From assembly GCA_027603945.1 (NCBI GenBank), contig JADIIU010000034.1, positions 61,926 to 125,925 on the forward strand: a DNA stretch of 64,000 nucleotides, given 5' to 3'. Every line of letters starts with the position of its first letter. Position 1 is the first letter of the stretch. The stretch comes from Terramyces sp. JEL0728. Its lineage: Eukaryota > Chytridiomycota > Chytridiomycetes > Rhizophydiales > Terramycetaceae. The position numbers and the translations under genes are program-made. The notes beneath the pieces are model-generated. The model made no database searches. It saw only the letters and a list, made by a program, of their open reading frames with translations, and had not been told where the DNA came from. This document shows, piece after piece, positions 1 through 64,000 of the stretch.

Positions 1-2040
1 GCGATCGCCGCCTGAATTGAAATACGACGGAGGCTTTAAAGTGGACGAAGATAAAAGGCGAAGTTGGTGGAGCTCGCATAGAAAAACATCGTCGGATGGC
101 GGAGAGATATACAATGAAAAGGCAATCGCAGATGACCAAAAAAATTCACAATTTGTATCGCTGTTTGCTGTTCCTGAAACGGAAAAGCTAGTGCAGAGTA
201 ACTATTGTATAACCTAGCATTCTCTGTGTATTACATATCCCTTATCCCCTATATTGGCAAATTGTACATTTCCAGCAATTACGTATGCTTCAAATCCAGA
301 TTAGTTGGTGCTCGAGCCAAAGTTGTATTACCGTTGAACGAAGTTGTTTCAGTGGAAAAATTAAAGAGATTCACTCCATTAGACTCTATAGTTTTAAAAA
401 CAAAGTCTCGGGATGAAGTAATACGTTTTTAACTAGATTTTATTTGATTTCCACACTACAGAATCCAGAAACGAGTGTTTGAAAATATTATCTGATTTGA
501 TGAAACATGCCAAGACCCAAAAAGTTGATTTAAATTCTCCTGCAGCAGACAGTTTGCTAGAAGTGCTGCCACGCAAGGACGAGCACGTCAAATCCTCTTT
601 AAGTGACGGTATTTATGTTTAATCCCAGAGGATATAACCAATCTTCAACCTTTTGTTACCCCCAAACCACCAGTTCCTGAAAAAATGCACATTACATGTT
701 TAACTATTGGGACCAGAGGAGATGTCCAGCCATACATTGCTTTGTGTAAAGGATTTATGGGTGATGGGCACACTTGCAGAATTGCCACGCACGATGAATA
801 CAGAGAATGGATCGAAGGATTTGGAATTGAATTTTCTTCAGTAAAAGGAGATCCGGCTGAACTAATGCAGCTTTGTGTCGATTATGGAGGCATAACCGTT
901 GGGTTCATTCGCGAAGCCTTGAATAAATTCACTGGATGGATAGATGAATTACTGGATTCGTGTTATGATGCATGCCAAGGAACCGATTTACTGATAGAAT
1001 CTCCCACGGCTTTTGGAGGATTGCATGTATCCGAGAAATTGCAAATTCCATTTTTTTCAGCATTTCCAATGCCGTGGACTAGGACCAGAGCCTATCCACA
1101 TCCATTTGCAGTACCAGACAAACATATGGGCGGAACATACAACTACATGTCTCATGCAATGATTGAGCAAGTGCTATGGAAAGGAATAGTGGGCCAAGTT
1201 AATACATGGAGAAAAAATAAGCTGGACCTTGTTCCGCTGCCATATGCATTAGAAAACAAGAAAATTCCATTCTTGTATTCTTTTTCGCCGTCTGTAGTTC
1301 CTCAGCCAGCTGACTGGCCAGATTGGATTCATACATGTGGATATTGGTTCTTGGATAATCCAGAGCACAATTGGAATCCTCCAGAAAGCTTAACAGAGTT
1401 TCTTAATAGTGGACCACCTCCAGTGTATATTGGGTTTGGCTCCATTATTGTTCAAGATCCAGGTATTCAATATTAATTCAGATGAAATGACGCAAATAGT
1501 CATTGATGCAGTGGTTAAATCTGGAGTTCGTGCAATTCTTTCTAAAGGATGGTCTGCCAGAGGACAGACTGGGCCAGCAGCAGCGATTGAGTACCCGCCA
1601 TCAATATATCCGCTAGATAGAGTTCCTCACGACTGGCTTTTCCCTAAATGTGCCGGAGTTGTTCATCATGGAGGTGCAGGTAAATTATAATTCATGTCAG
1701 GCACTACGGCAGCAGGACTACGAGCAGGAAGACCAACAGTAGTAAAGCCGTTCTTTGGAGATCAATTCTTTTGGGGCGATCGAATACATGATGTAAGTTT
1801 TATTAAGATTAGCTTGGGATTGGTGCTTGCTTGCGTAAATTCACAGTAGACACGTTTGCTAGTGCTCTGACATCAATCACCACCGACGAGACAATGAGGG
1901 AGAAGGCAGCAGAGATTGGAAACAACATCCAGAAAGAAAATGGTGTACGTGCCGCCATAGACTATGTCTATAGAGATTTGGAATTTTCAAAGAAGAGGAT
2001 ACACGATTTGGCAGCTATCCACAAAATGAAGCAAAAATAG
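1..2040 (+). CDS. ATG26: Sterol 3-beta-glucosyltransferase, ATG26/UGT51-like, 5' partial
   Basis: The frame is open to the left edge, so the start and any upstream GRAM/PH part lie outside the window. Six introns are inferred at 198-217, 418-436, 609-628, 1463-1481, 1680-1700 and 1793-1812 (19-21 nt). Removing them leaves 640 codons in frame from nt 2. Domains: a GRAM domain at about residues 70-130 ([25 protein letters not shown]), a short linker, then a GT28/GT1 fold from about residue 208 ([19 protein letters not shown]). The UDP-sugar end shows [20 protein letters not shown] and [18 protein letters not shown], the hallmark of fungal sterol glucosyltransferases. The family glucosylates ergosterol-type sterols at membranes, and in some fungi acts in pexophagy. 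The canonical protein carries GRAM-PH-GRAM before the enzyme; only the last GRAM is visible here. Confidence 0.92.
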
Positions 2041-2260
2041 TAATAATTGGCATGTAATAATAATAAATAATTTGGTATTTTGTAACCAACGAGATCAAAT
2101 CCCATAAGAATTGCCAATCTCGGCACTCAGCAAATTTATCAGCCAAATCTGTCAACTGCCAGCTGTACATCAATCCATCGTGGCTGCTTTAATATTCGAC
2201 GCCCAAGATGTTAGCCGTTCAACCGTTTGACGCCACTTTAGAAGGAAACGAAAGGGAAAA

Positions 2261-3695
2261 ATGCTTTACGAAAATTTCAATATGAATTCCATGGCAGGTA
2301 AAATTTTCCACTAACAAGTAGATGTCGCAAATGTAATCAAGCCAACTAATAAATAGCTTATGATTGTCAAAAAGAAATTAATGGGATACGTCGGTTTCCA
2401 TAATTTGCCAAATCAATATCACCGTAAATCACTAAAGAAGGGATTCCAATTTACTTTGATGGCAGTTGGTAATTTCAAACTAAAAGACAGGTGAAGCAGG
2501 TCTTGGAAAATCAACTCTTATTAACACGCTCTTCAACACTTCTATTTATCCCCTGAAAGATGTAAAGGAACTTTCCAACGACACTCCAAAAACCGTAGAA
2601 ATCCAATCAATCAGCGCAGGCAAGATTTCGTGTAACAATAGATTTGGAAGAAAACGGAGTAAAGTTGAAGCTCACCTGTATTGATACTCCTGGATTTGGA
2701 GATTTTGTGAACAATGAAGACAGCTGGAGACCAATTCTTGAAAACATAGAAGCCCGTTTTGACGCATATTTAGAACAAGAAAACAGAGTCAACAGAAAGA
2801 ATATCGTAGATACACGCGTACATGCATGTTTGTACTTTATTGCACCAACTGGCCACTCTTTAAAGCCAATCGACATTGAATTTATGAAGAGATTAGGAGG
2901 AAGAGTCAACTTGATCCCTGTTATCGCCAAATCCGATACTTTGACAGATGACGAAATCAAGGCGTTCAAAGCCAGAGTACCTTTTTTTGATGGTAGATTC
3001 TTGAAGACTTTGCTTTCCACAACATCCCATACTATCAGCCAGTGTCCCACGACAATGACGATCCAGAAATTGCTCAAGAAAACAAGGAAGTGATTGTAAT
3101 TAGTAGTTGATCAATAGAGCAAGCTTCCATTTGCAGTTGTTGGTTCTGACAGAGAAGTTACTGTTGGAGGAAAGAAAGTCCGAGGTCGTCAATATCCATG
3201 GGGCGTAATTGAAGTTGAAAACGAAGACCATTGCGATTTTGTCAAGCTCCGCCATATGCTTATCCGTTCCCATATGGAAGAATTAAAGGACCACACCAAC
3301 AATGTTTTGTATGAAAAGTACCGTCTCCAAAAGTTGGCTGAAAATGGCGGTGTTACGCAAGAAGCTGACCGTGGTGTAAACAACATGTAATTAGTCGTTA
3401 ATAGCAGTTCACCCCTATCTAAATTCGAACAAGAACGATTAGCCCACGACCAAAAGATGGCAAAGATGGAAGCTGAAATGAAAGCTGTTTTCCAACAAAA
3501 GGTAGCAGAAAAGGAAACCAAATTGAAACAATCCGAAGAAGAAGTAATTTAGCCTAATATTAGTTGTATGCTCGCCACAGAGAAATGAAAGAGCAATTGG
3601 AACGCCAAAGACTTGATTTGGAAGACAAGAGAAAGAGAGTAGAATCTGGTCGCGGTGGGAACACTAAAACTAAAGGCAAGGGCCTCTTTAAATAA
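2261..3695 (+). CDS. Septin GTPase with C-terminal coiled coil
   Basis: Eight ultrashort introns are inferred: 2298-2321, 2333-2356, 2469-2490, 2620-2641 (GC-AG), 2977-2996, 3096-3117, 3387-3407 (or 3387-3404) and 3544-3563. They yield about 419-420 residues, normal for a septin. Visible motifs are the P-loop GEAGLGKST, the switch DTPGFGD, the G4 motif AKSD, and the septin unique element ([17 protein letters not shown], then [18 protein letters not shown]). A Lys/Glu-rich coiled coil follows from about residue 340. Septins form GTP-dependent filaments at cell-cortex rings and, in chytrids, at rhizoid and zoospore structures. Start chosen: the ATG at 2261, which is in frame after two 24-nt introns. 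The first exon is short, so an earlier start is possible. Subgroup (CDC3/CDC12-like) not resolved. Confidence 0.92.
2620..2641 (+). other. Ultrashort GC-AG intron in the septin gene
   Basis: Without removal of this 22-nt segment the septin frame breaks between SISA and [12 protein letters not shown]. Removing it restores the conserved septin string [13 protein letters not shown] exactly. The segment starts GCAAG and ends AATAG, so the donor is GC rather than GT. It is the only non-GT donor among the roughly 72 introns inferred here. Confidence 0.75.
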
Positions 3696-3764
3696 TTAAT
3701 TTCTTGCGAAATACATACAATCCTTTCTAATTTTTCGTGTATTTTAAAGTGCGTTCGCGAATTG

Positions 3765-4284
3765 ATGTATTACGTCCACAAAAAGTATTCCCTTTCCAAG
3801 CAAAAAACCAACGAAATCAACGGTTTATTTAACCAATACGACATTGCAGAAATAGGCAGAATTTCTCCCAGAGACGCGCGGGAACTTTTACGAACCATTG
3901 GAATAGATGGGAATAGAATTGCTGACATGGCACAAAAATCAGACCCAGAAAACAGAGGATCGATAAGATTGGCACCATTACTGGAAAATATCCGCATCTA
4001 CCTCGTAAATACTACTAACAAAGGCAGAAGAACAAATGGATGATGAAATAACAAATATTTTCGATCTAGTATGTGAAATGGGAGCATCAGCTTACGACGA
4101 TGAGGATTTACAAGATCGCGATGAAGTGCCCATTGAATATATTAGAAGAGCAGCTGTTTCCCTTGGTGAATATTTTACTGAGAGTGAATTGAAGGAAATG
4201 ATTGAGATGGTGGATCCTACTAATAGTGGAACCTTGACTTTACAGAACTTTATGAAAACAATGAATAAAACTAGTATTTGGTAA
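3765..4284 (+). CDS. Divergent calmodulin-like EF-hand protein
   Basis: 166 aa, one 19-nt intron (4005-4023, containing ACTAAC near the acceptor). The layout is calmodulin-like, with loops at DIAEIGRISPRD, DPENRGSIRLAP and DPTNSGTLTLQN. The loops lack several acidic Ca2+ ligands, so metal binding is doubtful in most of them. An acidic inter-lobe stretch (DDEDLQDRDEVP) replaces one hand. The spacing resembles calmodulin-like and centrin-like proteins of about 165 aa, so it could be a flagellar or cytoskeletal calmodulin-like protein. The function is not assignable from sequence. It lies just 3' of the septin on the same strand. Confidence 0.7.
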
Positions 4285-4338
4285 GGGACTTTGTAACATC
4301 TGTCAAAGGAGCAAACAGTATCATTTATTTAAGATTCT

Positions 4339-4497
4339 TTCACATCAATCCATCAGGGGACGATACTTTTCCTTCACTGTCATCTGGGGATGAGACTTCT
4401 ACAACTTCATTGTTATCAGCGGGAGATTCTTCTACAGCTTTAGCCCTTGTATTTTTGAATTCGAAAACTGTGTATCCCAACCACAAACAAGCTTTCT
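4339..4497 (-). pseudogene. Possible C-terminal relic of the four-TM family
   Basis: On the minus strand an open frame reads WLGYTVFEF, then an acidic Ser-rich tail and a stop near 4339. WLGYTVFEF resembles the last-TM ending of the two intact neighbours (WIGYSAFEF at 5.4 kb, WGSYAGYEW at 6.2 kb). A stop lies immediately upstream in frame and no matching upstream exon is visible. It may be the leftover 3' end of a decayed third copy, or chance similarity. Confidence 0.25.
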
Positions 4498-4529
4498 ATT
4501 GATGCTGAGCATATTCACATTTCGGAGAA

Positions 4530-4544
4530 TTAGGGCTAGGGTTA
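4530..4544 (+). promoter_or_regulatory. TTAGGG-type ribosomal-protein promoter element
   Basis: TTAGGGCTAGGGTTA lies about 205 bp upstream of the ubiquitin-S27a start codon. It resembles the Tbf1-type TTAGGG site and the Homol-E box (AGGGTAGGGT) of fungal ribosomal-protein promoters. A pyrimidine-rich stretch follows at about 4585-4612. A GT...AG segment at 4616-4639 could be a 5'UTR intron. Confidence 0.45.
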
Positions 4545-4739
4545 AGCAGGCTCGGCTTGAACAATTCTATAAAAACCAAAAGAAAAAAAAATTCTTTACT
4601 TTTCGTCTTCTCAAGGTAAAGATACTATCGCATTGATAGTGGAGCATTGAGCAAGTCAAAAGTCTCTTGTGTAAATATCTCTCTGTGTCTTTCGCAAGAG
4701 ACGCGGCTTGTTCAACTCTTGTTTATAGAACATTGCTAA

Positions 4740-5300
<561 letters not shown>

Positions 5301-5416
5301 TGGTTTTCATAATACAACTTCTTGCATAAAATTATTGTTTATTAGAGCTATATTTCAACTTGTTTTTTCTATCCTGCAAATTCTTAGGACAATTGGTTCA
5401 TTTTAAATATACTTTA

Positions 5417-6058
5417 TTACCACCACTTAATTGAAGAATATCTGAGCTTGTAAAATTCGAATGCGCTGTATCCAATCCATAATGCAACTGCAACCCATGA
5501 AGCACCAACAGCAGCATTAATAGTATTAATATTCTTTGGATAATTGACTTTCTTATCCCCAGCATAAAACCCAATACCAAATACAGCACCGCAAGACTTT
5601 CCACTTTTCACAAATTCATTACAAGTTTGAGATACACCGGCTGTAACGAGGATTGCCAAGAACAAGGATAACAGGGAAAACAAAACACCGCCAGCCAAGA
5701 ATCCGTAAACCACTTTTTTTGTAGGCTCTTCTTGTTTGTATATGAAAAAGAATCGGAATCCAGTGAGGACAATTAATGCCAAGCAGCTGAGTAAACCAAA
5801 ACTAGAATTAAAAGATGATTACCTGACTGCTGTGCCGCAAGTGCTAGATGTAGAATCAAATGTGAATCCATCATTTCCATCTGGTTTATGGTAATTCTGT
5901 ACATAGAGTAAACAAATATTTCCCCTCCCGAACTGTAATTGATCAGACACACCACCAACATAAATACCGAGACAAATCTGGATTAATTAATGAGCTACCA
6001 TCAAGGATAAGAACCATCCAGCCAATCCTGCTGCTTCTACTTTGTTTGCAATTTGCAT
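5417..6058 (-). CDS. Four-TM membrane protein, tandem copy A
   Basis: 199 aa after removal of two 21-nt introns (5978-5998, 5802-5822). Four hydrophobic segments: near the N-terminus (GWFLSLMICLGIYVGG), after the first loop (LLSCLALIVLTGFRFFFIY), then GGVLFSLLSLFLAILVTAG, and a last one (SWVAVALWIGYSAFEFY). The extracellular-type loops hold paired cysteines (TSSTCG; SQTCNEF...SCG). The C-terminus ends SSIKWW. The topology is claudin/MARVEL-like but I do not recognise the family. The paralogue at 6177-6793 shares DQLQFG.G.ICLL.V.NYHK, SQTC..F...SCG and the KWW end. It lacks the first intron, so one was gained or lost after duplication. Confidence 0.75.
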
Positions 6059-6176
6059 GTGTTTCAAGTTAAAAAAATTTCTCCTTCAAAATCACCTCGT
6101 CTCCTTTTTGGGGCTGCAATCGAAACCGCAACAGTTTGGAAATAAGGAAATAAGAGAAAATAAAATTTATATAATA

Positions 6177-6793
6177 TTACCACCACTTCAATGAGGATGT
6201 GCGATACTTGAACCATTCGTATCCCGCATAGGATCCCCACAAGACGAAATCTACCCATGCAGCCCCTTCAACTGCTCGGATAGTAGTAAGATTCTTTGGA
6301 TAGATGTTGTCCAATGTATCAACAAAGAATCCTTGAGCTAAAATGCTACCACAAGATCCTGCCTTTTCAAATTGACTGCAAGTCTGTGAAATACCAAAAG
6401 TAACAACAAAGGCCATGATTAGCGAAATAAATGTCAATACTGAAGCGATGATTGCAAAGGCCATAATGACGTTTCTAGATGGTTCTTCTGATCTAACTAA
6501 ATAATACATTCTTCCACAAGCGAGTGCAATCAAAATTAAAATACCGATTGCTCCGATGCTGGATTAATTTAGGGTTACCTTACTGACGCACTGCATGAGG
6601 GAGAGTAAGCGTCGAATAGCCATTGGTCACCCACTTTGTGGTAGTTTTCAACGAACAGCAGACAGATACCACCCAAGCCGAATTGAAGTTGGTCTGCAGC
6701 ACCTCCAGTAAAGATTGCCATTGAGACGAATGTAGCAATCGCCCATGCTCCAATAACCACCTTCTCATTCTTTTCTGACAGTATTTTGTTCAT
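6177..6793 (-). CDS. Four-TM membrane protein, tandem copy B
   Basis: 198 aa, one 20-nt intron (6559-6578). Same four-TM plan and signatures as the gene immediately downstream on the same strand: GGAADQLQFGLGGICLLFVENYHK, GISQTCSQF, YPKNLTT, SSLKWW. The second intron position of copy A (between the first loop and TM2) is kept, while the first is absent. The ATG at 6793 gives a short cytoplasmic N-terminus (MNKILSEKNEKVV) before TM1. Function unknown; a plasma-membrane or secretory-pathway protein is inferred from topology only. Confidence 0.75.
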
Positions 6794-6876
6794 TGTTGTT
6801 TCGGGTTGAAAAAAATTTCCCCCTTCAAGTTTGATTTTAACGCAGCGTTATTTTTTTGAAACATAAGGAAAAATCT

Positions 6877-8695
6877 TTATTCAATCGAAAAACTCATGTC
6901 TGTATTCAATAGCGAGTCAAAATTCAGTTCGCTAGGATCTGCTTGTGATCTGGCGGTATCAGAAATCCCAGATCCAGGCGTCATTGCGAAAAACGATTCA
7001 GCAATATTTGGAAATTGTAAATCAAATCCAACTGGGTTTTCTACTTTAGGGCGATGGTGAATTAGTGGGTTTTGATCCAACACTTTGAAACGAGAATAAT
7101 CCATTATGACTTGAACTGGATTCATCAATGCTTGAAAGTACTCCAAAGCGTCAAGTAGTACTGGCCCGCGAAGGTACAGCTCAGTTATGATTTTCACACA
7201 TTTGATATGCACAGTTAGCGATTCCTTTATCTGCTTCATTTCATTTGGCGGTAATTCTAGCTTTGTGGCACAAATCAAAGGAACAGCCATGTGAAATACA
7301 TAGATGATAAAAAGTGAAGTGCAGTGATCAAATTTAGAATTGTAGAGCAGGTAGTATTCCAATATTTTTGCATTTTCATTTGCAATTTGTATTGAAAGCG
7401 CGAATGATCTGGATGAAGTTGCTAGGTTTAAATCTTCCAAAATATTATTCACCATCAACGGGCTGAATACAAGAATGCGGACATAATTGTATTGCACAAA
7501 TGAATCCAGCACAAACCACGTTTCCAGCGATGTGCTTGGCAACCCTTTATACAAGAAATTCAAATGCTCGTGGAAAATCGGAGGCAGGTTTGCCCACCAC
7601 AAGTGTAGGGAGCCTTCTAGTGTGGATAGGATATACAATGCGTTGATGTTTGTGTTTTCAAACTGGTACATGTAATTGAACTTTACTGCCTTCCCGAATA
7701 TTCGGAATAGTAAAACCCTGCACGCGTGTAATGATTGTTGCGGTATAGACGGTGTGAACCATTCTTTTGAGGACATTATATTGATTCCCAGATATGCTCT
7801 TCTGTCTTGTATAACTGAATTGTGATTGCTTCCTGGCAAAAATATCCCATTGTCTTCATCCTTTAGTTCGCTCTTGTGTCCATTATGTTGATTTATGTGG
7901 TATATCCACCACCAAACTCTCCTGCAATCTTCTTTTTCTTGCTCGTCGACTGCTAGCAATGGCAGGCATTCTTCCTTGTTGATACCAATATCCTTTGCCA
8001 TCTTGATTGCAATTGAAAAGAAAGACTGTCCTTTGACATCCTTGCCGAGCTCTAAAGTTAACAATAAATACTGAACAATAACACTGCGATATTAACCAGA
8101 CCTACGACGTTGGAGACGCAGGGATTGTCAATGATATCAGGAAACATGGACATGGCTTTTTCCAAATGCGCGTGTGCCAAATCCTTGTTCTCCTTTCCTT
8201 CAACCCTAAAATACCCATTTCCTCTTACTACAAACTTGAGCATTGGCGATAGCTTGACATGCTTTTCAAAAAATTGCCGTGAAATAAAAGTCTGTTCGCT
8301 GATTGATATGATCGCCTTTTCTTCCATCATAGCACCAATAATTTCATTTGAATTTATAATAACCTCCTGTTTGACTAATTCTGGCCGTCCGGGAGATGTT
8401 ACATTCGGAGTTAGGTATGAATTGTCTGAAATGGACCCGAATAAATTCGTTTTTGATGAGCGGAATGCGGATTCCAGTTGATGCAGTCTTGCTTCCAATG
8501 CCTTTTCTCTATCTGTTTGCTTTCTTTTGTGTACTTTTTGGCTCGGAGGAACTGCTCCTTCTTGGTAAACACATTTTATCTTTGCTAGGATGCATGAGCT
8601 GCAGGAAGGTCGTTCGCGGTCGCATTTCTTTGGTTACTATGTCTTACTTGTTTCTTTTTGTAGCAATTCTCACATGTGTTTATTGGTCGTCCCAT
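6877..8695 (-). CDS. Zn(II)2Cys6 transcription factor, array copy 1
   Basis: 592 aa with introns at 8628-8647 and 8052-8071 (20 nt each). The N-terminal binuclear zinc cluster is CENCYKKKQKCDRERPSCSSCILAKIKC (CX2CX6CX6CX2CX6C); the first intron splits it after KKKQ. A Lys-rich linker and short helix (ALEARLHQLESAF) follow, then a fungal-specific transcription factor domain over the rest (CRRVWWWIYHIDQ-type motif, MSSKEWFTPS). It is a nuclear DNA-binding regulator of unknown target. It is the most downstream gene of a four-gene head-to-tail array on this strand. Residue pattern, length and intron positions match its neighbours, so the array arose by tandem duplication. Confidence 0.92.
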
Positions 8696-8752
8696 TTTTA
8701 CTTTGAAAAAAAACACCAACGCCAAAACTTGAGATTCAACTAAATATATTTA

Positions 8753-10562
8753 TTAACTTAATTTTAAAAACTGCAGTATACTTTGATCGTCAATTGTTTG
8801 TGGAGAGTGGTGTGTGTTTGGCGTCGAGTTAAGAAGGGATTCCATATCATCTTGAGAGCCAGGAGTGCTGGTTTCCGCTGTAAAGTACTTTGCAGTGGGA
8901 AAGGTAGAGTACTTGTGATGCGACAGCGGATTGCTGTCGAAAAGAACAAATTTGTAAAAGTCTTGCACAACAAGAACTGGATTTGGAAGCGATAGCAGGT
9001 ATTCCAATAGTTCCAGTATAACTGGGCCTCGCCTTTGGTTTTGAATCAGGGTCCTTATTGCACTCATATGCATTTGAATGTTTTTCTGGAGCTCTAACGG
9101 GTCTTCGCCTGGAATTTCCATCTTCAAAGCGCAGATCATTGGCACAGTTGATTGGAAAATGTATGTCATAAAATATGGAGAACAGTAGTTGAAGGTTGGA
9201 TTGACTGTTAGGTAAAATGCAATCATTGCGGAAATTTGTTTACAAGAAACAAGCATATTGGCAAACGCAGGGCATTTAGTAGCTGAGGTATAGTCTTCAA
9301 CAATATTGTTGTAGCAAATAGGGGTGGAAATCATGATTTTCGTAAAGTAGAATTGGACGATTGTGTCGAGAGCAAACCAAGTTGATTTGGGATCTACAAT
9401 AGAAATAACAGGGTTGCATAATACTTCCAAATGCATGGTGAATTCCCTTGGCAAGCTGAGATACCACAAAGTGAGAGACCCTTCAAGCGTCGACATCAAA
9501 TACAAGTAATCTACAGAATTGTTTTCATATCTATACAAGTAATTGTACTTTAAAGCCTTCCCAAACAGCCTGGTCAAAAGAACTTTATAGGCATAAACTG
9601 GGAGCCCCGGTAAATTTGGAGTGAACCAATCCTCTGATGACATTACACTGATCCCCAACAACGCAGCCTTTCCTCTATCATCCATCGCGGCAGTCCCTGG
9701 AAGATATATTCCATGATCACTTTCTCGAATAAAGCTGAGATTATTGTACACTAGATTCTGATCAATGTGATACAGCCACCACCACACTTTTCTTAAATCC
9801 TCAATCTCGTTTTCATCGCTTGAAATAAGCATGATGGATTCCTCTCTGTTTATTCCAAGATCCTTTGCCAATCTAACTGTGAATCCAAAGTATGCAAGTC
9901 CTTCGTTGATTTTATCCATTTCTACAGTTAAAAGCAATTACTAAAATGAATGACCGCTAAAAGCAATGTTGCTAATAAGTTGGCTGGACATGGAAACGAA
10001 AGGGACTGTGCAAATTGCCCTACTGCTTTCTCCAGCCATACTAGCGTTTTCGCTTCATAATGAAGGCCGTCATGATGGAAATAGTAAGCTGCTCTTGCTG
10101 CAAATGTATACATAACCGATGAATCCAGCAACTTTGAAAAAAATTCTTTGGATATGTGTGTCATGTTGGACATTTGTTCAATTACATGCTCTCTGACCAT
10201 TGCGAGCTCCTCCTCGCACTCGGTAAAGCCAGTGCACAATGGGTCCTGCAAGTTGTGTGCAGCTTGTACTCCATCTGAAAATAAGGAAAAGTCTGGGACA
10301 AATCCAAATAAATTGGACTTTGATGCCTTGAAAGCAGACTCCAACTTTATCAATTTGTCAACCATTTCATTCTCCTTTTCTTTTGATAAACTCTGTCGTC
10401 GTTTAGATACTGATTTTCCTGCGTTCGGCGGATACACACAGTCGATTTGTGAAATCAGGCATCCCTGGCATGACGGCCTCCCGCGATCACATCTATATTA
10501 CTTTGCAGGTACTTTTGTTTCTTTTTCTGGCATCCAAAGCAAGTATTGTTTACTTTACCCAT
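8753..10562 (-). CDS. Zn(II)2Cys6 transcription factor, array copy 2
   Basis: 589 aa. Introns at 10493-10512 (inside the zinc cluster, after KKKQK) and 9922-9941 (just before MDKINEGLAYF), both 20 nt. The zinc cluster is CFGCQKKKQKCDRGRPSCQGCLISQIDC. The fungal_trans-like domain shows DLRKVWWWLYHIDQ and VMSSEDWFTPNLPG. The closest relatives in the window are the distant copies at 21.1 and 59.5 kb: they share the CxGCQKKKQK or CYSCQKKKQK cluster start, DKxNxG and the YYFHHD helix. A scaffold of regulators of this type usually controls metabolism or secretion. The target genes cannot be told from here. Confidence 0.92.
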
Positions 10563-10686
10563 GGAAAAATTAAAAAAGTCCAAAATTTCAGACTTGACGT
10601 GGCGTAGCGGGGATAATTCATTCCCGGTTTTACAAGTGATGAGTCGATCTTAATACATTGGTTTTTTATTATAAAACGAAATCAAA

Positions 10687-12593
10687 TTAGAACTGAGGAG
10701 CTGCCATGTCCATCTTCATTTCCATAGGTGTTACAAAGTTGAACTCTGATCCAGGAGTTAAACTGTTGTTGTAGTCGGAAGGTGTAGAATTTGTTACTCC
10801 GTTGTATTCCGACGGCGAGGATCCACTGAGTGCTTGTGTCTCTGATCCAGAATTGAAGAACTCTTCAAAAGTATCAAATTTCAAATCTGGCTGAGGAAAA
10901 GTCAAGTTGAACGTAGCAGCGGTTTCAGAGGATTGCTGCAGATTTCTGAGCGCGCACGGGTTCTGGTCAAGTATCTTGAACTTTGAAAAGTCAAGTATTA
11001 ACTGAATTGGATCAGTTAGCGACATCAGGTAGTCAAAAGTATCCAAAATAATCGGCTTGTTCTTCTTGCATGAAATAAAGTTGCGAATTAATTGAGAAGT
11101 CAACTCGATAATTTGCCGTATTTCTGCCTTGTCAGTTTCTGGGATGTCCATTAGCACAGCAGCCATCAACGGGATTGAACAGTGGAAGACTAGCACTACC
11201 AAGAATACATTGTTCAACAGAAAGTCTGGCTTAACTTTCGACAGCAAGTTGAGGATAACATGATTTTCTTTGGCGATTTTCAACACTTGGAGGAACGATC
11301 GTGAGGTAATTGCGGCTTGTGAATCTTCAAGTATATTGTTGAACATTAGTGGCAAATGCACAGTTGTTCTAGAGTGGTTGTACTGAATACAGGTTTCCAA
11401 CACAAATAGCGTGTCTGGATTATCAATTGGTAATCCGTTATATAGATAATTGAGATGCTCCATAAATACAGGAGGCAAGTTGCACCACCACAGCTGTAAC
11501 GACCCTTCTAGAGTTGACAAAACATACAGAGTGTTGATTGTGTTATTTTCGAATTGAAATAGGTAGTTGAATTGTATGACTTTACCAAATATACGGGTCA
11601 AGAGTACCTTGCACGCATGTAAACTTTGGTCTGGCAGACCAGGGGTGAACCAGTCCTTGGATGACATTATGTGAACACCGAGGTACGCCTTTCTGTCTTG
11701 CTTGGTAGCATTCAGCATACTGCCTGGCAAGAATAAACCATTGTCCTCGTCCTTCAAGATGGACTTGCTTTTGTAGCGCATAAACTGATCTAGCGAGTAC
11801 AACCACCACCAAACCTTACGAACGTCCTCCTTTTCAGCATCGTTTTCAACCAAGCAATTCAAAGTCTCTTCCTTGTTCATTCCAATATCTCTAGCCATGT
11901 TGACAGCAAAAGTATAGTATGCGTGGCCCTGGACCTGCTTTTCAACTTCTAACATTAAAAACAGTTACTCATATGAAGCATAGCCATGCACAGGATCGAA
12001 ATAACGCTGAGGACACTAGGGCTACCAATGGCTTCAGAGAAATAGGTTACTGCTCTTTCCAAACACATTTTGGCAGACTCGATCGAATCTTTGTGATAAT
12101 ATCCATAGCCCCTAAGCGCATACTTGAATAAATCAGACTTTCCTTTTAATTTCCCCATATAATCTGCTGAAATAAAAGAGTTTTTCGAGAGAAAGGTGAT
12201 CGCTGTGTCCTCTGCTACCTCGCCTTCCTTTTCCCCAAATTCAGAAATAAACATATTGGAATTCATTCCTTCAACTAACAAATCCGACCCATTAGCCTGT
12301 GCTGTGGGAATGAAATCAATGTTAAATGGAACAAAGCCGGAGTTGTTTCCCTGGGTTGCTAAAAAGGCTGCCTCCAACTGATTCAGGCGCTCTTCTAGAG
12401 CAAGCTCTCTAGCAGTTACTGCCTTTTTCTTGTGTATTTTCGGCGGGATCGCACCTTCAGGATAAACACAAGGGATTTTGCTTGTCAGACATCCCGCACA
12501 GCTGGGTCTTTGGCCTATATTTAGATTATAATTACGATCGCACTTTTGCTTTTTTCTAGTGCAAGCATTACAGGTATTGTTTATTCTGCCCAT
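10687..12593 (-). CDS. Zn(II)2Cys6 transcription factor, array copy 3
   Basis: 621 aa, the longest copy, with an extra Ser/Thr/Asn-rich C-terminal tail (GSETQALSGSSPSEYNG..., SLTPGSEFNFVTP). Introns at 12515-12535 (21 nt, within the zinc cluster) and 11949-11968 (20 nt). After splicing the zinc cluster reads CNACTRKKQKCDRQRPSCAGCLTSKIPC. Its 21-nt intron has no in-frame stop, so retention would only insert seven residues between the third and fourth cysteines. Start taken at the ATG at 12593 (MGRINNTC), matching the other copies. It sits between copies 2 and 4 with the same orientation and a domain match throughout. Confidence 0.92.
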
Positions 12594-12809
12594 GATTGCC
12601 AAGTCTTGTCAAATATTTTATATAAAAAAGTGGTGAGTCGACGGTGGCAAAAATTCGTCTAAACCAAGGGTGGAGTGGGAACTGACGAGATGAAACATGA
12701 ATGAAAAATTGGCAACTTAATAGAAACATCAAAGACAACATAAATGGCCAGCTTTTCAAGGACGATTGTGAAAGCCAATGTGTAAAATCCAGTGTGCGTT
12801 TATTAGCAA

Positions 12810-14632
12810 TCAATATTCAAAGGGTGGTGAGCTAAAGTCTGGAGATGGTGTATACACATATTCCGAAGATGCTCCATTAAATTCAGAATTGGGAGTCATC
12901 TTTGGTGTGGATGTATTTTCAGACTCCAACTCGTTCCAAGGGCTTTTGAGCATCTCCAGCTGGTTTGGGAACATGAGATGGAAATTGTTTGAATTGTCGT
13001 ATTCTTTGAACGCTAGTGGGTTTTGATCCAAAATCTTGAACCTGGTGAAATCAAGAATGAGCTGTTTGACATCAGTCAGAGAAAGCAAATAGTCAAACGT
13101 GTCGAGAATCAAAGGCTTGACTGTCTTTATGTTCAAGAACTGTCGAACGCAAGCAGAGTGAACCTCCAGTGCCTGGGTTAAATCCGCTTTGAGATCTTCA
13201 GAGATTTCAATCAAAGTTGCAACATATATAGGGATGGTAATGTGGAACACAAGGACCTACGTTTAAAATTTAGTTACCACCAAGAACACATTGGAGAAAA
13301 TTACATCTGGCTTAGCTCGCAACATCAAGCTTAGCAGCAAAGCATTTTCCTTGGCTACTTTTGTGAGTTTTTGGAGCGATCTAGAGGTGATTGCAACGTT
13401 TTTGTTTTCAAGTATGCTATTAAACAGCAGCGGCAGTTGAACCGAAGCTCTAACGTGATTATAGTGTATACAGGTTTCAAACACATACCAAGTTTCAATG
13501 TGTTCAAGTTTCGTGCCTGCATACAAGCAATTCAAATGATCCATGAAACTATTTGGGAGATTATTCCACCATAGCTGCAGGGAGCCTTCGAGCGTGGACA
13601 ATACGTATAAGGCGTTGATTCCGCTGCCTTGATTATGGTATACTTGATTGAATTGTAAGACTTTACCAAATATCCTAGTCAGCAAGATCCGGCAGGCATG
13701 CAGGTTCTGGTCTGGAAGCGAAGGTGTAAACCAATCACTAGAGGACATAATGTACATTCCCAAATAAGCATTCTTGTCCTGGATAGTGGCGGCATAGGTA
13801 TTTCCAGGCAAAAATACGCCATTGTCTTCATCCTTCAACACGGATTTGTTCTTGTATCGCAAAAATTGATCGATATTGTAAATCCACCACCACAACTTTC
13901 TGCATTCTTCCTTGTCCAGCTCATTGTCGCAAAGAATTGCAAGGGTTTCTTCCTTGTTAATCCCAATATCCTTTGCCATATTTGCAGCAAAGGTATAATA
14001 AGCAAACCCTTGCTTCAACTTGTCCAATTCTACCGTTACTATAAAGTACTGAGATGTAGCATGGCCATTCCCAAAATAGCTCGGACATTTACAACGCTAG
14101 AGTTTGCAAGACCTTCTGCAAAGTATTCTACAGACTTTTCCATACACTTGGCAGCCAGATCCAACTTTCCTTGATTATGAAAACCGTGGCCCCTCAGCGT
14201 ATACCTAAACATCATCGAACTATTGCGAGCCTGTTCCAAAACGTCCGGCGACATGAAGGAATGTTTGGCCAGAAACTCTAGGGACTGCGCTTCAGCAATA
14301 TCCGATTCAATATCTATTCCTTCAGTTAAACGGATATCCATCCTTCCATTTAAAATATCTGTGGATTCTTTGAAATCAAAATTAAACGGGACAAACCAAG
14401 AACTGTTGGTTTTGGATGCAACAAAAGCCTGTTCAAGCTGGTTCAACCGTTCTTCTAGTGCTATTTCCCTTGCTGTGACCGCTCTCTTTCGGACTGGCTT
14501 TGGGAAACTTGCGTTATCTGTGTATATGCATTGTACTTTTGATATTACACATCCTTGGCATGTTGGCCTTTGTCTATCGCATTTCTGTTTCTTTCTCGTG
14601 CAAGCCAAGCATGTGTTGTTGACTCGACCCAT
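12810..14632 (-). CDS. Zn(II)2Cys6 transcription factor, array copy 4
   Basis: 593 aa. The zinc cluster is CLACTRKKQKCDRQRPTCQGCVISKVQC with no intron inside it, unlike the other five copies. Introns are at 14030-14049 (conserved site before LDKLKQGFAYY, 20 nt) and 13257-13277 (21 nt, between VFLV and VLVFH). The second has no counterpart in copy 3, which reads straight through NNVFLVVLVFH. This copy therefore lost one intron and carries a private one. Closest relative: copy 3 (shared RKKQKCDR, FLRYKNKSVLKDEDNG and LDFxxFKILDQNP). C-terminal tail is Ser/Thr/Asn rich. Confidence 0.92.
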
Positions 14633-14955
14633 TTTTTTAGGACAAAAAAGAAAGCCAAAAATCACCTCATAGTACTTGACCGTGGGCCGCATCAATTGGT
14701 GTGCTATTGATATTCGTATGCGACCTAGTTAAGTTTGAAACGCTATTCACTCTGCAAAGCTCCCCATTGCTGGCATTACACCGAAAAAGTTCTATTGCTA
14801 TGCTAGTGAATTGTAAATCGAGTCATTCCCTTGTGATTGCCGTATCCAGGTATCATTATGCCAGCGACACTCAACAAAACCAAGGATCTCGAGGATAGCC
14901 AGCAATTGTTGGCATCATCCTCAACCGGCAAGGAAATCAGCACGTATCAATTAGT

Positions 14956-15354
14956 TTATTTGAGATCGACCCAAGGCGCGACTCCTATATCAATCCACCT
15001 TCGCATACGTCTCCCTTGTATAAAGGTAAACACACCAGCGATAACAAGCGAAATATAAGCATTCCTCATGGTACTCTTGTGTCTCTTGATATCGCCAATA
15101 CGAGCATAGTAGATACTCCTTCCCAAAGCTGAGAGCGTGAGAATTGATAGCCCATGGATCCAAGAAAAGCCCCCGCTATTCACTTCTTTCAGCCAGAATG
15201 AGGAAACGCTTGTTAGAGTCATTGAAAAGACGTAAATGTATCCAATAGACTTGTGTTGGACCGTTCCTTTAGGAGTATAATATTGAAAGGCGCCAAGAAT
15301 AGCAGACGGTATCGCACCGGCAACGTGTAGAGCAACAGGTAAATTAAGAGGCAT
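14956..15354 (-). CDS. DUF2306-like small multi-TM membrane protein
   Basis: 132 aa, single exon. Pattern HVAGAIPSAILGAFQYY, then KGTVQHKSIGYIYVFSM, a GGFSWIHGLSILTLSALGRSIYYARIGDIKRHKSTM block, and a final TM (AYISLVIAGVFTFIQGR). This order (H near the first TM, HxxxGYI, H...R..H between TMs) is the signature of the DUF2306 family. The conserved histidines suggest a heme- or metal-linked membrane protein, but no function is established. The flanking 14.63-14.95 kb shows no convincing gene. Confidence 0.7.
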   Translation of the reverse strand: MPLNLPVALHVAGAIPSAILGAFQYYTPKGTVQHKSIGYIYVFSMTLTSVSSFWLKEVNSGGFSWIHGLSILTLSALGRSIYYARIGDIKRHKSTMRNAYISLVIAGVFTFIQGRRMRRWIDIGVAPWVDLK

Positions 15355-15519
15355 GTAAGAGGCTGTTTGGCGAGTAGCAGTGCTTCTTTTATATTCTTTG
15401 TGGCGTGGTCATTCTCGCTCAAAGCGAGTTTTAGAGACACTTGATACAAAGCAAATTAAGAGCGAGCTGGATATATTCTGATATTATGGAAATCTTGGAC
15501 TTTATAGTTGCCATTTCCA

Positions 15520-16779
15520 ATGTGTTATGAACTCGTTGCTGTGACGATAGCTTTCCCCAGGGCCGAATCCATCAAGGGGTGGTATCTAATATCCATAAAT
15601 GCACAAGAGTTTAAATTACCGATTTTTTTTCAACTTCAATTTTTTGTTTGTCAACAAATGATATGTGAATTCCAGTCGCCATTTAATAGACCCGATCAGC
15701 ATTATTTCCTATTTGGCCTTGCTTTAACACTGACTTGCAATATATTATTTTCGATTTATATTGGATCAGATATCGCAAAAGACTATCCGGGTATAGTGGT
15801 ATTTTACGGAATTATTGCAGTTACAACCATAGTCACCCAAGTACTTGCAAATAGCGTACAGCCAGGTTATGTGCCAAAGGACGTTGATCCGGATCCGTCA
15901 AGGTTGTCACCATCAACCACTGCTGATGATGCATTCGGGAAAATAGACGACATTATAAACGAAGCAAAGAATAATAACGGACAATCCGCTCCATCAAGTA
16001 TCCAAACGCACACGGATGCTAGTCATTATAATGCATTCGGATCTGCTAACCAGTTAAATTTAGACTATCCTGCTCCTCGCAGTAATGCAAACGACATTTA
16101 TAATCCACATACTGCTTCAAACCAAAATAATACACCACCAGTGCGAGACATTTATCTTGCAAATGATCCTTACAAACAGCATGCCCAATATCCATTTATA
16201 TCAGTTGCTGCACCAGTAGTTCCCACACAGCATATTTACACCAGAACTTTGATGATTAACAACTATCCTGTAGAATGTAAATATTGCACTTCATGCAAGA
16301 GCTGGAGACCGCCTCGGTCGTCGCATTGCTCTGATTGCGACAGATGTGGTAATAGTTTATTAACAAGTACTTAATCATGACCATCACTGTCCGTGGATGG
16401 GTAACTGTATAGGCAAGTACAACTACAAGTACTTTTTTATATTCCTGCAAGCGCTATTCATCAATAATGTTTTTATACTTGCATTTTCAATAACAAACTT
16501 GACCGACTATCCAGCTGCGGACCTAAGCAACCATATACCTGCTTTAATACTGGCTATTTTTAGTTGTATAATGATTTGGAGCACGGCTGGGATGGCAGGG
16601 TACCATTGTTGGATTACTAGCAGAAACAAGACTACAAGAGAAGAGGTGATTTATGCTAATTATAGCTGAAAGGAATGTATGAAGATGGGAATCCATTTGA
16701 TCAAAAAAGTTGCTTTAGGAATTTCAGAGCCGTGCTATGTCACTTGAATACACCACCGCATATGCCCTTGTCGGCGTAA
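15520..16779 (+). CDS. DHHC-type protein S-palmitoyltransferase
   Basis: About 406 aa from the first in-frame ATG at 15520; an alternative ATG at 15658 (MICEFQSPFNRPDQHYF) is equally plausible. Introns at 16349-16367 (19 nt) and 16646-16665 (20 nt). Two TMs, then a long Asn/Pro/Thr-rich cytosolic insertion (about 150 residues), then the zinc-binding DHHC domain: CKYCTSCKSWRPPRSSHCSDCDRC, spliced to NHDHHCPWMGNCIGKYNYKYF. Two more TMs follow, then a TTRE-type motif as TTREELKG and a CFRNF motif. The catalytic Cys of DHHC is present. It acylates cysteines of membrane-associated proteins at ER/Golgi/plasma membrane. Arrangement and the RPPRSSHC string fit the ERF2/ZDHHC9-14-18 branch. Confidence 0.9.
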
Positions 16780-16861
16780 TAGAATAAAACTCAGTTGTAC
16801 ATGCGTTTATTTAGACTTTAATCCGCTCCCACAAATCTCGTGTCCGAAAAACTTGCCAGCA

Positions 16862-19800
16862 ATGACAATCACATTATCCGTTCATCAACCTTCGAATCCA
16901 CCACGTTCAGTATATATCGGAGACACACGAACAGGAGATATATGGAAATCACTGGAATACAAGAAAATCATTTCTGGGTATACAAAACAGGGGACGCTTC
17001 TAAAGCTGTTCCTTGCGTCTTTGAAACACAACCAGGTGCAAAAAGGTATTATCATCAACTGCATCTGCTTTTCTTTTGAATACGGGCTGAAGGAAGAAGG
17101 AGTTTCCTATTGCTATTTAGCTGCGATTGGAGATCAACGCGGGAATATTTATATATTGGATTTTGTAAAAAACAGGCAAGCGAGTATTAACGTAGGTATT
17201 GGTTGATGGCGAGAACAGGTATTCCTCCGACTTGTTTGAAATTTGATTCGAAACGAAGAAGAGAGTTACTTGTTGCTTCAGCAGATAACTCTCTCATTTG
17301 CTACAACGTTGATACAAATCTAATGATTGTTAAACAATCAGCTAGTTCGCCAATAACGAATATATCTATACATCCATCGAAACCACTCGCAACCACCACA
17401 AGTCAAAATCAGGCAATATTATGGAATACAGATGATTGGGACCAGGTTCGAGTGTTGCAAGATGAACTGGATATTAAACAGATTGGATTTACGAAAGACG
17501 GAATGATGATTTGCGCGTTATTCGAAGATGCCAGTGTATATTTTTGGAGCGTAGATACGGTATCACTAATATGGAAAATCAAACCAAATATCCCAACAGC
17601 TATTAATGAAAAGACTGATTATTTTGATGTGGATTTCAGCGGCGAATTATTTGTATACGGAAATAGGTAATCTGCTTTTTATCCGAGTTCAAATTTAATT
17701 TTTGTGTGGAATTTGTTTGAAAAACGATTGATGCATGAAATAGTTATTCCTGTATTTGAAAACAAGCATATTATTCAGTATAGTTTCTTGCATACTACCC
17801 ATATGCTTGCCCTACTTTCAAACTCTGGCGATTTGATTTTCATTGATGCATACCAGGGAAAGTTTCTTAGTCAACTAAAAACCAAACATCCTATCAGCAA
17901 ATTTGCCCTAAGCCCCGACGGCAAATGTATAGCAGCGGTATTTGGGGACTCGAAATATGCAATGAATTTCTTTAGATTGGATGATTTGTACGAGCAAGAA
18001 GAGCAAGAATTACCAGCCGAGCCAGCTGAAGAAGAACCAGATAAACAGCCAGATTTTACTGCAACAGTCCCACACCCCCAGTCATTCTTTGAATTGATTG
18101 AATCAAAAGTAACAATAGCTAACAAAGGAAAATATATCATTGTTTAATAGAGCAAAACTAAGAGGGTTCTTGCATCATTATGGAACCTACCCCGACCAGT
18201 ACAGACATATGATTTGGAGATTTTTGCTTAAATTACCAGAAAATAGACAAGCTTATGAGTCGCTACTAAAACAAGGAACTCACCCAGCGTATAGAAATTT
18301 CAGGGTCAAGTATCCATTGAAATCAGATAGGTTGGCAAGGTCCATGGAAAGGATTCTAAGTTGTTTGGCGTACTGGTCACCGATATTTGAGGATTTGGAT
18401 TACTTGCCTTCCCTTGTATTTCCTTTTGTAAAGTTATTCTGGAATGATTTGTTTTCTTGTCTTGAAGTAGTAATGACAATTGCAAGTAAGGCAAGCTAAT
18501 AGTAGTCAATTGGTGTCAGAAATGGTGGGAGTACTACCCTAACCCTCCAATTGAAATCCTTGAATTTGTGTCTCAGCTTTTGGCCTTTCACGACCCAGAG
18601 TTGTATGCGCATTTCGACTTGCATAAAGTTAATGGCCAGATATACATATGGACCTTGGTACAGACATTGTTCGCAGAACTATTTTCAAAAAAGGATTGGT
18701 TGTGCATCTGGGATCACTTGGTTTCAAACCAACCGTCATTCTTGTATCACTTTATCATAGCTTATCTGATTCATTTTAGAATGCCGCTGCTAAGAATCAC
18801 AGAACTAAAAGACTTTTATTTCTTTTTTCAAAGGCGCAACGCAACGAATGTAACAAATATCATATTGCTGATGTACAAAGTGAATGCCAAAACTCCAAAA
18901 TCGCTAGATCCAGCAACATATATTAAAAACTTTGAGCCGGCAACTAAAGGAGAGTATCCAGTATTCAATCAATATCCCCAATTTATTATCAACTACCAAT
19001 CGCAAATGAAGGACAAGATTCGTCAGGAAGAATATGAGTACTTGAAGAAAAAGCAATTGGCAGCTGAATTGAATAGGCTGACTGAAGAGATTAAGAAAGA
19101 CAAAAAGGAATGGGAGAGTAGTGATTGGAAACTGAATGAGATGGTCGAAAAATGGTGGCAGCAAATGACTTGTAATTGATAATAATCGTAGTACAAGAAC
19201 AGGAACGAAGTAAAGCCCAAGAAAAGCTAAATAACTTTGAAAATGAAACACGTATCGATGTTATGACGCAGATAAATCAAGGTAGGCAAAGGTTGACTTA
19301 GCGCGCCAATCTTTCTTTCAAACGCAGGCAAAACCGAGTGCACATGTAGAAAAGATTCAAAAAGCTGTAGGCCAAAATATAAAGAATCAGAAATTAGCCG
19401 AAACAGAAAGGGAGTTCAACAGTGCCTTTAAAGATTTAGAAAGCGAATGGATGAAAAGGCAGCATGAAATGAAACAAGTTAGGCAAGAATTGCAAAAGGT
19501 CAAAACAAAGAGAGTAGAGGACTTTATCAACAATTACTCCAAAGTTGGGACTGGCCCACCAGAGAAACTAGAGTTGCCAAACTTGGACGTGCCCAGAGAA
19601 AAGATTGAGGATGGCGGTGATGTAAAAAGTGTATACAGTGAATCAATAGCTATTGCTAAAACAAATTCGGGAGGAAGACAGTCTAAAAACCAAAATGGCT
19701 CAATTGCAGAGTCCAAGCACGAATCACAAAGAGAAACAGTTCCAGGTTCAACTAGAACAGAATCAAAGCTCGAATCTGCCAGGATTACATCTACGCTACC

Positions 19801-20128
19801 AGATAGACCTAAAACACCACAGCATTACTCTGATGACGAATCTCCAAAAAGTAATCTCCCCGAGGTCAGCCAAGCAAAGTTCAAAGATACTCCGCAGCCT
19901 ACTTTAGACCCTTTTCCCCTCGAGAAAAGCGAACAGTCTTTTCAAATCAAGGAAGCTACTAATACTCTCCCACTAGATTCAATAAGGGAAGAAACACCTC
20001 ATCCGACCTTGAATTCGTTTGAGATAGATATTTATGAACAAGTGCCAGACCTGACAAATATTAGCCCCTCGCAATACTTCTTGAACCCTTCCCCAACCAG
20101 ATCTGTATCATTCGCTCCAGATTCTTGA
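16862..20128 (+). CDS. TBC1D31: TBC1D31/WDR67 homologue (WD repeats, TBC domain, coiled coil)
   Basis: 1047 aa after six introns (17196-17218, 17667-17687, 18109-18127, 18486-18505, 19172-19191, 19282-19301; 19-23 nt). Order: WD40-like repeats over the first 380 residues (GNIYILDF, NQAILWNTDDW, ASVYFWSVD); TBC domain at about 405-650 (LRGFLHHYGTYPDQYR, IWRFLLKLPENRQAYESLLKQGTH, NWCQKWWEYYPNPPIEIL, LAFHDPELYAHFDLH); coiled coil (EEYEYLKKKQLAAELNRL); a Ser/Pro-rich C-terminus. The TBC part closely follows animal TBC1D31, a centriolar-satellite and basal-body protein. The classic RabGAP Arg and Gln fingers are not evident, so a scaffold role is likely. It implies a flagellated zoospore. The exact start is uncertain. 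Confidence 0.9.
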
Positions 20129-20590
20129 GTGGCTTGTCGGAATATAAAATAAATTTTTTTGTAGAGAAATCTTGCAATTTAATAGGTAAGGATTTGCAGT
20201 TGGAAGATATTGTGATGATGTTTTTAATAGCACAGACCTGTTCTGTATTCCTGAAGAAGAATGCTTTGCTGAACAATATCAATGATCAAACTAACCTCTA
20301 GATATCAGCCAATAAAAGCGTATACCCCATCTTGTTTTTTTCAAATTGGCTTTGCAAATCTACGCACGCACAGAGTCGCAATGGTACATTTCTGTTGTAT
20401 CTTTGCGCTAGTGTTGGATGCAAAATTAAATGACTCAACTACTCACATTGGGGGTTGATCTCGAACGGGTTACATTGTCTGCTATTATGGCGGGCTAGAT
20501 ATGTCTCTTTTTGTTCAAACATACTCGTGAGTCATAAGTGAGTCGAGTGAGACAATTTTTTGTATAAAAAGCAGTCATCGAAATATCTGC
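20129..20590 (+). other. Intergenic region, no gene seen
   Basis: No supportable coding frame. A TATAAAAA at 20563-20570 lies only about 20-28 bp before the next start codon. TGACTCA and TGAGTCA motifs occur near 20431 and 20526, at about the chance rate for the window. Confidence 0.5.
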
Positions 20591-21079
20591 ATGGCCAAAA
20601 TTCTGTACATTGTAAGGGGAGTGTCTGGGAGTGGAAAGTCGTCACTGGTGGAGCAAATTATAGAGGACGAGTTCAGCAGTGCTGGGTATATTTTCTCCAC
20701 AGACAACTACTTTTATGTGGATAATGTATACGAGTTTGATCCAACAAAACTAGGCGACTACCACCTAGCAAACCAAAAAGCAGCGAGTGATGCAATGCTG
20801 GCAGGAAAATCGCCTTTGTTCATCGACAACACCAATTTGCAGAAATGGGAAGCAAAACCATACGTTCAAGCTGCAGTGCAGCACGGTTACGAAATTAGGA
20901 TAATTGAACCCTCAACGGAATGGTGGGTGAGCAAGGATGCAGCAGAGTTGGCTTTGAGGAATAGACACGGAGTTTCGCAGGAAGCTATTGAGAGGATGCT
21001 GGAGAGATATGAATCGGATTTTTCAGTCGAAAACATATTGAATTCAAAGCCTCCTAGAAGGAAGAATAATAAAAAGTGA
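20591..21079 (+). CDS. P-loop AAA-type kinase of the N4BP2-like family
   Basis: 162 aa, single exon, ATG at 20591. The Walker A motif is GVSGSGKSS at residues 10-18. It is followed by FSTDNYF (the DD/TDDYF-like motif after beta-2), then LFIDNTNLQKWEAKPYV and the lid region WVSKDAAELALRNRHGVSQEAIERMLERYE. This order matches NEDD4-binding-protein-2-like (N4BP2L1/2) nucleotide kinases. The family is related to polynucleotide kinase and zeta-toxin-like P-loop proteins, but its substrate is unsettled. The Lys/Arg-rich end (PPRRKNNKK) could be a nuclear or RNA-binding tail. Confidence 0.88.
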   Translation: MAKILYIVRGVSGSGKSSLVEQIIEDEFSSAGYIFSTDNYFYVDNVYEFDPTKLGDYHLANQKAASDAMLAGKSPLFIDNTNLQKWEAKPYVQAAVQHGYEIRIIEPSTEWWVSKDAAELALRNRHGVSQEAIERMLERYESDFSVENILNSKPPRRKNNKK

Positions 21080-21134
21080 ATATATTTATGGTATCATTAG
21101 CATTCCGCTTGAATTGAAGGTGCTAGGTGATGTA

Positions 21135-22786
21135 TTACTGATCCTGGGAATTAGCGTAAACCTCTGACGGGGGAGCAAAGTATTTTGGTAGGAATAAGTG
21201 AAATGGATTGCTGTCATACTTTACATAGCGGTAATACATGTCAACAACCATCATTGCAGATGGTAACGCGGTTAAATAATCCAAGAAATGCACTGCAACA
21301 GGTTCGCGACCCTGAAACTCTGTCAAAGCTTCAATAGCGCTTCGAATGATATCGTACTGCTCCTGATATACGCTTTGGCTTGCAGGATCAAGCTTCATTG
21401 CGCAAATCAAAGGGGTTGCAAACTGATAAATGTAGTTTGTAAATGAAAGGCCGCAAAAATTGTATTCTGGGTTCATTTGTGAGTAGTACGCCAGAATTTT
21501 CGACATTTCCTTGCATACTGACAGCACTTCCAAGTATATACGATTCTTGGTGACAGCATGGCTGTTTTCCAAGATTAGTTTATATACTGTTGGAATGGTG
21601 ACTATCAGTTTGGTATAATAATATTGAACGATCGCATCCAAAGTTACCCATAAATAACCTTCGTCCTTGATTGGCAGTGATCTATTTGTAACTGCTGCAA
21701 GACAATCAACACATTCTTGAGGTAGATTTGAATACCAAACAAGTAACGAATCTTGCAGCTTTGAAAATATAAACAAGTTGTCAATCGAGCTGCCGTTATC
21801 ACAGTACATCTTTGCATATTTGAGTGCTTTCCCGATTATCCTGGTCAACAACGTCCTGTTGGAATAAATGGAAAGGCCGGGGATGCTAGGAGTAAACCAA
21901 TCGTCCGATGACATGATTTTTGTGGCTAAATACGCAGTTACTTCATCTTGGCTGGTTCTTGGTATAAAAACCAGATTATCCCCATCTTTAATCAAATTTT
22001 CATCATTGAATACAAAATTATGGTCTATATGTACCAACCACCACCAAAAATTTCTTAGATCCTCTCTTTCTTGTTCGTCGTTTGTTAATTTTCTAATTGT
22101 TTCCTCCTTATTAATGCCTAGTTTTTTCGCAAGTAAGACGCTGTGATAAAAGTAAATCTGACCTTCATTCGTCTTGTCAATTTCTACCATTAACCATTAT
22201 TACTAAAATGTAGTATTGACTGTACTATTGTCGCATTCATTGTCGCAGCCAATGAACTGGAAAATGAATGTCCAAAGCATGAATTTGCCTTTTCCAGCCA
22301 ATAGCTTGTTTTCGCAGCATGGTCTGGCACATCGTGATGAAAGTAATAAGCAGCTCTGATTGCACAAACGAATAGTTCGGATGTATTCAAATGCTTCCTG
22401 AAATATGAAGGCGAAATGTTGCCCATAATAGATACAAATTGGAGCATGCGATCAATCATCATGAATTCAAAGTCGCTGAAGGAATTGTCGTTATCGTCGA
22501 CGCTTTGTCCTACACTTTGAGTTTCTGAGGCACTTGAAGGTGCGCTGAAGCCAATTGATTGTTTTATTGACGATTCTAATCTTTCCAGTCGATCCACTAG
22601 TTCCATTTGTTTTTCTTCTGATAGGAATGGTTTTGTAGGAGTTGCACTTGAAGGATATACACATTGGATTTTGGATACTCTGCAGCCGATACATGCAGGT
22701 CTTTCGCGATCGCATCTATATTAGTTTGCGGCCTACTTTTGCTTCTTTTTCTGGCATCCAAAGCATGTATTGGAAGTTCTTTTCAT
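21135..22786 (-). CDS. Zn(II)2Cys6 transcription factor, dispersed copy 5
   Basis: 536 aa. Introns at 22716-22736 (21 nt, inside the zinc cluster) and 22184-22203 (20 nt, before IDKTNEGQIYF), the same two sites as array copy 2. The zinc cluster is CFGCQKKKQKCDRERPACIGCRVSKIQC. The regulatory domain shows DLRNFWWWLVHIDHN and IMSSDDWFTPSIPG and is shorter than in the array copies at its C-terminus. It is separated from the main array by about 6.5 kb of unrelated genes, so it moved by a dispersed duplication or the array was broken up. Nuclear regulator, targets unknown. Confidence 0.92.
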
Positions 22787-22882
22787 TGGAAAACTTTGCT
22801 TTTTGACAAAAACAAATTTGAGGTGGGACTGCAGTATTCGGGCAATAAATAGTAATTTAGATATGCAGCAGCGTAGAATTTA

Positions 22883-23416
22883 TCATTCTTTATTATTATT
22901 TTGAATGAAAAGAAATTCTGCGGTATTTGAATTGTAAACAGAGAGGTACAAGTCAAGAATGGCATTACCACACCACGGCAGTTCATAAACCTTTTCTTCG
23001 CCTTTAATTGTGTTTCTGTAAATATGTCTTCCTGATTTGTAGTATAGAGCGTTAAACGCACCTTCATTTCGAAGTTTTCTACCAGTAATAAACTCTCCCT
23101 TTCCCTTTTCTGGGAAAATCCAATCTACCTCGGCTTTTAAATCGAGGAAAGTGTCGCCAGTTAGATTACCTGTTGCAAATGAGCCATTAGCCAGCTTGTA
23201 ATACACTAATACCGGCTGGCTTGGATAATTTGGCGATTCTGCGTATATAGTTGAAATCCTGACAGTTCCAGGACATTCCCAAGTCCATAATTTAGTGAGT
23301 ACTAGCACACAAGTCACTACTGATAGGAGAAATGCTGGATATCTGCTTTTTCGAATAGGCGATTTCATTTTCGCGTCAAACAATAACATTGAACCTGTGC
23401 ACTGAGATTGATTCAT
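22883..23416 (-). CDS. Single-pass (signal-anchor) protein of unknown function
   Basis: 177 aa from the ATG at 23416. An internal ATG at 23368 (MKSPIRKSRYP) may be the real start, because a divergent gene begins only about 20 bp away at 23435. One TM (AFLLSVVTCVLVLTKLW) follows a basic N-terminus, giving a type II orientation. The rest is a lumenal or extracellular domain with one N-glycosylation sequon cluster (NGSF, NLTG) and a few cysteines. No family recognised. Confidence 0.55.
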   Translation of the reverse strand: MNQSQCTGSMLLFDAKMKSPIRKSRYPAFLLSVVTCVLVLTKLWTWECPGTVRISTIYAESPNYPSQPVLVYYKLANGSFATGNLTGDTFLDLKAEVDWIFPEKGKGEFITGRKLRNEGAFNALYYKSGRHIYRNTIKGEEKVYELPWCGNAILDLYLSVYNSNTAEFLFIQNNNKE

Positions 23417-23434
23417 GTGGTTGAAATATTATCC

Positions 23435-23614
23435 ATGTGTGCTATAGTATTGGCAGTACTTTTATATTTGTACAGAAAGAAGAGGGCCCAAGATAACCAC
23501 AGTTACTCTGAAAAGACTGATCAATTATTTACTGCAGTTGATATGCGCTCAATTAGTACAGTGCAGCCGGCTTATCACCAAATGATCAGGGCAATCAGCA
23601 GCAAATTTGAATAA
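23435..23614 (+). CDS. Tiny single-TM protein
   Basis: 59 aa: a short N-terminus running straight into one TM (MCAIVLAVLLYLY), the basic stop-transfer KKR, then a hydrophilic tail with QPAYHQ. The plan matches the other tiny single-TM genes of this cluster, and QPAY is a degenerate version of their PPxY. The frame is open further upstream without an ATG, so the start is a guess. No homologue recognised. Confidence 0.4.
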   Translation: MCAIVLAVLLYLYRKKRAQDNHSYSEKTDQLFTAVDMRSISTVQPAYHQMIRAISSKFE

Positions 23615-23841
23615 ATTACGGGTGAATCTCTATCTCTGTTTTAAATATTTGCTGCAGAGTGTGATAGATCTATTAGATCGCCAGCGACTTGCGTTCAAGT
23701 ACATCTTATTTGACTCACCTGTGACTTATTATTACCAACCGGGGGGTAAGAGGGGGTTCACGTAAATGTCCGACTTTTTAATATAGGCAACAGACATTGC
23801 ACCTTAAAACTAAAACCTCTTCCAACTCTTCCAAATTTAAA

Positions 23842-24057
23842 ATGTCGGAATCGATATTGTTTTTATTCATTTGTATCGGGATCGTGTCGCCAGTTATTTT
23901 CGTAAATATTATCACCAGAGTGTTTGCCAAACACTCTACTCAAATTGCGGACATTAATCAGAAATTTGTAGTTGTGGAATTGGAAGAGCCGGATGATGAC
24001 CATTCAAGAGAAAGTTGCTTGTACTATGACGAGTATAAACTTGATTTTACTTGCTGA
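23842..24057 (+). CDS. Tiny single-TM protein
   Basis: 71 aa, single exon. The N-terminal TM (ILFLFICIGIVSPVIFVNII) begins at residue 5, followed by basic residues (RVFAKH) and an acidic tail (EEPDDDHSRES) with LYYDEY and a terminal Cys. It is likely a small type I/III membrane protein. It belongs by position and layout, though not by motif, to the run of tiny single-TM genes between 23.4 and 26 kb. Confidence 0.45.
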   Translation: MSESILFLFICIGIVSPVIFVNIITRVFAKHSTQIADINQKFVVVELEEPDDDHSRESCLYYDEYKLDFTC

Positions 24058-24243
24058 TACACTGGTTTTCACTTGTACATATTTCTTAATATATTTTTTA
24101 CCTATGGATCCTGCGTACTGTTCTTGTTGAGCAGCTTATTTTACAGTCCGAGAGAATAGAGCGGGCCTACTATGAAAATACTTGATGAAATTCCAACTAA
24201 TACAAATGCGGATAGTAATATCAGTTTATTTAAAATACAAAAA

Positions 24244-24447
24244 TTAGTCCTGGATCGACAAATACACAGTTGGTTGTGGAGTTGGTTCATGAACAACGTG
24301 ACCTGGGACTCTATAGTGATGCATAAACTCTGGATTGACAAACCGGCGCTTGTATATCGACTGCTCTCTGAGCGGCATTGCGAATACTGCTTGCAAGAGT
24401 AGAATTAAGAGCATTAGTAAAGTGACATCACGATATTTTTGATGCAT
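24244..24447 (-). CDS. Small secreted peptide candidate
   Basis: 67 aa from the ATG at 24447. The hydrophobic N-terminus (LLMLLILLLQAVFA) looks like a cleavable signal peptide. The mature part of about 44 residues has a dibasic KRR site, His/Pro-rich stretches (HHYRVPGHVVHEPTPQPT) and no cysteines. An AATAAA-like signal lies just downstream on this strand. A secreted peptide is inferred; there is no family match from memory. Confidence 0.4.
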   Translation of the reverse strand: MHQKYRDVTLLMLLILLLQAVFAMPLREQSIYKRRFVNPEFMHHYRVPGHVVHEPTPQPTVYLSIQD

Positions 24448-24602
24448 AAATATCCGAGGAGGGTTCTTTCTGAATCTCTTGTTACAGAATGTAACCGATT
24501 CTACCCAACGCAAGCATCCCTGGATGATTAGGCACCAAATTATTGTTTACGCGAACTATTTTTTTGCTTTTTGACTTGTGCTCTGGCAGTTGCTGCAGTT
24601 TA

Positions 24603-24788
24603 ATGGGGAATGAAGGGTTGAGTATTGTATTTCTTGGGGCAGTAATTATCCTACTATTGTCTGGCATATGGCAGTACATAGGCACAAGAGTGGAAAAGAT
24701 TCCAACCTACGAACAATCAACAGGTCAAACACGAGTAGATAGTAACGATACCAGGCTTGATATCCCACCGCCTGCTTACACCCCATAA
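24603..24788 (+). CDS. Single-TM protein with terminal PPxY (family member 1)
   Basis: 61 aa, single exon. A five-residue N-terminus leads into one TM (SIVFLGAVIILLLSGIW). The cytosolic-type tail carries two proline-tyrosine motifs: IPTY about 13 residues after the TM and PPPAYTP at the very C-terminus. The genes at 24882 and 62623-62858 have the same order: TM, (I/L)P(S/T/V)Y, spacer, PPxY-x-P at the stop codon. PPxY is the standard ligand of WW domains of NEDD4/Rsp5-type ubiquitin ligases. A small membrane adaptor role is therefore inferred. Confidence 0.6.
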   Translation: MGNEGLSIVFLGAVIILLLSGIWQYIGTRVEKIPTYEQSTGQTRVDSNDTRLDIPPPAYTP

Positions 24789-24881
24789 TAAAGAGCGATT
24801 GCTTTCTTTTTTCATTTGTGCTTTTGAATTGTGTTCAAGTGCACTGACCATGAAAGTAACTGGCTGTTTTCTTTTTTCATA

Positions 24882-25160
24882 ATGGACGATTCTGGTGGTT
24901 TCTCCGCTGCATATCTAGTACCCCTCATCTAATTATAGATTGCGTATACCCTTGATTTGCTGGTAGTCATTATTATTATTGTACTGATCATCCTTAATCA
25001 CAAATCAACAAAAAATAGGGCGATAGATGCTCCATTGCAGCAAGTAGATCAGCGGGAATTGCCTTCCTATGGCGATGATCTGACATTGACGAATGTTCAA
25101 ATTGATTTGCTGGAAAGTGGAGAGCAAGTAGGGAACCCACCGCCTATTTATGCACCTTGA
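24882..25160 (+). CDS. Single-TM protein with terminal PPxY (family member 2)
   Basis: 85 aa, two exons. The first exon encodes a 12-residue extracellular-type N-terminus (MDDSGGFSAAYL). A 21-nt intron (24918-24938) precedes exon 2, which starts at the TM (LLVVIIIIVLIIL). The tail has LPSY and ends PPPIYAP at the stop. The intron sits just before the TM, as in the member at 62.6 kb, which supports common descent. Adaptor for WW-domain proteins inferred from PPxY; not demonstrable from sequence alone. Confidence 0.65.
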
Positions 25161-25696
25161 TTATTTGTAAAATACTGTATTAATAAACCATTTCAATTGC
25201 TTGGCGGCCTATTTAGCTTACCACTACAAAGAAAAGTACTAATTGGGCTGTAGGAATTCGGCATAAAGTAATCGGTAATTATTTCAAGAATTGGCACTGC
25301 CAGTCTATCAAATTGACGATAACACTCGAAATTTATCAATGCGGACAACCGTGCACCGATTACCAACATTGTATGCTCTCTTGTGTGGGAAAACCTTTCT
25401 CCCCGTTCACTCTTTCTAAAGCACATCTTAAGGATAATCTGAGTGTAATTGCCATCTAGCATGAAACATGCAGGTTCGACACCTCAAAGCTGTATGGTTT
25501 ATGAATTGTATTAAAGATGTTTGTCGCGAAAAAAAGTTCAATCTCACAGAACTACACCTTGATTGTTGCTGGATTAAGGCTGCTGGATCAATTCCAATTC
25601 TACTTGCGGTTTAAAAAAGACCGAGAATTGTAGTCCAATTAAGTGCGGTTAACATGTCTATTGTGGCTGGAAAATTCCTTATTTTTGTTTAACAAA
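25161..25696 (+). other. Intergenic region, no convincing gene
   Basis: An 89-codon minus-strand open frame (25193-25462) exists but shows no domain, TM or flanking splice pattern. No RNA gene is recognised. Confidence 0.4.
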
Positions 25697-25974
25697 ATGG
25701 AATTATCAGGATTATTGATTTGGGCGGTACTCTTGCCATTAATTACCAGGGACTATGTATACTATACGTGATAGCGTTTTCAGCTTGTTTAGTTGTAATG
25801 TGGTTAAGAAGAAAACTGAAAAGAAATGTTAAAGTTGAGGTTGAGCAAAATGAAGCTGGGCTGGAGGAAAATGAAGAGACTTCCAGCCAGAATTCGCAGG
25901 AACGTGCGAGTAATGAAGAAGTACCGATGGCAGTTAAGGAATTACCAACCATGGCAATTATAACGAAAGCTTAA
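25697..25974 (+). CDS. Tiny single-TM protein, divergent PPxY-family relative
   Basis: 84 aa after a 23-nt intron (25727-25749) that again falls just before the TM (LCILYVIAFSACLVVMWL). Basic stop-transfer RRKLKRN, then a Glu/Gln/Ser-rich tail. Near the end it has ELPTM where relatives have a proline-tyrosine motif, and it lacks a terminal PPxY. The two-exon plan and position next to the PPxY genes suggest a decayed or specialised family member. Confidence 0.55.
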
Positions 25975-26709
25975 TGGTTTTATGTAAATATCTCACGAGT
26001 AATAAACTTTTGGTTTAACAAGTAATTCAAGCGCTGCTGCTTGAGTATCCAACTTTTTTTTGAATTGGATATGGTGATACCATCTGGTCCCTTTTACGGT
26101 ATTCCGACGGATTTTTTGGTTGGCGAGACATAGAGATTCGCCTTTAGCATTGCCATATTAATCCGAATTGTTGGCTATCTTCAAATTATATTTGGAGATT
26201 CTGAATAATTGCTAGAGTTTCTTTTTCGGTCCATACTAACTGGAATGACTTTCTCGGTACTAGTTGCTTATGATAAAACGTGGTTATTTGTCTATTAAAC
26301 GTGCACTTGATCCAAATCAACGAGCTCAATACGTCCAGCCCCAGCAATTATATGAAATACCCTTCCGCGTATACGTTTACACCTGCGAGAAACAAAAGCC
26401 AAATCCCACATGAAAACGCAGCTATATTCTGTTGTGGTCTGGATTAAATGAAAATGGTCAGTTTGTACAACAATGCTATCATCATGTGTCTCTGTTGCCC
26501 AGACAATTTTAAAGATCTACCACTGAATAGGGGACTTTGATAATCTAAACCAGGCGAAACTGTAAAGATTGATTGCTTTAAACACAGAGCCTGGAAATTG
26601 GAGCAACTCAACTAGGATCCAGCACAGCAATTAGCCAAATTTAAAAACACGTGACCTCATGATCCTTTATAAAATTTTCGAGCTTTTGAATCACTATTGT
26701 CAATTGATA
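25975..26709 (+). other. Intergenic region, no gene seen
   Basis: About 735 bp without a supportable frame on either strand. A CACGTGA E-box lies near 26648, some 60 bp upstream of the acyltransferase start. No repeat or mobile element recognised. Confidence 0.45.
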
Positions 26710-28239
26710 ATGACCAGAATCGTATTCTGTTGCTGACCATAGTCTACAGGAAAGAAAAAGCACTCGATAGAGTCTGCGGAGCCACATGTAACGAAGCACT
26801 AACCCAGACAAACATACCAAACGTAGTCAATCCAAAAATCAACCTCTCAAAACCTCGACATTTCAAATCTCTATTCAAACCACGAACATCGCCATTAGAT
26901 TTTGAAACTCTTATTCTAGAGAAAAACCCATTCAGAGGATTCTTTATCCTATTTTGGCTTTCAATCGCAATGAAGGTTATCACATCATTGTACCAAAGTT
27001 GGAGAAACACTGGAGTCCCAATTTCGCTCAAATTAGCATCGCAGATGTTTACAGGAGTGGAGTCTGTTTTACAAACTGATTTAATCATGATTGCAAGTCT
27101 ATTCACTTGTGTGTTGTTTCAAAATTTGATTACTGCGAGGATAATCCCCCTCTCACTGTCAAGAATAATTCAACATGCATGGCAAGGAGTATGGTTCTTT
27201 GCTTGTATGGTAACCGCCCTTGTATGTGATTGGAGTTGGGTAAACCTGTATTAATCTAGCCGCAATCACTGTTTTTCGTCCTTCATACAATCGCAATGTT
27301 GATGAAACAGCACTCTTACAATTCGTACAACATTGCACTTACATTTAAAAAGAATCGCTATGCCAAATTATTGAATATTTCGAAAAAGGAAGATTACATT
27401 TTGTCTGAAGATGAAACTTTGGAAATGGAAATATTGGCTGATGAATTGACCAGAGGAGACAAACCGTTCCCTTCGAACCAGACATTTGCCAACTTTTTAG
27501 ACTATCTACTCGTTCCATCCTTGGTTTATGAACTGCATTTTCCAAGAACTTCACGATTCAGATTATGGTACTTTTTAGAAAGGACCTTTTCGTTATTCGC
27601 ATCTATTGGTCTGCTCTATTTAGTTATTGAACATCAGTGTACGCCGGTATTCGTACAGATGCCCAGCCAAACGTTTGTCGATACACTGATGGACCTCTTG
27701 ATTCCATGTATGATGTGCTACCTGCTCATATTCTACATTATCTTTGAAGTACATTAAATTAACGACAGTGTGTATGCAATGCCTTTGCGGAACTAACATG
27801 TTTTGCAGATAGAGAGTTCTATGCAGACTTTTGGAACGCAAGCAGTTTTGGAGATTTCGCAAGAGATTGGAATAAGCCGGTGCATCACTTTTTGTTGCGA
27901 CATGTTTTCAAAGAATCAATGGAAAATCTAAAAATCAGCAAGCAAGATGCTACGTTTATCACTTTCTTTTTATCTTCTTGCATGCACGAATTGGTATTCT
28001 TTATTATAGGCAAGCGACTAAGGATGTACCTGTTTTTAATGCAAATGTTCCAGTTACCGCTAATTTTCCTAAGTACCTTGAAGATCTTTAAAGGCCGTGC
28101 TATATTAGGGAATGTATTCTTTTGGTTTGGAATGTATTTGGTAATCATTACTAACATCAGGGTCCTCCAATACTTACTGTTGCGTATTTGCGCGAAGTTT
28201 ATCTTTGAAAGTCTCATAAACTGCAAGAACCTCATATGA
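26710..28239 (+). CDS. Sterol O-acyltransferase (ARE/ACAT type, MBOAT family)
   Basis: 482 aa with four introns (26722-26742, 26788-26807, 27240-27259, 27749-27768; 20-21 nt). The frame through the first two introns gives MTRISTGKKKHSIESAEPHTNIPN and joins the long ORF cleanly. Signatures: HTIAMLMKQHSYNSYN (ARE-type), the FYxDWWN-like motif as FYADFWNASSFGDFARDWNKPVH, and the catalytic-His region SSCMHELVFF. At least seven hydrophobic stretches fit an ER polytopic enzyme. It would esterify sterols with acyl-CoA for storage in lipid droplets. DGAT1 is the main alternative, but MLMKQHSY favours sterol acyltransferase. Confidence 0.9.
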
Positions 28240-28266
28240 ATAAATAGTGGAGCAAATTACATTGTA

Positions 28267-29737
28267 TTAAATAGGAAGTGAGAGGAGTACTACAAACAGA
28301 TCGTGCGATATATCTTCACGGGCAGTTGCTTCGTGTTTGTGTTCTCGTAGTGTTGTCATAGCTTTGGGCTGGCCATCTTTTGTGTAAAACACACCAGTGC
28401 ACCATATGCCTAGCGTACCAGGATTATATTTGAACTCTGCCGGCGATAGTCCTCTTTTTTGGAGCTCTGCTCTTAGCATCACTTCGTAGCTTTTTATAAT
28501 TTCATCTTCGTCGCTATAATAGGCGTCGCTTTTAAATTTCGTTGGCAAATGCTTTGGAGGCAGACCGTCTTCATCTGGAAACCCGCGTTTGGTGTGTAGT
28601 CGAGGATCGCTGTTTCGGTTATAGTACGACGGATTTAAAATCGGTAAAAGGCTGGAGGGCTGCGGAGTGGGTATTTTAGCTGACTTGGAGTTTGGATAAG
28701 CCAGTGCATCCATTACCGCAGGGGTAGCGTTTGCATCTGGAATAATCCTGATTAATTCTCGATACATTTCCTGGGCAACTTCATTGGTGGCATCCGCTTG
28801 GACTGGATGTGGTTGCGATACTTTATTTTTCGCACCCATTATCAATTGGGCTCGGTATTTTGTCTCTCCATCGGGTGATTTGATGGGTCTATGGTTGTAA
28901 TATGGCATTCCAATGGCTGGGTTCGTTTCGTAATAAGCCCACAGTATATCCGCAAAGGACAGGATTTCCTCCTCTTGCGGTTTAACATGAAATGGAGTGA
29001 CTTCAGACTGCAAAGTCATTGCATTCATCATAAGGTCTGAATCATACAGCTGATAATTGTTATAAAAAGTCTGTCTATCACTCTGCTGATATATTGAATT
29101 GTCTTTCTTTGGTGAAAATACTTGCATTAATAATACTTACCTTGCTCTATCTTGACAGACTTTTCCTTTTTCTTTGCAACAGCTCCAGGTGCATTCATGA
29201 GAACTCTTTCCGAAATTAAAGGATCGTTGGAAATCGACTCGAAAGCCAACTGCGAGCATACCTCTTTTGCGATCGACTTTTTGTTGTATGTAAAAGGAGT
29301 CTAGATTAGCAATTGGATACAGTAAACGTCCTGTTCTGAACCGAAATAGTACACCCGAATGCTTTTTCTACGTCTCTATAAGTATACTGAGGCGGCTCTA
29401 CTCCAGCTTGAGCGCACAGCGTAAATAATAATGAAATATAGTTCTTTGGCCGATGAACAAAATATGGAACTCCCTGCTTTTCAAAGTATTCAATTGCCGC
29501 TCCAGCAACAATTTTCTTTGCTTCTTGCTTGCTAGCTGCACCTGAACATTCAAACCTTTGTCCCATCAGAACCAATTGCATCCCATGCGTGTATGTTCCA
29601 GTCTTTGTTTCGGACGTTGGTTTCCATTCAGGAAGTGCTTTTTGAGTTTTCTGGCAGAATTCATGTAAAATAGAGATATTATTGGAACTCTCCAAATGCC
29701 GCCGCACTTTTTCACTTAGTTCATTCAGATCTGTCAT
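28267..29737 (-). CDS. Protein with two or three dsRNA-binding motifs
   Basis: 476 aa, introns at 29301-29320 and 29121-29140 (20 nt each). The first dsRBM spans about residues 22-85 (ILHEFCQKTQKALPEW, FECSGAASKQEAKKIVAGAAIEYF). A second, about 100-170, reads ISLLFTLCAQAGVEPPQYTY and ends KKSIAKEVCSQLAFESI. A third, weaker one is suggested near the C-terminus (GIWCTGVFYTKDG, HEATAREDISHDLFVV). The middle is low complexity (HVKPQEEE, TPQPSSLLPILNP). No RNase III or deaminase motif is seen. It is a dsRNA-binding protein of unknown role, perhaps in RNA silencing or RNA metabolism. Confidence 0.75.
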
Positions 29738-30008
29738 GCGGATTGCAAAAATTTTGAACTGCCAGATAAATATCAGCAGGCAGTTAAAGTATTAGACTGT
29801 ACGATCTAGAGCTTGGCCAATACCAAAGCAAAATTTAATAGATATTTATCCAAGTTATGACCAGGGCAAACCAACTAATTCGATAGAGCCACAACCACGC
29901 TTTCGGCAGAGCGTTTAGTTACAAAACAGAAAAGCACTAAATCACAAAATGACTCAACGCTAAAAAAGCAATCACGTGATCCAGCCAAAGTTTAAATAAC
30001 CAAGCAAA

Positions 30009-32030
30009 ATGGTATTGAATACATTTAGAATGAAGGAAAACCTCAAAGAAGCAAAGATTATTGGGTCGATAAGGGAAACGCGATTGGACTTTGACAGGTG
30101 CAATGCGTTTGAAAACGATATCAACCTCAAAGGATTCACTTTGGAAATTGACGACCAGCAATTGATAGTGGACTCTAGTTTGGAATTCTTTTCTGGTGAA
30201 AAATATGGTCTGGTTGGTAGAAACGGAGTTGGAAAAAGTACGCTGTTTAAGGCGATGGCTGATAGTTTAATATCGGGGTTTCCAAGCAATGTAAAAGTTG
30301 TGTATGTGGAGCAAATGGATACGGTTGATCCAAATATGGTACTCCAAGTTTAAACGTAGAATGTTGTAAAATTCCTGGTGGAATCAGATAAAAAGTGCAG
30401 CCGATTGATTAATGAATTGAATACGCTTGAAAATGCCATCCAGAGTACCGACGAAAAAGCAATTGCAATTGCAATCAGATACATTACGCACCAGCGGATG
30501 TCAAGTGAATTTAAGCATTTAGAATTGCAGGCTAAGCAGAAGAGTGGATCAAGAGGGGCAAGTTTGCGCAAACGGCTTACAGAACTTGAAGCAACGTTGA
30601 ATTTATCAATGAACAAGATGGAAACGGATATTCCTAAAGTAGAGTTGGAAGAGGCTTGCGTTAGCGCATATAGAATGATAGTCGAGCTGCGACAATCCCT
30701 GGAAGCACTGGGTTATACTACACTAGAGTCGAAAATCAAATCTATACTGGCTGGCCTTGGGTTCACTAAGAAAATGATTGAGGGATCAGTTGGCCATTTA
30801 TCCGGTGGTTGGAGAATGAAGCTTTCGCTAGCACAAGCACTCCTTCTGGAACCAGATATCCTATTATTGGACGAACCGACGAACGCTCTAGATTTAGAAT
30901 CGATTATATGGCTACAGAAATACCTGAAAGATTTGGAAGGTGTTACTTTAATCATCATATCGCATGACCGAGCATTTTTGAACAATATTGTTGACCATAT
31001 AGTTTGTCTCAGACACCAGAAATTGACATACTTTGATGGGAACTATGATGAATATGAAATGAACCTGGAAACACAGCGAAAGTTTCATCAAAGAATGGAA
31101 GATTATGTTGATGCAAAGAAAGAAAAACTACAAAGCAGTATAAAGGAACTCAAAACCCAAGCAAGAAAACATGGCGATGACAAGAAACTATTGCAAGCAG
31201 AATCCAGGAGAAAGAAATTAGAAGAGCGGGTTCTATGGGAGAAATCACAAACCGGCCACCGCTACAAGCAGTCCAAAGTGTGTAGCAAGAGACACATGGC
31301 TCAGGCTATCAATGTCGATCATGGCGATTCTCCAATCAACTGGAAATTCCCAACAGTGAATCCTTTAAAAAACCAGTCTTCGCTCTTGCAGATAGAATCA
31401 GTGTCTTTTTCATACAGCGAAAAGATTGTTTTAAAAGATATCACTCTGAATATGGAAATTGGCGATAGAGTTGGTATTGTTGGGAAAAATGGCGAGGGGA
31501 AATCGACGCTGATGGAACTGATTGCCGGGAACATATTTCCACAAGCTGGGACTATTTCACACCATTTGCAATCACGGATAGGATACTTTTCTCAGTCTCA
31601 AATCTCAGAGATTTTGTCGTGCACAGAGGAAACCTGCTTTGAATATATCAAAAGGAAGCTAAACACCAAGGAGCCAGAAGGTACAATTAGGGGGCATTTT
31701 GGTGGATTCGGGGTTGGGGATGCTCTATTGAAACAAAAAATTAGCTCCATTAGCGGTGGCCAATCCGTCAGAATAGCTACTGCATTGGCGGTATGGAATG
31801 CACCGCATTTATTGATATTAGATGAAGCTACTAACCACCTCGATATTGAATCTATCCAGGCAGTTATTGATTCCATTACTCACTACAATGGAGCCGTATT
31901 AGCAGTTTCACACGACCAGTCTTTCATTCAGGCAATTTCAAAGAAAATGTACTTGATTAAAGACACAAAAATGGCTCTTCTGGAAAATGGTATCAAAGAT
32001 TATATTAAATTATTACAGCATTACAAATAA
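30009..32030 (+). CDS. ABC-F family ATPase (twin ABC, no TM)
   Basis: 666 aa with one 21-nt intron (30339-30359). ABC1: Walker A GRNGVGKST, signature LSGGWRMKLSLAQALL, Walker B DILLLDEPTNALDLES. The charged linker helix region (MEDYVDAKKEKLQSSIKELKTQARK) is the ABC-F interdomain. ABC2: Walker A GKNGEGKST, signature ISGGQSVRIATALAV, Walker B HLLILDEATNHLDIES. There are no membrane segments. ABC-F proteins act on ribosomes or translation factors (GCN20, ARB1 and relatives). ABC1 reads NALDLES rather than the usual NHLDLE, and the length is Arb1-like. A TCACGTGA palindrome is about 30 bp upstream of the ATG. Confidence 0.93.
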
Positions 32031-32037
32031 ATAATAT

Positions 32038-33267
32038 TTACCAATCGAGTTTTACTTTTTCGTCGATCGAATCTAATAGCATCGAAACCGCAGTGGCATT
32101 TTTCACTTGAATAATAGATTCAATTCTATTGTAATATATTGGGCAGTCTAAAGATGCACACGCAATTTCCGAATCCAAAAGCGAATTGTGTTCTGTACAA
32201 GATCTACAAATGGTTTGAATATTCTTGAATCTTTTTTCTGCGTTGCCAACCTGATTTTCCAATTGCAAAATTGTGTTGGAAGGTTTCTTCATACACTCGC
32301 CACAGATTTTTTCTGTCGTATGATTGCTACACAACAGACAGTGGGTTGACTGGTAAAAGTGATCGATCGTCTTTTTTGTAGCTTCCTCTTGCGGTATGTA
32401 GTTGATTGTAAAGGTGGTAAATCATGGACTTGTCTACGAAATTCCTCATCTTTCCAAAGATGGTTTAATGACGGGATGAGGATTTCACTGCACTTTTGGT
32501 TTTGAATGGGCTGAAGCTTTCTTTCTTTTAGTTTATCCTTGTTTTTTATCCATACGTTCAAAATATCCATTTCCATTTCACAATAGCTGATTGCTTTGCG
32601 TGAATCGGTCACTATATTGTCGTTTGTCAACAGCAGAATATCTGAATCCGGTGGATATGTGCGAACCATTCCTTTTATCCGCTTCATATGATACTGTTCA
32701 AATTCGACAAAATCCATCCCATACAGGTTGTAATCTAATAGAAATTGAAACAAATACGGAAGGTGATGCTCAAAGACATTGAAAGGTTGATCCATAATCA
32801 CCCCACTCTGAAATAATTCCCCCATTTTGTTTACATCATGTGGATTCAAGACCGATATCTTTAGAAACAAAGAGTATTTGGAATGAAAGCCATAGAAATC
32901 AACCCCTTGAACCAATTTGATCGACTGTATTACAGATTCCTCGTATCTAGCCTTTCTATGACCCCAATGTCCTTTAGTTTGATTAACGTGCAGTTTATTC
33001 ATAGCATGGTTAATACTATTACCCAGCAACTACATTAGTGGAATTTACTGTGATATATTCGTCCGCATCCACCAACTTGCCTTCATATTTGATGTAAAAA
33101 TACGGATAAATCCGATGCACCAGAATCAGAGCTTTCTGGCCAATTTCAGAAGTGCCGTACACCCTGATAACTGGCACTTGATTGTTTATTGCGAATTGAG
33201 ACATTGGATGATCAAATTCAGACGGCTTATCCATGTAGTAGTCTAGATTTGTTATCCGGAATTTCAT
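32038..33267 (-). pseudogene. REV3: REV3 locus lacking exonuclease and polymerase domains
   Basis: The N-terminal part (start 33267, 19-nt intron 33030-33048) matches DNA polymerase zeta catalytic subunit: FRITNLDYYMDKP, PVIRVYGTSEIGQKA, VHRIYPYFYI, GVDFYGFH, LFQSGVIMDQPF, HHLPYLFQFLLDYNLYGMDFV, CEMEMDI. The C-terminal part matches the REV3 end: TIDHFYQSTHC, CysA (CLLC...CGEC) and CysB (CRSC...CASLDC). About 1000 or more residues holding the exonuclease and B-family polymerase, including the YGDTDS-type motif, are absent between them. The two parts are in different frames, joined near 32.35-32.42 kb, and no 18-24 nt intron fits. Either an internally deleted gene or an assembly collapse; a short accessory-subunit-binding product is a remote option. 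Confidence 0.7.
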
Positions 33268-33485
33268 GCCAGATTTTGAAAATTGTAAATAATTTGCAAA
33301 AGGAAACCCGGTATCTGTGGAGACCAACCAATTCTAGATCAGTCTCGATCTTGGTAAATTATTGGCGAGCCAGGCTGGGGAGATGGGGAATCCAATTCAT
33401 GTGGTGTCATAAATGTCCTCTAGTGCGCGACAAATATTACTAATTTATTGGAAAATTCCGCTGGCAAGTACATATCGAGTTTTCA

Positions 33486-34337
33486 ATGGTTGAATACACA
33501 CCGACAGTTATATCAGCAATAGCCCAGCTAGTGGTTAGTATTCTAAATATATTCGTTCTTGTGCCGTATTACATACAAACCAAAATAACGGTAGCGGGAT
33601 GGAATCACATACTATTCAGTATATTTCATCTCGCGAATGTCATCATTACGTTTATTATCATTTATGTTGGGAATGGAATGACTTCCAGCTGCGCAATGTG
33701 GTACCTGCAGGTAATTCTATCTAAGTAGGGGGCAACATTTGCAGTTGCAGAAGGAGTTATAGACTGGATATTTATGCTGCGGGTTTATAATTTATATAAC
33801 AATAAGTTTGTTAAATATGGATGGCTCGCCTTATTTGTCAGCATGGATGCAATCCCGCGTATTGTCGCGATTGCAATGTATCAAACAAGGATCTCGGAAA
33901 CAAACTTGTGTTTAATTTCACTGCCTACAGCCGCCAGGATAGTTAAAGCGATCTTGAATACTATATTTATTGGAATAGTTGCAATTTACTTTGTATATGT
34001 AATGTGTAGTTTGACAGCCTGCGGGTTTCCAAATTCACACGTTTACGACTCATTAACAATCACTTCGGTTGCATTTGGAACAGCACTATGCATCGTAAGA
34101 ACAGTAATTTATATACCGTATATACTCGGGACTTTTGGCCCGGTATATACGGGGATTTTAATTCCCATCGAAATGTGTTTACTGCCTCCACTTTGTTTCT
34201 GCAGCATCGCATTTGGAGCCAAGTTAAAAGTCCGCATTGGTAGCGAAAAGAACCGGAGATCTACTTTTCCCTCTCAATCTACGAGTATGGGATTTAGAAG
34301 TAGCCAGGTTTCATTTGTAAGAACAGTTCAAAATTAA
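33486..34337 (+). CDS. Seven-TM protein, tandem copy 1
   Basis: 277 aa, one 18-nt intron (33711-33728), the shortest seen here. Seven hydrophobic segments starting at residue 8 (VISAIAQLVVSILNIFVLV), with TM3 ending in the conserved MLRVYNLY. Later segments include VSMDAIPRIVAIAMYQT, ARIVKAILNTIFIGIVAIYFVYVM, LCIVRTVIYIPYILGTFGPVYTG and IPIEMCLLPPLCFCSIAFGA. The C-terminal tail is Ser/Arg-rich. The topology is receptor-like but no known GPCR signature is recognised. It shares intron position (after WYLQ) with two neighbours. Confidence 0.75.
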
Positions 34338-34667
34338 TTACACTATATTAATATATCATGCATTTATAACCATTAACCAACTGCCATTTCAGCAACTCTA
34401 TTACATCAGTGGGCACCAATTTAGTCTGCTGTGTGTCAATTCGATACCATTTGAATCTTGTGCGCGATGTTCCAATTTTAACTACAATCCAATCTCACTC
34501 ACATCGCTGTTTGTCTAATATTTCAATACAGATACTTGGGAGGAAACTTTAGATTCGCATACGTCAGCACAACACGTGGAACTGTCTTTGTCTTGTTGAC
34601 AATCACCGTGAAGGACATTGTCCATTGCTGAGTAGGTATAAATTAAAATTTGCTCGAGGGAAACTTA

Positions 34668-35500
34668 ATGGTTGTCTACACTCCGACTGTAATCTCTGCT
34701 ATCGCCGAATTGCTTGTCGGTATTCTCAATGCAATCGCGATTGTGCCCTACTACATGAAACACAAAATTACCGTTGTTGGTTGGTACCACATTCTATTCA
34801 GCGTGTTTCTCCTTGCGAATGTTATAATCACAAATATTATCAATTTACAAACGAATGGCAGCACCTCAATATGTGCTATGTGGTATCTACAAGTAAATAT
34901 TTCTTTATTTAGGGGACTACGTTTGCAATTGCAGAAGCAATCGTTGACTGGATTTTCATGTTGCGAGTTTACAATCTACACAAGAAACCTGTTATCCAGT
35001 ACATTTGGATTGGGTTGTTTGTCTGCCTGGATGCCATTCCGCGTATTGTAGCGATCGCAATGTATCAAACCAGCACTTCTTCTACGGGATTGTGCTTGTT
35101 GTCTCTTCCAACCACTGCTAGAATTGTAAAGGCTGCCCTTAATACTGCATTTATCGGGATTGTCGCCGTGTACTTTATGTATGTCATGTATGGAATGATT
35201 TCAGGCTCAGTAGGTGGGGCAGAAGTGTTTGAATCATTGACCATAACCTCGGCTGGGTTTGGATTGGTTTTGTGTGTGGTGCGTACCGTGATTTACATTC
35301 CTTATATTCTGGGAACGTTTGGTCCTGTGTATACTGGCACGCTGATCCCGATTGAAATGTGTCTGTTGCCTCCTCTTTGCTTCTTTAGTATTGCATTTGG
35401 CGCCAAGTTACGTGTCAGAGGCAGCAGTGAAAAAACTCGTGGACAGACTAAATCTTCCACTATGTCAAAAGTTGCTAAAGCTGAACATTCTGAAGTTTAA
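34668..35500 (+). CDS. Seven-TM protein, tandem copy 2
   Basis: 270 aa, 20-nt intron at 34893-34912 after WYLQ. Conserved core: YTPTVISAIAELLVGILNA, GWYHILFSVFLLANVIITN, GTTFAIAEAIVDWIFMLRVYNLHKK, VCLDAIPRIVAIAMYQT, RTVIYIPYILGTFGPVYTGTLIPIEMCLLPPLCFFSIAFGAKLRVRG. The tail is shorter than in the neighbours. Positions 34958-35098 are almost identical in DNA to copy 3 although flanking parts differ at many silent sites, which points to gene conversion. Function unknown. Confidence 0.75.
34958..35098 (+). repeat. Gene-conversion tract, partner of 36078-36218
   Basis: 141 bp within the second exon of seven-TM copy 2 differ from the matching part of copy 3 at only about three positions by eye. 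The bases just before and after the tract differ at many third-codon positions. This abrupt change in identity is what local gene conversion leaves. Confidence 0.6.
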
Positions 35501-35788
35501 TAGAATAAAGATTGCGATGTTTTTAGTATATTGGTTTTTTATTGGAAATACGGCACCACATCAATGTTGGCAGACTAAAATGTAACATTCTTTTGCCTAG
35601 ATTTCAAACAAACATTCGTTTCGGATTAGTACCCGCACCGCTCTTTTCGGAATCCTGGATCGTATTTGAGATTTCTAATTGCTTATCCATAGAAGGTGTC
35701 ATGTATTTCCATTGTAAACCCGACAATGAAAAAAATACATCATTGTTATTGCGACTAGATATAAGCTGCAGTTTTTATTCTCTATCAA

Positions 35789-36641
35789 ATGGTCAACTAC
35801 ACGCCTTCGAACATTGCTGGAATTGCTGAATTGATTGTGGGAATCCTAAACGCCTTGGCTATTGTCCCATACTACTTGCGGAACAGGATCACGGTAATTG
35901 GCTGGTATCATATCCTGTTCAGTGGATTCCTCTTAGCGAATGTTATCATTACCAATGTGATCAACATTGGCGGGAATGGAACTACATCAGCTTGCGCTAT
36001 GTGGTATTTGCAAGTAATATTTATTAATGTAGGGGACTACGTTTGCTATTGCTGAAGCGATTATTGACTGGATCTTTATGTTGCGAGTTTACAATCTACA
36101 CAAGAAACCTGTTATCCAGTACACTTGGATTGGGTTGTTTGTCTGCCTGGATGCCATTCCGCGCATTGTAGCGATCGCAATGTATCAAACCACCACTTCT
36201 TCTACGGGATTGTGCTTGCTATCTCTTCCTACCACTGCAAGAATCGTGAAGGCAGCTTTAAATACTGCTTTTATTGGCATAGTAGCAATCTATTTTGTCT
36301 ACGTCATGTATGGAATGATTTCAGGCGCAGTTGGTGGTATTGAAGTTTACGAATCTCTTACAATTACGTCCGCAGGGTTTGGATTGGTACTCTGCATTGT
36401 CCGAACGGTAATTTACATTCCGTATATTTTAAGTACTTTTGGTCCTGTTTACACTGGCACGCTGATTCCAATTGAAATGTGTCTGTTGCCCCCGCTTTGC
36501 TTCTTCAGTATTGCCTTTGGTGCCAAGCTAAGAGTTAGAGGATCCTCCGACAAGACAGGCACAAAGTTATCCAGTGGGCCTTCAAAAACAAATGGAGCTC
36601 AGTCAGAGTTAGGCTCTCCTACTAAAAATAAAGAATTTTAG
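35789..36641 (+). CDS. Seven-TM protein, tandem copy 3
   Basis: 277 aa, 19-nt intron at 36014-36032. Same seven-TM core and intron site as copies 1 and 2. Starts MVNYTPSNIAGIAELIVGILNA and ends with a Ser/Lys/Asn-rich tail (SGPSKTNGAQSELGSPTKN). Copies 2 and 3 are the closest pair, and copy 1 is older. The conserved DAIPRIVAIAMYQ and RTVIYIPYIL segments suggest a functional core in TM4-TM6. Confidence 0.75.
36078..36218 (+). repeat. Gene-conversion tract, partner of 34958-35098
   Basis: The counterpart of the near-identical tract in seven-TM copy 2. See the entry at 34958 for the comparison. Confidence 0.6.
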
Positions 36642-36850
36642 TTTTCCTTTCATTAATAAAGTTGCAGGTCTGTAGGATGATGTCACCAAAAGCAGATTGG
36701 TAAATGCAGCGCAAGCAACTATTATACAGCAGGTTGTGAATGGACCAAATTTTGCTTTTGAAATCCACGGCTAATTTCAGAAGAGTGCGAATCGCTTCCC
36801 AGATATAATTATCGCCATAGGTATTTTTCTACCTTCAAAAATCTTTAAAA

Positions 36851-38371
36851 ATGAGCAACTTGGTGAAGCTAATCCAAAAAGACGTCCAAAAGTTAGACCC
36901 TACATATCTCAGTAAAGTAATCCAGGATACAAAGCAGAATCCAGAGCAAGTTTACCGGAACCTCAAAAAGTATTTGAATAACAAAAACTCTGCTGTAAAA
37001 CACAAAGTGGTGCAGATTCTGGAGAAACTGATAAAATCCTTTGTAGTTCGCACCTTGTTTATAAAAGAATCACTTTACTGGATTGAAATATTATTCAACG
37101 TGCGTGACCAGCATGGACAATTTATTAGAAGGAAATTGTTACAAATTGTAGAGTCTCTGTACAATAATTTTAGAAACAACTACCCTCAACTTTACTATAT
37201 GGATCATTTTATAAAGGAAAAGAATGCTGTTCCGATACCCATCCAGCTGAATCCCGTTGATTCTAGGATTAAGGAATACAGAAAGCAGAAATACCTCACG
37301 ATTATTATAGAAGAGTTTCCAGAACTTTGTGCTACGATTCAGCAAACCATTAATATGCTCAACCACACTTTAGAGATCGTGAATGAAACTGATTTGGTCG
37401 AGACTGCAGAAACCCGAATCCTGTTTGATACATTAAGGGAGCAGTACAGCGTATTGCTTATTTGCAAGAATAAAGTAGATCGCTGGCTGGCTCTTGTGAC
37501 AAAAACCGAAGACGAGGATGTTGCAAGGCAGCAGGCGGCTTTAAAGAGACTCCTTGACGCTAAAATGGAGTTGGGGTTGTTGGAACAAGTTCAGAATATA
37601 CTAGATAGAGTGGAAATCCAAGATGATTCGGACGATAGTGGTGAGTTTGAAGATTTGGATGACTATGAACCGACAAAAGAAGAGCAAGTATCGAACGAAA
37701 AGGATAGCCATAAGAAAGCTAACGTGTATACAAAGAGAACCACAGGATTGCAGCCGGTATTCAAGCAGCAGGAAACTGTTCCTTCTGTTGAAATTGACGA
37801 CATTGAACCTTCTGAAGTTGATCCAGCACTGCAGGAATATTTTGAAAAAGCACCGATTGTAGAGTATGGACAGGATCTTGAGTACTGGTCGCAGAAGCCT
37901 ACATTCCATCAAATATCTTCAAACGCAATTCTTCAATCTCATCGATTTATGGGTGCTTCAGACGACAAGGAACTTCCTCAGGAAACAATAGAGCAACTAA
38001 CTAAACGAAGTGTATATTTAGAACCCGCCGCAGTACCTGAAATCCGTGAATGCGGAGCCAAATTAAAGAACGGCTCGCGGTGCAAAAGAAAGGATTTGAA
38101 AAGATGTCCATTCCATGGACCTATTATTCCCAGAGATGCAGAGGGAAATGCTACTGACCCTAGTCAGGAAACTTTGAAAAAAAGTACCCCTGAATGGAAA
38201 AGGATAATTGAAAAAGAAATACAAAATGAAAGGACTGAACCAAATTCTGTCAGATTAAGCAAGAAAAAATCTAGCAAGCATAATATCAAACAAGTACTAA
38301 AGAAAAGCTCTGGTGGAACCGATATGGTTGAAAAATATAAACGAATGGACAAATCTGTCTTTAGATGGTGA
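36851..38371 (+). CDS. UVSSA: UV-stimulated scaffold protein A homologue
   Basis: 506 aa, single exon. The N-terminal VHS-like helical repeat region (about residues 1-150; AVKHKVVQILEKLIKSF, QHGQFIRRKLLQIVESLYNNF) is followed by helices and an acidic linker (DDSDDSGEFEDLDDYE). A C-terminal zinc-binding domain reads ECGAKLKNGSRCKRKDLKRCPFHGPIIPRDAEG, the diagnostic UVSSA motif CGx2LxNGx2CxRx...CPFHG. UVSSA binds stalled RNA polymerase II and recruits TFIIH/USP7 in transcription-coupled nucleotide excision repair. Ascomycete and yeast models lack a clear UVSSA, so its presence fits an early-diverging fungus. The Lys/Ser-rich tail is typical. Confidence 0.9.
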   Translation: MSNLVKLIQKDVQKLDPTYLSKVIQDTKQNPEQVYRNLKKYLNNKNSAVKHKVVQILEKLIKSFVVRTLFIKESLYWIEILFNVRDQHGQFIRRKLLQIVESLYNNFRNNYPQLYYMDHFIKEKNAVPIPIQLNPVDSRIKEYRKQKYLTIIIEEFPELCATIQQTINMLNHTLEIVNETDLVETAETRILFDTLREQYSVLLICKNKVDRWLALVTKTEDEDVARQQAALKRLLDAKMELGLLEQVQNILDRVEIQDDSDDSGEFEDLDDYEPTKEEQVSNEKDSHKKANVYTKRTTGLQPVFKQQETVPSVEIDDIEPSEVDPALQEYFEKAPIVEYGQDLEYWSQKPTFHQISSNAILQSHRFMGASDDKELPQETIEQLTKRSVYLEPAAVPEIRECGAKLKNGSRCKRKDLKRCPFHGPIIPRDAEGNATDPSQETLKKSTPEWKRIIEKEIQNERTEPNSVRLSKKKSSKHNIKQVLKKSSGGTDMVEKYKRMDKSVFRW

Positions 38372-38458
38372 ATTCGACAAGTGCAACCGAGCTTTCGCTG
38401 ATGAGAAGTGCTTGCCGTAATTGCCAAAAGCCCAACCTTAGTAAGAATATCAAGATAT

Positions 38459-39968
38459 TTATTTTGGCAATAAATCATAGTATTCCAACAGCAATCTAAA
38501 CATGTAGCATTCCATATCCGCTTTACGTAAATACTTTTTTGCATAATCGTGAGCGTCAGAAACTATCGCATTGGTTAATAGCTGATGATCTTTAGCCCAG
38601 AAATACTTTGGTTTCAAGTCATCGTAGGTGATATCTATAGGAATATAATGTTTCCATGGTTTTACTTTATCAGTCACCCAATCCCTACAATCAAGTTGAA
38701 TTACCTAAAGATTGTCATTTTGAATGATAGTACTTTGAATCGAAGTAATCCCAAGAACCGCTCAGTGAATACGGTACCATCAACATCAATGTTGTATTTG
38801 TTTATGAATTTGAATTTAGGATCGACTTTTTTCGAAATTCCTTGGATGTAAGTGTAGATTTCTTGGGCCATGCTCTGATCAAACGCATCACCGCCAGTAG
38901 TTCGAACAAGTGCCGGCTCAAAATGTTTAGTCCCTTTGTAGCCATATTCCTTCAATAATCTTATTCTGTGGGTATTTTTCCAATCAGACTCTTTTGTAAT
39001 GTATTGACCAGTCAAGCTGCCTCTCCAAGACAAAGAATCCTTCTTTTCGGACCAAGGTTTATCCAGAGCTCCTTTTGGTAGCTCTTCATCACTATTAAAG
39101 TGCCACCAAACTGGAATCACAATATCGCTGAAACATCCTTCAATTGATGTCATGGAGAACACCGGTACTTTTTCTGCTGTAAACAAGATATTCCATGGTG
39201 AAATAAAGAATCCGTGCAAACTATTATTAACTAAAAGTACTTGAATTCCTTGTCTTTTAGCGACCCTTTATCACACACCCTCTTCATGAAATCAATAATT
39301 GAAGTTTTGTGTGATTCAAAAGTCTTTGTTTTATCATGATAAGTAAATGTCTTTAGAATCCTCTTTCTGTCCGATTCGCCATTGAATTTTGGTGGATTTT
39401 TAAGGACCCGCTACAATAAACGATTATTTACTGGTTCATCCATCCAGTTGATGTAAAAAGTCATGTCTGGCAAGTGATGAAGAAAACTTTCAGCTCCATT
39501 CCAGAAAACACGCTTTTGCGTTTCGTACTTTACATATTTTCCATCCTTGACTTTGTAAATCGACATCCATCCCATATTATCCATCACATCAATCATTTCA
39601 TTGCTTATGCCGCCTGCGTCTCTGAATGGCTGTAGATCCTTGTACAATGCTTTGTATAAACTTGGTGCAAAACTGCATTGCTTTTCCTTTGCGAATTCAA
39701 ACCATCTGTCCATTCTGTAGGGCACACTACGTTTGAATTCCTGTTTGTAATAAGCGCTGAATTCTCCAAATGTCTCGAATTCTTTGAAATTTGTTGTCTG
39801 GTTAAGATATTGATTTGCTTTCAAAAGTGCTGCTTTCCGTTCCTTTTGAATTTCTGTGGGTTTGTAAACTAATTCTGCAGGTTTTGCGGTATATATGAAT
39901 AGAGTTGCCAGTAGTAATATTATTAGAATACATAGTCGGAAACTGTTATTGAACAGCTTGCGAAACAT
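38459..39968 (-). CDS. CAP10-like (GT90) glycosyltransferase
   Basis: 482 aa, three introns (39411-39431, 39221-39240, 38685-38704; 20-21 nt). The N-terminal signal anchor (LCILIILLLATLFIYTA) gives a Golgi/ER type II topology. A CAP10/POGLUT domain follows: DMTFYINWMDEPR, WWHFNSDEELPKGALDKPWSEKKDSLSWRGSLTGQ, RIRLLKEY, KYNIDVDGTVFTERFLGLLRFKVLSFKMTIFRDWVTDKVKPWKHYIPID. Family members transfer xylose or glucose to cell-surface polysaccharides or proteins (Cryptococcus Cap10/Cxt1, animal POGLUT). The DGTVFTERF and KVLSFKMTIF segments are the family's signature C-terminal nucleotide-sugar site. Confidence 0.9.
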
Positions 39969-40154
39969 TTTTGGAAAAAGCGTGGATACCGTTTTCCTTC
40001 ATCAATCACACATGCAATGACAATTGGAGGATTCTTTATCGCATTACATGTCCAAACAAGTTGAGTTCGCTATGTGTCTAAGCACCTCTGCATGAATGGT
40101 CAAATTATATCGCAAAAAGTACATTTCAAGCATCACATATAACATTTATTTCGA

Positions 40155-40676
40155 TCAAGGATTAGTTTTGCGTTGCCCGTTATACCTTGGGTCCATATCG
40201 TACTCTTGATTTCCATTCAAGTAAGCTCTACCTTCAGGACTTTTATAGAATTTCCATAAAGATCTAGCGCAAAGAATCACATACAAACTGAATAGCGTGT
40301 TGATTGCCAAGACAGTGTAGGACACTATCAATGTTAGACGGTAGTAATCATCAAACGTCGTCCCAGAATCATGATTTTTTTTGAAATCATCTGATACGGA
40401 TTGTTTGTAAGAGTTACTCTGCAAGACAAATATAGTCAGCCCAACAACGAAAATCAGTGCTACTGTTTTGATACCCGCATATGCTTTGAGGTACCCTGGA
40501 CGGTGTTGATATGCACCATATAGACCTACCAAATCAACAATGATACTGAGGGCACCACCAATGTATCCAGCTTTTTGAGTAAACATTGAGACAACATCAA
40601 GAACAAGGACGATAACAATGATGAGTAATAAGCAGGTTCTGACGTTAAAGCAGCAGCAGGTTCGTGGAACAGCCAT
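40155..40676 (-). CDS. Small four-TM protein, tandem copy 1
   Basis: 173 aa, single exon. A short Cys-rich N-terminus (RTCCCFNVRTC) precedes TM1 (LLLIIVIVLVLDVVSMF), then TM2 with GLYGAYQHRPGYLKAYAGIK, TM3, a polar loop (SDDFKKNHDSGTTFDDYY), TM4 ending CARSLWKFYKSPEGRAYL, and a polar tail. The N-terminal cysteines may be palmitoylated. Two same-strand paralogues follow upstream. No known family is recognised; the topology is MARVEL/claudin-like. Confidence 0.7.
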   Translation of the reverse strand: MAVPRTCCCFNVRTCLLLIIVIVLVLDVVSMFTQKAGYIGGALSIIVDLVGLYGAYQHRPGYLKAYAGIKTVALIFVVGLTIFVLQSNSYKQSVSDDFKKNHDSGTTFDDYYRLTLIVSYTVLAINTLFSLYVILCARSLWKFYKSPEGRAYLNGNQEYDMDPRYNGQRKTNP

Positions 40677-41033
40677 TTGATTACTGCCAACAGCTGTCTG
40701 CTATTTATATTTTACTAACACCGCCACTGTCGTATGGCTTGGAAGTGTCATTCTTTCCATTTGTAATATACGTATTCTGTCACTTTCCCACTAATATTTC
40801 AGGTTGACCACACAACGCAACCTGGCTTGGTCTAATCTCTGATCTCTCTGGATTGCCATTCCCAAGGTTAATCTTCAGAACTGTCAGTAAAGCCTGTGAC
40901 AGAAAATTGTGAGAGATTGTTAAGTTCTGCGTGACACGATTTGCAAACCACTTTTTGGGTAAACGTGCATTGACGGTAAAGCATGTTTAGATACAAGTTT
41001 CATTTACGAAATTAAAATATTAAGTCGATTTAT
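40677..41033 (-). other. Intergenic region, no gene seen
   Basis: About 357 bp between two tandem four-TM genes with no supportable frame or RNA gene. It presumably holds the promoter of the downstream copy. Confidence 0.4.
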
Positions 41034-41564
41034 TTAGGCGTTTTCTACTTTAGTTGATACGACAGGTTGCATTGGCACTGGCTGGGCAGTAGTTTGAGCT
41101 TGCTCTCCAATATATTGCAGGTAAATCTGGCCAGTTTCGCTTTCCAAGAATTTCCACAACGACCACGCACAAACTATAATGGAAATATAGAATAAACAGC
41201 TCAAGGCGAATAGAACTGATAGGAAAATAATCGCACTGTGAATTTCGGAATTGCTACTGTCCGACAAATTGGATGATACCTCGGAAAATCGCTCGTTGAC
41301 GGTTGAAATAAAGTAAATATATGCCGCGATAAGGACTATGAGCATAAATGACTTTATACCAGCGTATAATTTGAGGATACCAGTGCTATGCTTGTAAGCA
41401 GCGTAAATACCAATTGCGTCTATCAAAATACCGAGTATGGATCCAGCTGGCGAACCGTATTGCAGCAAGGAAAACAAACTAAGGATAATTGAGATGCCCA
41501 ACAGGACGATGAAAACAGTTCTGACAGTACAAGTAGGTGCAGCAGTAATTGGAGCAGTATTCAT
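41034..41564 (-). CDS. Small four-TM protein, tandem copy 2
   Basis: 176 aa, single exon. Same plan as its neighbours: CTVRTVFIVLLGISIILSLF (TM1), GIYAAYKHSTGILKLYAGIKSF in TM2/TM3, and TM4 ending CAWSLWKFLESETGQIYL. The tail is Pro/Gln/Val-rich. The N-terminal cysteines are reduced to one. The most diverged of the three copies. Function unknown. Confidence 0.7.
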   Translation of the reverse strand: MNTAPITAAPTCTVRTVFIVLLGISIILSLFSLLQYGSPAGSILGILIDAIGIYAAYKHSTGILKLYAGIKSFMLIVLIAAYIYFISTVNERFSEVSSNLSDSSNSEIHSAIIFLSVLFALSCLFYISIIVCAWSLWKFLESETGQIYLQYIGEQAQTTAQPVPMQPVVSTKVENA

Positions 41565-42090
41565 TAGGGTGATTTCGCACCAACATTTTTTTACTTTCTA
41601 TAAATAATCGCTGTGGCTTGTTTGCACAAAAAACTATTCCCGCTGCTACTTGTTATTCTTTAACAAAATCAATAAACTAGAGTTATGTAATGTTACGCTA
41701 TTTCATGGCAAACAATATTATATTCTTTCTAGTTAGTAGCTGAAATAAAATTGAAAATAATCCTTGTGAAATATGACTTGGTGCCCTGACTATTTCAAAG
41801 GAAGCAGCAAGTGATGATACTACCGAATTGCCATTTTGGGTTAAACATAGAAAATAATTTATTATAGATGTGTCATTTAGGTTGGCGGATGAGGCAGTAC
41901 TGTATATTCAACAATGTGGAATATCTAGTATAGGATGTAAATTAGGCTACCGATATACTCCTGTTCCAGGATCAAATTGCCAGAGTTGGTGTTAGAGTCG
42001 TAACTAGATTGCAACCAAACACCAGTTAGGACTATTCGCAGAACTATAACTCCAATTTTGGTGAGAAAACAAGCTTTTATTAAAACAGAA
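41565..42090 (-). other. Intergenic region, no gene seen
   Basis: About 525 bp between tandem copies; AT-rich, no supportable coding frame, RNA gene or repeat. Confidence 0.4.
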
Positions 42091-42585
42091 TTATGCAGTT
42101 TGAACAACAGCTGGCTGGCCCAAGTACTTTTGTCCCTCGACACTTTCATAGTACTTCCATAAAGCACGCGTGCGCAAGATAATGAAGATGTTCCACAAAG
42201 TTTCAACAGCAATGAAAGCGTAAGAGTACCCAAGTACAGTAGCTTTGTAGCTATCAAAGGAAATACTTTGGTCAGTCTTGGCATAGGCATCAGAAATGCT
42301 TTGATTGAATGCATCAGTGTTGTAAACAATCACTGCGAGGATAATGGTTACGACTGTAGAGAATGTGAGTGCACCAGCAAATATTTTGAGGAATCCTGGT
42401 TTATGCTTCCATGCGCCATAGAATCCCAAGCAGTTGACTACTAGAACGAGCAAGTAGCCGATTTTGCCAGTGTATCCTGTTCCGAATACAAATACAAACA
42501 AGTTCCAGATGATGGAGATTCCTAGAAGGATTAATAGACATGTTCTGAAATCGCAGCAGCAAGATTTTGGTGGTCCTTGGTTCAT
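42091..42585 (-). CDS. Small four-TM protein, tandem copy 3
   Basis: 164 aa from the ATG at 42585 (MNQGPPKSCCCDFRTC), chosen because it aligns with the starts of the other two copies; a longer in-frame ATG exists at 42627. TM1 LLILLGISIIWNLFVFVF, TM2 with GFYGAWKHKPGFLKIFAGAL, TM4 followed by RTRALWKYYESVEGQKYLG. The Cys triplet and the LWK(F/Y)(Y/L)xSxxGxxYL motif after TM4 define the family. Confidence 0.7.
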   Translation of the reverse strand: MNQGPPKSCCCDFRTCLLILLGISIIWNLFVFVFGTGYTGKIGYLLVLVVNCLGFYGAWKHKPGFLKIFAGALTFSTVVTIILAVIVYNTDAFNQSISDAYAKTDQSISFDSYKATVLGYSYAFIAVETLWNIFIILRTRALWKYYESVEGQKYLGQPAVVQTA

Positions 42586-42890
42586 TTTCGGAAGGATTTT
42601 TGTCTCACTTATTTTAGGGTGGCACATTCATCATGTGATCTGTGTTTTTTAGCATTGAACCGACGAAATGCGCACAGGACTTGCAGGCTTTGGTAAATGT
42701 GTATTCATAGTTTAATATGAATAGCGGGCTGTAGACACTGGTGGCTTTCGGCTAGGAAGTCTGTAATTACATGGAAAAGCTGGAGCATTTTGCGGCGCGA
42801 AATCCATTTATGGATGCCCAGTTATTCGAAAAGATGATTACTAAAAGAACGTCAAGAGGCATTACAATACCAGAATCACACAAATCTATT

Positions 42891-44374
42891 TTATTTTTCA
42901 AGACCCAAGCCATTCATCAACTGCTCAATTTCATCAACTTTAGACTTGATATTTCTACTTACTGCATCATGCGTAGCATCTGTCAATCCTTCCAATACTT
43001 GTTCCACGTCAGAATCGTCATTGAACCTGATATGCTGGCCTGGTGTTTTAGCCTCTGAATCAAATGGATGGCATTTTGGCTTACCCCCAAAACAACACTT
43101 GCTAATTGCTGGGCCGCAATTCCAAGCGAAAACGAATTCTGAAAGTTGATCTTCACAATCATGATGTTGCAAATCTTCGTTGGTATAAAATTCTAATCCG
43201 CAATGGTAACAATATGGATATTCTTCATGATCGCTGAAATGACACGTGTGTGTTTTTAAATCTGCTTCAGAGTCTAAATATTCATCGCAAGTAGGACAGG
43301 TAATGTCTTGAGAACAGTGAGTGCTGGCATAATAGCAGGAATGGTCTTCCCATAATGCTCTTGTTGGGTAGTCGTTATAGCAAACACCGCATACGAGCCA
43401 TCCATCTTTGCGGTCTGATACTCTAGATTGCGAACTGGAACTAAACGAATGGTTCGAACTTGGCGGGATAAATCCTTCAATTGATTTAGAATTCGACAAG
43501 AACTTTTGGGGTTTCAATTTCTCCCTGATTGCGCTTGTTATTTCTGAATCCGAGTCGCTATCTTCTAACAAAGAAGCCGAAGAAGTGCTGGACGATTTAC
43601 CACCAGCTGAACTAACACTTGACAAATCACTACTATTTTGGTTTGGAATCATTACTGTAGCCCCAATACTGGTGGCAGAATCTCTATATTTTCTCTTGTA
43701 AGCATACGTATCATCATCATCGCTTGACAATATGGTATCAAGACTTTGCTGAGGCTCAAGAGGTTTGTCGGACACCCTGGAGTCATTTGAAATCCTCTTC
43801 CTTGACGGTTTAAAAGAGTCTGATCCTTTTGACTTTCGATTGCCATTCCTTTCCTTCTTTTGTAATGAAGACTGTCGCTCTGGAATCGCAGTCTTTCTCT
43901 CTTTCTGTTGGTATTTGGCATCATCGGAATCATTAGATAGCAGTGATAGCCGGTAACTGTTTCTTCTTGAATTCACTTGGAGTGAATGGCGCTTTGATTT
44001 GTCTGAAAACACAGATCCTCGTCGGGGATATTCCAATTTTTCATCGTCAGTCAAGCCGGTATAACTATCCACTACTTGTAGTGCTTTTTTAATGTCCAAT
44101 TACCTTCAAATTCGTTGGAAACCAACTCTGGGGCAGTTTCCGGATTCTTTTCTATACGATCGTACAACACCGGATAATGGTCATGGTTGATATGCAGCAA
44201 TACAAATTCCAATTGCTCCTGCTGCTTGAAAGTAAACGATATGCATTTGGCTTTTATAAGCTGCTTGTACTGCTTGGAGGTTCTTTTCTCTGTTGGCTGA
44301 GACTGGACCGGTTCTTGATCTGTATCTTTATAAAAGTCCAGAGTATCTTTGAACAAGTCACTCTGCCGTTGCAT
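42891..44374 (-). CDS. Protein with three CX2CX12HXC zinc fingers
   Basis: 487 aa, one 20-nt intron (44084-44103). The first 280 residues are low complexity and Ser/Asp/Lys-rich, with likely phosphorylation sites (SSDDDD, SDSDSE). Then three tandem fingers share the spacing CX2CX12HXC: CGVC...DHSC, CPTC...THTC and CYHC...HDC. A Cys-rich patch (CGPAISKCCFGGKPKC) follows. The last ligand comes one residue after the His, unlike the HX3-5H of C2H2 fingers. It is probably a nucleic-acid- or protein-binding nuclear protein. No known family recognised. Start taken at the first in-frame ATG. Confidence 0.65.
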
Positions 44375-44452
44375 ATTTTTCAAAGAAATTTGAATTTTCG
44401 TTTTCTAACAAAAGGTTCGGCTCAAAAAGGAAATGTCAAAGGCAAGAGTTTA

Positions 44453-44740
44453 TTATCCTCGGATTGGATCGTTTAAGCACAAAAGATATTGATTGTGGTC
44501 GCCAGTTTGTTCATATTCATCTCTGCAGTGGCAAGTCTCCCAGGTTCCTTGACAGGATGGTGGTTTTGGAGCAGCAATTGGTTGTTGTTTTTGGAGTTGG
44601 TTCTTTAGACAATTGAGATACTCATCATAATCGTGAGTTGCTTGGTAGAGGTTTGGACATTCACACACTTCAACTGTCCCATCACAGTGAGGAGCGTTTG
44701 GAAGGGCGAATACAACTGGTAACAAGGCGAGGAATTTCAT
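44453..44740 (-). CDS. Small secreted protein with two Cys repeats
   Basis: 95 aa. Signal peptide MKFLALLPVVFA, then two tandem modules with identical spacing CX6CXCX15C: HCDGTVEVCEC...YLNCL and SCQGTWETCHC...YLLCL. They are separated by a Gln/Pro-rich linker (QKQQPIAAPKPP). Each module also shares a (D/N)(E/Q)YL before the final Cys. It is likely secreted and disulfide-bonded. Could be a wall, rhizoid or host-interaction protein; nothing in the sequence decides. A TATA-like TATTTATAGAG lies about 30-40 bp upstream. Confidence 0.65.
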   Translation of the reverse strand: MKFLALLPVVFALPNAPHCDGTVEVCECPNLYQATHDYDEYLNCLKNQLQKQQPIAAPKPPSCQGTWETCHCRDEYEQTGDHNQYLLCLNDPIRG

Positions 44741-45052
44741 TGCTCGGTCGTCTCTTTGGTGAGGTATTTATAGAGAACAAGAAGCGGAACGGCTTATTAA
44801 AAAAGCATAGGATTTAAGGGTCTCAATAGCTATTGGGCAGAGTGCTTATGATTTGAATTGCCAACAGTAACCAGCGATTGCAATAGCTGAAAGATACTGT
44901 AGACTCCAGTCTAGTGGAAGTTGAAATACACAACAAAAGACAGGAAATACACTGCGAATTCAATGCGGATCAATTATAGCTAAACATACCGCCATCTTGA
45001 TTTTCACTGTTATCTTTCTGCTTTTCAACCAATAAAATTTTTCCAGCTTGGA

Positions 45053-46132
45053 ATGCATCTGTTATACCTAGTGTTATTTTCGCAAATCCTTGCCAATTAT
45101 TACAAAATCCTAGGAGTTTCTAAATCAGCTTCAAAGAAGGAAATAAAAAAGAATTACAGAGACAAATCAAAGTTGTACCACCCAGATAAAAACAAAGACC
45201 CAGCTGCAAATGAAAAGTTTGTTGAGCTAGCAGAGGCGTATGAAGTATTATCTGACGATGAAAAGCGTAGGATATACGATCAATATGGAAAGGAAGGATT
45301 GAAAAACGGTGGCCAACAATTTCATAATCCATTCGATATTTTTTCGCAGTTTGGTGGAGGACACCGATTTAATCGTCAAGAAAAGAAAGGACATTCGATT
45401 TCAATTGAATTATCAGTTACTCTTGAAGAATTGTACCTTGGAAAAAGCGTTGACATTGAAATCAACAAGCAGATTATTTGTCCCATTTGTAGAGGTTATT
45501 TCTGTTGATGTAGGCAGCGGTGCAAAGAGTGATGAGCATGTAAAGACTTGTACCAAGTGTAACGGCCAAGGATTTGTTATTCAAAGACAACAAATTGCCC
45601 CTGGATTTTACCAGCAGGTTCAATCGCAATGTAGTGCATGTGGTGGAAGAGGAAAGAAAATCACACATAAATGCCCTGCTTGCGGTGGCCATAAAGTGAA
45701 AAGAGGAAGCACGCAATTGACGATTGCAATTGAACGCGGAATGGCTGATGGTGCAACGATAGAATTTGAAGGAGAATCTGACGAATCACCAGATTACTCT
45801 TCTGGAGACCTTAAAGTAACTCTTGTACAAGAACCGCACAAATATTTCACCAGAAAGGAAAGTAATTTATATCTTGTGCATTTGCTGACACTAAAAGAAG
45901 CACTACTTGGATTCAGCACTAAAATCAAGCATTTAGACGAAACCGAATTTGAATTAAAGAGAGCGGCGATTACTCAGGATGGTAAGTGTTCTTGATTGTA
46001 GGATTCGTGGACACTATTAAAGGAAAAGGCATGCCAGATAAATGGGGAGCGTTTGGAGATTTATTCGTAGAGTATCAAGTGGTGCTACCGCAAAAGTTAA
46101 CAGACGCGCAAATTCAAAGTAAAAGAATCTAA
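45053..46132 (+). CDS. SCJ1: ER-type DnaJ (Hsp40, class A), SCJ1-like
   Basis: 346 aa with introns at 45495-45513 (19 nt) and 45982-46001 (20 nt). The signal peptide [14 protein letters not shown] leads into the J domain ([15 protein letters not shown] motif in YHPDKNKDP). A Gly/Phe segment (FGGGHRF) and four zinc repeats follow: [32 protein letters not shown]. The substrate-binding C-terminal domains follow. Class A architecture plus a signal peptide indicates a lumenal ER co-chaperone that stimulates the BiP/Kar2 ATPase. No obvious HDEL is seen at the C-terminus (ends QSKRI), so retention may be by partner binding. Confidence 0.93.
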
Positions 46133-46370
46133 CTGTAGGTCTAAAGGAGATATTGTGATCTATTAATAAATCATTTACCAATCAAACCATGTTTCATTTT
46201 GCTTATTTTAACTGGTTAGAGATGATGAGGTAATTTGCCAAATTTGCTGTTTCCAATCTCCCAGTGGATATCCCAAGATAGCAAGAAGGCTGTTCCCTCA
46301 ACATCCAATCCATGTAGCTAAGGCTCGCTTGATGCCACGTCGAAACTGAAAGCCACAGTTTATCAAAAAT

Positions 46371-47254
46371 ATGAGCAAATCAGCAGTCAAACGGTTATTG
46401 CAGGAATTAAAAGAACTGGAAAATGATCCTAGCCCGGAATTTACTGCCCGCCCTCTTGAATCCGACTTGCTTGAATGGCACTTTACAATTAGAGGGCCGC
46501 CAGAAGGAGGTACCTTACACTAATTCTAGGTTTCAAAGGAGGACGGTATCATGGCCGATTAATATTTCCCACGGAATATCCATTTAAACCACCAAACATA
46601 GTCTTCCTTACACCAAACGGACGTTTCGAACTAAACAAGAAAATCTGTTTATCAATCACGGGGTATCATCCAGAGAGTTGGAGACCATCGTGGGGAGTCC
46701 GTACTGCACTTATTGCAATCATTTCGTTCTTTTTGACGAAAGGCGAAGGAGCAGTTGGCGCTTTGGACTGGAACGAAACCGAGCGTGAAAAAGTAGCAAA
46801 GGAAAGTTTAGATTGGAAATGTAATGTTTGTGGGAGTTGTAATAGAGATGCGTTGCCCAGTGAAGAGCAAATGCCAAGTAGTAAATTGGAGGTTGATCCG
46901 GATTTATGTCTTGATTTAAACAAAATGGAATCAATGAATAGTATCACTGATCAGGTATTGGAAGAATCTTTAAAAGATGCTGGAGAAGAAGTAGAATTGG
47001 AAAAGGAAACTGTTGCTATCGAAAGCAAACCAAGTGATGAAGATAAAGTAATTGCCGAAACGCAAGAAGATCCGCCAATAGTAGATCCGCCGCAGGAAGC
47101 GATTCAAAATACCAATCTTGTTGTAAATAATGAAATACTGGGTAAATTGGAAGCACAGCCAGATCCAAATTTGAGAAAATTGTGGATAGTTGACGGTCTT
47201 TTAATTGCACTCTTTGCAATCATTGTCAGTCTAATAGTCAAGAAGTCTACATGA
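46371..47254 (+). CDS. UBC6: Tail-anchored E2 ubiquitin-conjugating enzyme, UBC6/UBE2J
   Basis: 287 aa, one 20-nt intron (46510-46529). UBC fold with [28 protein letters not shown], the active-site region NKKICLSITGYHPESWRPSWGVRTAL (catalytic Cys in KICLS) and an extended Glu-rich linker. A C-terminal tail-anchor TM (LLIALFAIIVSLIV) is followed by KKST. This is the ER-membrane E2 of ER-associated degradation, working with DOA10/HRD1-type ligases. It lies next to the ER DnaJ on the same strand. Confidence 0.95.
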
Positions 47255-47313
47255 ATAAACTGTAAAATTAAATTTGTGATAGTGTATTAAGGTAGAATCT
47301 AGCACCGTAAACG

Positions 47314-48510
47314 TTAATGCTTGGATCGCAGCTGCTTCTTTCTCAGCATTTCAAAAGTCTTTTCTCTATCACTCTTGCGCAAAGTGTAGTCGGTACAATA
47401 TTCACTCCAATGCTTTCCATCGCTCTTACTCTCTGAAACCAAAGCAATATTTTTTGTTGACGGTATACGCAAATGTTCCTGCTTAATTTCATACCCCAGC
47501 TCTTGGCATTCGTTCTTGATTTCATCAATGTAGGTGTGGAACCTTCCTTGTGATTTCTTTTTCGTATATTTAGATCCATCTAAATTGTGCAAGCAGCATG
47601 GAATAATGACAAACTGATTATTGTGTTTTGATGCAATTATGGGTATCCACAGTGTAAGTTCGTCAGGATGGTTTCCTATCAGACATTCTACATTTTCAAA
47701 AGATTCTTGTTCAAACAACAAGGGCCGTTCAATCAAGTTTGTATTTAGTTTATCCCAGAACTTGCGCCTTGTTAAATCTATTCCGTATCCACTGAATCCC
47801 TCACTGTTTAATATATACACTAAAAACCCGTTGCCGCAACCTAAATCTACAAACTGGTGCTCTTTATCAGTCTTTTTTTTCCATAGTAAAATCAAAAAAG
47901 TAGCAATTCCAATGTCTTCATATACATGCTTTGCAGGATCAAGCGAATCCCATTCATTCACCCAGTGCTTGTACTTTGTTTTCAAGACTTTGTATAAATC
48001 CTGGTATTCTACTTTGGAGACCAATTGATCATGGTATACCTTCTTTTGGTAGCCATTTTTAGTTCCTGCGCTGAATTTTACAATGAAATTCAAGATTCTT
48101 GTCCAAATCTTTTTGAAATCTTGGGGCAGATCTGGAAATTCGAGTGATTTAATAGATACAGTGTTTTTATCATAGACGTACTGGAATTTCTGGTATTTGG
48201 GATAAAAGAACGGAAATTCAGGCAGTGATAAACTGTCCGTGAAATTTGCCATTGCCTCGTGTTCATAAATAGCTGTATCGTTCGTAATTGTTATCATGAT
48301 TCTCTGTATTATTATTGGATCCCTTTCCTGTGCAGGAACCAATTTCCTAAATATTGTCCTCAAGCTCCCCTCTTGAGAATCAGACAAAATCTCTGCTCTC
48401 TTCAAGGCTTTTGAAATGTAATTTGGTTCTGTAATAAAAGTCTCCATTGCTTCTATGAAATGCTCCAATGCAAAGTCTGCATTAATTTCCACTTCAGTGG
48501 TCAGTGTCAT
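47314..48510 (-). CDS. TRM44: tRNA(Ser) 2'-O-methyltransferase, TRM44-like
   Basis: 398 aa from the ATG at 48510 (the frame continues upstream without an ATG), single exon. The C-terminal half is a SAM-dependent methyltransferase: KHVYEDIGIATFLILLW before motif I, then FVDLGCGNGFLVYILNSEG and GIDLTRRKFWD, and FVIIPCCLHNLDGSKY near the active site. This follows the TRM44/METTL19 pattern. The yeast enzyme makes Um44 in tRNA-Ser. The N-terminal half is less conserved. Confidence 0.9.
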   Translation of the reverse strand: MTLTTEVEINADFALEHFIEAMETFITEPNYISKALKRAEILSDSQEGSLRTIFRKLVPAQERDPIIIQRIMITITNDTAIYEHEAMANFTDSLSLPEFPFFYPKYQKFQYVYDKNTVSIKSLEFPDLPQDFKKIWTRILNFIVKFSAGTKNGYQKKVYHDQLVSKVEYQDLYKVLKTKYKHWVNEWDSLDPAKHVYEDIGIATFLILLWKKKTDKEHQFVDLGCGNGFLVYILNSEGFSGYGIDLTRRKFWDKLNTNLIERPLLFEQESFENVECLIGNHPDELTLWIPIIASKHNNQFVIIPCCLHNLDGSKYTKKKSQGRFHTYIDEIKNECQELGYEIKQEHLRIPSTKNIALVSESKSDGKHWSEYCTDYTLRKSDREKTFEMLRKKQLRSKH

Positions 48511-48888
48511 TTGAAAAAAAGAAAAATTATGCAAGGTGTTTTCGAGCTGGTATAGATACACTCTAACGGATAACTTTAGAACCTTGATTGCTTTACTTCT
48601 CGCCAATATTTGCCAGCGGTGCGTATTTCCACCTACTTACCAACAGAAAGGAAGAGACATGTGCCATGGTGAGTAATGATCAGTTAGACTTCTAGAAAAG
48701 TAAAACCGCTCGTACAACAAGCAAGTATTAGTCACGATAACGAATAGCCAGAGCTAGAAAGTCCAAATCCGCTGGTTGCAGATCTAATTACTCATTATAG
48801 CGCATTACTCAAAGACTAGAGTTGGGGGAAGCAGTACCAAATAACAAAACAATTTCAAAACAGCAAAACAATTTAATGAGAGCAAAGC
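48511..48888 (-). other. Intergenic region, no gene seen
   Basis: About 380 bp between the TRM44 start and the 3' end of the first bZIP gene. No supportable frame or RNA gene. Confidence 0.4.
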
Positions 48889-49471
48889 TTAATTCTTTTT
48901 CAAGCCCAATTGCATCATGAGCATATGAGATCCATCAAGCTTTTGCTTCAATGAATTAACCTGCAATTGTAAATCTCTTTCGCGAGCTATCCAAGCTTCC
49001 CTCTCCTTTTCCAAAACTGCTAAACGAACAGACATTTCAAACTTTTCCTTTTCGAAATTGGATAGAGTATCTTGATACGATTTCAATTGATCAAGCTTCT
49101 TTTGTCTGCATCTGCGGGCAGCTTCGTTTTGCTTTATTAGTAACGAGCTACCTTTTGGCGTTTCTTTGATTCTGTATCGACTGAATCGACTGAATCGAGA
49201 GGTCTCTTTTCGGACTTTACTTCAAATGGTAGCGAAATGGATTCCGGCGAAGGAACAGTTGTTGGTGGCGAAGGAATAGTTGCTGGTGGTGAAGGGAGTG
49301 GGACATTGAAATTGAAAATGTTCCAGTCTAAAGTTTGTGGTTGAGGAAGTGGAGCTTTTAAATCTGTTTTTAGACTGTCAAACCCTAATATTAGCGACTG
49401 TTACAAGCGTCAAAGTCCTCGCCATTGATATTGGGTGTTTCTGGTTGCTGCAAATTCTTTATATGACACAT
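48889..49471 (-). CDS. bZIP transcription factor, array copy A
   Basis: 180 aa, introns at 49385-49404 and 49132-49151 (20 nt each). Starts MCHIKNLQQPE, with DFDAWFDSLKTDLK near residue 23. A Pro-rich segment (PSPPATIPSPPTTVPSP) and a short SVDSVDT repeat precede the basic region KKRQKQNEAARRCRQKK (NX2AAX2CR type). The leucine-zipper-like C-terminus carries the family motif VRLAVLEKER. The second intron splits the basic region between KRQK and QNEAA. Forms dimers on DNA; targets unknown. Closest to copy D in both ends, while B and C form a second pair. Confidence 0.88.
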
Positions 49472-50062
49472 AGCCAATAATTTTGCAAGTTTTTTTGGGC
49501 AATTGGGTGTATGAATTTCAGCCACCAAAATATAAAGATGATTAGCCACTTGTAAATCATATGTTCTCAATAGAATGGTTGGCTAATTCCACATGTTGGT
49601 ACATTATCCTGCCTTCTGCCATTCCAGGGCAATATTGAATCCATGCCAGTATATAATTTTTCACGCTGGTATTTTCACATTCTTGTACTCCTAGTTATGT
49701 CAATTCTAGTCATTGTTCCCTTGAAGGTTTAAAAAAGGCTATCCCGAAATAGAAGGGAAAAATCGGTTAAATGAAAGATATTAGGGACTGTCGGAGACTT
49801 GGGTCAACTTATATGGCGAAATAGCTCTCAGAATCGCTGGATTGCAATCTCGAACTTGAAAATCTGTTTGTTGCGGCAATGGACTCTCAAAGTATCGTTA
49901 GAGGTAATATTAGACCAAGCATGTGAATTCTAATGCTCAATTTTATTATTTTAAATTTCTTTCCGTTTTTCAAAATATTGCTTGCCAGTCGCCTAAATTT
50001 CCAGTGGACCAAAAAACTTTCGGTTTCCTTATTAATGGTCTCAAATATAATAAAAATTCACT
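49472..50062 (-). other. Intergenic region, no gene seen
   Basis: About 590 bp between bZIP copies. No supportable coding frame, RNA gene or repeat recognised. Confidence 0.4.
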
Positions 50063-50514
50063 TTATTGTGTGTAATATGGAGTATACTGTAGATTTGCAA
50101 TAGTAAAGCAGTCATCTCTTTCACTTTTCAGCATCTCCATCAGTCGGATATATTCTAGTTCTCTCTTTTGCCATTCTACTCTTTCTTTCTCCAAGATTGC
50201 CAATCGAATATCCCTTTCAAATACCTTGTTTTCCAGCTGGATGATCAAATCTTTATGCTCGGCTAATTGGGTAGCTTTCCTTGCCCTGCATCTTCTCGCC
50301 GCTTCATTTTGCTATATTAGTGATCAATTACTTTTTGTCGTTTGCGGATTATATTTCCATCGGCTATTGATGCAGGTGCCGGCGGTGTTGCATCTACGGT
50401 CCAATCGCTGGATACAGAATAGCCAGGATCGGTCGGATGTTCGCTAGTAGGTGTTGGGTATGCGTCTTGCATCCCGAGCCAATCATCAAGGTTTACTCTC
50501 GCACTAATTTGCAT
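50063..50514 (-). CDS. bZIP transcription factor, array copy B
   Basis: 143 aa, one 20-nt intron (50312-50331) at the same point in the basic region as copies A and C (KRQK then QNEAARRCRARK). N-terminus MQIS...NLDDWLGMQDAYPTPTSE; zipper segment IRLAILEKERVEWQKRE. Very short for a bZIP protein, with almost no activation region. Nearly matches copy C in motif order (MQIS, AYPTPTSE, ERVEWQKRE). Confidence 0.88.
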
Positions 50515-50898
50515 AAATTTTTCAAAAATCAATTGATGATTTTGCAAAGTCAAGTACCAGAAAAAGCACAAAAATTACAACTACACCCAAAGATGAAAAG
50601 TAAAAGATGGGATTAAGGGAATATATTTAATCCTACTCAGTTTATTAGTATTTGTTGGTTGCTTGGTTCTATTGCTTCACTCAATCAAACAATAAACAAA
50701 CAACACAGACTGAAACACAAGCAGCATATGTAGCTGTCTCTTTTGCTGTTAATATCGATTTCCGATCCCCTGGGAATCTACTTGTGCAGTCTGTACCTTT
50801 CGTCTTTCGTTCCCTTTTTCATCCTCCAATTTTCTTTTTCAATCCCAAGGCTGATCTTTGGACTGCAAGTGCATTTACAACAAAATAATAAAATCTCT
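50515..50898 (-). other. Intergenic region, no gene seen
   Basis: About 380 bp. Two overlapping plus-strand frames with no ATG-supported or conserved content were disregarded. Confidence 0.4.
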
Positions 50899-51361
50899 TT
50901 ATTGAGAGCTACATTGGGTGCTGCGAAGATTCGCAAGGGTAAAACAATCATCTCGTTCTTTCTTTAGCATTTCTATCTGTCTCGTGTATTCCTGTTCCCT
51001 CTTTTGCCACTCTACTCGTTCTTTTTCTATAATTGCCAGACGAATATCTTTTTCAAATAGCTGATTTTGCAGTTTCGTCACCAAATCTTTGTATTCGGAT
51101 AACTCGTTTGCTTTCTTGGCCCTGCACCTTCTCGCTGCTTCGTTTTGCTAAATTAATAAATCTTACTTTTTGTCTCTTGCGAACTATCACTGCTTCTTTG
51201 TTTAGAAACTCGGTTGATATAGGCGTGGGGTATTTTGAATCTATCGGGTTGTGCGGAGGATCAGTATATTTTGCTTCACTAGGAAATTCACTGGTAGGCG
51301 TTGGATATGCATTTTGCAATCCAAACCATTCGTCAACATTTAACGCAGTAGAAATTTGCAT
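50899..51361 (-). CDS. bZIP transcription factor, array copy C
   Basis: 147 aa, one 19-nt intron (51148-51166) between KRQK and QNEAARRCRAKK. N-terminus MQISTALNVDEWFGLQNAYPTPTSE; zipper IRLAIIEKERVEWQKREQEYTRQIEML. Sister of copy B, immediately upstream on the same strand. Both end with a Cys/Ala/Asn-rich tail (DDCF..ANL). Confidence 0.88.
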
Positions 51362-51623
51362 AATTTTTCTAGCGTCAGTTGATTGTTTTAAAGATATGAA
51401 ATCACCCTGAAAAATAGGAAAATTTCACAAAACCGAAAAGAGAAGCTGGGTGGAATGAGGGGGAAGTCGTCGCCATCGACTCTTTGCGAAAATTATTGAT
51501 TTCGCATCCACCGTTGCTGTTCTCCTGCACTCTCAATTTTCCATTATTTCCCTGTGGGGCTGAGATTGGGAACAATGACCAAACAATAAGGTGATTAGAT
51601 GTATATATTCAAAAATAAAAAAT

Positions 51624-52197
51624 TTAGTTATGCTTCATTCTCATGAGAATCAAGTGGGATTCGTCCAACTGGAATTTGAGCGATTGCACTCTTTCCTGTA
51701 ATTCTTTTTCCTTCACCAACCACGCCGAACGTTCTTTTTCCAACACAGCGAGACGAACAGACATTTCAAACATCTCGTCTTCAAATCTTTTTGCTTTCTC
51801 TTGGCACTCTTGTAATTGATTCAATTTCTTTTGACGACATCTAAGATGAGTTTTTATGGTACCTTTTTGCAGCATCGTTTTGTCTTTGGCGTTTCTTCAT
51901 CAGAGCTTCGTCGACTTCTACCTCGGAATAATCCCTTTTTAAAGACTGTGTGCTGGTCGGAGAAGGGTAATCAACTGCTGCAACTGCAGGGATTGAAGTA
52001 GCTAGAGATGCCAGTGGTAACTGTGGGAATAACTGTTGATATGACTCATCTTCAAATAAAAGTGGAGGAGTAAGTGTATCGAGTTCTGGAGACATCTTCA
52101 AGTCAGTCTTTAGTGATTCGAACCACACATCGAAATCATTTGCGTTTACGTTTAGAGTTGATGTTGTTGGCGCTTGCAAGTTTTTGATATGACACAT
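51624..52197 (-). CDS. bZIP transcription factor, array copy D
   Basis: 183 aa, one 22-nt intron (51841-51862). Starts MCHIKNLQAP with DFDVWFESLKTDLK, like copy A. Basic region KKRQRQNDAAKRCRQKKLNQL; zipper VRLAVLEKERSAWLVKEKEL. Its intron splits the Arg codon before CRQKK (phase 2), about seven residues downstream of the phase-0 site used by copies A-C. It also lacks the N-terminal intron of copy A. Confidence 0.88.
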
Positions 52198-52685
52198 CCT
52201 GTTTCGATGGACAGCTCGTCGTTGTTTTTATACCCTGACTAACAAGTGACAATTCATGAGTAATTCTCAAATCATTCTGTGGCTTAGACATTGTATTCTG
52301 AAACTGGAAGCAAAGCCAGAGATGAATGTAAGCCTGGATAACGGATTTAAGGACAAACTTTTATAATGTAAAGCGTATTTCATTATTGTCTGAAGAGCTT
52401 GAAACTTGACTGTCATTGGGATCCTGCATAATAAAAGATTGCAAAAGCCAATGGATTTTTACAGGTGAAAAGGTCAGAGGTTGTAAAATCATCAGAGCAT
52501 CCTCAGTTTGATGGCAAAAGTATTTATAATAATTGCTATTTTCCGCGATTCTGGGCTCTCAATGATCCAACGCAGAATAGTACAGCTGAAAATCAATTAT
52601 TTCCATTTGCTATAGTTGCAAGTGAAAATTCCCGACGTGTGCAACGTCATTCATAGCGAATTTGATTTTACATTTTGCAAATCAA
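52198..52685 (+). other. Intergenic region (bZIP D / SEC7 divergent promoters)
   Basis: About 490 bp. It holds the divergent promoters of the bZIP copy D gene (minus) and SEC7 (plus). No supportable gene. Confidence 0.45.
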
Positions 52686-55600
52686 ATGGGAGACAAATCG
52701 AATAACCCTGTGGGGTTTTTTAGTAATATGATATCCTCAGTTATAAAGCAAGATGTCCCACAGCCAAAACTGGCCCCGCACATGCCAAATCTCAGCAGCA
52801 ACAATTCAGGAGATTTTTTCATCCGAATGAGTATGGATATGTTAAATGGGTCCAAAGAAATCAGACGGAATGAAACGTTTAGAAAAGCAATTACAGTCGC
52901 ATTAGGTAATTTGTAGCTCATAAGAAACGCTGGATCATCCCACAACCGCAGCCAACCCCTTATCTATATTTAAACCATTTCAATTGGCGTGTCAATCAAA
53001 AGACCCCGAAGTAAACATTATCGCAATCGATTGTCTAGGCAAACTATTCACGTACAATTACTGGAAATTTGCAGCCGAAGTAAGGATTGAAAAACAGGAA
53101 ACGAAAAAGAAGGAAGACGAAGAGGATAATGACGGTGATAACGATGGAACTAGCGAGATGATTACGTTTGTTATTGACACTATTTGTGATACCTTTGTTG
53201 GGGAAGGTACAGATGACAAAGTCCAACTACAAATTATCAAAGTAAATATAACTAAGATAGGCGCTTCAGGCTGCTTTGACAAATAGCGATGCCTCGTTCA
53301 GTCTACACGGCGCTACGCTATTAAAAGCAATCAGAACTACTTATAACATCTTTTTACTGTCAAAGTCCAATGATGTTCAAACAATCGCTCAAGGAACGGT
53401 CACTCAGATGGTCCAAAACGTTTTGAATAGAATTCCAAACCCATTATACGCAAAAAAAGGGTCGTCGCCAATGTTGAATCGAAGCAATACTAAATTGGTG
53501 AGCAAAGCGACTATTTCTGATCGATCAAGAAATCCGTCCAGAGAAGTTTCAAAGGATTTGCCTGCTTTACCTAGAAATGAGCCAACAGAATCATCGCCAA
53601 CTGAAGCTGTTTTGCCACATGAAAGTCCTACTCTCGACAAGGAATTGTCAGATAAAGCCTACGATAGAGAATTTAAAGATGCCTTCAAAGTATTTAGGAC
53701 GCTGTGCATTCTTAGCGCCAAGGCCATCCCGGTCCCTGAAGGGTAAATACTTGCTAATCGAGAACAATTGAATTGCGATCTCAACCTATGCGTTCAAAGT
53801 TATTGGCTCTTTATTTAATTTCCTCAATCTTACAATCTCACTTATACCTGTTCAAAATGAAAGCAAAACCGCTGTATGCTCTTGTCAAAGACAACCAAGT
53901 ACCTGTAGAAAACTTCAAATTCATTGACGCAATTAAAGAATTACTTATTGTCACACTAAGCCGAAATGCAACGAGTATGGTTCCGCCAGTATTTGATGTC
54001 TGTATGGAATTGTTTGGCAATCTGTGGGCTGGGTTAAGACAGTTTTTGAAAAAGGAAATGAACATTTTCTTTACTGAAATTATCATTCCGATATTGGAAG
54101 CAAGAAAAAACATTGTGTGGTACCAGCGACACTCTCTTTTCAAACGCCTTGGGCAACTATTCGCAGATCCTCAATTGGACGGCGGTAAAATGCTGGTGGA
54201 GATTTATTTAAATTACGACTGTGATATTGATAGTACCGCAAAGGAAAATATTTGGGAAAGAATGATGAATGCTATTGGCAAAGTTACTTCGCAGCATGTA
54301 GATGCCTCTGCTGTATCTGCTCCGCTGATCCAATCCTTTGTCAATCCCTCGCACGGAATGCCCCAGCTAACCACAGCAAACTTAGTATCGCTTTCAAGGG
54401 AACAAGTAAAAGAATTAATTTCTGTCAACGGAGATGCGCTTGAGTTGAGAAAACAAGGTGTTAAATTGATGGGCTATGGCATTTTAAAACCATTGTATGA
54501 TTGGTGTTCTGACCGCGCAGAAATGGCAAAACTTGAAGCTGAAACTACTAAAGAAGAAAAGAAATCCGAGCCGGACAATGAAAAATCTTTAGGTCTTATT
54601 GCCGAAGATGATTCCCACCTTCCAGCAGACGACCCGACCCAATTTGGTAATCAGAAATTGCGAAAACAGAATATTATTGAAGGAATTAAAAAGTTCAATG
54701 TCAAGCCAAAGAAAGGCGTTCAATTCTTGCTTGATAATAATTGTATTAGGTCCAGAACTCCTAGACACATTGCGCTGTTCCTTGCATCTGCTGAAGGAAT
54801 AAACAAGACCCAGCTTGGAGATTTCTTGGGAGAGGGGTAAATATTTCTAATTTCAGCGAAGAAGAAAATATTGCCATCATGCATGCATTTGTCGAGCAAT
54901 TTGAATTTATTGGAATGGCGTTTGTTGAAGCGCTTCGGCAGTTCCTTCAAAGTTTCAGACTGCCAGGAGAAGCGCAAAAAATCGATCGATTCATGTTGAA
55001 GTTTGCCGAAATATATGTTAAAGACAATCCAAGTAGCTTTACCAGTGCTGATACTGCCTATGTGCTAGCATACTCTGTTATCATGCTAAATACCGATCAG
55101 CATAATACGCAAGTCAAACGTAAAATGTCCAAACACGATTTCTTGAAAAACAATAGAGGAATTGATGGCGGGAAAGATTTGCCAGAGGAAGTTTTATCTA
55201 TCGTGTTTGATGAAATTGTCAACAACGAAATTATCATGAAGGACGAGCAGAAAGCAGTCCCAAATCCAAAGGTGCCAGTAGACGCAAAAACCACTCTTGC
55301 TAACACTAGTGCAGATATGGCTTTGAAAACCGAAGCCAAAATCAGTAATATTCTCAGAAGGGGAGTATCAAAGAGACAAGCCCCAGACGAAAAAGGACAG
55401 CACTTTATTGCAGCCAGCCATCATGCTCACGTAAAGCCAATGTTTGAAATTATTTGGATGTCGGTATTATCTGGTCTTTCAACGCCATTGCAGGAAAGCG
55501 AAGACGTTGAAACTATTATGAGTGCATTAGAAGGAGTAAAGAACGCAACTAGAATAGCCTGTTTATTTGATTTGGATTTGGAAAAGCAAACCTTGCTTTC

Positions 55601-58115
55601 AACGCTCAGTAAATTTACTTTGTTGAACAATCTGCAAGAAATGAAAGCAAAGAATTTTGAAGCAATCAAAACACTGCTCGACATCACATTAATGGAAGGT
55701 GATCACTTGGATTCATCGTGGAAAGATGTTGTCAGCTGTATTTCGAATCTGGAAAAACTGCAAATTGTTGCTGGCTTGACAACAGATGATCCTAGCAGGT
55801 CAAGACACAATACTGATATGAAAAGAAAGGAAACTCAACTAAAACCGTTGGGAAAAGGGAAATTCCTGGAAGAGGCTGCAGCTGCGGCTGGTTCGCAATC
55901 CATGACTCTTACAGTCGATCGTATTTTTACATCCAGTTCCAAGTTATCAGGGACAGCGATTGTGCATTTCGTCAGAGCACTTTGCGAGTCTTCCTGGGAT
56001 GAGATATCCTCTTCAAATAACAACAAGGAGCAAATCAGAATGTATTGTTTGCAGAGATTAGTTGAGATCAGCTACTACAATATGAAACGTATTCGTGTTG
56101 AATGGTCCAATATTTGGGCGATTCTAGGTCCTCATTTTGATCAAGTCGGCTGTTATCCAAACACCAATGTTGCTTTCTTTGCTCTGGATAAATTAAGACA
56201 GCTAGCCATGAAGTTTTTGGAAATTGAAGAACTCCCAAATTTCAAATTCCAAAAAGAATTCTTACGACCATTCGAAGAAATTGTCAAAAACAATACAGAC
56301 CCAAAAATTAAAGATATGTGTTTGGTTTGTGTTCAGCAAATTATTCAGGTTAAAGGAAAGAGCTTGAAAAGTGGCTGGAAAACACTCTTTGGTACTATAC
56401 TTCGAGTTGGGAGGGAGACTAATGGTATATTTCGCTAATTCAGAACAAGTTGCAAATCTTGGGTTTGACTTGTTAAAAGCCGTATTCAAGAATAATTATG
56501 AAACAGTTGTTCAAAATGGAAGCTTGCCGGATCTCGTAGCATGCGCTGCTGAGTACTGCAAAAACAAAAAGTATCCAAAACTAAAGTAAGAACGAATTAA
56601 CACAGTTCCCAATCGTTGGATATTTTCAAGCAAATCATTGGAAAGGTTTCTGAAACCGCAATCAAAAAACCAACCCGACAAATGAGTTTGGTTGCGAGTC
56701 CAAGTGCTGCAAATATTCTAAACGACACTCCAGTAGCGCCAGTGCCGACGATTGGAACACTAAAACGCCAAACCACCCATCTGATTCCCCCAGAAGAAGA
56801 CATTTGCATACGATACTGGATGCCTGTGTTATTTGGGTTGCACGATTTAATCATGACGTGCGACTTGGAAGTTAGAACAAAGTACTCTTTATTTAACTTG
56901 CAGGGCACTGCAGTTCCTATTCGACACGCTAAAAAGCCATGGGGAAGTATTCACCACCTCGTTCTGGGAAATTTTAACAAAGGGTGTTTTATTTCCCATC
57001 TTTGATGATATGAAGCAAACTTCGGTTAATACGAGCATACTTAATTCCAAATTTGCAAACAAAGAAGAGTTGAACGTATGGCTATCCACAACCCTAATCC
57101 AAGCACTTCGACAATTTGTTGAATTGTTCACTCACTACTATTCCACCTTGGGCTTCATGCTTGACGGAATGCTTGGATTATTGAAAATATGTATATTGCA
57201 TGAAAACGAGGCATTGTCGAGAATCGGAGCTACTTGTATCCAGCAACTGGTAGAACATAACAACAGCTGCTTTGGAGAAAAAGATTGGGCTTTAGTTTGC
57301 AAAACTTTCCAGGAGCTATTTGATGAAACTGCGCCAACTTTCCTGTTCTTCAACTACACTGAAGAGATTAAAGACGAAAAGTTTGCATTTTTGGACAGGC
57401 CATTAGGTCCAGCTCCAGAAAAGAAAGAATTCCAGAAACAACTGGCCAGGTGTGTACTACATTTGCATGTTGTACAAACACTGCAAGATGTGCTAGCAAC
57501 AGGGCCGGATGACATGGTTTACAAACAAGTACCAAGTAATACTCTTATACTATTACTGGATTGTTTTAGGTCAAGCTTCCATCTTGCGCATGTCTTCAAT
57601 GAAACTATAGAGCTAAGGCAGGCGCTTTTCAAGAAGGGGTACATGAAAAACCTTCCAAACTTGCTCAAACAAGAAACACTATGTGTAAACGCGTACTTGA
57701 TGTTTTTGATCAAAATATACACTGATCCTTCTGAAAGCAGACAGGAAATCAAAAATTCCACGCAAGACAAATTTATCTCGTAACTTTTACTTAAATTAGA
57801 TTATGTTTAGAAATACTAAAGACTTTTAATACACTTGAAGAAGGAAACCAAAGAAATCTGACATCATGGCGGCCAGTAATTATAATGATTTTGAATGCGC
57901 TTGTAAAATTTGACGACGGCCAGTTTAAACAGCATGCACAGATATTCTATACGCCAGTTATAAACTTGCTGATGCACGATTTAAATCAAGAAATTAGGAT
58001 GGCAATCCATGGAGTGATGCTGAGAATAGGAAAGATATTTGGGTTGGTAAATGAAAATGATATATTACAAATACCAGCTGCGGTGCAGCCTGAACAGCCA
58101 GAAAATATAGAATAA
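52686..58115 (+). CDS. SEC7: Large ARF guanine-nucleotide exchange factor, SEC7/BIG family
   Basis: 1756 aa after eight introns (52906-52924, 53242-53260, 53743-53762, 54837-54856, 56425-56443, 56586-56605, 56882-56903, 57780-57799; 19-22 nt). Order: N-terminal DCB/HUS helical domains (FQLACQSKDPEV...DCLGKLFTYNYW; WYQRHSLFKRLGQLFADPQ), the Sec7 catalytic domain at about 650-825, then HDS repeats. The Sec7 domain spans KKGVQFLLDNN, FLGEGEEENIAIMHAFVEQF (Glu finger region), LRQFLQSFRLPGEAQKIDRFM and YSVIMLNTDQHN. It activates ARF at the trans-Golgi for vesicle budding. The ATG at 52686 is the first in frame with the conserved part. Confidence 0.95.
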
Positions 58116-58135
58116 ACATGTTTTATTAATTAGAT

Positions 58136-59218
58136 TCATTTCTGATCCAGCCATTTGAAAAAGCTGCATTTACCTTTGCCACACAAATAAAAATACTGGC
58201 CCATAGTTCTTTCTTTTTTGATTACTGGTCGTAATTCGCTTGGAATGCCGCAGTTACACTTTGGTACGTTGTCGGCATATTCTGGCCTGGTCATTCTGTA
58301 GGTTATACAAATCCTGCTGTTGCCAGATGTGGGATGCTTGATAAGAGTTCCGATCGACTTGCTGATTGTTGCCCCAATTTTGGGAACAGTGTGCTTAAAT
58401 CTCTCTTGGCAAGGCGGAAACATGATCAACAAACAGTTGTGGGGCAGCAAAATATCATACGTCTGTGGTAACTCTGCACTCTCTGGATATTTTAGTTTTT
58501 GTAATCTAAATGTACGAGTTGCACCTAGAGATAGCGAAGCAATAACTGGCCTTGGTCCCATGTATGTCATTTTATCCGTATGATAACCAACGGAGCTCTC
58601 TGGTCCTTCGTAGTGATTTACAATTGCAATATCGGGCTTCCATTCACCTTTCAGTTCGATTTTCTCCCTTTTCCTCTTGTTGTACTCTTCATTTACTTTT
58701 GCAGAGACAATATCGGATGCTCTAATCATCAGTGCACTGAAATTCCTATCGCCAGTATCCATTGATATTCCATTGTAATGATATTCGCGTTTCGACTGGT
58801 TTGTATATAGACAAGTTGTATGCTGAGAATGCATCAATTTCTCAAATATCCTCACTGGCAAGTATCCCCATGATTTTGAATCTCCGAGCAACTCTATCAG
58901 CAGTGATAATGCCATTTCATCTGGCAAGATATTTGGAAACAAAGCGCATGGTACATGATCTTGGATATTTTTCAAATCCAACTTAACAGGGTCTGCCCGA
59001 GATTTCGGAAGACTGAATTTTAATTGTTTCATGGGATTGTTTGGTTGTTCTGTCTTTCGTTTCTTGCTGTACAGCGATTCCAATGCTGTTGTAACATCTA
59101 GATTTGAATTTATCAGCGCCTCACATACATCTTCGTGAGAGAAATTGTCTTCAGTGATCCCGATAATTTCTGCCAATTTTGAATCAAAATCCACCTCAGT
59201 TATGTGATTGTTGACCAT
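58136..59218 (-). CDS. CUE-AlkB-GRF protein: 2OG/Fe(II) dioxygenase of the ALKBH type
   Basis: 360 aa from the ATG at 59218. The frame stays open 75 codons further upstream to 59443 without an ATG, through a perfect palindrome. N-terminal CUE-like ubiquitin-binding helices (FSHEDVCEALINSNLDVTTALESL). AlkB core: HxD in GYHTDKM, the distal His in FKHTVPK and the 2OG-binding Arg in RICITYRMTR. It also reads HYEGPESSVGYHTD and PRPVIASLSLGATRTFRL, as in ALKBH2/3. C-terminal GRF-type zinc finger KCNCGIPSELRP...CGKGKCSFFKW. Predicted DNA/RNA alkylation-repair demethylase recruited to single-stranded nucleic acid and ubiquitin. The start is uncertain. Confidence 0.88.
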   Translation of the reverse strand: MVNNHITEVDFDSKLAEIIGITEDNFSHEDVCEALINSNLDVTTALESLYSKKRKTEQPNNPMKQLKFSLPKSRADPVKLDLKNIQDHVPCALFPNILPDEMALSLLIELLGDSKSWGYLPVRIFEKLMHSQHTTCLYTNQSKREYHYNGISMDTGDRNFSALMIRASDIVSAKVNEEYNKRKREKIELKGEWKPDIAIVNHYEGPESSVGYHTDKMTYMGPRPVIASLSLGATRTFRLQKLKYPESAELPQTYDILLPHNCLLIMFPPCQERFKHTVPKIGATISKSIGTLIKHPTSGNSRICITYRMTRPEYADNVPKCNCGIPSELRPVIKKERTMGQYFYLCGKGKCSFFKWLDQK

Positions 59219-59356
59219 TTCCAAGATCTGGACAAACCTAAAAAATGAGTCACCCACATAATCTGGATTGGAATATTGATGGATTTCCTGTTGACCAATC
59301 CATACAAGATATTTACGGGAATTAATTGGTATTAAATATTGTGAAATTGGCTGTAC

Positions 59357-59412
59357 GAATACCGCATCCACAGTGGAGTACGAATTCGTACTCCACTGTG
59401 GATGCGGTATTC
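59357..59412. repeat. 56-bp perfect palindrome
   Basis: Bases 59357-59412 equal their own reverse complement, each arm being 28 nt from GAATACCGCATCC to the centre GAATTC at 59382-59387. Bases outside it are not symmetric. It sits between the divergent dioxygenase (start 59218) and Zn2Cys6 copy 6 (start 59518), and overlaps an open frame extending the dioxygenase upstream. Confidence 0.95.
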
Positions 59413-59517
59413 CTTGAGAGGTTCTACTATTGCATGTAGACAAATATTGGGGCTATCGGATATTGAATGTGATCCGCTTAGCCACTTCAGCCTTCCTAAT
59501 TTTAAATTTTACAACTT

Positions 59518-61166
59518 ATGGGTAAAATCAACAATACTTGCTACAGCTGCCAAAAAAAGAAACAAAAGTAATTCCCGCTAAAGTAGGTGTGATCGAATCC
59601 GGCCTTCCTGCGCCGGTTGTTTGGTTTCAAGAAAGGACTGTTTATATCCGCCAAATGCGGAACCATATCCAAGGTATTCAGCTCCAGTAGCAAAAAAGTT
59701 CCAAATGAATGATTCCGAGTTGGCCTACAGGTTGTTGAAACTTGGTTCAGACATGAAATCTCCATGTGTGGACTTTTATTCAACTGATACTTTGCCTTCC
59801 CAATCTTCAGAAACTGTATGCGAAGGGGAATACGATTCTACAGAATTGAATCTGGGACAGGAATATATGTTGGAATACCTTTCGGGAATGACGAGCATTT
59901 CAAAAGATTTTTTGATAAAGCAGCTACAGACTTCCACAGTCTTTAATTATGGATATAATGCAGCCTTCTATTTCCATCATGATTTTCCAGATTTTGAATC
60001 GAAAACCAATCTTTGGCTGGACAAGACAATAACAATCTTTCCAAAATCGTTTTCAAGCCCAACCCCTGCAACTGTGCTAGCTTCCCTAATCTTGGGCGGC
60101 CTTCATTTTAGTAATTGATTTTTAAAAAGAAATGGACAAGGTTAACGATGGGAGGATTTATCTTGGATTCGCTATTGGAATGGCCAGAGATATCGGGATA
60201 AATGTAGAAGAATCGATTGAAAAATTGGCTGGTGATGAAAATGAAGCTGAAGATTTGCGGAGAATATGGTGGTGGTTGTATCATATCGACAGAAATCTTG
60301 CCTACACTAACCAGGAATTTATCAAGGACAGCGATCTAGGGCTATTTCCTGTCGAACTAGCCAAGATTGGAGGCAAGAAAGCGCAATTATCGATCAGCGT
60401 AATGAGCTCAGTGCATTGGTATACTCCATCGATTTCCGGAGTTTCTTTTCGTGGACATAGGGTATTATTAAACAGGATGTACGGGAAAACGCTTCATTAC
60501 AACTATTTATTCAGGAATAATGCAAAGAATTTGGATCTCCTTCTGGTTTCGTCGACTCTGGAAGATTCCCTTGCAATGTGGTATGCAAACTTGCCCAAAG
60601 ATGTTATTGACGCAATTCAAGTTATTTACAATCCAGCACTGCCAATTGCAGACCACAAATATACTTGTACTGCGTTGGATGCAATTTTGCAGTATCAACT
60701 GACCAAAATAATGGTCAATATGCCTGTTGCGTACCAGAGTATCCTTAATAATACCGGATCAAAATGCTATGTGTTTGGAAATACCATTTCATCGTGTAAA
60801 GAACTATCTGTTATTGTATCATTCTACCTGTCCGAAAATCCAACTTTTCATTACACGCTGCCCCTGACATTTAATTTCATTTTCCAATCAATTATACCCC
60901 TAGTCGTTGCCATTAAATTGGGCCTATCAAAGACTGATGATCAAATACAATCTGCTTTCGATATTCTCGCTAAAGCAGTTGCTGTACTATCTCAGATGCA
61001 GCAAAGAGGTTCTTATGTCTTGAATTTGTTGAACCACATGCTTTCGCTGCCAACCGCATTGAATGTAATGAACTGCTACTACAAGAATACTGAATATAGC
61101 GGAAACCCACTGTCGCTTTTTATTCCGAGCAGATTGAATTCGGATGAGTCCATAGCTTTGGAATAA
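59518..61166 (+). CDS. Zn(II)2Cys6 transcription factor, dispersed copy 6
   Basis: 536 aa, introns at 59568-59586 and 60111-60129 (19 nt each), at the same two sites as copies 2 and 5. The zinc cluster is CYSCQKKKQKCDRIRPSCAGCLVSRKDC. The regulatory domain shows DLRRIWWWLYHIDRN and VMSSVHWYTPSISG, where the usual WFTP is WYTP. It is divergent from the dioxygenase gene over a 300-bp shared promoter that contains the palindrome. Same length as copy 5 and close to it in sequence pattern. Confidence 0.92.
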
Positions 61167-61278
61167 TCTTTAAAAGGCAGAAATACTTTCTCAAAGAATG
61201 CTTTGTTAATAGATCAAATGCAATAACTAGTTAATCAAATTTATTTATAGTGTTAAAAAGAGCGGTTTGTTTTGTCAG

Positions 61279-61461
61279 TTAATGTGTTGATGGGAGACCT
61301 TGATCCTGATTGTTTTTGGGAGCGGATATCTCCAAGTCTATTGGAGACACTGGGTAAACACAGTCTCTGACATAAAAGATGGAATGATATATACAAGAGG
61401 AATTGAAAATAGACAGAATAATGCAACTAGAGTATATAAAGCCAAGCTGGTCATGGTAAAT
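61279..61461 (-). pseudogene. Frameshifted relic of the adjacent single-TM gene
   Basis: From an ATG near 61454 (minus) one frame reads MTSLALYTLVALFCLFSIPLVYIIPSF. The adjoining frame then reads YVRDCVYPVSPIDLEIS. Together they resemble the start of the neighbouring gene at 61785-62531 (IYVFVGLFGILILPTIAIV, then YYVKDCIYP). No 18-24 nt intron joins the two frames, so a one-base frameshift is likely. The tail is short. Confidence 0.45.
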
Positions 61462-61784
61462 TAATGGCAAAAGTTTACTTTGAGAGGCAAAGCAACGAGC
61501 CATTAGTTATCTTGTACTACCTCAATTATTTTATTATATCCAAATACAGAATTGGATAGGATTACCCTAAAAATGAGAGTCGATGGAAGGATTACAGCCC
61601 ATGTACTGCTGCTCACAGGCGGAATACTCACAAGATGGCCTCGAGCAGTTTGAAGCCCACAGTGCAAGTATTATTTGCGCCGCGGTGATAGTTCCCAATA
61701 TCTCTGGGCAACGATAATTGTGTGCGAACAAGGTAAATTCGCAAATACTGACTATACTAGAATATATTAATTTATGATATTAGA

Positions 61785-62531
61785 TTATTGTGAATCAGAA
61801 ATTGAAATTTTCACTTCTTCTATATCAACTGGATTGAAATTTTCTTGATTGGATTCCTCGGATTGCAAATTACTCGTCTCTTGCAGATCTTCCGCAATGG
61901 CTTTAATAGGCGACTCGACTCCAGCAACATCCTTTTCCGATGAAAAATCATTGCTGAATTCCGTTTGAGAATACATTTCATTTCTTTCGGGGATTTGGGT
62001 AGATTTTGAATTGACTTCAAATTGATGATCTGAACTTTCACCATCATTCGAAACCTCTTGGTTTTCAATTAATAGTTCTTTTTCATTTGATTCATCATTC
62101 AAGGTGTTTTCTTGTTCTTTGACTGTAGATTCCGAATCAATCGGTACTGCGATATCAGATTCTGAATCAGACTGTGCTTCGGTATCACAAGGTTTGACAA
62201 CGATCTGATGTTCGTCTTCAGTATCAATTACAAGTTCTAGACTGTGATCAGGTTGCTTATCACACACATTGATCTTTTCTGTTTGTACCGCTACAGAGAT
62301 ATTCGCTGCGCTTTGGTTGTCAATACTAGCCAAAGTACTGTCTGAATAGTTGATCCTATTGTAGTGTTCACCGCCGACTCCTGGTCTGATTTCCAAAATA
62401 ATATATTCCTCCTCGGGCTCTTCTTCCTTTGGATAGATACAATCTTTGACATAATAGTACGAAACAATCGCTATTGTTGGTAGTATTAATATCCCAAACA
62501 GTCCAACAAATACATAAATTCCGATATCCAT
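61785..62531 (-). CDS. Single-TM protein with long acidic tail
   Basis: 248 aa from the ATG at 62531 (MDIGIYVF). One TM (YVFVGLFGILILPTIAIVSYYYV) near the N-terminus is followed by KDCIYP and a long Glu/Ser/Asp/Asn-rich tail (for example EEEPEEEY, SESDIAVPIDSES). Almost certainly a type III membrane protein with a disordered cytosolic domain. No family recognised. A truncated frameshifted copy lies just downstream and a PPxY-tail gene lies just upstream on the same strand. Confidence 0.6.
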   Translation of the reverse strand: MDIGIYVFVGLFGILILPTIAIVSYYYVKDCIYPKEEEPEEEYIILEIRPGVGGEHYNRINYSDSTLASIDNQSAANISVAVQTEKINVCDKQPDHSLELVIDTEDEHQIVVKPCDTEAQSDSESDIAVPIDSESTVKEQENTLNDESNEKELLIENQEVSNDGESSDHQFEVNSKSTQIPERNEMYSQTEFSNDFSSEKDVAGVESPIKAIAEDLQETSNLQSEESNQENFNPVDIEEVKISISDSQ

Positions 62532-62622
62532 TTGAAACTTTCTTGGAGAAAAATTTGGTGGCACTGGTTTTGAAAACAAGACAAGTTGAAACACGAATAA
62601 AATCTACGCAGTTTTTATTAGT

Positions 62623-62858
62623 TTATGGTGTGTATGTTGGCGGCAAATCTATTGTGACTTTGTAATCTTGTGTTAAATAAACGGGCAGCGGCTCTTCTTT
62701 GCACGTCCGATCTGGTAGCACAACAATACTCCTGAGCTCATTTCTAGTGTTGCAGTGCTTTCGAATATACAAAACAATAAACCAGACCAGTACGATAATC
62801 GATATTACAATCTATTGTTAAAAAGTTAAACTTCTATTGATGTGAAATTTTGGACCAT
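62623..62858 (-). CDS. Single-TM protein with terminal PPxY (family member 3)
   Basis: 71 aa after a 20-nt intron (62812-62831). Exon 1 encodes only MVQNFTSIE (with an NFT sequon). Exon 2 starts at the TM (IVISIIVLVWFIVLYI), followed by basic RKH, the tail motif LPVY, and the C-terminus LPPTYTP at the stop. Intron placement just before the TM, the first proline-tyrosine motif and the terminal PPxY are shared with the genes at 24603 and 24882, nearly 38 kb away. Confidence 0.65.
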
Positions 62859-62885
62859 AAACGTGCGATAAATTCGCAAATTTGA

Positions 62886-63860
62886 TTAAACCTTTATAAA
62901 ACGAAACACAGACCCCAATCTATCCTTCCTTTTTAGGCTTTTCAAGTACTCTACAATGTTATTTTGCTGACGACTGTCTGCAGCCACCAGAATCTGATGT
63001 AAATCAAGCGTCAAGCAATCGCATTCAATGAAATATTTCACCAGGTTCAAGTGCCCACAATCCACGGCAATGTTCAAACCTAAGTTTCCATTTTGTTTCA
63101 AATCAACTAGACTTGAATCAACCAACAGCTGAACTGTTTCTAAATGGCCACTTTCTATCGCAGCCTGAAAACAGTTATCTATCGCCAAGGTTCTATTTAG
63201 ACGCGAATCACTGACCAAAATCTGAACCAAGTCTAGATTACCTAATTGACAAGCAGTGCGAAGTGGGTAATTATAATCACAGGAAGGATCTACTCGCTGG
63301 TCGCGCAGTAAGAGTCTGACTGCAAACATATTTAGCGGTGAGATAGACATTACAAGTGGATAATTTCGAGAATTGGACGGGTCACCAAAGTTGGAGTTGA
63401 TTAGATATTCCAGTAGCTGGTTGTATTTCCATAACACAGCCCGCTTCAAGAGAGAATCCAAATCTATAATTCTCGATGTCGAGGGATCCTTGACCAAAAT
63501 ACGCACCAATTCCACAATTATTCCTTCATCCAACGTTTTGAAATGGTTTATCCATTTATTTAAAATTGAAAGTTTGATTTCTATTGAGATTGATCTGTAA
63601 TGAAGTATCCGAAGTGCTTCGTGAAAATAATTGGAATTGAAGAGATACAAAAAGTTTTCATTGTTGATTGAATCCTGGTCGAGTTGAATTACAGATATAT
63701 CGGATACATTTAATCTTTTTGCCGTATCTTGGTATCCGTGGATGGTCAGAGATGCTGTTGCTGGCAAGCTGTGTTTATAAGCGAATCGAAAGAGTTGATA
63801 CTCGATGAGGTCCAAATGTTTGGATATCAGCTGTAACATGTCGTTTGGTAGTCGCCGCAT
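62886..63860 (-). CDS. Ankyrin-repeat protein with F-box-like N-terminus
   Basis: 324 aa, single exon, ATG at 63860. The N-terminus (RRLPNDMLQLISKHLDLIEYQLFRFAY) resembles an F-box. Divergent ankyrin repeats follow through the C-terminal two thirds: PLRTACQLGNLDLVQILVSDSR, CFQAAIESGHLETVQLLVDS, GLNIAVDCGHLNLVKYFIEC. It may act as a substrate receptor in an SCF-like ligase. The F-box call is weak because only the first helix is visible. Confidence 0.75.
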   Translation of the reverse strand: MRRLPNDMLQLISKHLDLIEYQLFRFAYKHSLPATASLTIHGYQDTAKRLNVSDISVIQLDQDSINNENFLYLFNSNYFHEALRILHYRSISIEIKLSILNKWINHFKTLDEGIIVELVRILVKDPSTSRIIDLDSLLKRAVLWKYNQLLEYLINSNFGDPSNSRNYPLVMSISPLNMFAVRLLLRDQRVDPSCDYNYPLRTACQLGNLDLVQILVSDSRLNRTLAIDNCFQAAIESGHLETVQLLVDSSLVDLKQNGNLGLNIAVDCGHLNLVKYFIECDCLTLDLHQILVAADSRQQNNIVEYLKSLKRKDRLGSVFRFIKV

Positions 63861-64000
63861 AGTAATTTTTGTTCAGGTGTGTCACCATAGGTCAAGGAGA
63901 TCAAGCACAGATCATGAAAAAGTCCATGTCTGGATGCAATCAGCAGCCAATGCGGATGATGCAGCGATAATTGGAGATGAAAGCAAAAAATCGCTCCCAG
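63861..64000 (+). other. Right edge, no gene seen
   Basis: 140 bp upstream of the ankyrin gene. No supportable feature. Confidence 0.4.

What the first reader, a model, noticed from the sequence alone, without database searches (positions are those of the whole stretch)
1..62858. Genome-wide ultrashort introns of 18-24 nt
Seen: about 72 introns in 30 or more genes are all 18-24 nt and mostly 19-21. Each was inferred by restoring conserved domains across a frame break (for example DHHC, septin, SEC7, sterol acyltransferase). None longer than 24 nt was needed. Most have CTAAY, TAAC or TGAT within 4-8 nt of the AG. Established: typical fungal introns are 50-100 nt, and comparable sizes are known from nucleomorphs and some ciliates. 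Inference: the spliceosome here works with donor, branch point and acceptor almost touching.
Basis: partly seen in the sequence, partly recalled or inferred. Interest (0 to 1): 0.88.

Follow-up and report, generated by a model that had tools for sequence, protein, structure and literature searches.

The report
Twenty-nucleotide introns throughout a chytrid fungus
Genes of this chytrid fungus are interrupted by removable segments of nearly always 19-23 nucleotides, among the shortest introns known in any nucleus and far shorter than is usual in fungi, although the fungus still encodes several standard parts of the splicing machinery.

Summary
The window ends a contig of Terramyces sp. JEL0728, a Rhizophydiales chytrid. 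A gene finder with no length or motif preference, run on the window plus 200 kb of other stretches, gives 74 GT..AG segments of 18-24 nt against 9-16 for nine decoy pairs; longer classes are at or below decoy level. A tuned model gives 265 introns, 260 of 19-23 nt. Homology fixes junctions: SEC7 8 of 8, septin 6 of 6 (one GC-AG), CDK 4 of 4, malate dehydrogenase 4 of 4; all 10 frame-changing breaks among 15 tightly adjacent kinase pieces are 19-23 nt. In one near-identical gene-copy pair, two 1-nt indels fall inside predicted introns and proteins stay identical. The putative branch A lies at position 14-15, 6-7 nt from the 3' end. U2, U5, SF1, U2AF65, Slu7 and Prp18 are found; U1 and U6 were not. 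Tiny introns are known from nucleomorphs, Stentor and mikrocytids; the deposited SEC7 protein already splices 7 of its 8. I found no report for a fungus in ten searches of one library. No RNA evidence was available.

The parts
52728..58115 (+). SEC7/BIG-type Arf-GEF gene, 1742 aa after splicing; 8 introns: 52906-52924 (19), 53242-53260 (19), 53743-53762 (20), 54837-54856 (20), 56425-56443 (19), 56586-56605 (20), 56882-56903 (22), 57780-57799 (20)
   Evidence: all 8 junctions align to relatives of 89-48% identity without a gap at the junction; the deposited Terramyces sp. JEL0728 protein has no mismatch, 14 more N-terminal residues and lacks 11 residues at the fifth intron
2360..3695 (+). Septin gene; introns 2469-2490 (22), 2620-2641 (22, GC-AG), 2977-2996 (20), 3096-3117 (22), 3387-3407 (21), 3544-3563 (20)
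   Evidence: 6 of 6 junctions gap-free against relatives once the second is read as GC-AG; Pfam Septin 373.9 bits
15658..20128 (+). DHHC palmitoyltransferase gene fused by my model with a WD40/TBC-domain gene; introns 16349-16367, 16646-16665, 16776-16794, 17196-17218, 17667-17687, 18109-18127, 18486-18505, 19172-19191, 19282-19301 (19-23 nt)
   Evidence: by my arithmetic the first two fall inside the DHHC match (residues 208-325), the second close to its end; some others may be fusion artefacts
26710..28208 (+). MBOAT (sterol/diacylglycerol acyltransferase type) gene; introns 26722-26742, 26788-26807, 27240-27259, 27749-27768, 28141-28160 (20-21 nt)
   Evidence: Pfam MBOAT 93.6 bits across residues 163-460
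500..2040 (+). GT28/UGT-type glycosyltransferase gene; introns 609-628, 1463-1481, 1680-1700, 1793-1812 (19-21 nt)
5417..6793 (-). Two similar gene models, membrane-protein-like by eye; introns 5978-5998, 5802-5822, 6559-6578 (20-21 nt)
6877..10562 (-). Two Zn2Cys6-like factor genes (by eye) fused in my model; introns 10493-10512, 9922-9941, 8628-8647, 8052-8071 (20 nt); the 18-nt call 8740-8757 is probably spurious
10687..14632 (-). Two Zn2Cys6 transcription-factor genes; introns 12515-12535, 11949-11968, 14030-14049, 13257-13277 (20-21 nt)
   Evidence: Pfam Zn_clus and Fungal_trans on the model 10687-12593, the other by likeness
21135..22786 (-). Zn2Cys6-like factor gene (by eye); introns 22716-22736, 22184-22203
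28267..29737 (-). dsRNA-binding-motif protein gene; introns 29301-29320, 29121-29140 (20 nt)
30009..32030 (+). Gene with two ABC ATPase domains; intron 30339-30359 (21)
38459..39713 (-). Glycosyltransferase family 90 gene; introns 39411-39431, 39221-39240, 38685-38704 (20-21 nt)
42891..44374 (-). Gene model of 487 aa; intron 44084-44103 (20)
45053..47254 (+). DnaJ gene (introns 45495-45513, 45982-46001) and E2 ubiquitin-conjugating enzyme gene (intron 46510-46529)
48889..52197 (-). Cluster of four basic-zipper-like models (by eye); introns 49385-49404, 49132-49151 and, in models scoring below 15, 50312-50331, 51148-51166, 51841-51862 (19-22 nt)
59518..61166 (+). Zn2Cys6-like factor gene (by eye); introns 59568-59586, 60111-60129 (19 nt)

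Best explanation
These are U2-type spliceosomal introns compressed to 19-23 nt across the genome of the chytrid Terramyces sp. JEL0728. Layout: GTA at the 5' end, a T-rich stretch of about 7 nt, a short branch site (YTRAY, mostly TTAAY or CTAAY) with its adenosine at position 14-15, then 4-5 nt ending in YAG; a GC-AG subclass exists. Inferred mechanism: U2 pairs with the branch site, the splice sites are recognised together across the intron within one footprint, and lariats would have a 14-15 nt ring and a 5-6 nt tail. With so little room after the branch site, the 3' splice site is probably just the first suitable AG. Shown: size, motif, junctions by homology, presence of U2, U5, SF1, U2AF65, Slu7 and Prp18. 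Inferred: actual splicing, branch use, near-absence of longer introns, and deletion bias down to a steric floor as the cause.
For: Decoy-controlled length peak and motif enrichment. 260 of 265 tuned calls are 19-23 nt. Junctions gap-free against relatives: SEC7 8 of 8 and U2AF65 3 of 4, septin 6 of 6 after one reassignment to GC-AG, CDK 4 of 4, malate dehydrogenase 4 of 4. 36 of 42 introns of 8 conserved genes, chosen from 14 printed models, lie inside Pfam matches. Kinase pieces: among 143 rows, 15 tightly adjacent pairs; 10 change frame, all with 19-23 nt extra; 5 keep frame with 39-201 nt extra, and 7 looser pairs also keep frame. Three duplicate pairs: 11 indels, 0 in 10,749 aligned exon bases, 2 in 423 intron bases, 9 elsewhere; two introns differ 21 vs 20 nt with identical proteins. 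Prp18 and U2AF pieces imply 20 and 19 nt (my arithmetic). U2 140 bits, U5 86 bits, SF1, U2AF65, Slu7, Prp18.
Against: No transcript data. U6 not found: two weak Rfam hits lie in a protein-coding gene, and the core pattern gives one hit with 3 mismatches, as many as its control. U1 not found; U1-70K search uninformative. U2AF65's whole match is under that family's curated cut-off in the unspliced search, and its first intron is not supported by relatives. In the unbiased run 13 of 73 segments of 25-80 nt also end in the branch motif, above background: wrong donors or some longer introns. Three 28-29 nt calls are unresolved. Slu7 and SF1 pieces leave 34 nt extra each (my arithmetic); in SF1 this is a 19-nt intron plus alignment slack, in Slu7 untested. 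In-frame longer introns without stops cannot be excluded. Motif statistics of the tuned model are biased, since the motif was part of the score.
Confidence: 0.96

Rival explanations
1. The segments stay in the RNA but are skipped in translation (bypassing elements, as recalled from some yeast mitochondria), or are removed at DNA level (like internal eliminated sequences of ciliates).
For: Removal must be exact and lengths are uniform; no RNA was examined.
Against: GT/GC..AG ends plus a U2-complementary YTRAY at a fixed distance are spliceosomal hallmarks; U2 and U5 are intact; 40 of 45 introns of length 3n hold an in-frame stop.
Confidence: 0.01
2. Sequencing or assembly errors, or gene-finder artefacts, mimic short introns.
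For: Some calls are artefacts: the 18-nt fusion call and the misplaced 28-nt call; a '15-nt' SF1 call is better read as a 21-nt GC-AG intron (sequence, my reading).
Against: Decoy dinucleotides give no such peak; junctions agree with relatives; duplicate gene copies keep the introns.
Confidence: 0.01
3. Ultrashort introns are the main class, but a minority of longer introns also exists and was missed.
For: The tests cover 264 kb of 15 Mb and selected genes; in-frame long introns and UTR introns were not tested; 13 of 73 segments of 25-80 nt carry the motif; three 28-29 nt calls remain.
Against: Bins above 24 nt are at or below decoy level; 0 of 10 frame-changing kinase breaks exceed 23 nt; the missing front of the Sec23 model reads on through in-frame gaps of about the same size (by eye).
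Confidence: 0.25

Closest known systems
Chlorarachniophyte nucleomorph introns (Bigelowiella natans), 18-21 nt
   Same: nearly the same narrow size range, many introns
   Different: relic endosymbiont nucleus with over 800 introns in about 300 genes (as given in PMC10245619, section 7 read); here a 15 Mb nuclear genome of a fungus
Heterotrich ciliate Stentor coeruleus introns, 15-16 nt
   Same: uniform tiny introns, GU..AG, branch A at a fixed place (10th or 11th position) with a 5-nt tail (PMC9505925, passages read)
   Different: here 4-5 nt longer, with a clearer branch motif, and Slu7 and Prp18 are found, both N/A in that paper's table
Mikrocytid introns (Mikrocytos mackini, Paramikrocytos canceri), 16-17 nt
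   Same: uniform ultrashort introns
   Different: 224 introns in M. mackini, a parasite with a reduced spliceosome (PMC10245619, section 7 read); here roughly 15,000 introns by extrapolation
Cryptococcus neoformans and other short-intron fungi
   Same: intron-rich fungus
   Different: its introns average 63 nt (PMC8476143, passages read); 'ultrashort' there means under 60 nt, with a 20-40 nt bin (PMC11913375, passages read)

Membership tests
U2-type spliceosomal introns | GT-AG (or GC-AG) ends | tested here: met
   GT-AG peak not seen with nine other pairs; one GC-AG septin intron fixed by homology
U2-type spliceosomal introns | branch site complementary to U2 GUAGUA | tested here: met
   YTRAY in 46 of 74 calls made without motif knowledge; U2 carries GUAGUA
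U2-type spliceosomal introns | full snRNA set U1, U2, U4, U5, U6 | tested here: inconclusive
   U2, U5 found; U1, U6 not found; U4 not searched
U2-type spliceosomal introns | removed from RNA by lariat formation | not testable with these tools
   no RNA data in reach
Ultrashort-intron genomes (nucleomorph, Stentor, mikrocytid kind) | narrow length mode at or near 15-21 nt | tested here: met
   260 of 265 at 19-23 nt, mode 20
Ultrashort-intron genomes (nucleomorph, Stentor, mikrocytid kind) | no longer introns | tested here: inconclusive
   no excess above decoys and none in 10 kinase breaks, but 13 of 73 mid-length segments carry the motif and the test is not genome-wide
Ultrashort-intron genomes, reduced-spliceosome subset | loss of step-two or branch-recognition factors | tested here: not met
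   Slu7, Prp18, SF1, U2AF65 present; the rest of the spliceosome was not surveyed

The most novel reading that the evidence does not exclude
A fungus that, as far as I recall of its genus, is a soil saprotroph and no reduced parasite has compressed essentially all its thousands of introns to about 20 nt while keeping conventional branch-recognition and second-step factors. A near-complete fungal spliceosome can then work with a 14-15 nt lariat ring and a 5-6 nt tail, and ultrashort introns need neither genome reduction nor spliceosome reduction. The trait may be shared by all Terramycetaceae.
Probability: 0.7. Interest if true: 0.72.

Novelty: new member of a known kind. Interest (0 to 1): 0.66.

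Why it matters
It would add Fungi to the few lineages with ultrashort introns, in a strain bearing a collection-style number. The retained factors make testable how short an intron a largely conventional spliceosome can handle, and why Slu7 and Prp18 persist when the branch-to-acceptor distance is 6-7 nt. It also matters for annotation: pipelines with a larger minimum intron, or without GC-AG introns, would break these genes, and two deposited proteins show such an error at one junction each.

Tried and rejected
Considered and rejected: U6 at L030/L031 (weak Rfam hits; they lie in a coding exon and intron); a 28-nt septin intron (22-nt GC-AG instead); a 15-nt SF1 intron (a 21-nt GC-AG reading fits the frame; read from the sequence, not computed separately); the 18-nt window call (in a fused model). 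The first gene-finder run, with a flat penalty on the window alone, gave many long introns; the decoy test shows such long calls to be no more than noise level. One search wrote a version that was not used. U1 snRNA and U1-70K gave nothing; neither shows absence. An 18S search did not complete. Intron lengths in relatives were not measured: I had their proteins, not their DNA, and did not scan the viral or genome contig collections for it. Paper searches for a fungal report found none: (ten searches, one library; listings and some passages seen). A PNAS 2022 paper on zoosporic fungal genomes, recalled, is not held.
Full report
WHERE IT IS. The window is positions 61926-125925 of contig 34 of a 15.0 Mb, 231-contig genome. 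The SEC7 protein at 52728-58115 is 99% identical over its length to one deposited for Terramyces sp. JEL0728 on a contig of 125,925 bases, the same number as the window's last coordinate. Aligned residue by residue the two have no mismatch; the deposited one has 14 more residues at its start and lacks 11 at the fifth intron. Terramyces belongs to Terramycetaceae, Rhizophydiales, Chytridiomycota. The best match listed for the septin is from Boothiomyces, the same family, at 94%.

HOMOLOGY. In SEC7 all eight junctions align with Boothiomyces, Globomyces, Batrachochytrium and Spizellomyces without a gap at the junction; the one gap shown, seven residues past the first junction, is an insertion in Spizellomyces only. 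In U2AF65 three of four are supported; the first, near the start, is not. In septin my first model and the deposited Boothiomyces protein both stumble at the second intron; read as a 22-nt GC-AG intron, 2620-2641, it restores ISA-DLEENG, and all six junctions are then gap-free in the four relatives printed. The SF1 gene looks the same: a 15-nt call is better read as a 21-nt GC-AG intron (sequence; my reading). CDK and malate dehydrogenase models with four introns each align to solved relatives with no gap at any junction; the CDK alignment has one two-residue gap, some nine residues from the second junction. Of 14 intron-rich models printed, I submitted 8 that looked conserved; 36 of their 42 introns lie inside Pfam matches. 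One of them, Sec23, begins in mid-domain. The missing front part stands upstream in one reading frame, interrupted by two in-frame breaks of about 20 nt that my finder did not take as introns (by eye). A test that does not use my gene finder: the 143 kinase-domain matches give 15 tightly adjacent pairs; the 10 that change frame have 19, 20, 20, 20, 20, 20, 20, 22, 23 and 23 extra nt, the 5 that keep frame 39-201 extra nt, and 7 looser pairs all keep frame with 36-105 extra nt. My first run of this used 53 rows chosen by eye; one search uses all 143.

NATURAL EXPERIMENT. The assembly holds near-identical duplicates, alleles or recent copies. Three pairs were compared: 12 indels were listed, one of which I dropped as an end effect. 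Of the 11 left, none lies in 10,749 aligned exon bases, 2 lie in 423 intron bases and 9 in 3,565 other bases; the chance of none in exons is 6e-7 if indels fell evenly, though selection against frameshifts in exons alone would also give that. The telling part is the two intron indels, both in the C199/C111 pair: 21 against 20 nt, with identical proteins on both sides. In the C18 pair the four proteins differ by substitutions and no intron differs in length; in the C44 pair both proteins are identical and the single intron is unchanged.

ANATOMY. The putative branch adenosine lies at position 14 or 15 in 223 of 254 introns with a motif, and 6 or 7 nt from the 3' end, A counted, in 234 of 254 (biased, since the motif was part of the score). 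Position +3 is A in 233 of 265, but +5, usually G in fungi (recalled), is G in only 41 of 265 and T in 119. The stretch between donor and branch site is T-rich. [quoted passage not shown] the branch motif itself supplies many of these stops, so this is no proof of selection.

MACHINERY. U2 is canonical, 140 bits, with GUAGUA. U5 is canonical, 86 bits. SF1 has its helix-hairpin, KH domain and zinc knuckles. U2AF65 matches the U2AF_lg profile in two pieces reaching position 507 of 510, 251.7 bits for the main piece against a cut-off of 310.3, in a search that does not splice; its spliced model has two Pfam RRMs and an RS-like start, and many of its best matches are named U2AF. Yet only 4-5 nt lie between branch site and intron end, too few for a classical polypyrimidine tract there; the T-rich stretch upstream of the branch site is a candidate binding place, an inference. 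Slu7 and Prp18 are present. From memory, yeast work found these two dispensable when the branch-to-acceptor distance is short, and in Stentor both are N/A in the table (PMC9505925, passages read); their retention here is therefore of interest. U6 and U1 were not found. Given canonical U2 and U5 I take an assembly gap or divergence as likelier than loss, but this is unproven. U4, U2AF35, Prp8 and the rest were not searched.

WHAT IS KNOWN. Comparable sizes are reported for nucleomorphs (18-21 nt), heterotrich ciliates (15-16) and mikrocytids (16-17) (PMC10245619, abstract passages and section 7 read); Trichomonas reaches 23 (PMC12316389, passages read). A review passage says that nucleomorph introns of 18-20 are removed efficiently and 21-27 much less so (PMC5014332, passages read), which would be worth testing here for the 21-23 nt class. 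A survey that states an analysis of 644 fungal genomes cites C. neoformans, mean 63 nt, as relatively short (PMC8476143, passages read); its table of ancestral states holds two chytrids. I found no paper reporting 20-nt introns in a fungus in ten searches (listed in Tried and rejected), and most subscription papers are not held. The deposited SEC7 protein shows that annotation software has already spliced seven of its eight introns, so the fact sits in public records even if nobody has described it.

VERDICT. What is missing is RNA.

Noticed in passing
window 2620-2641; L033 (SF1 gene): GC-AG introns of 21-22 nt with GCAAG donors, missed by GT-only models; the deposited Boothiomyces septin also deviates at the septin one.
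   Followed up: partly
G000 contigs C18, C3, C26, C42, C44 and the pair C199/C111: Kinase matches repeat at offsets of about 29-62 kb inside single contigs with near-equal scores, and C199/C111 are 98.9% identical over 3.1 kb: large duplications or both haplotypes in one assembly.
   Followed up: partly
whole genome G000: U6 snRNA, normally the most conserved, was not found by Rfam or by its core pattern, and U1 was not found either.
   Followed up: partly
window 6877-14632, 21135-22786, 59518-61166: A family of similar Zn2Cys6-like factors, six copies in one window by eye; only one was checked with Pfam.
   Followed up: no
window 48889-52197 (-): Set of four similar small gene models with a basic-zipper-like stretch.
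   Followed up: no
window 4749-5300 (+): Intronless ubiquitin-S27a-type fusion gene (label read from the sequence).
   Followed up: no
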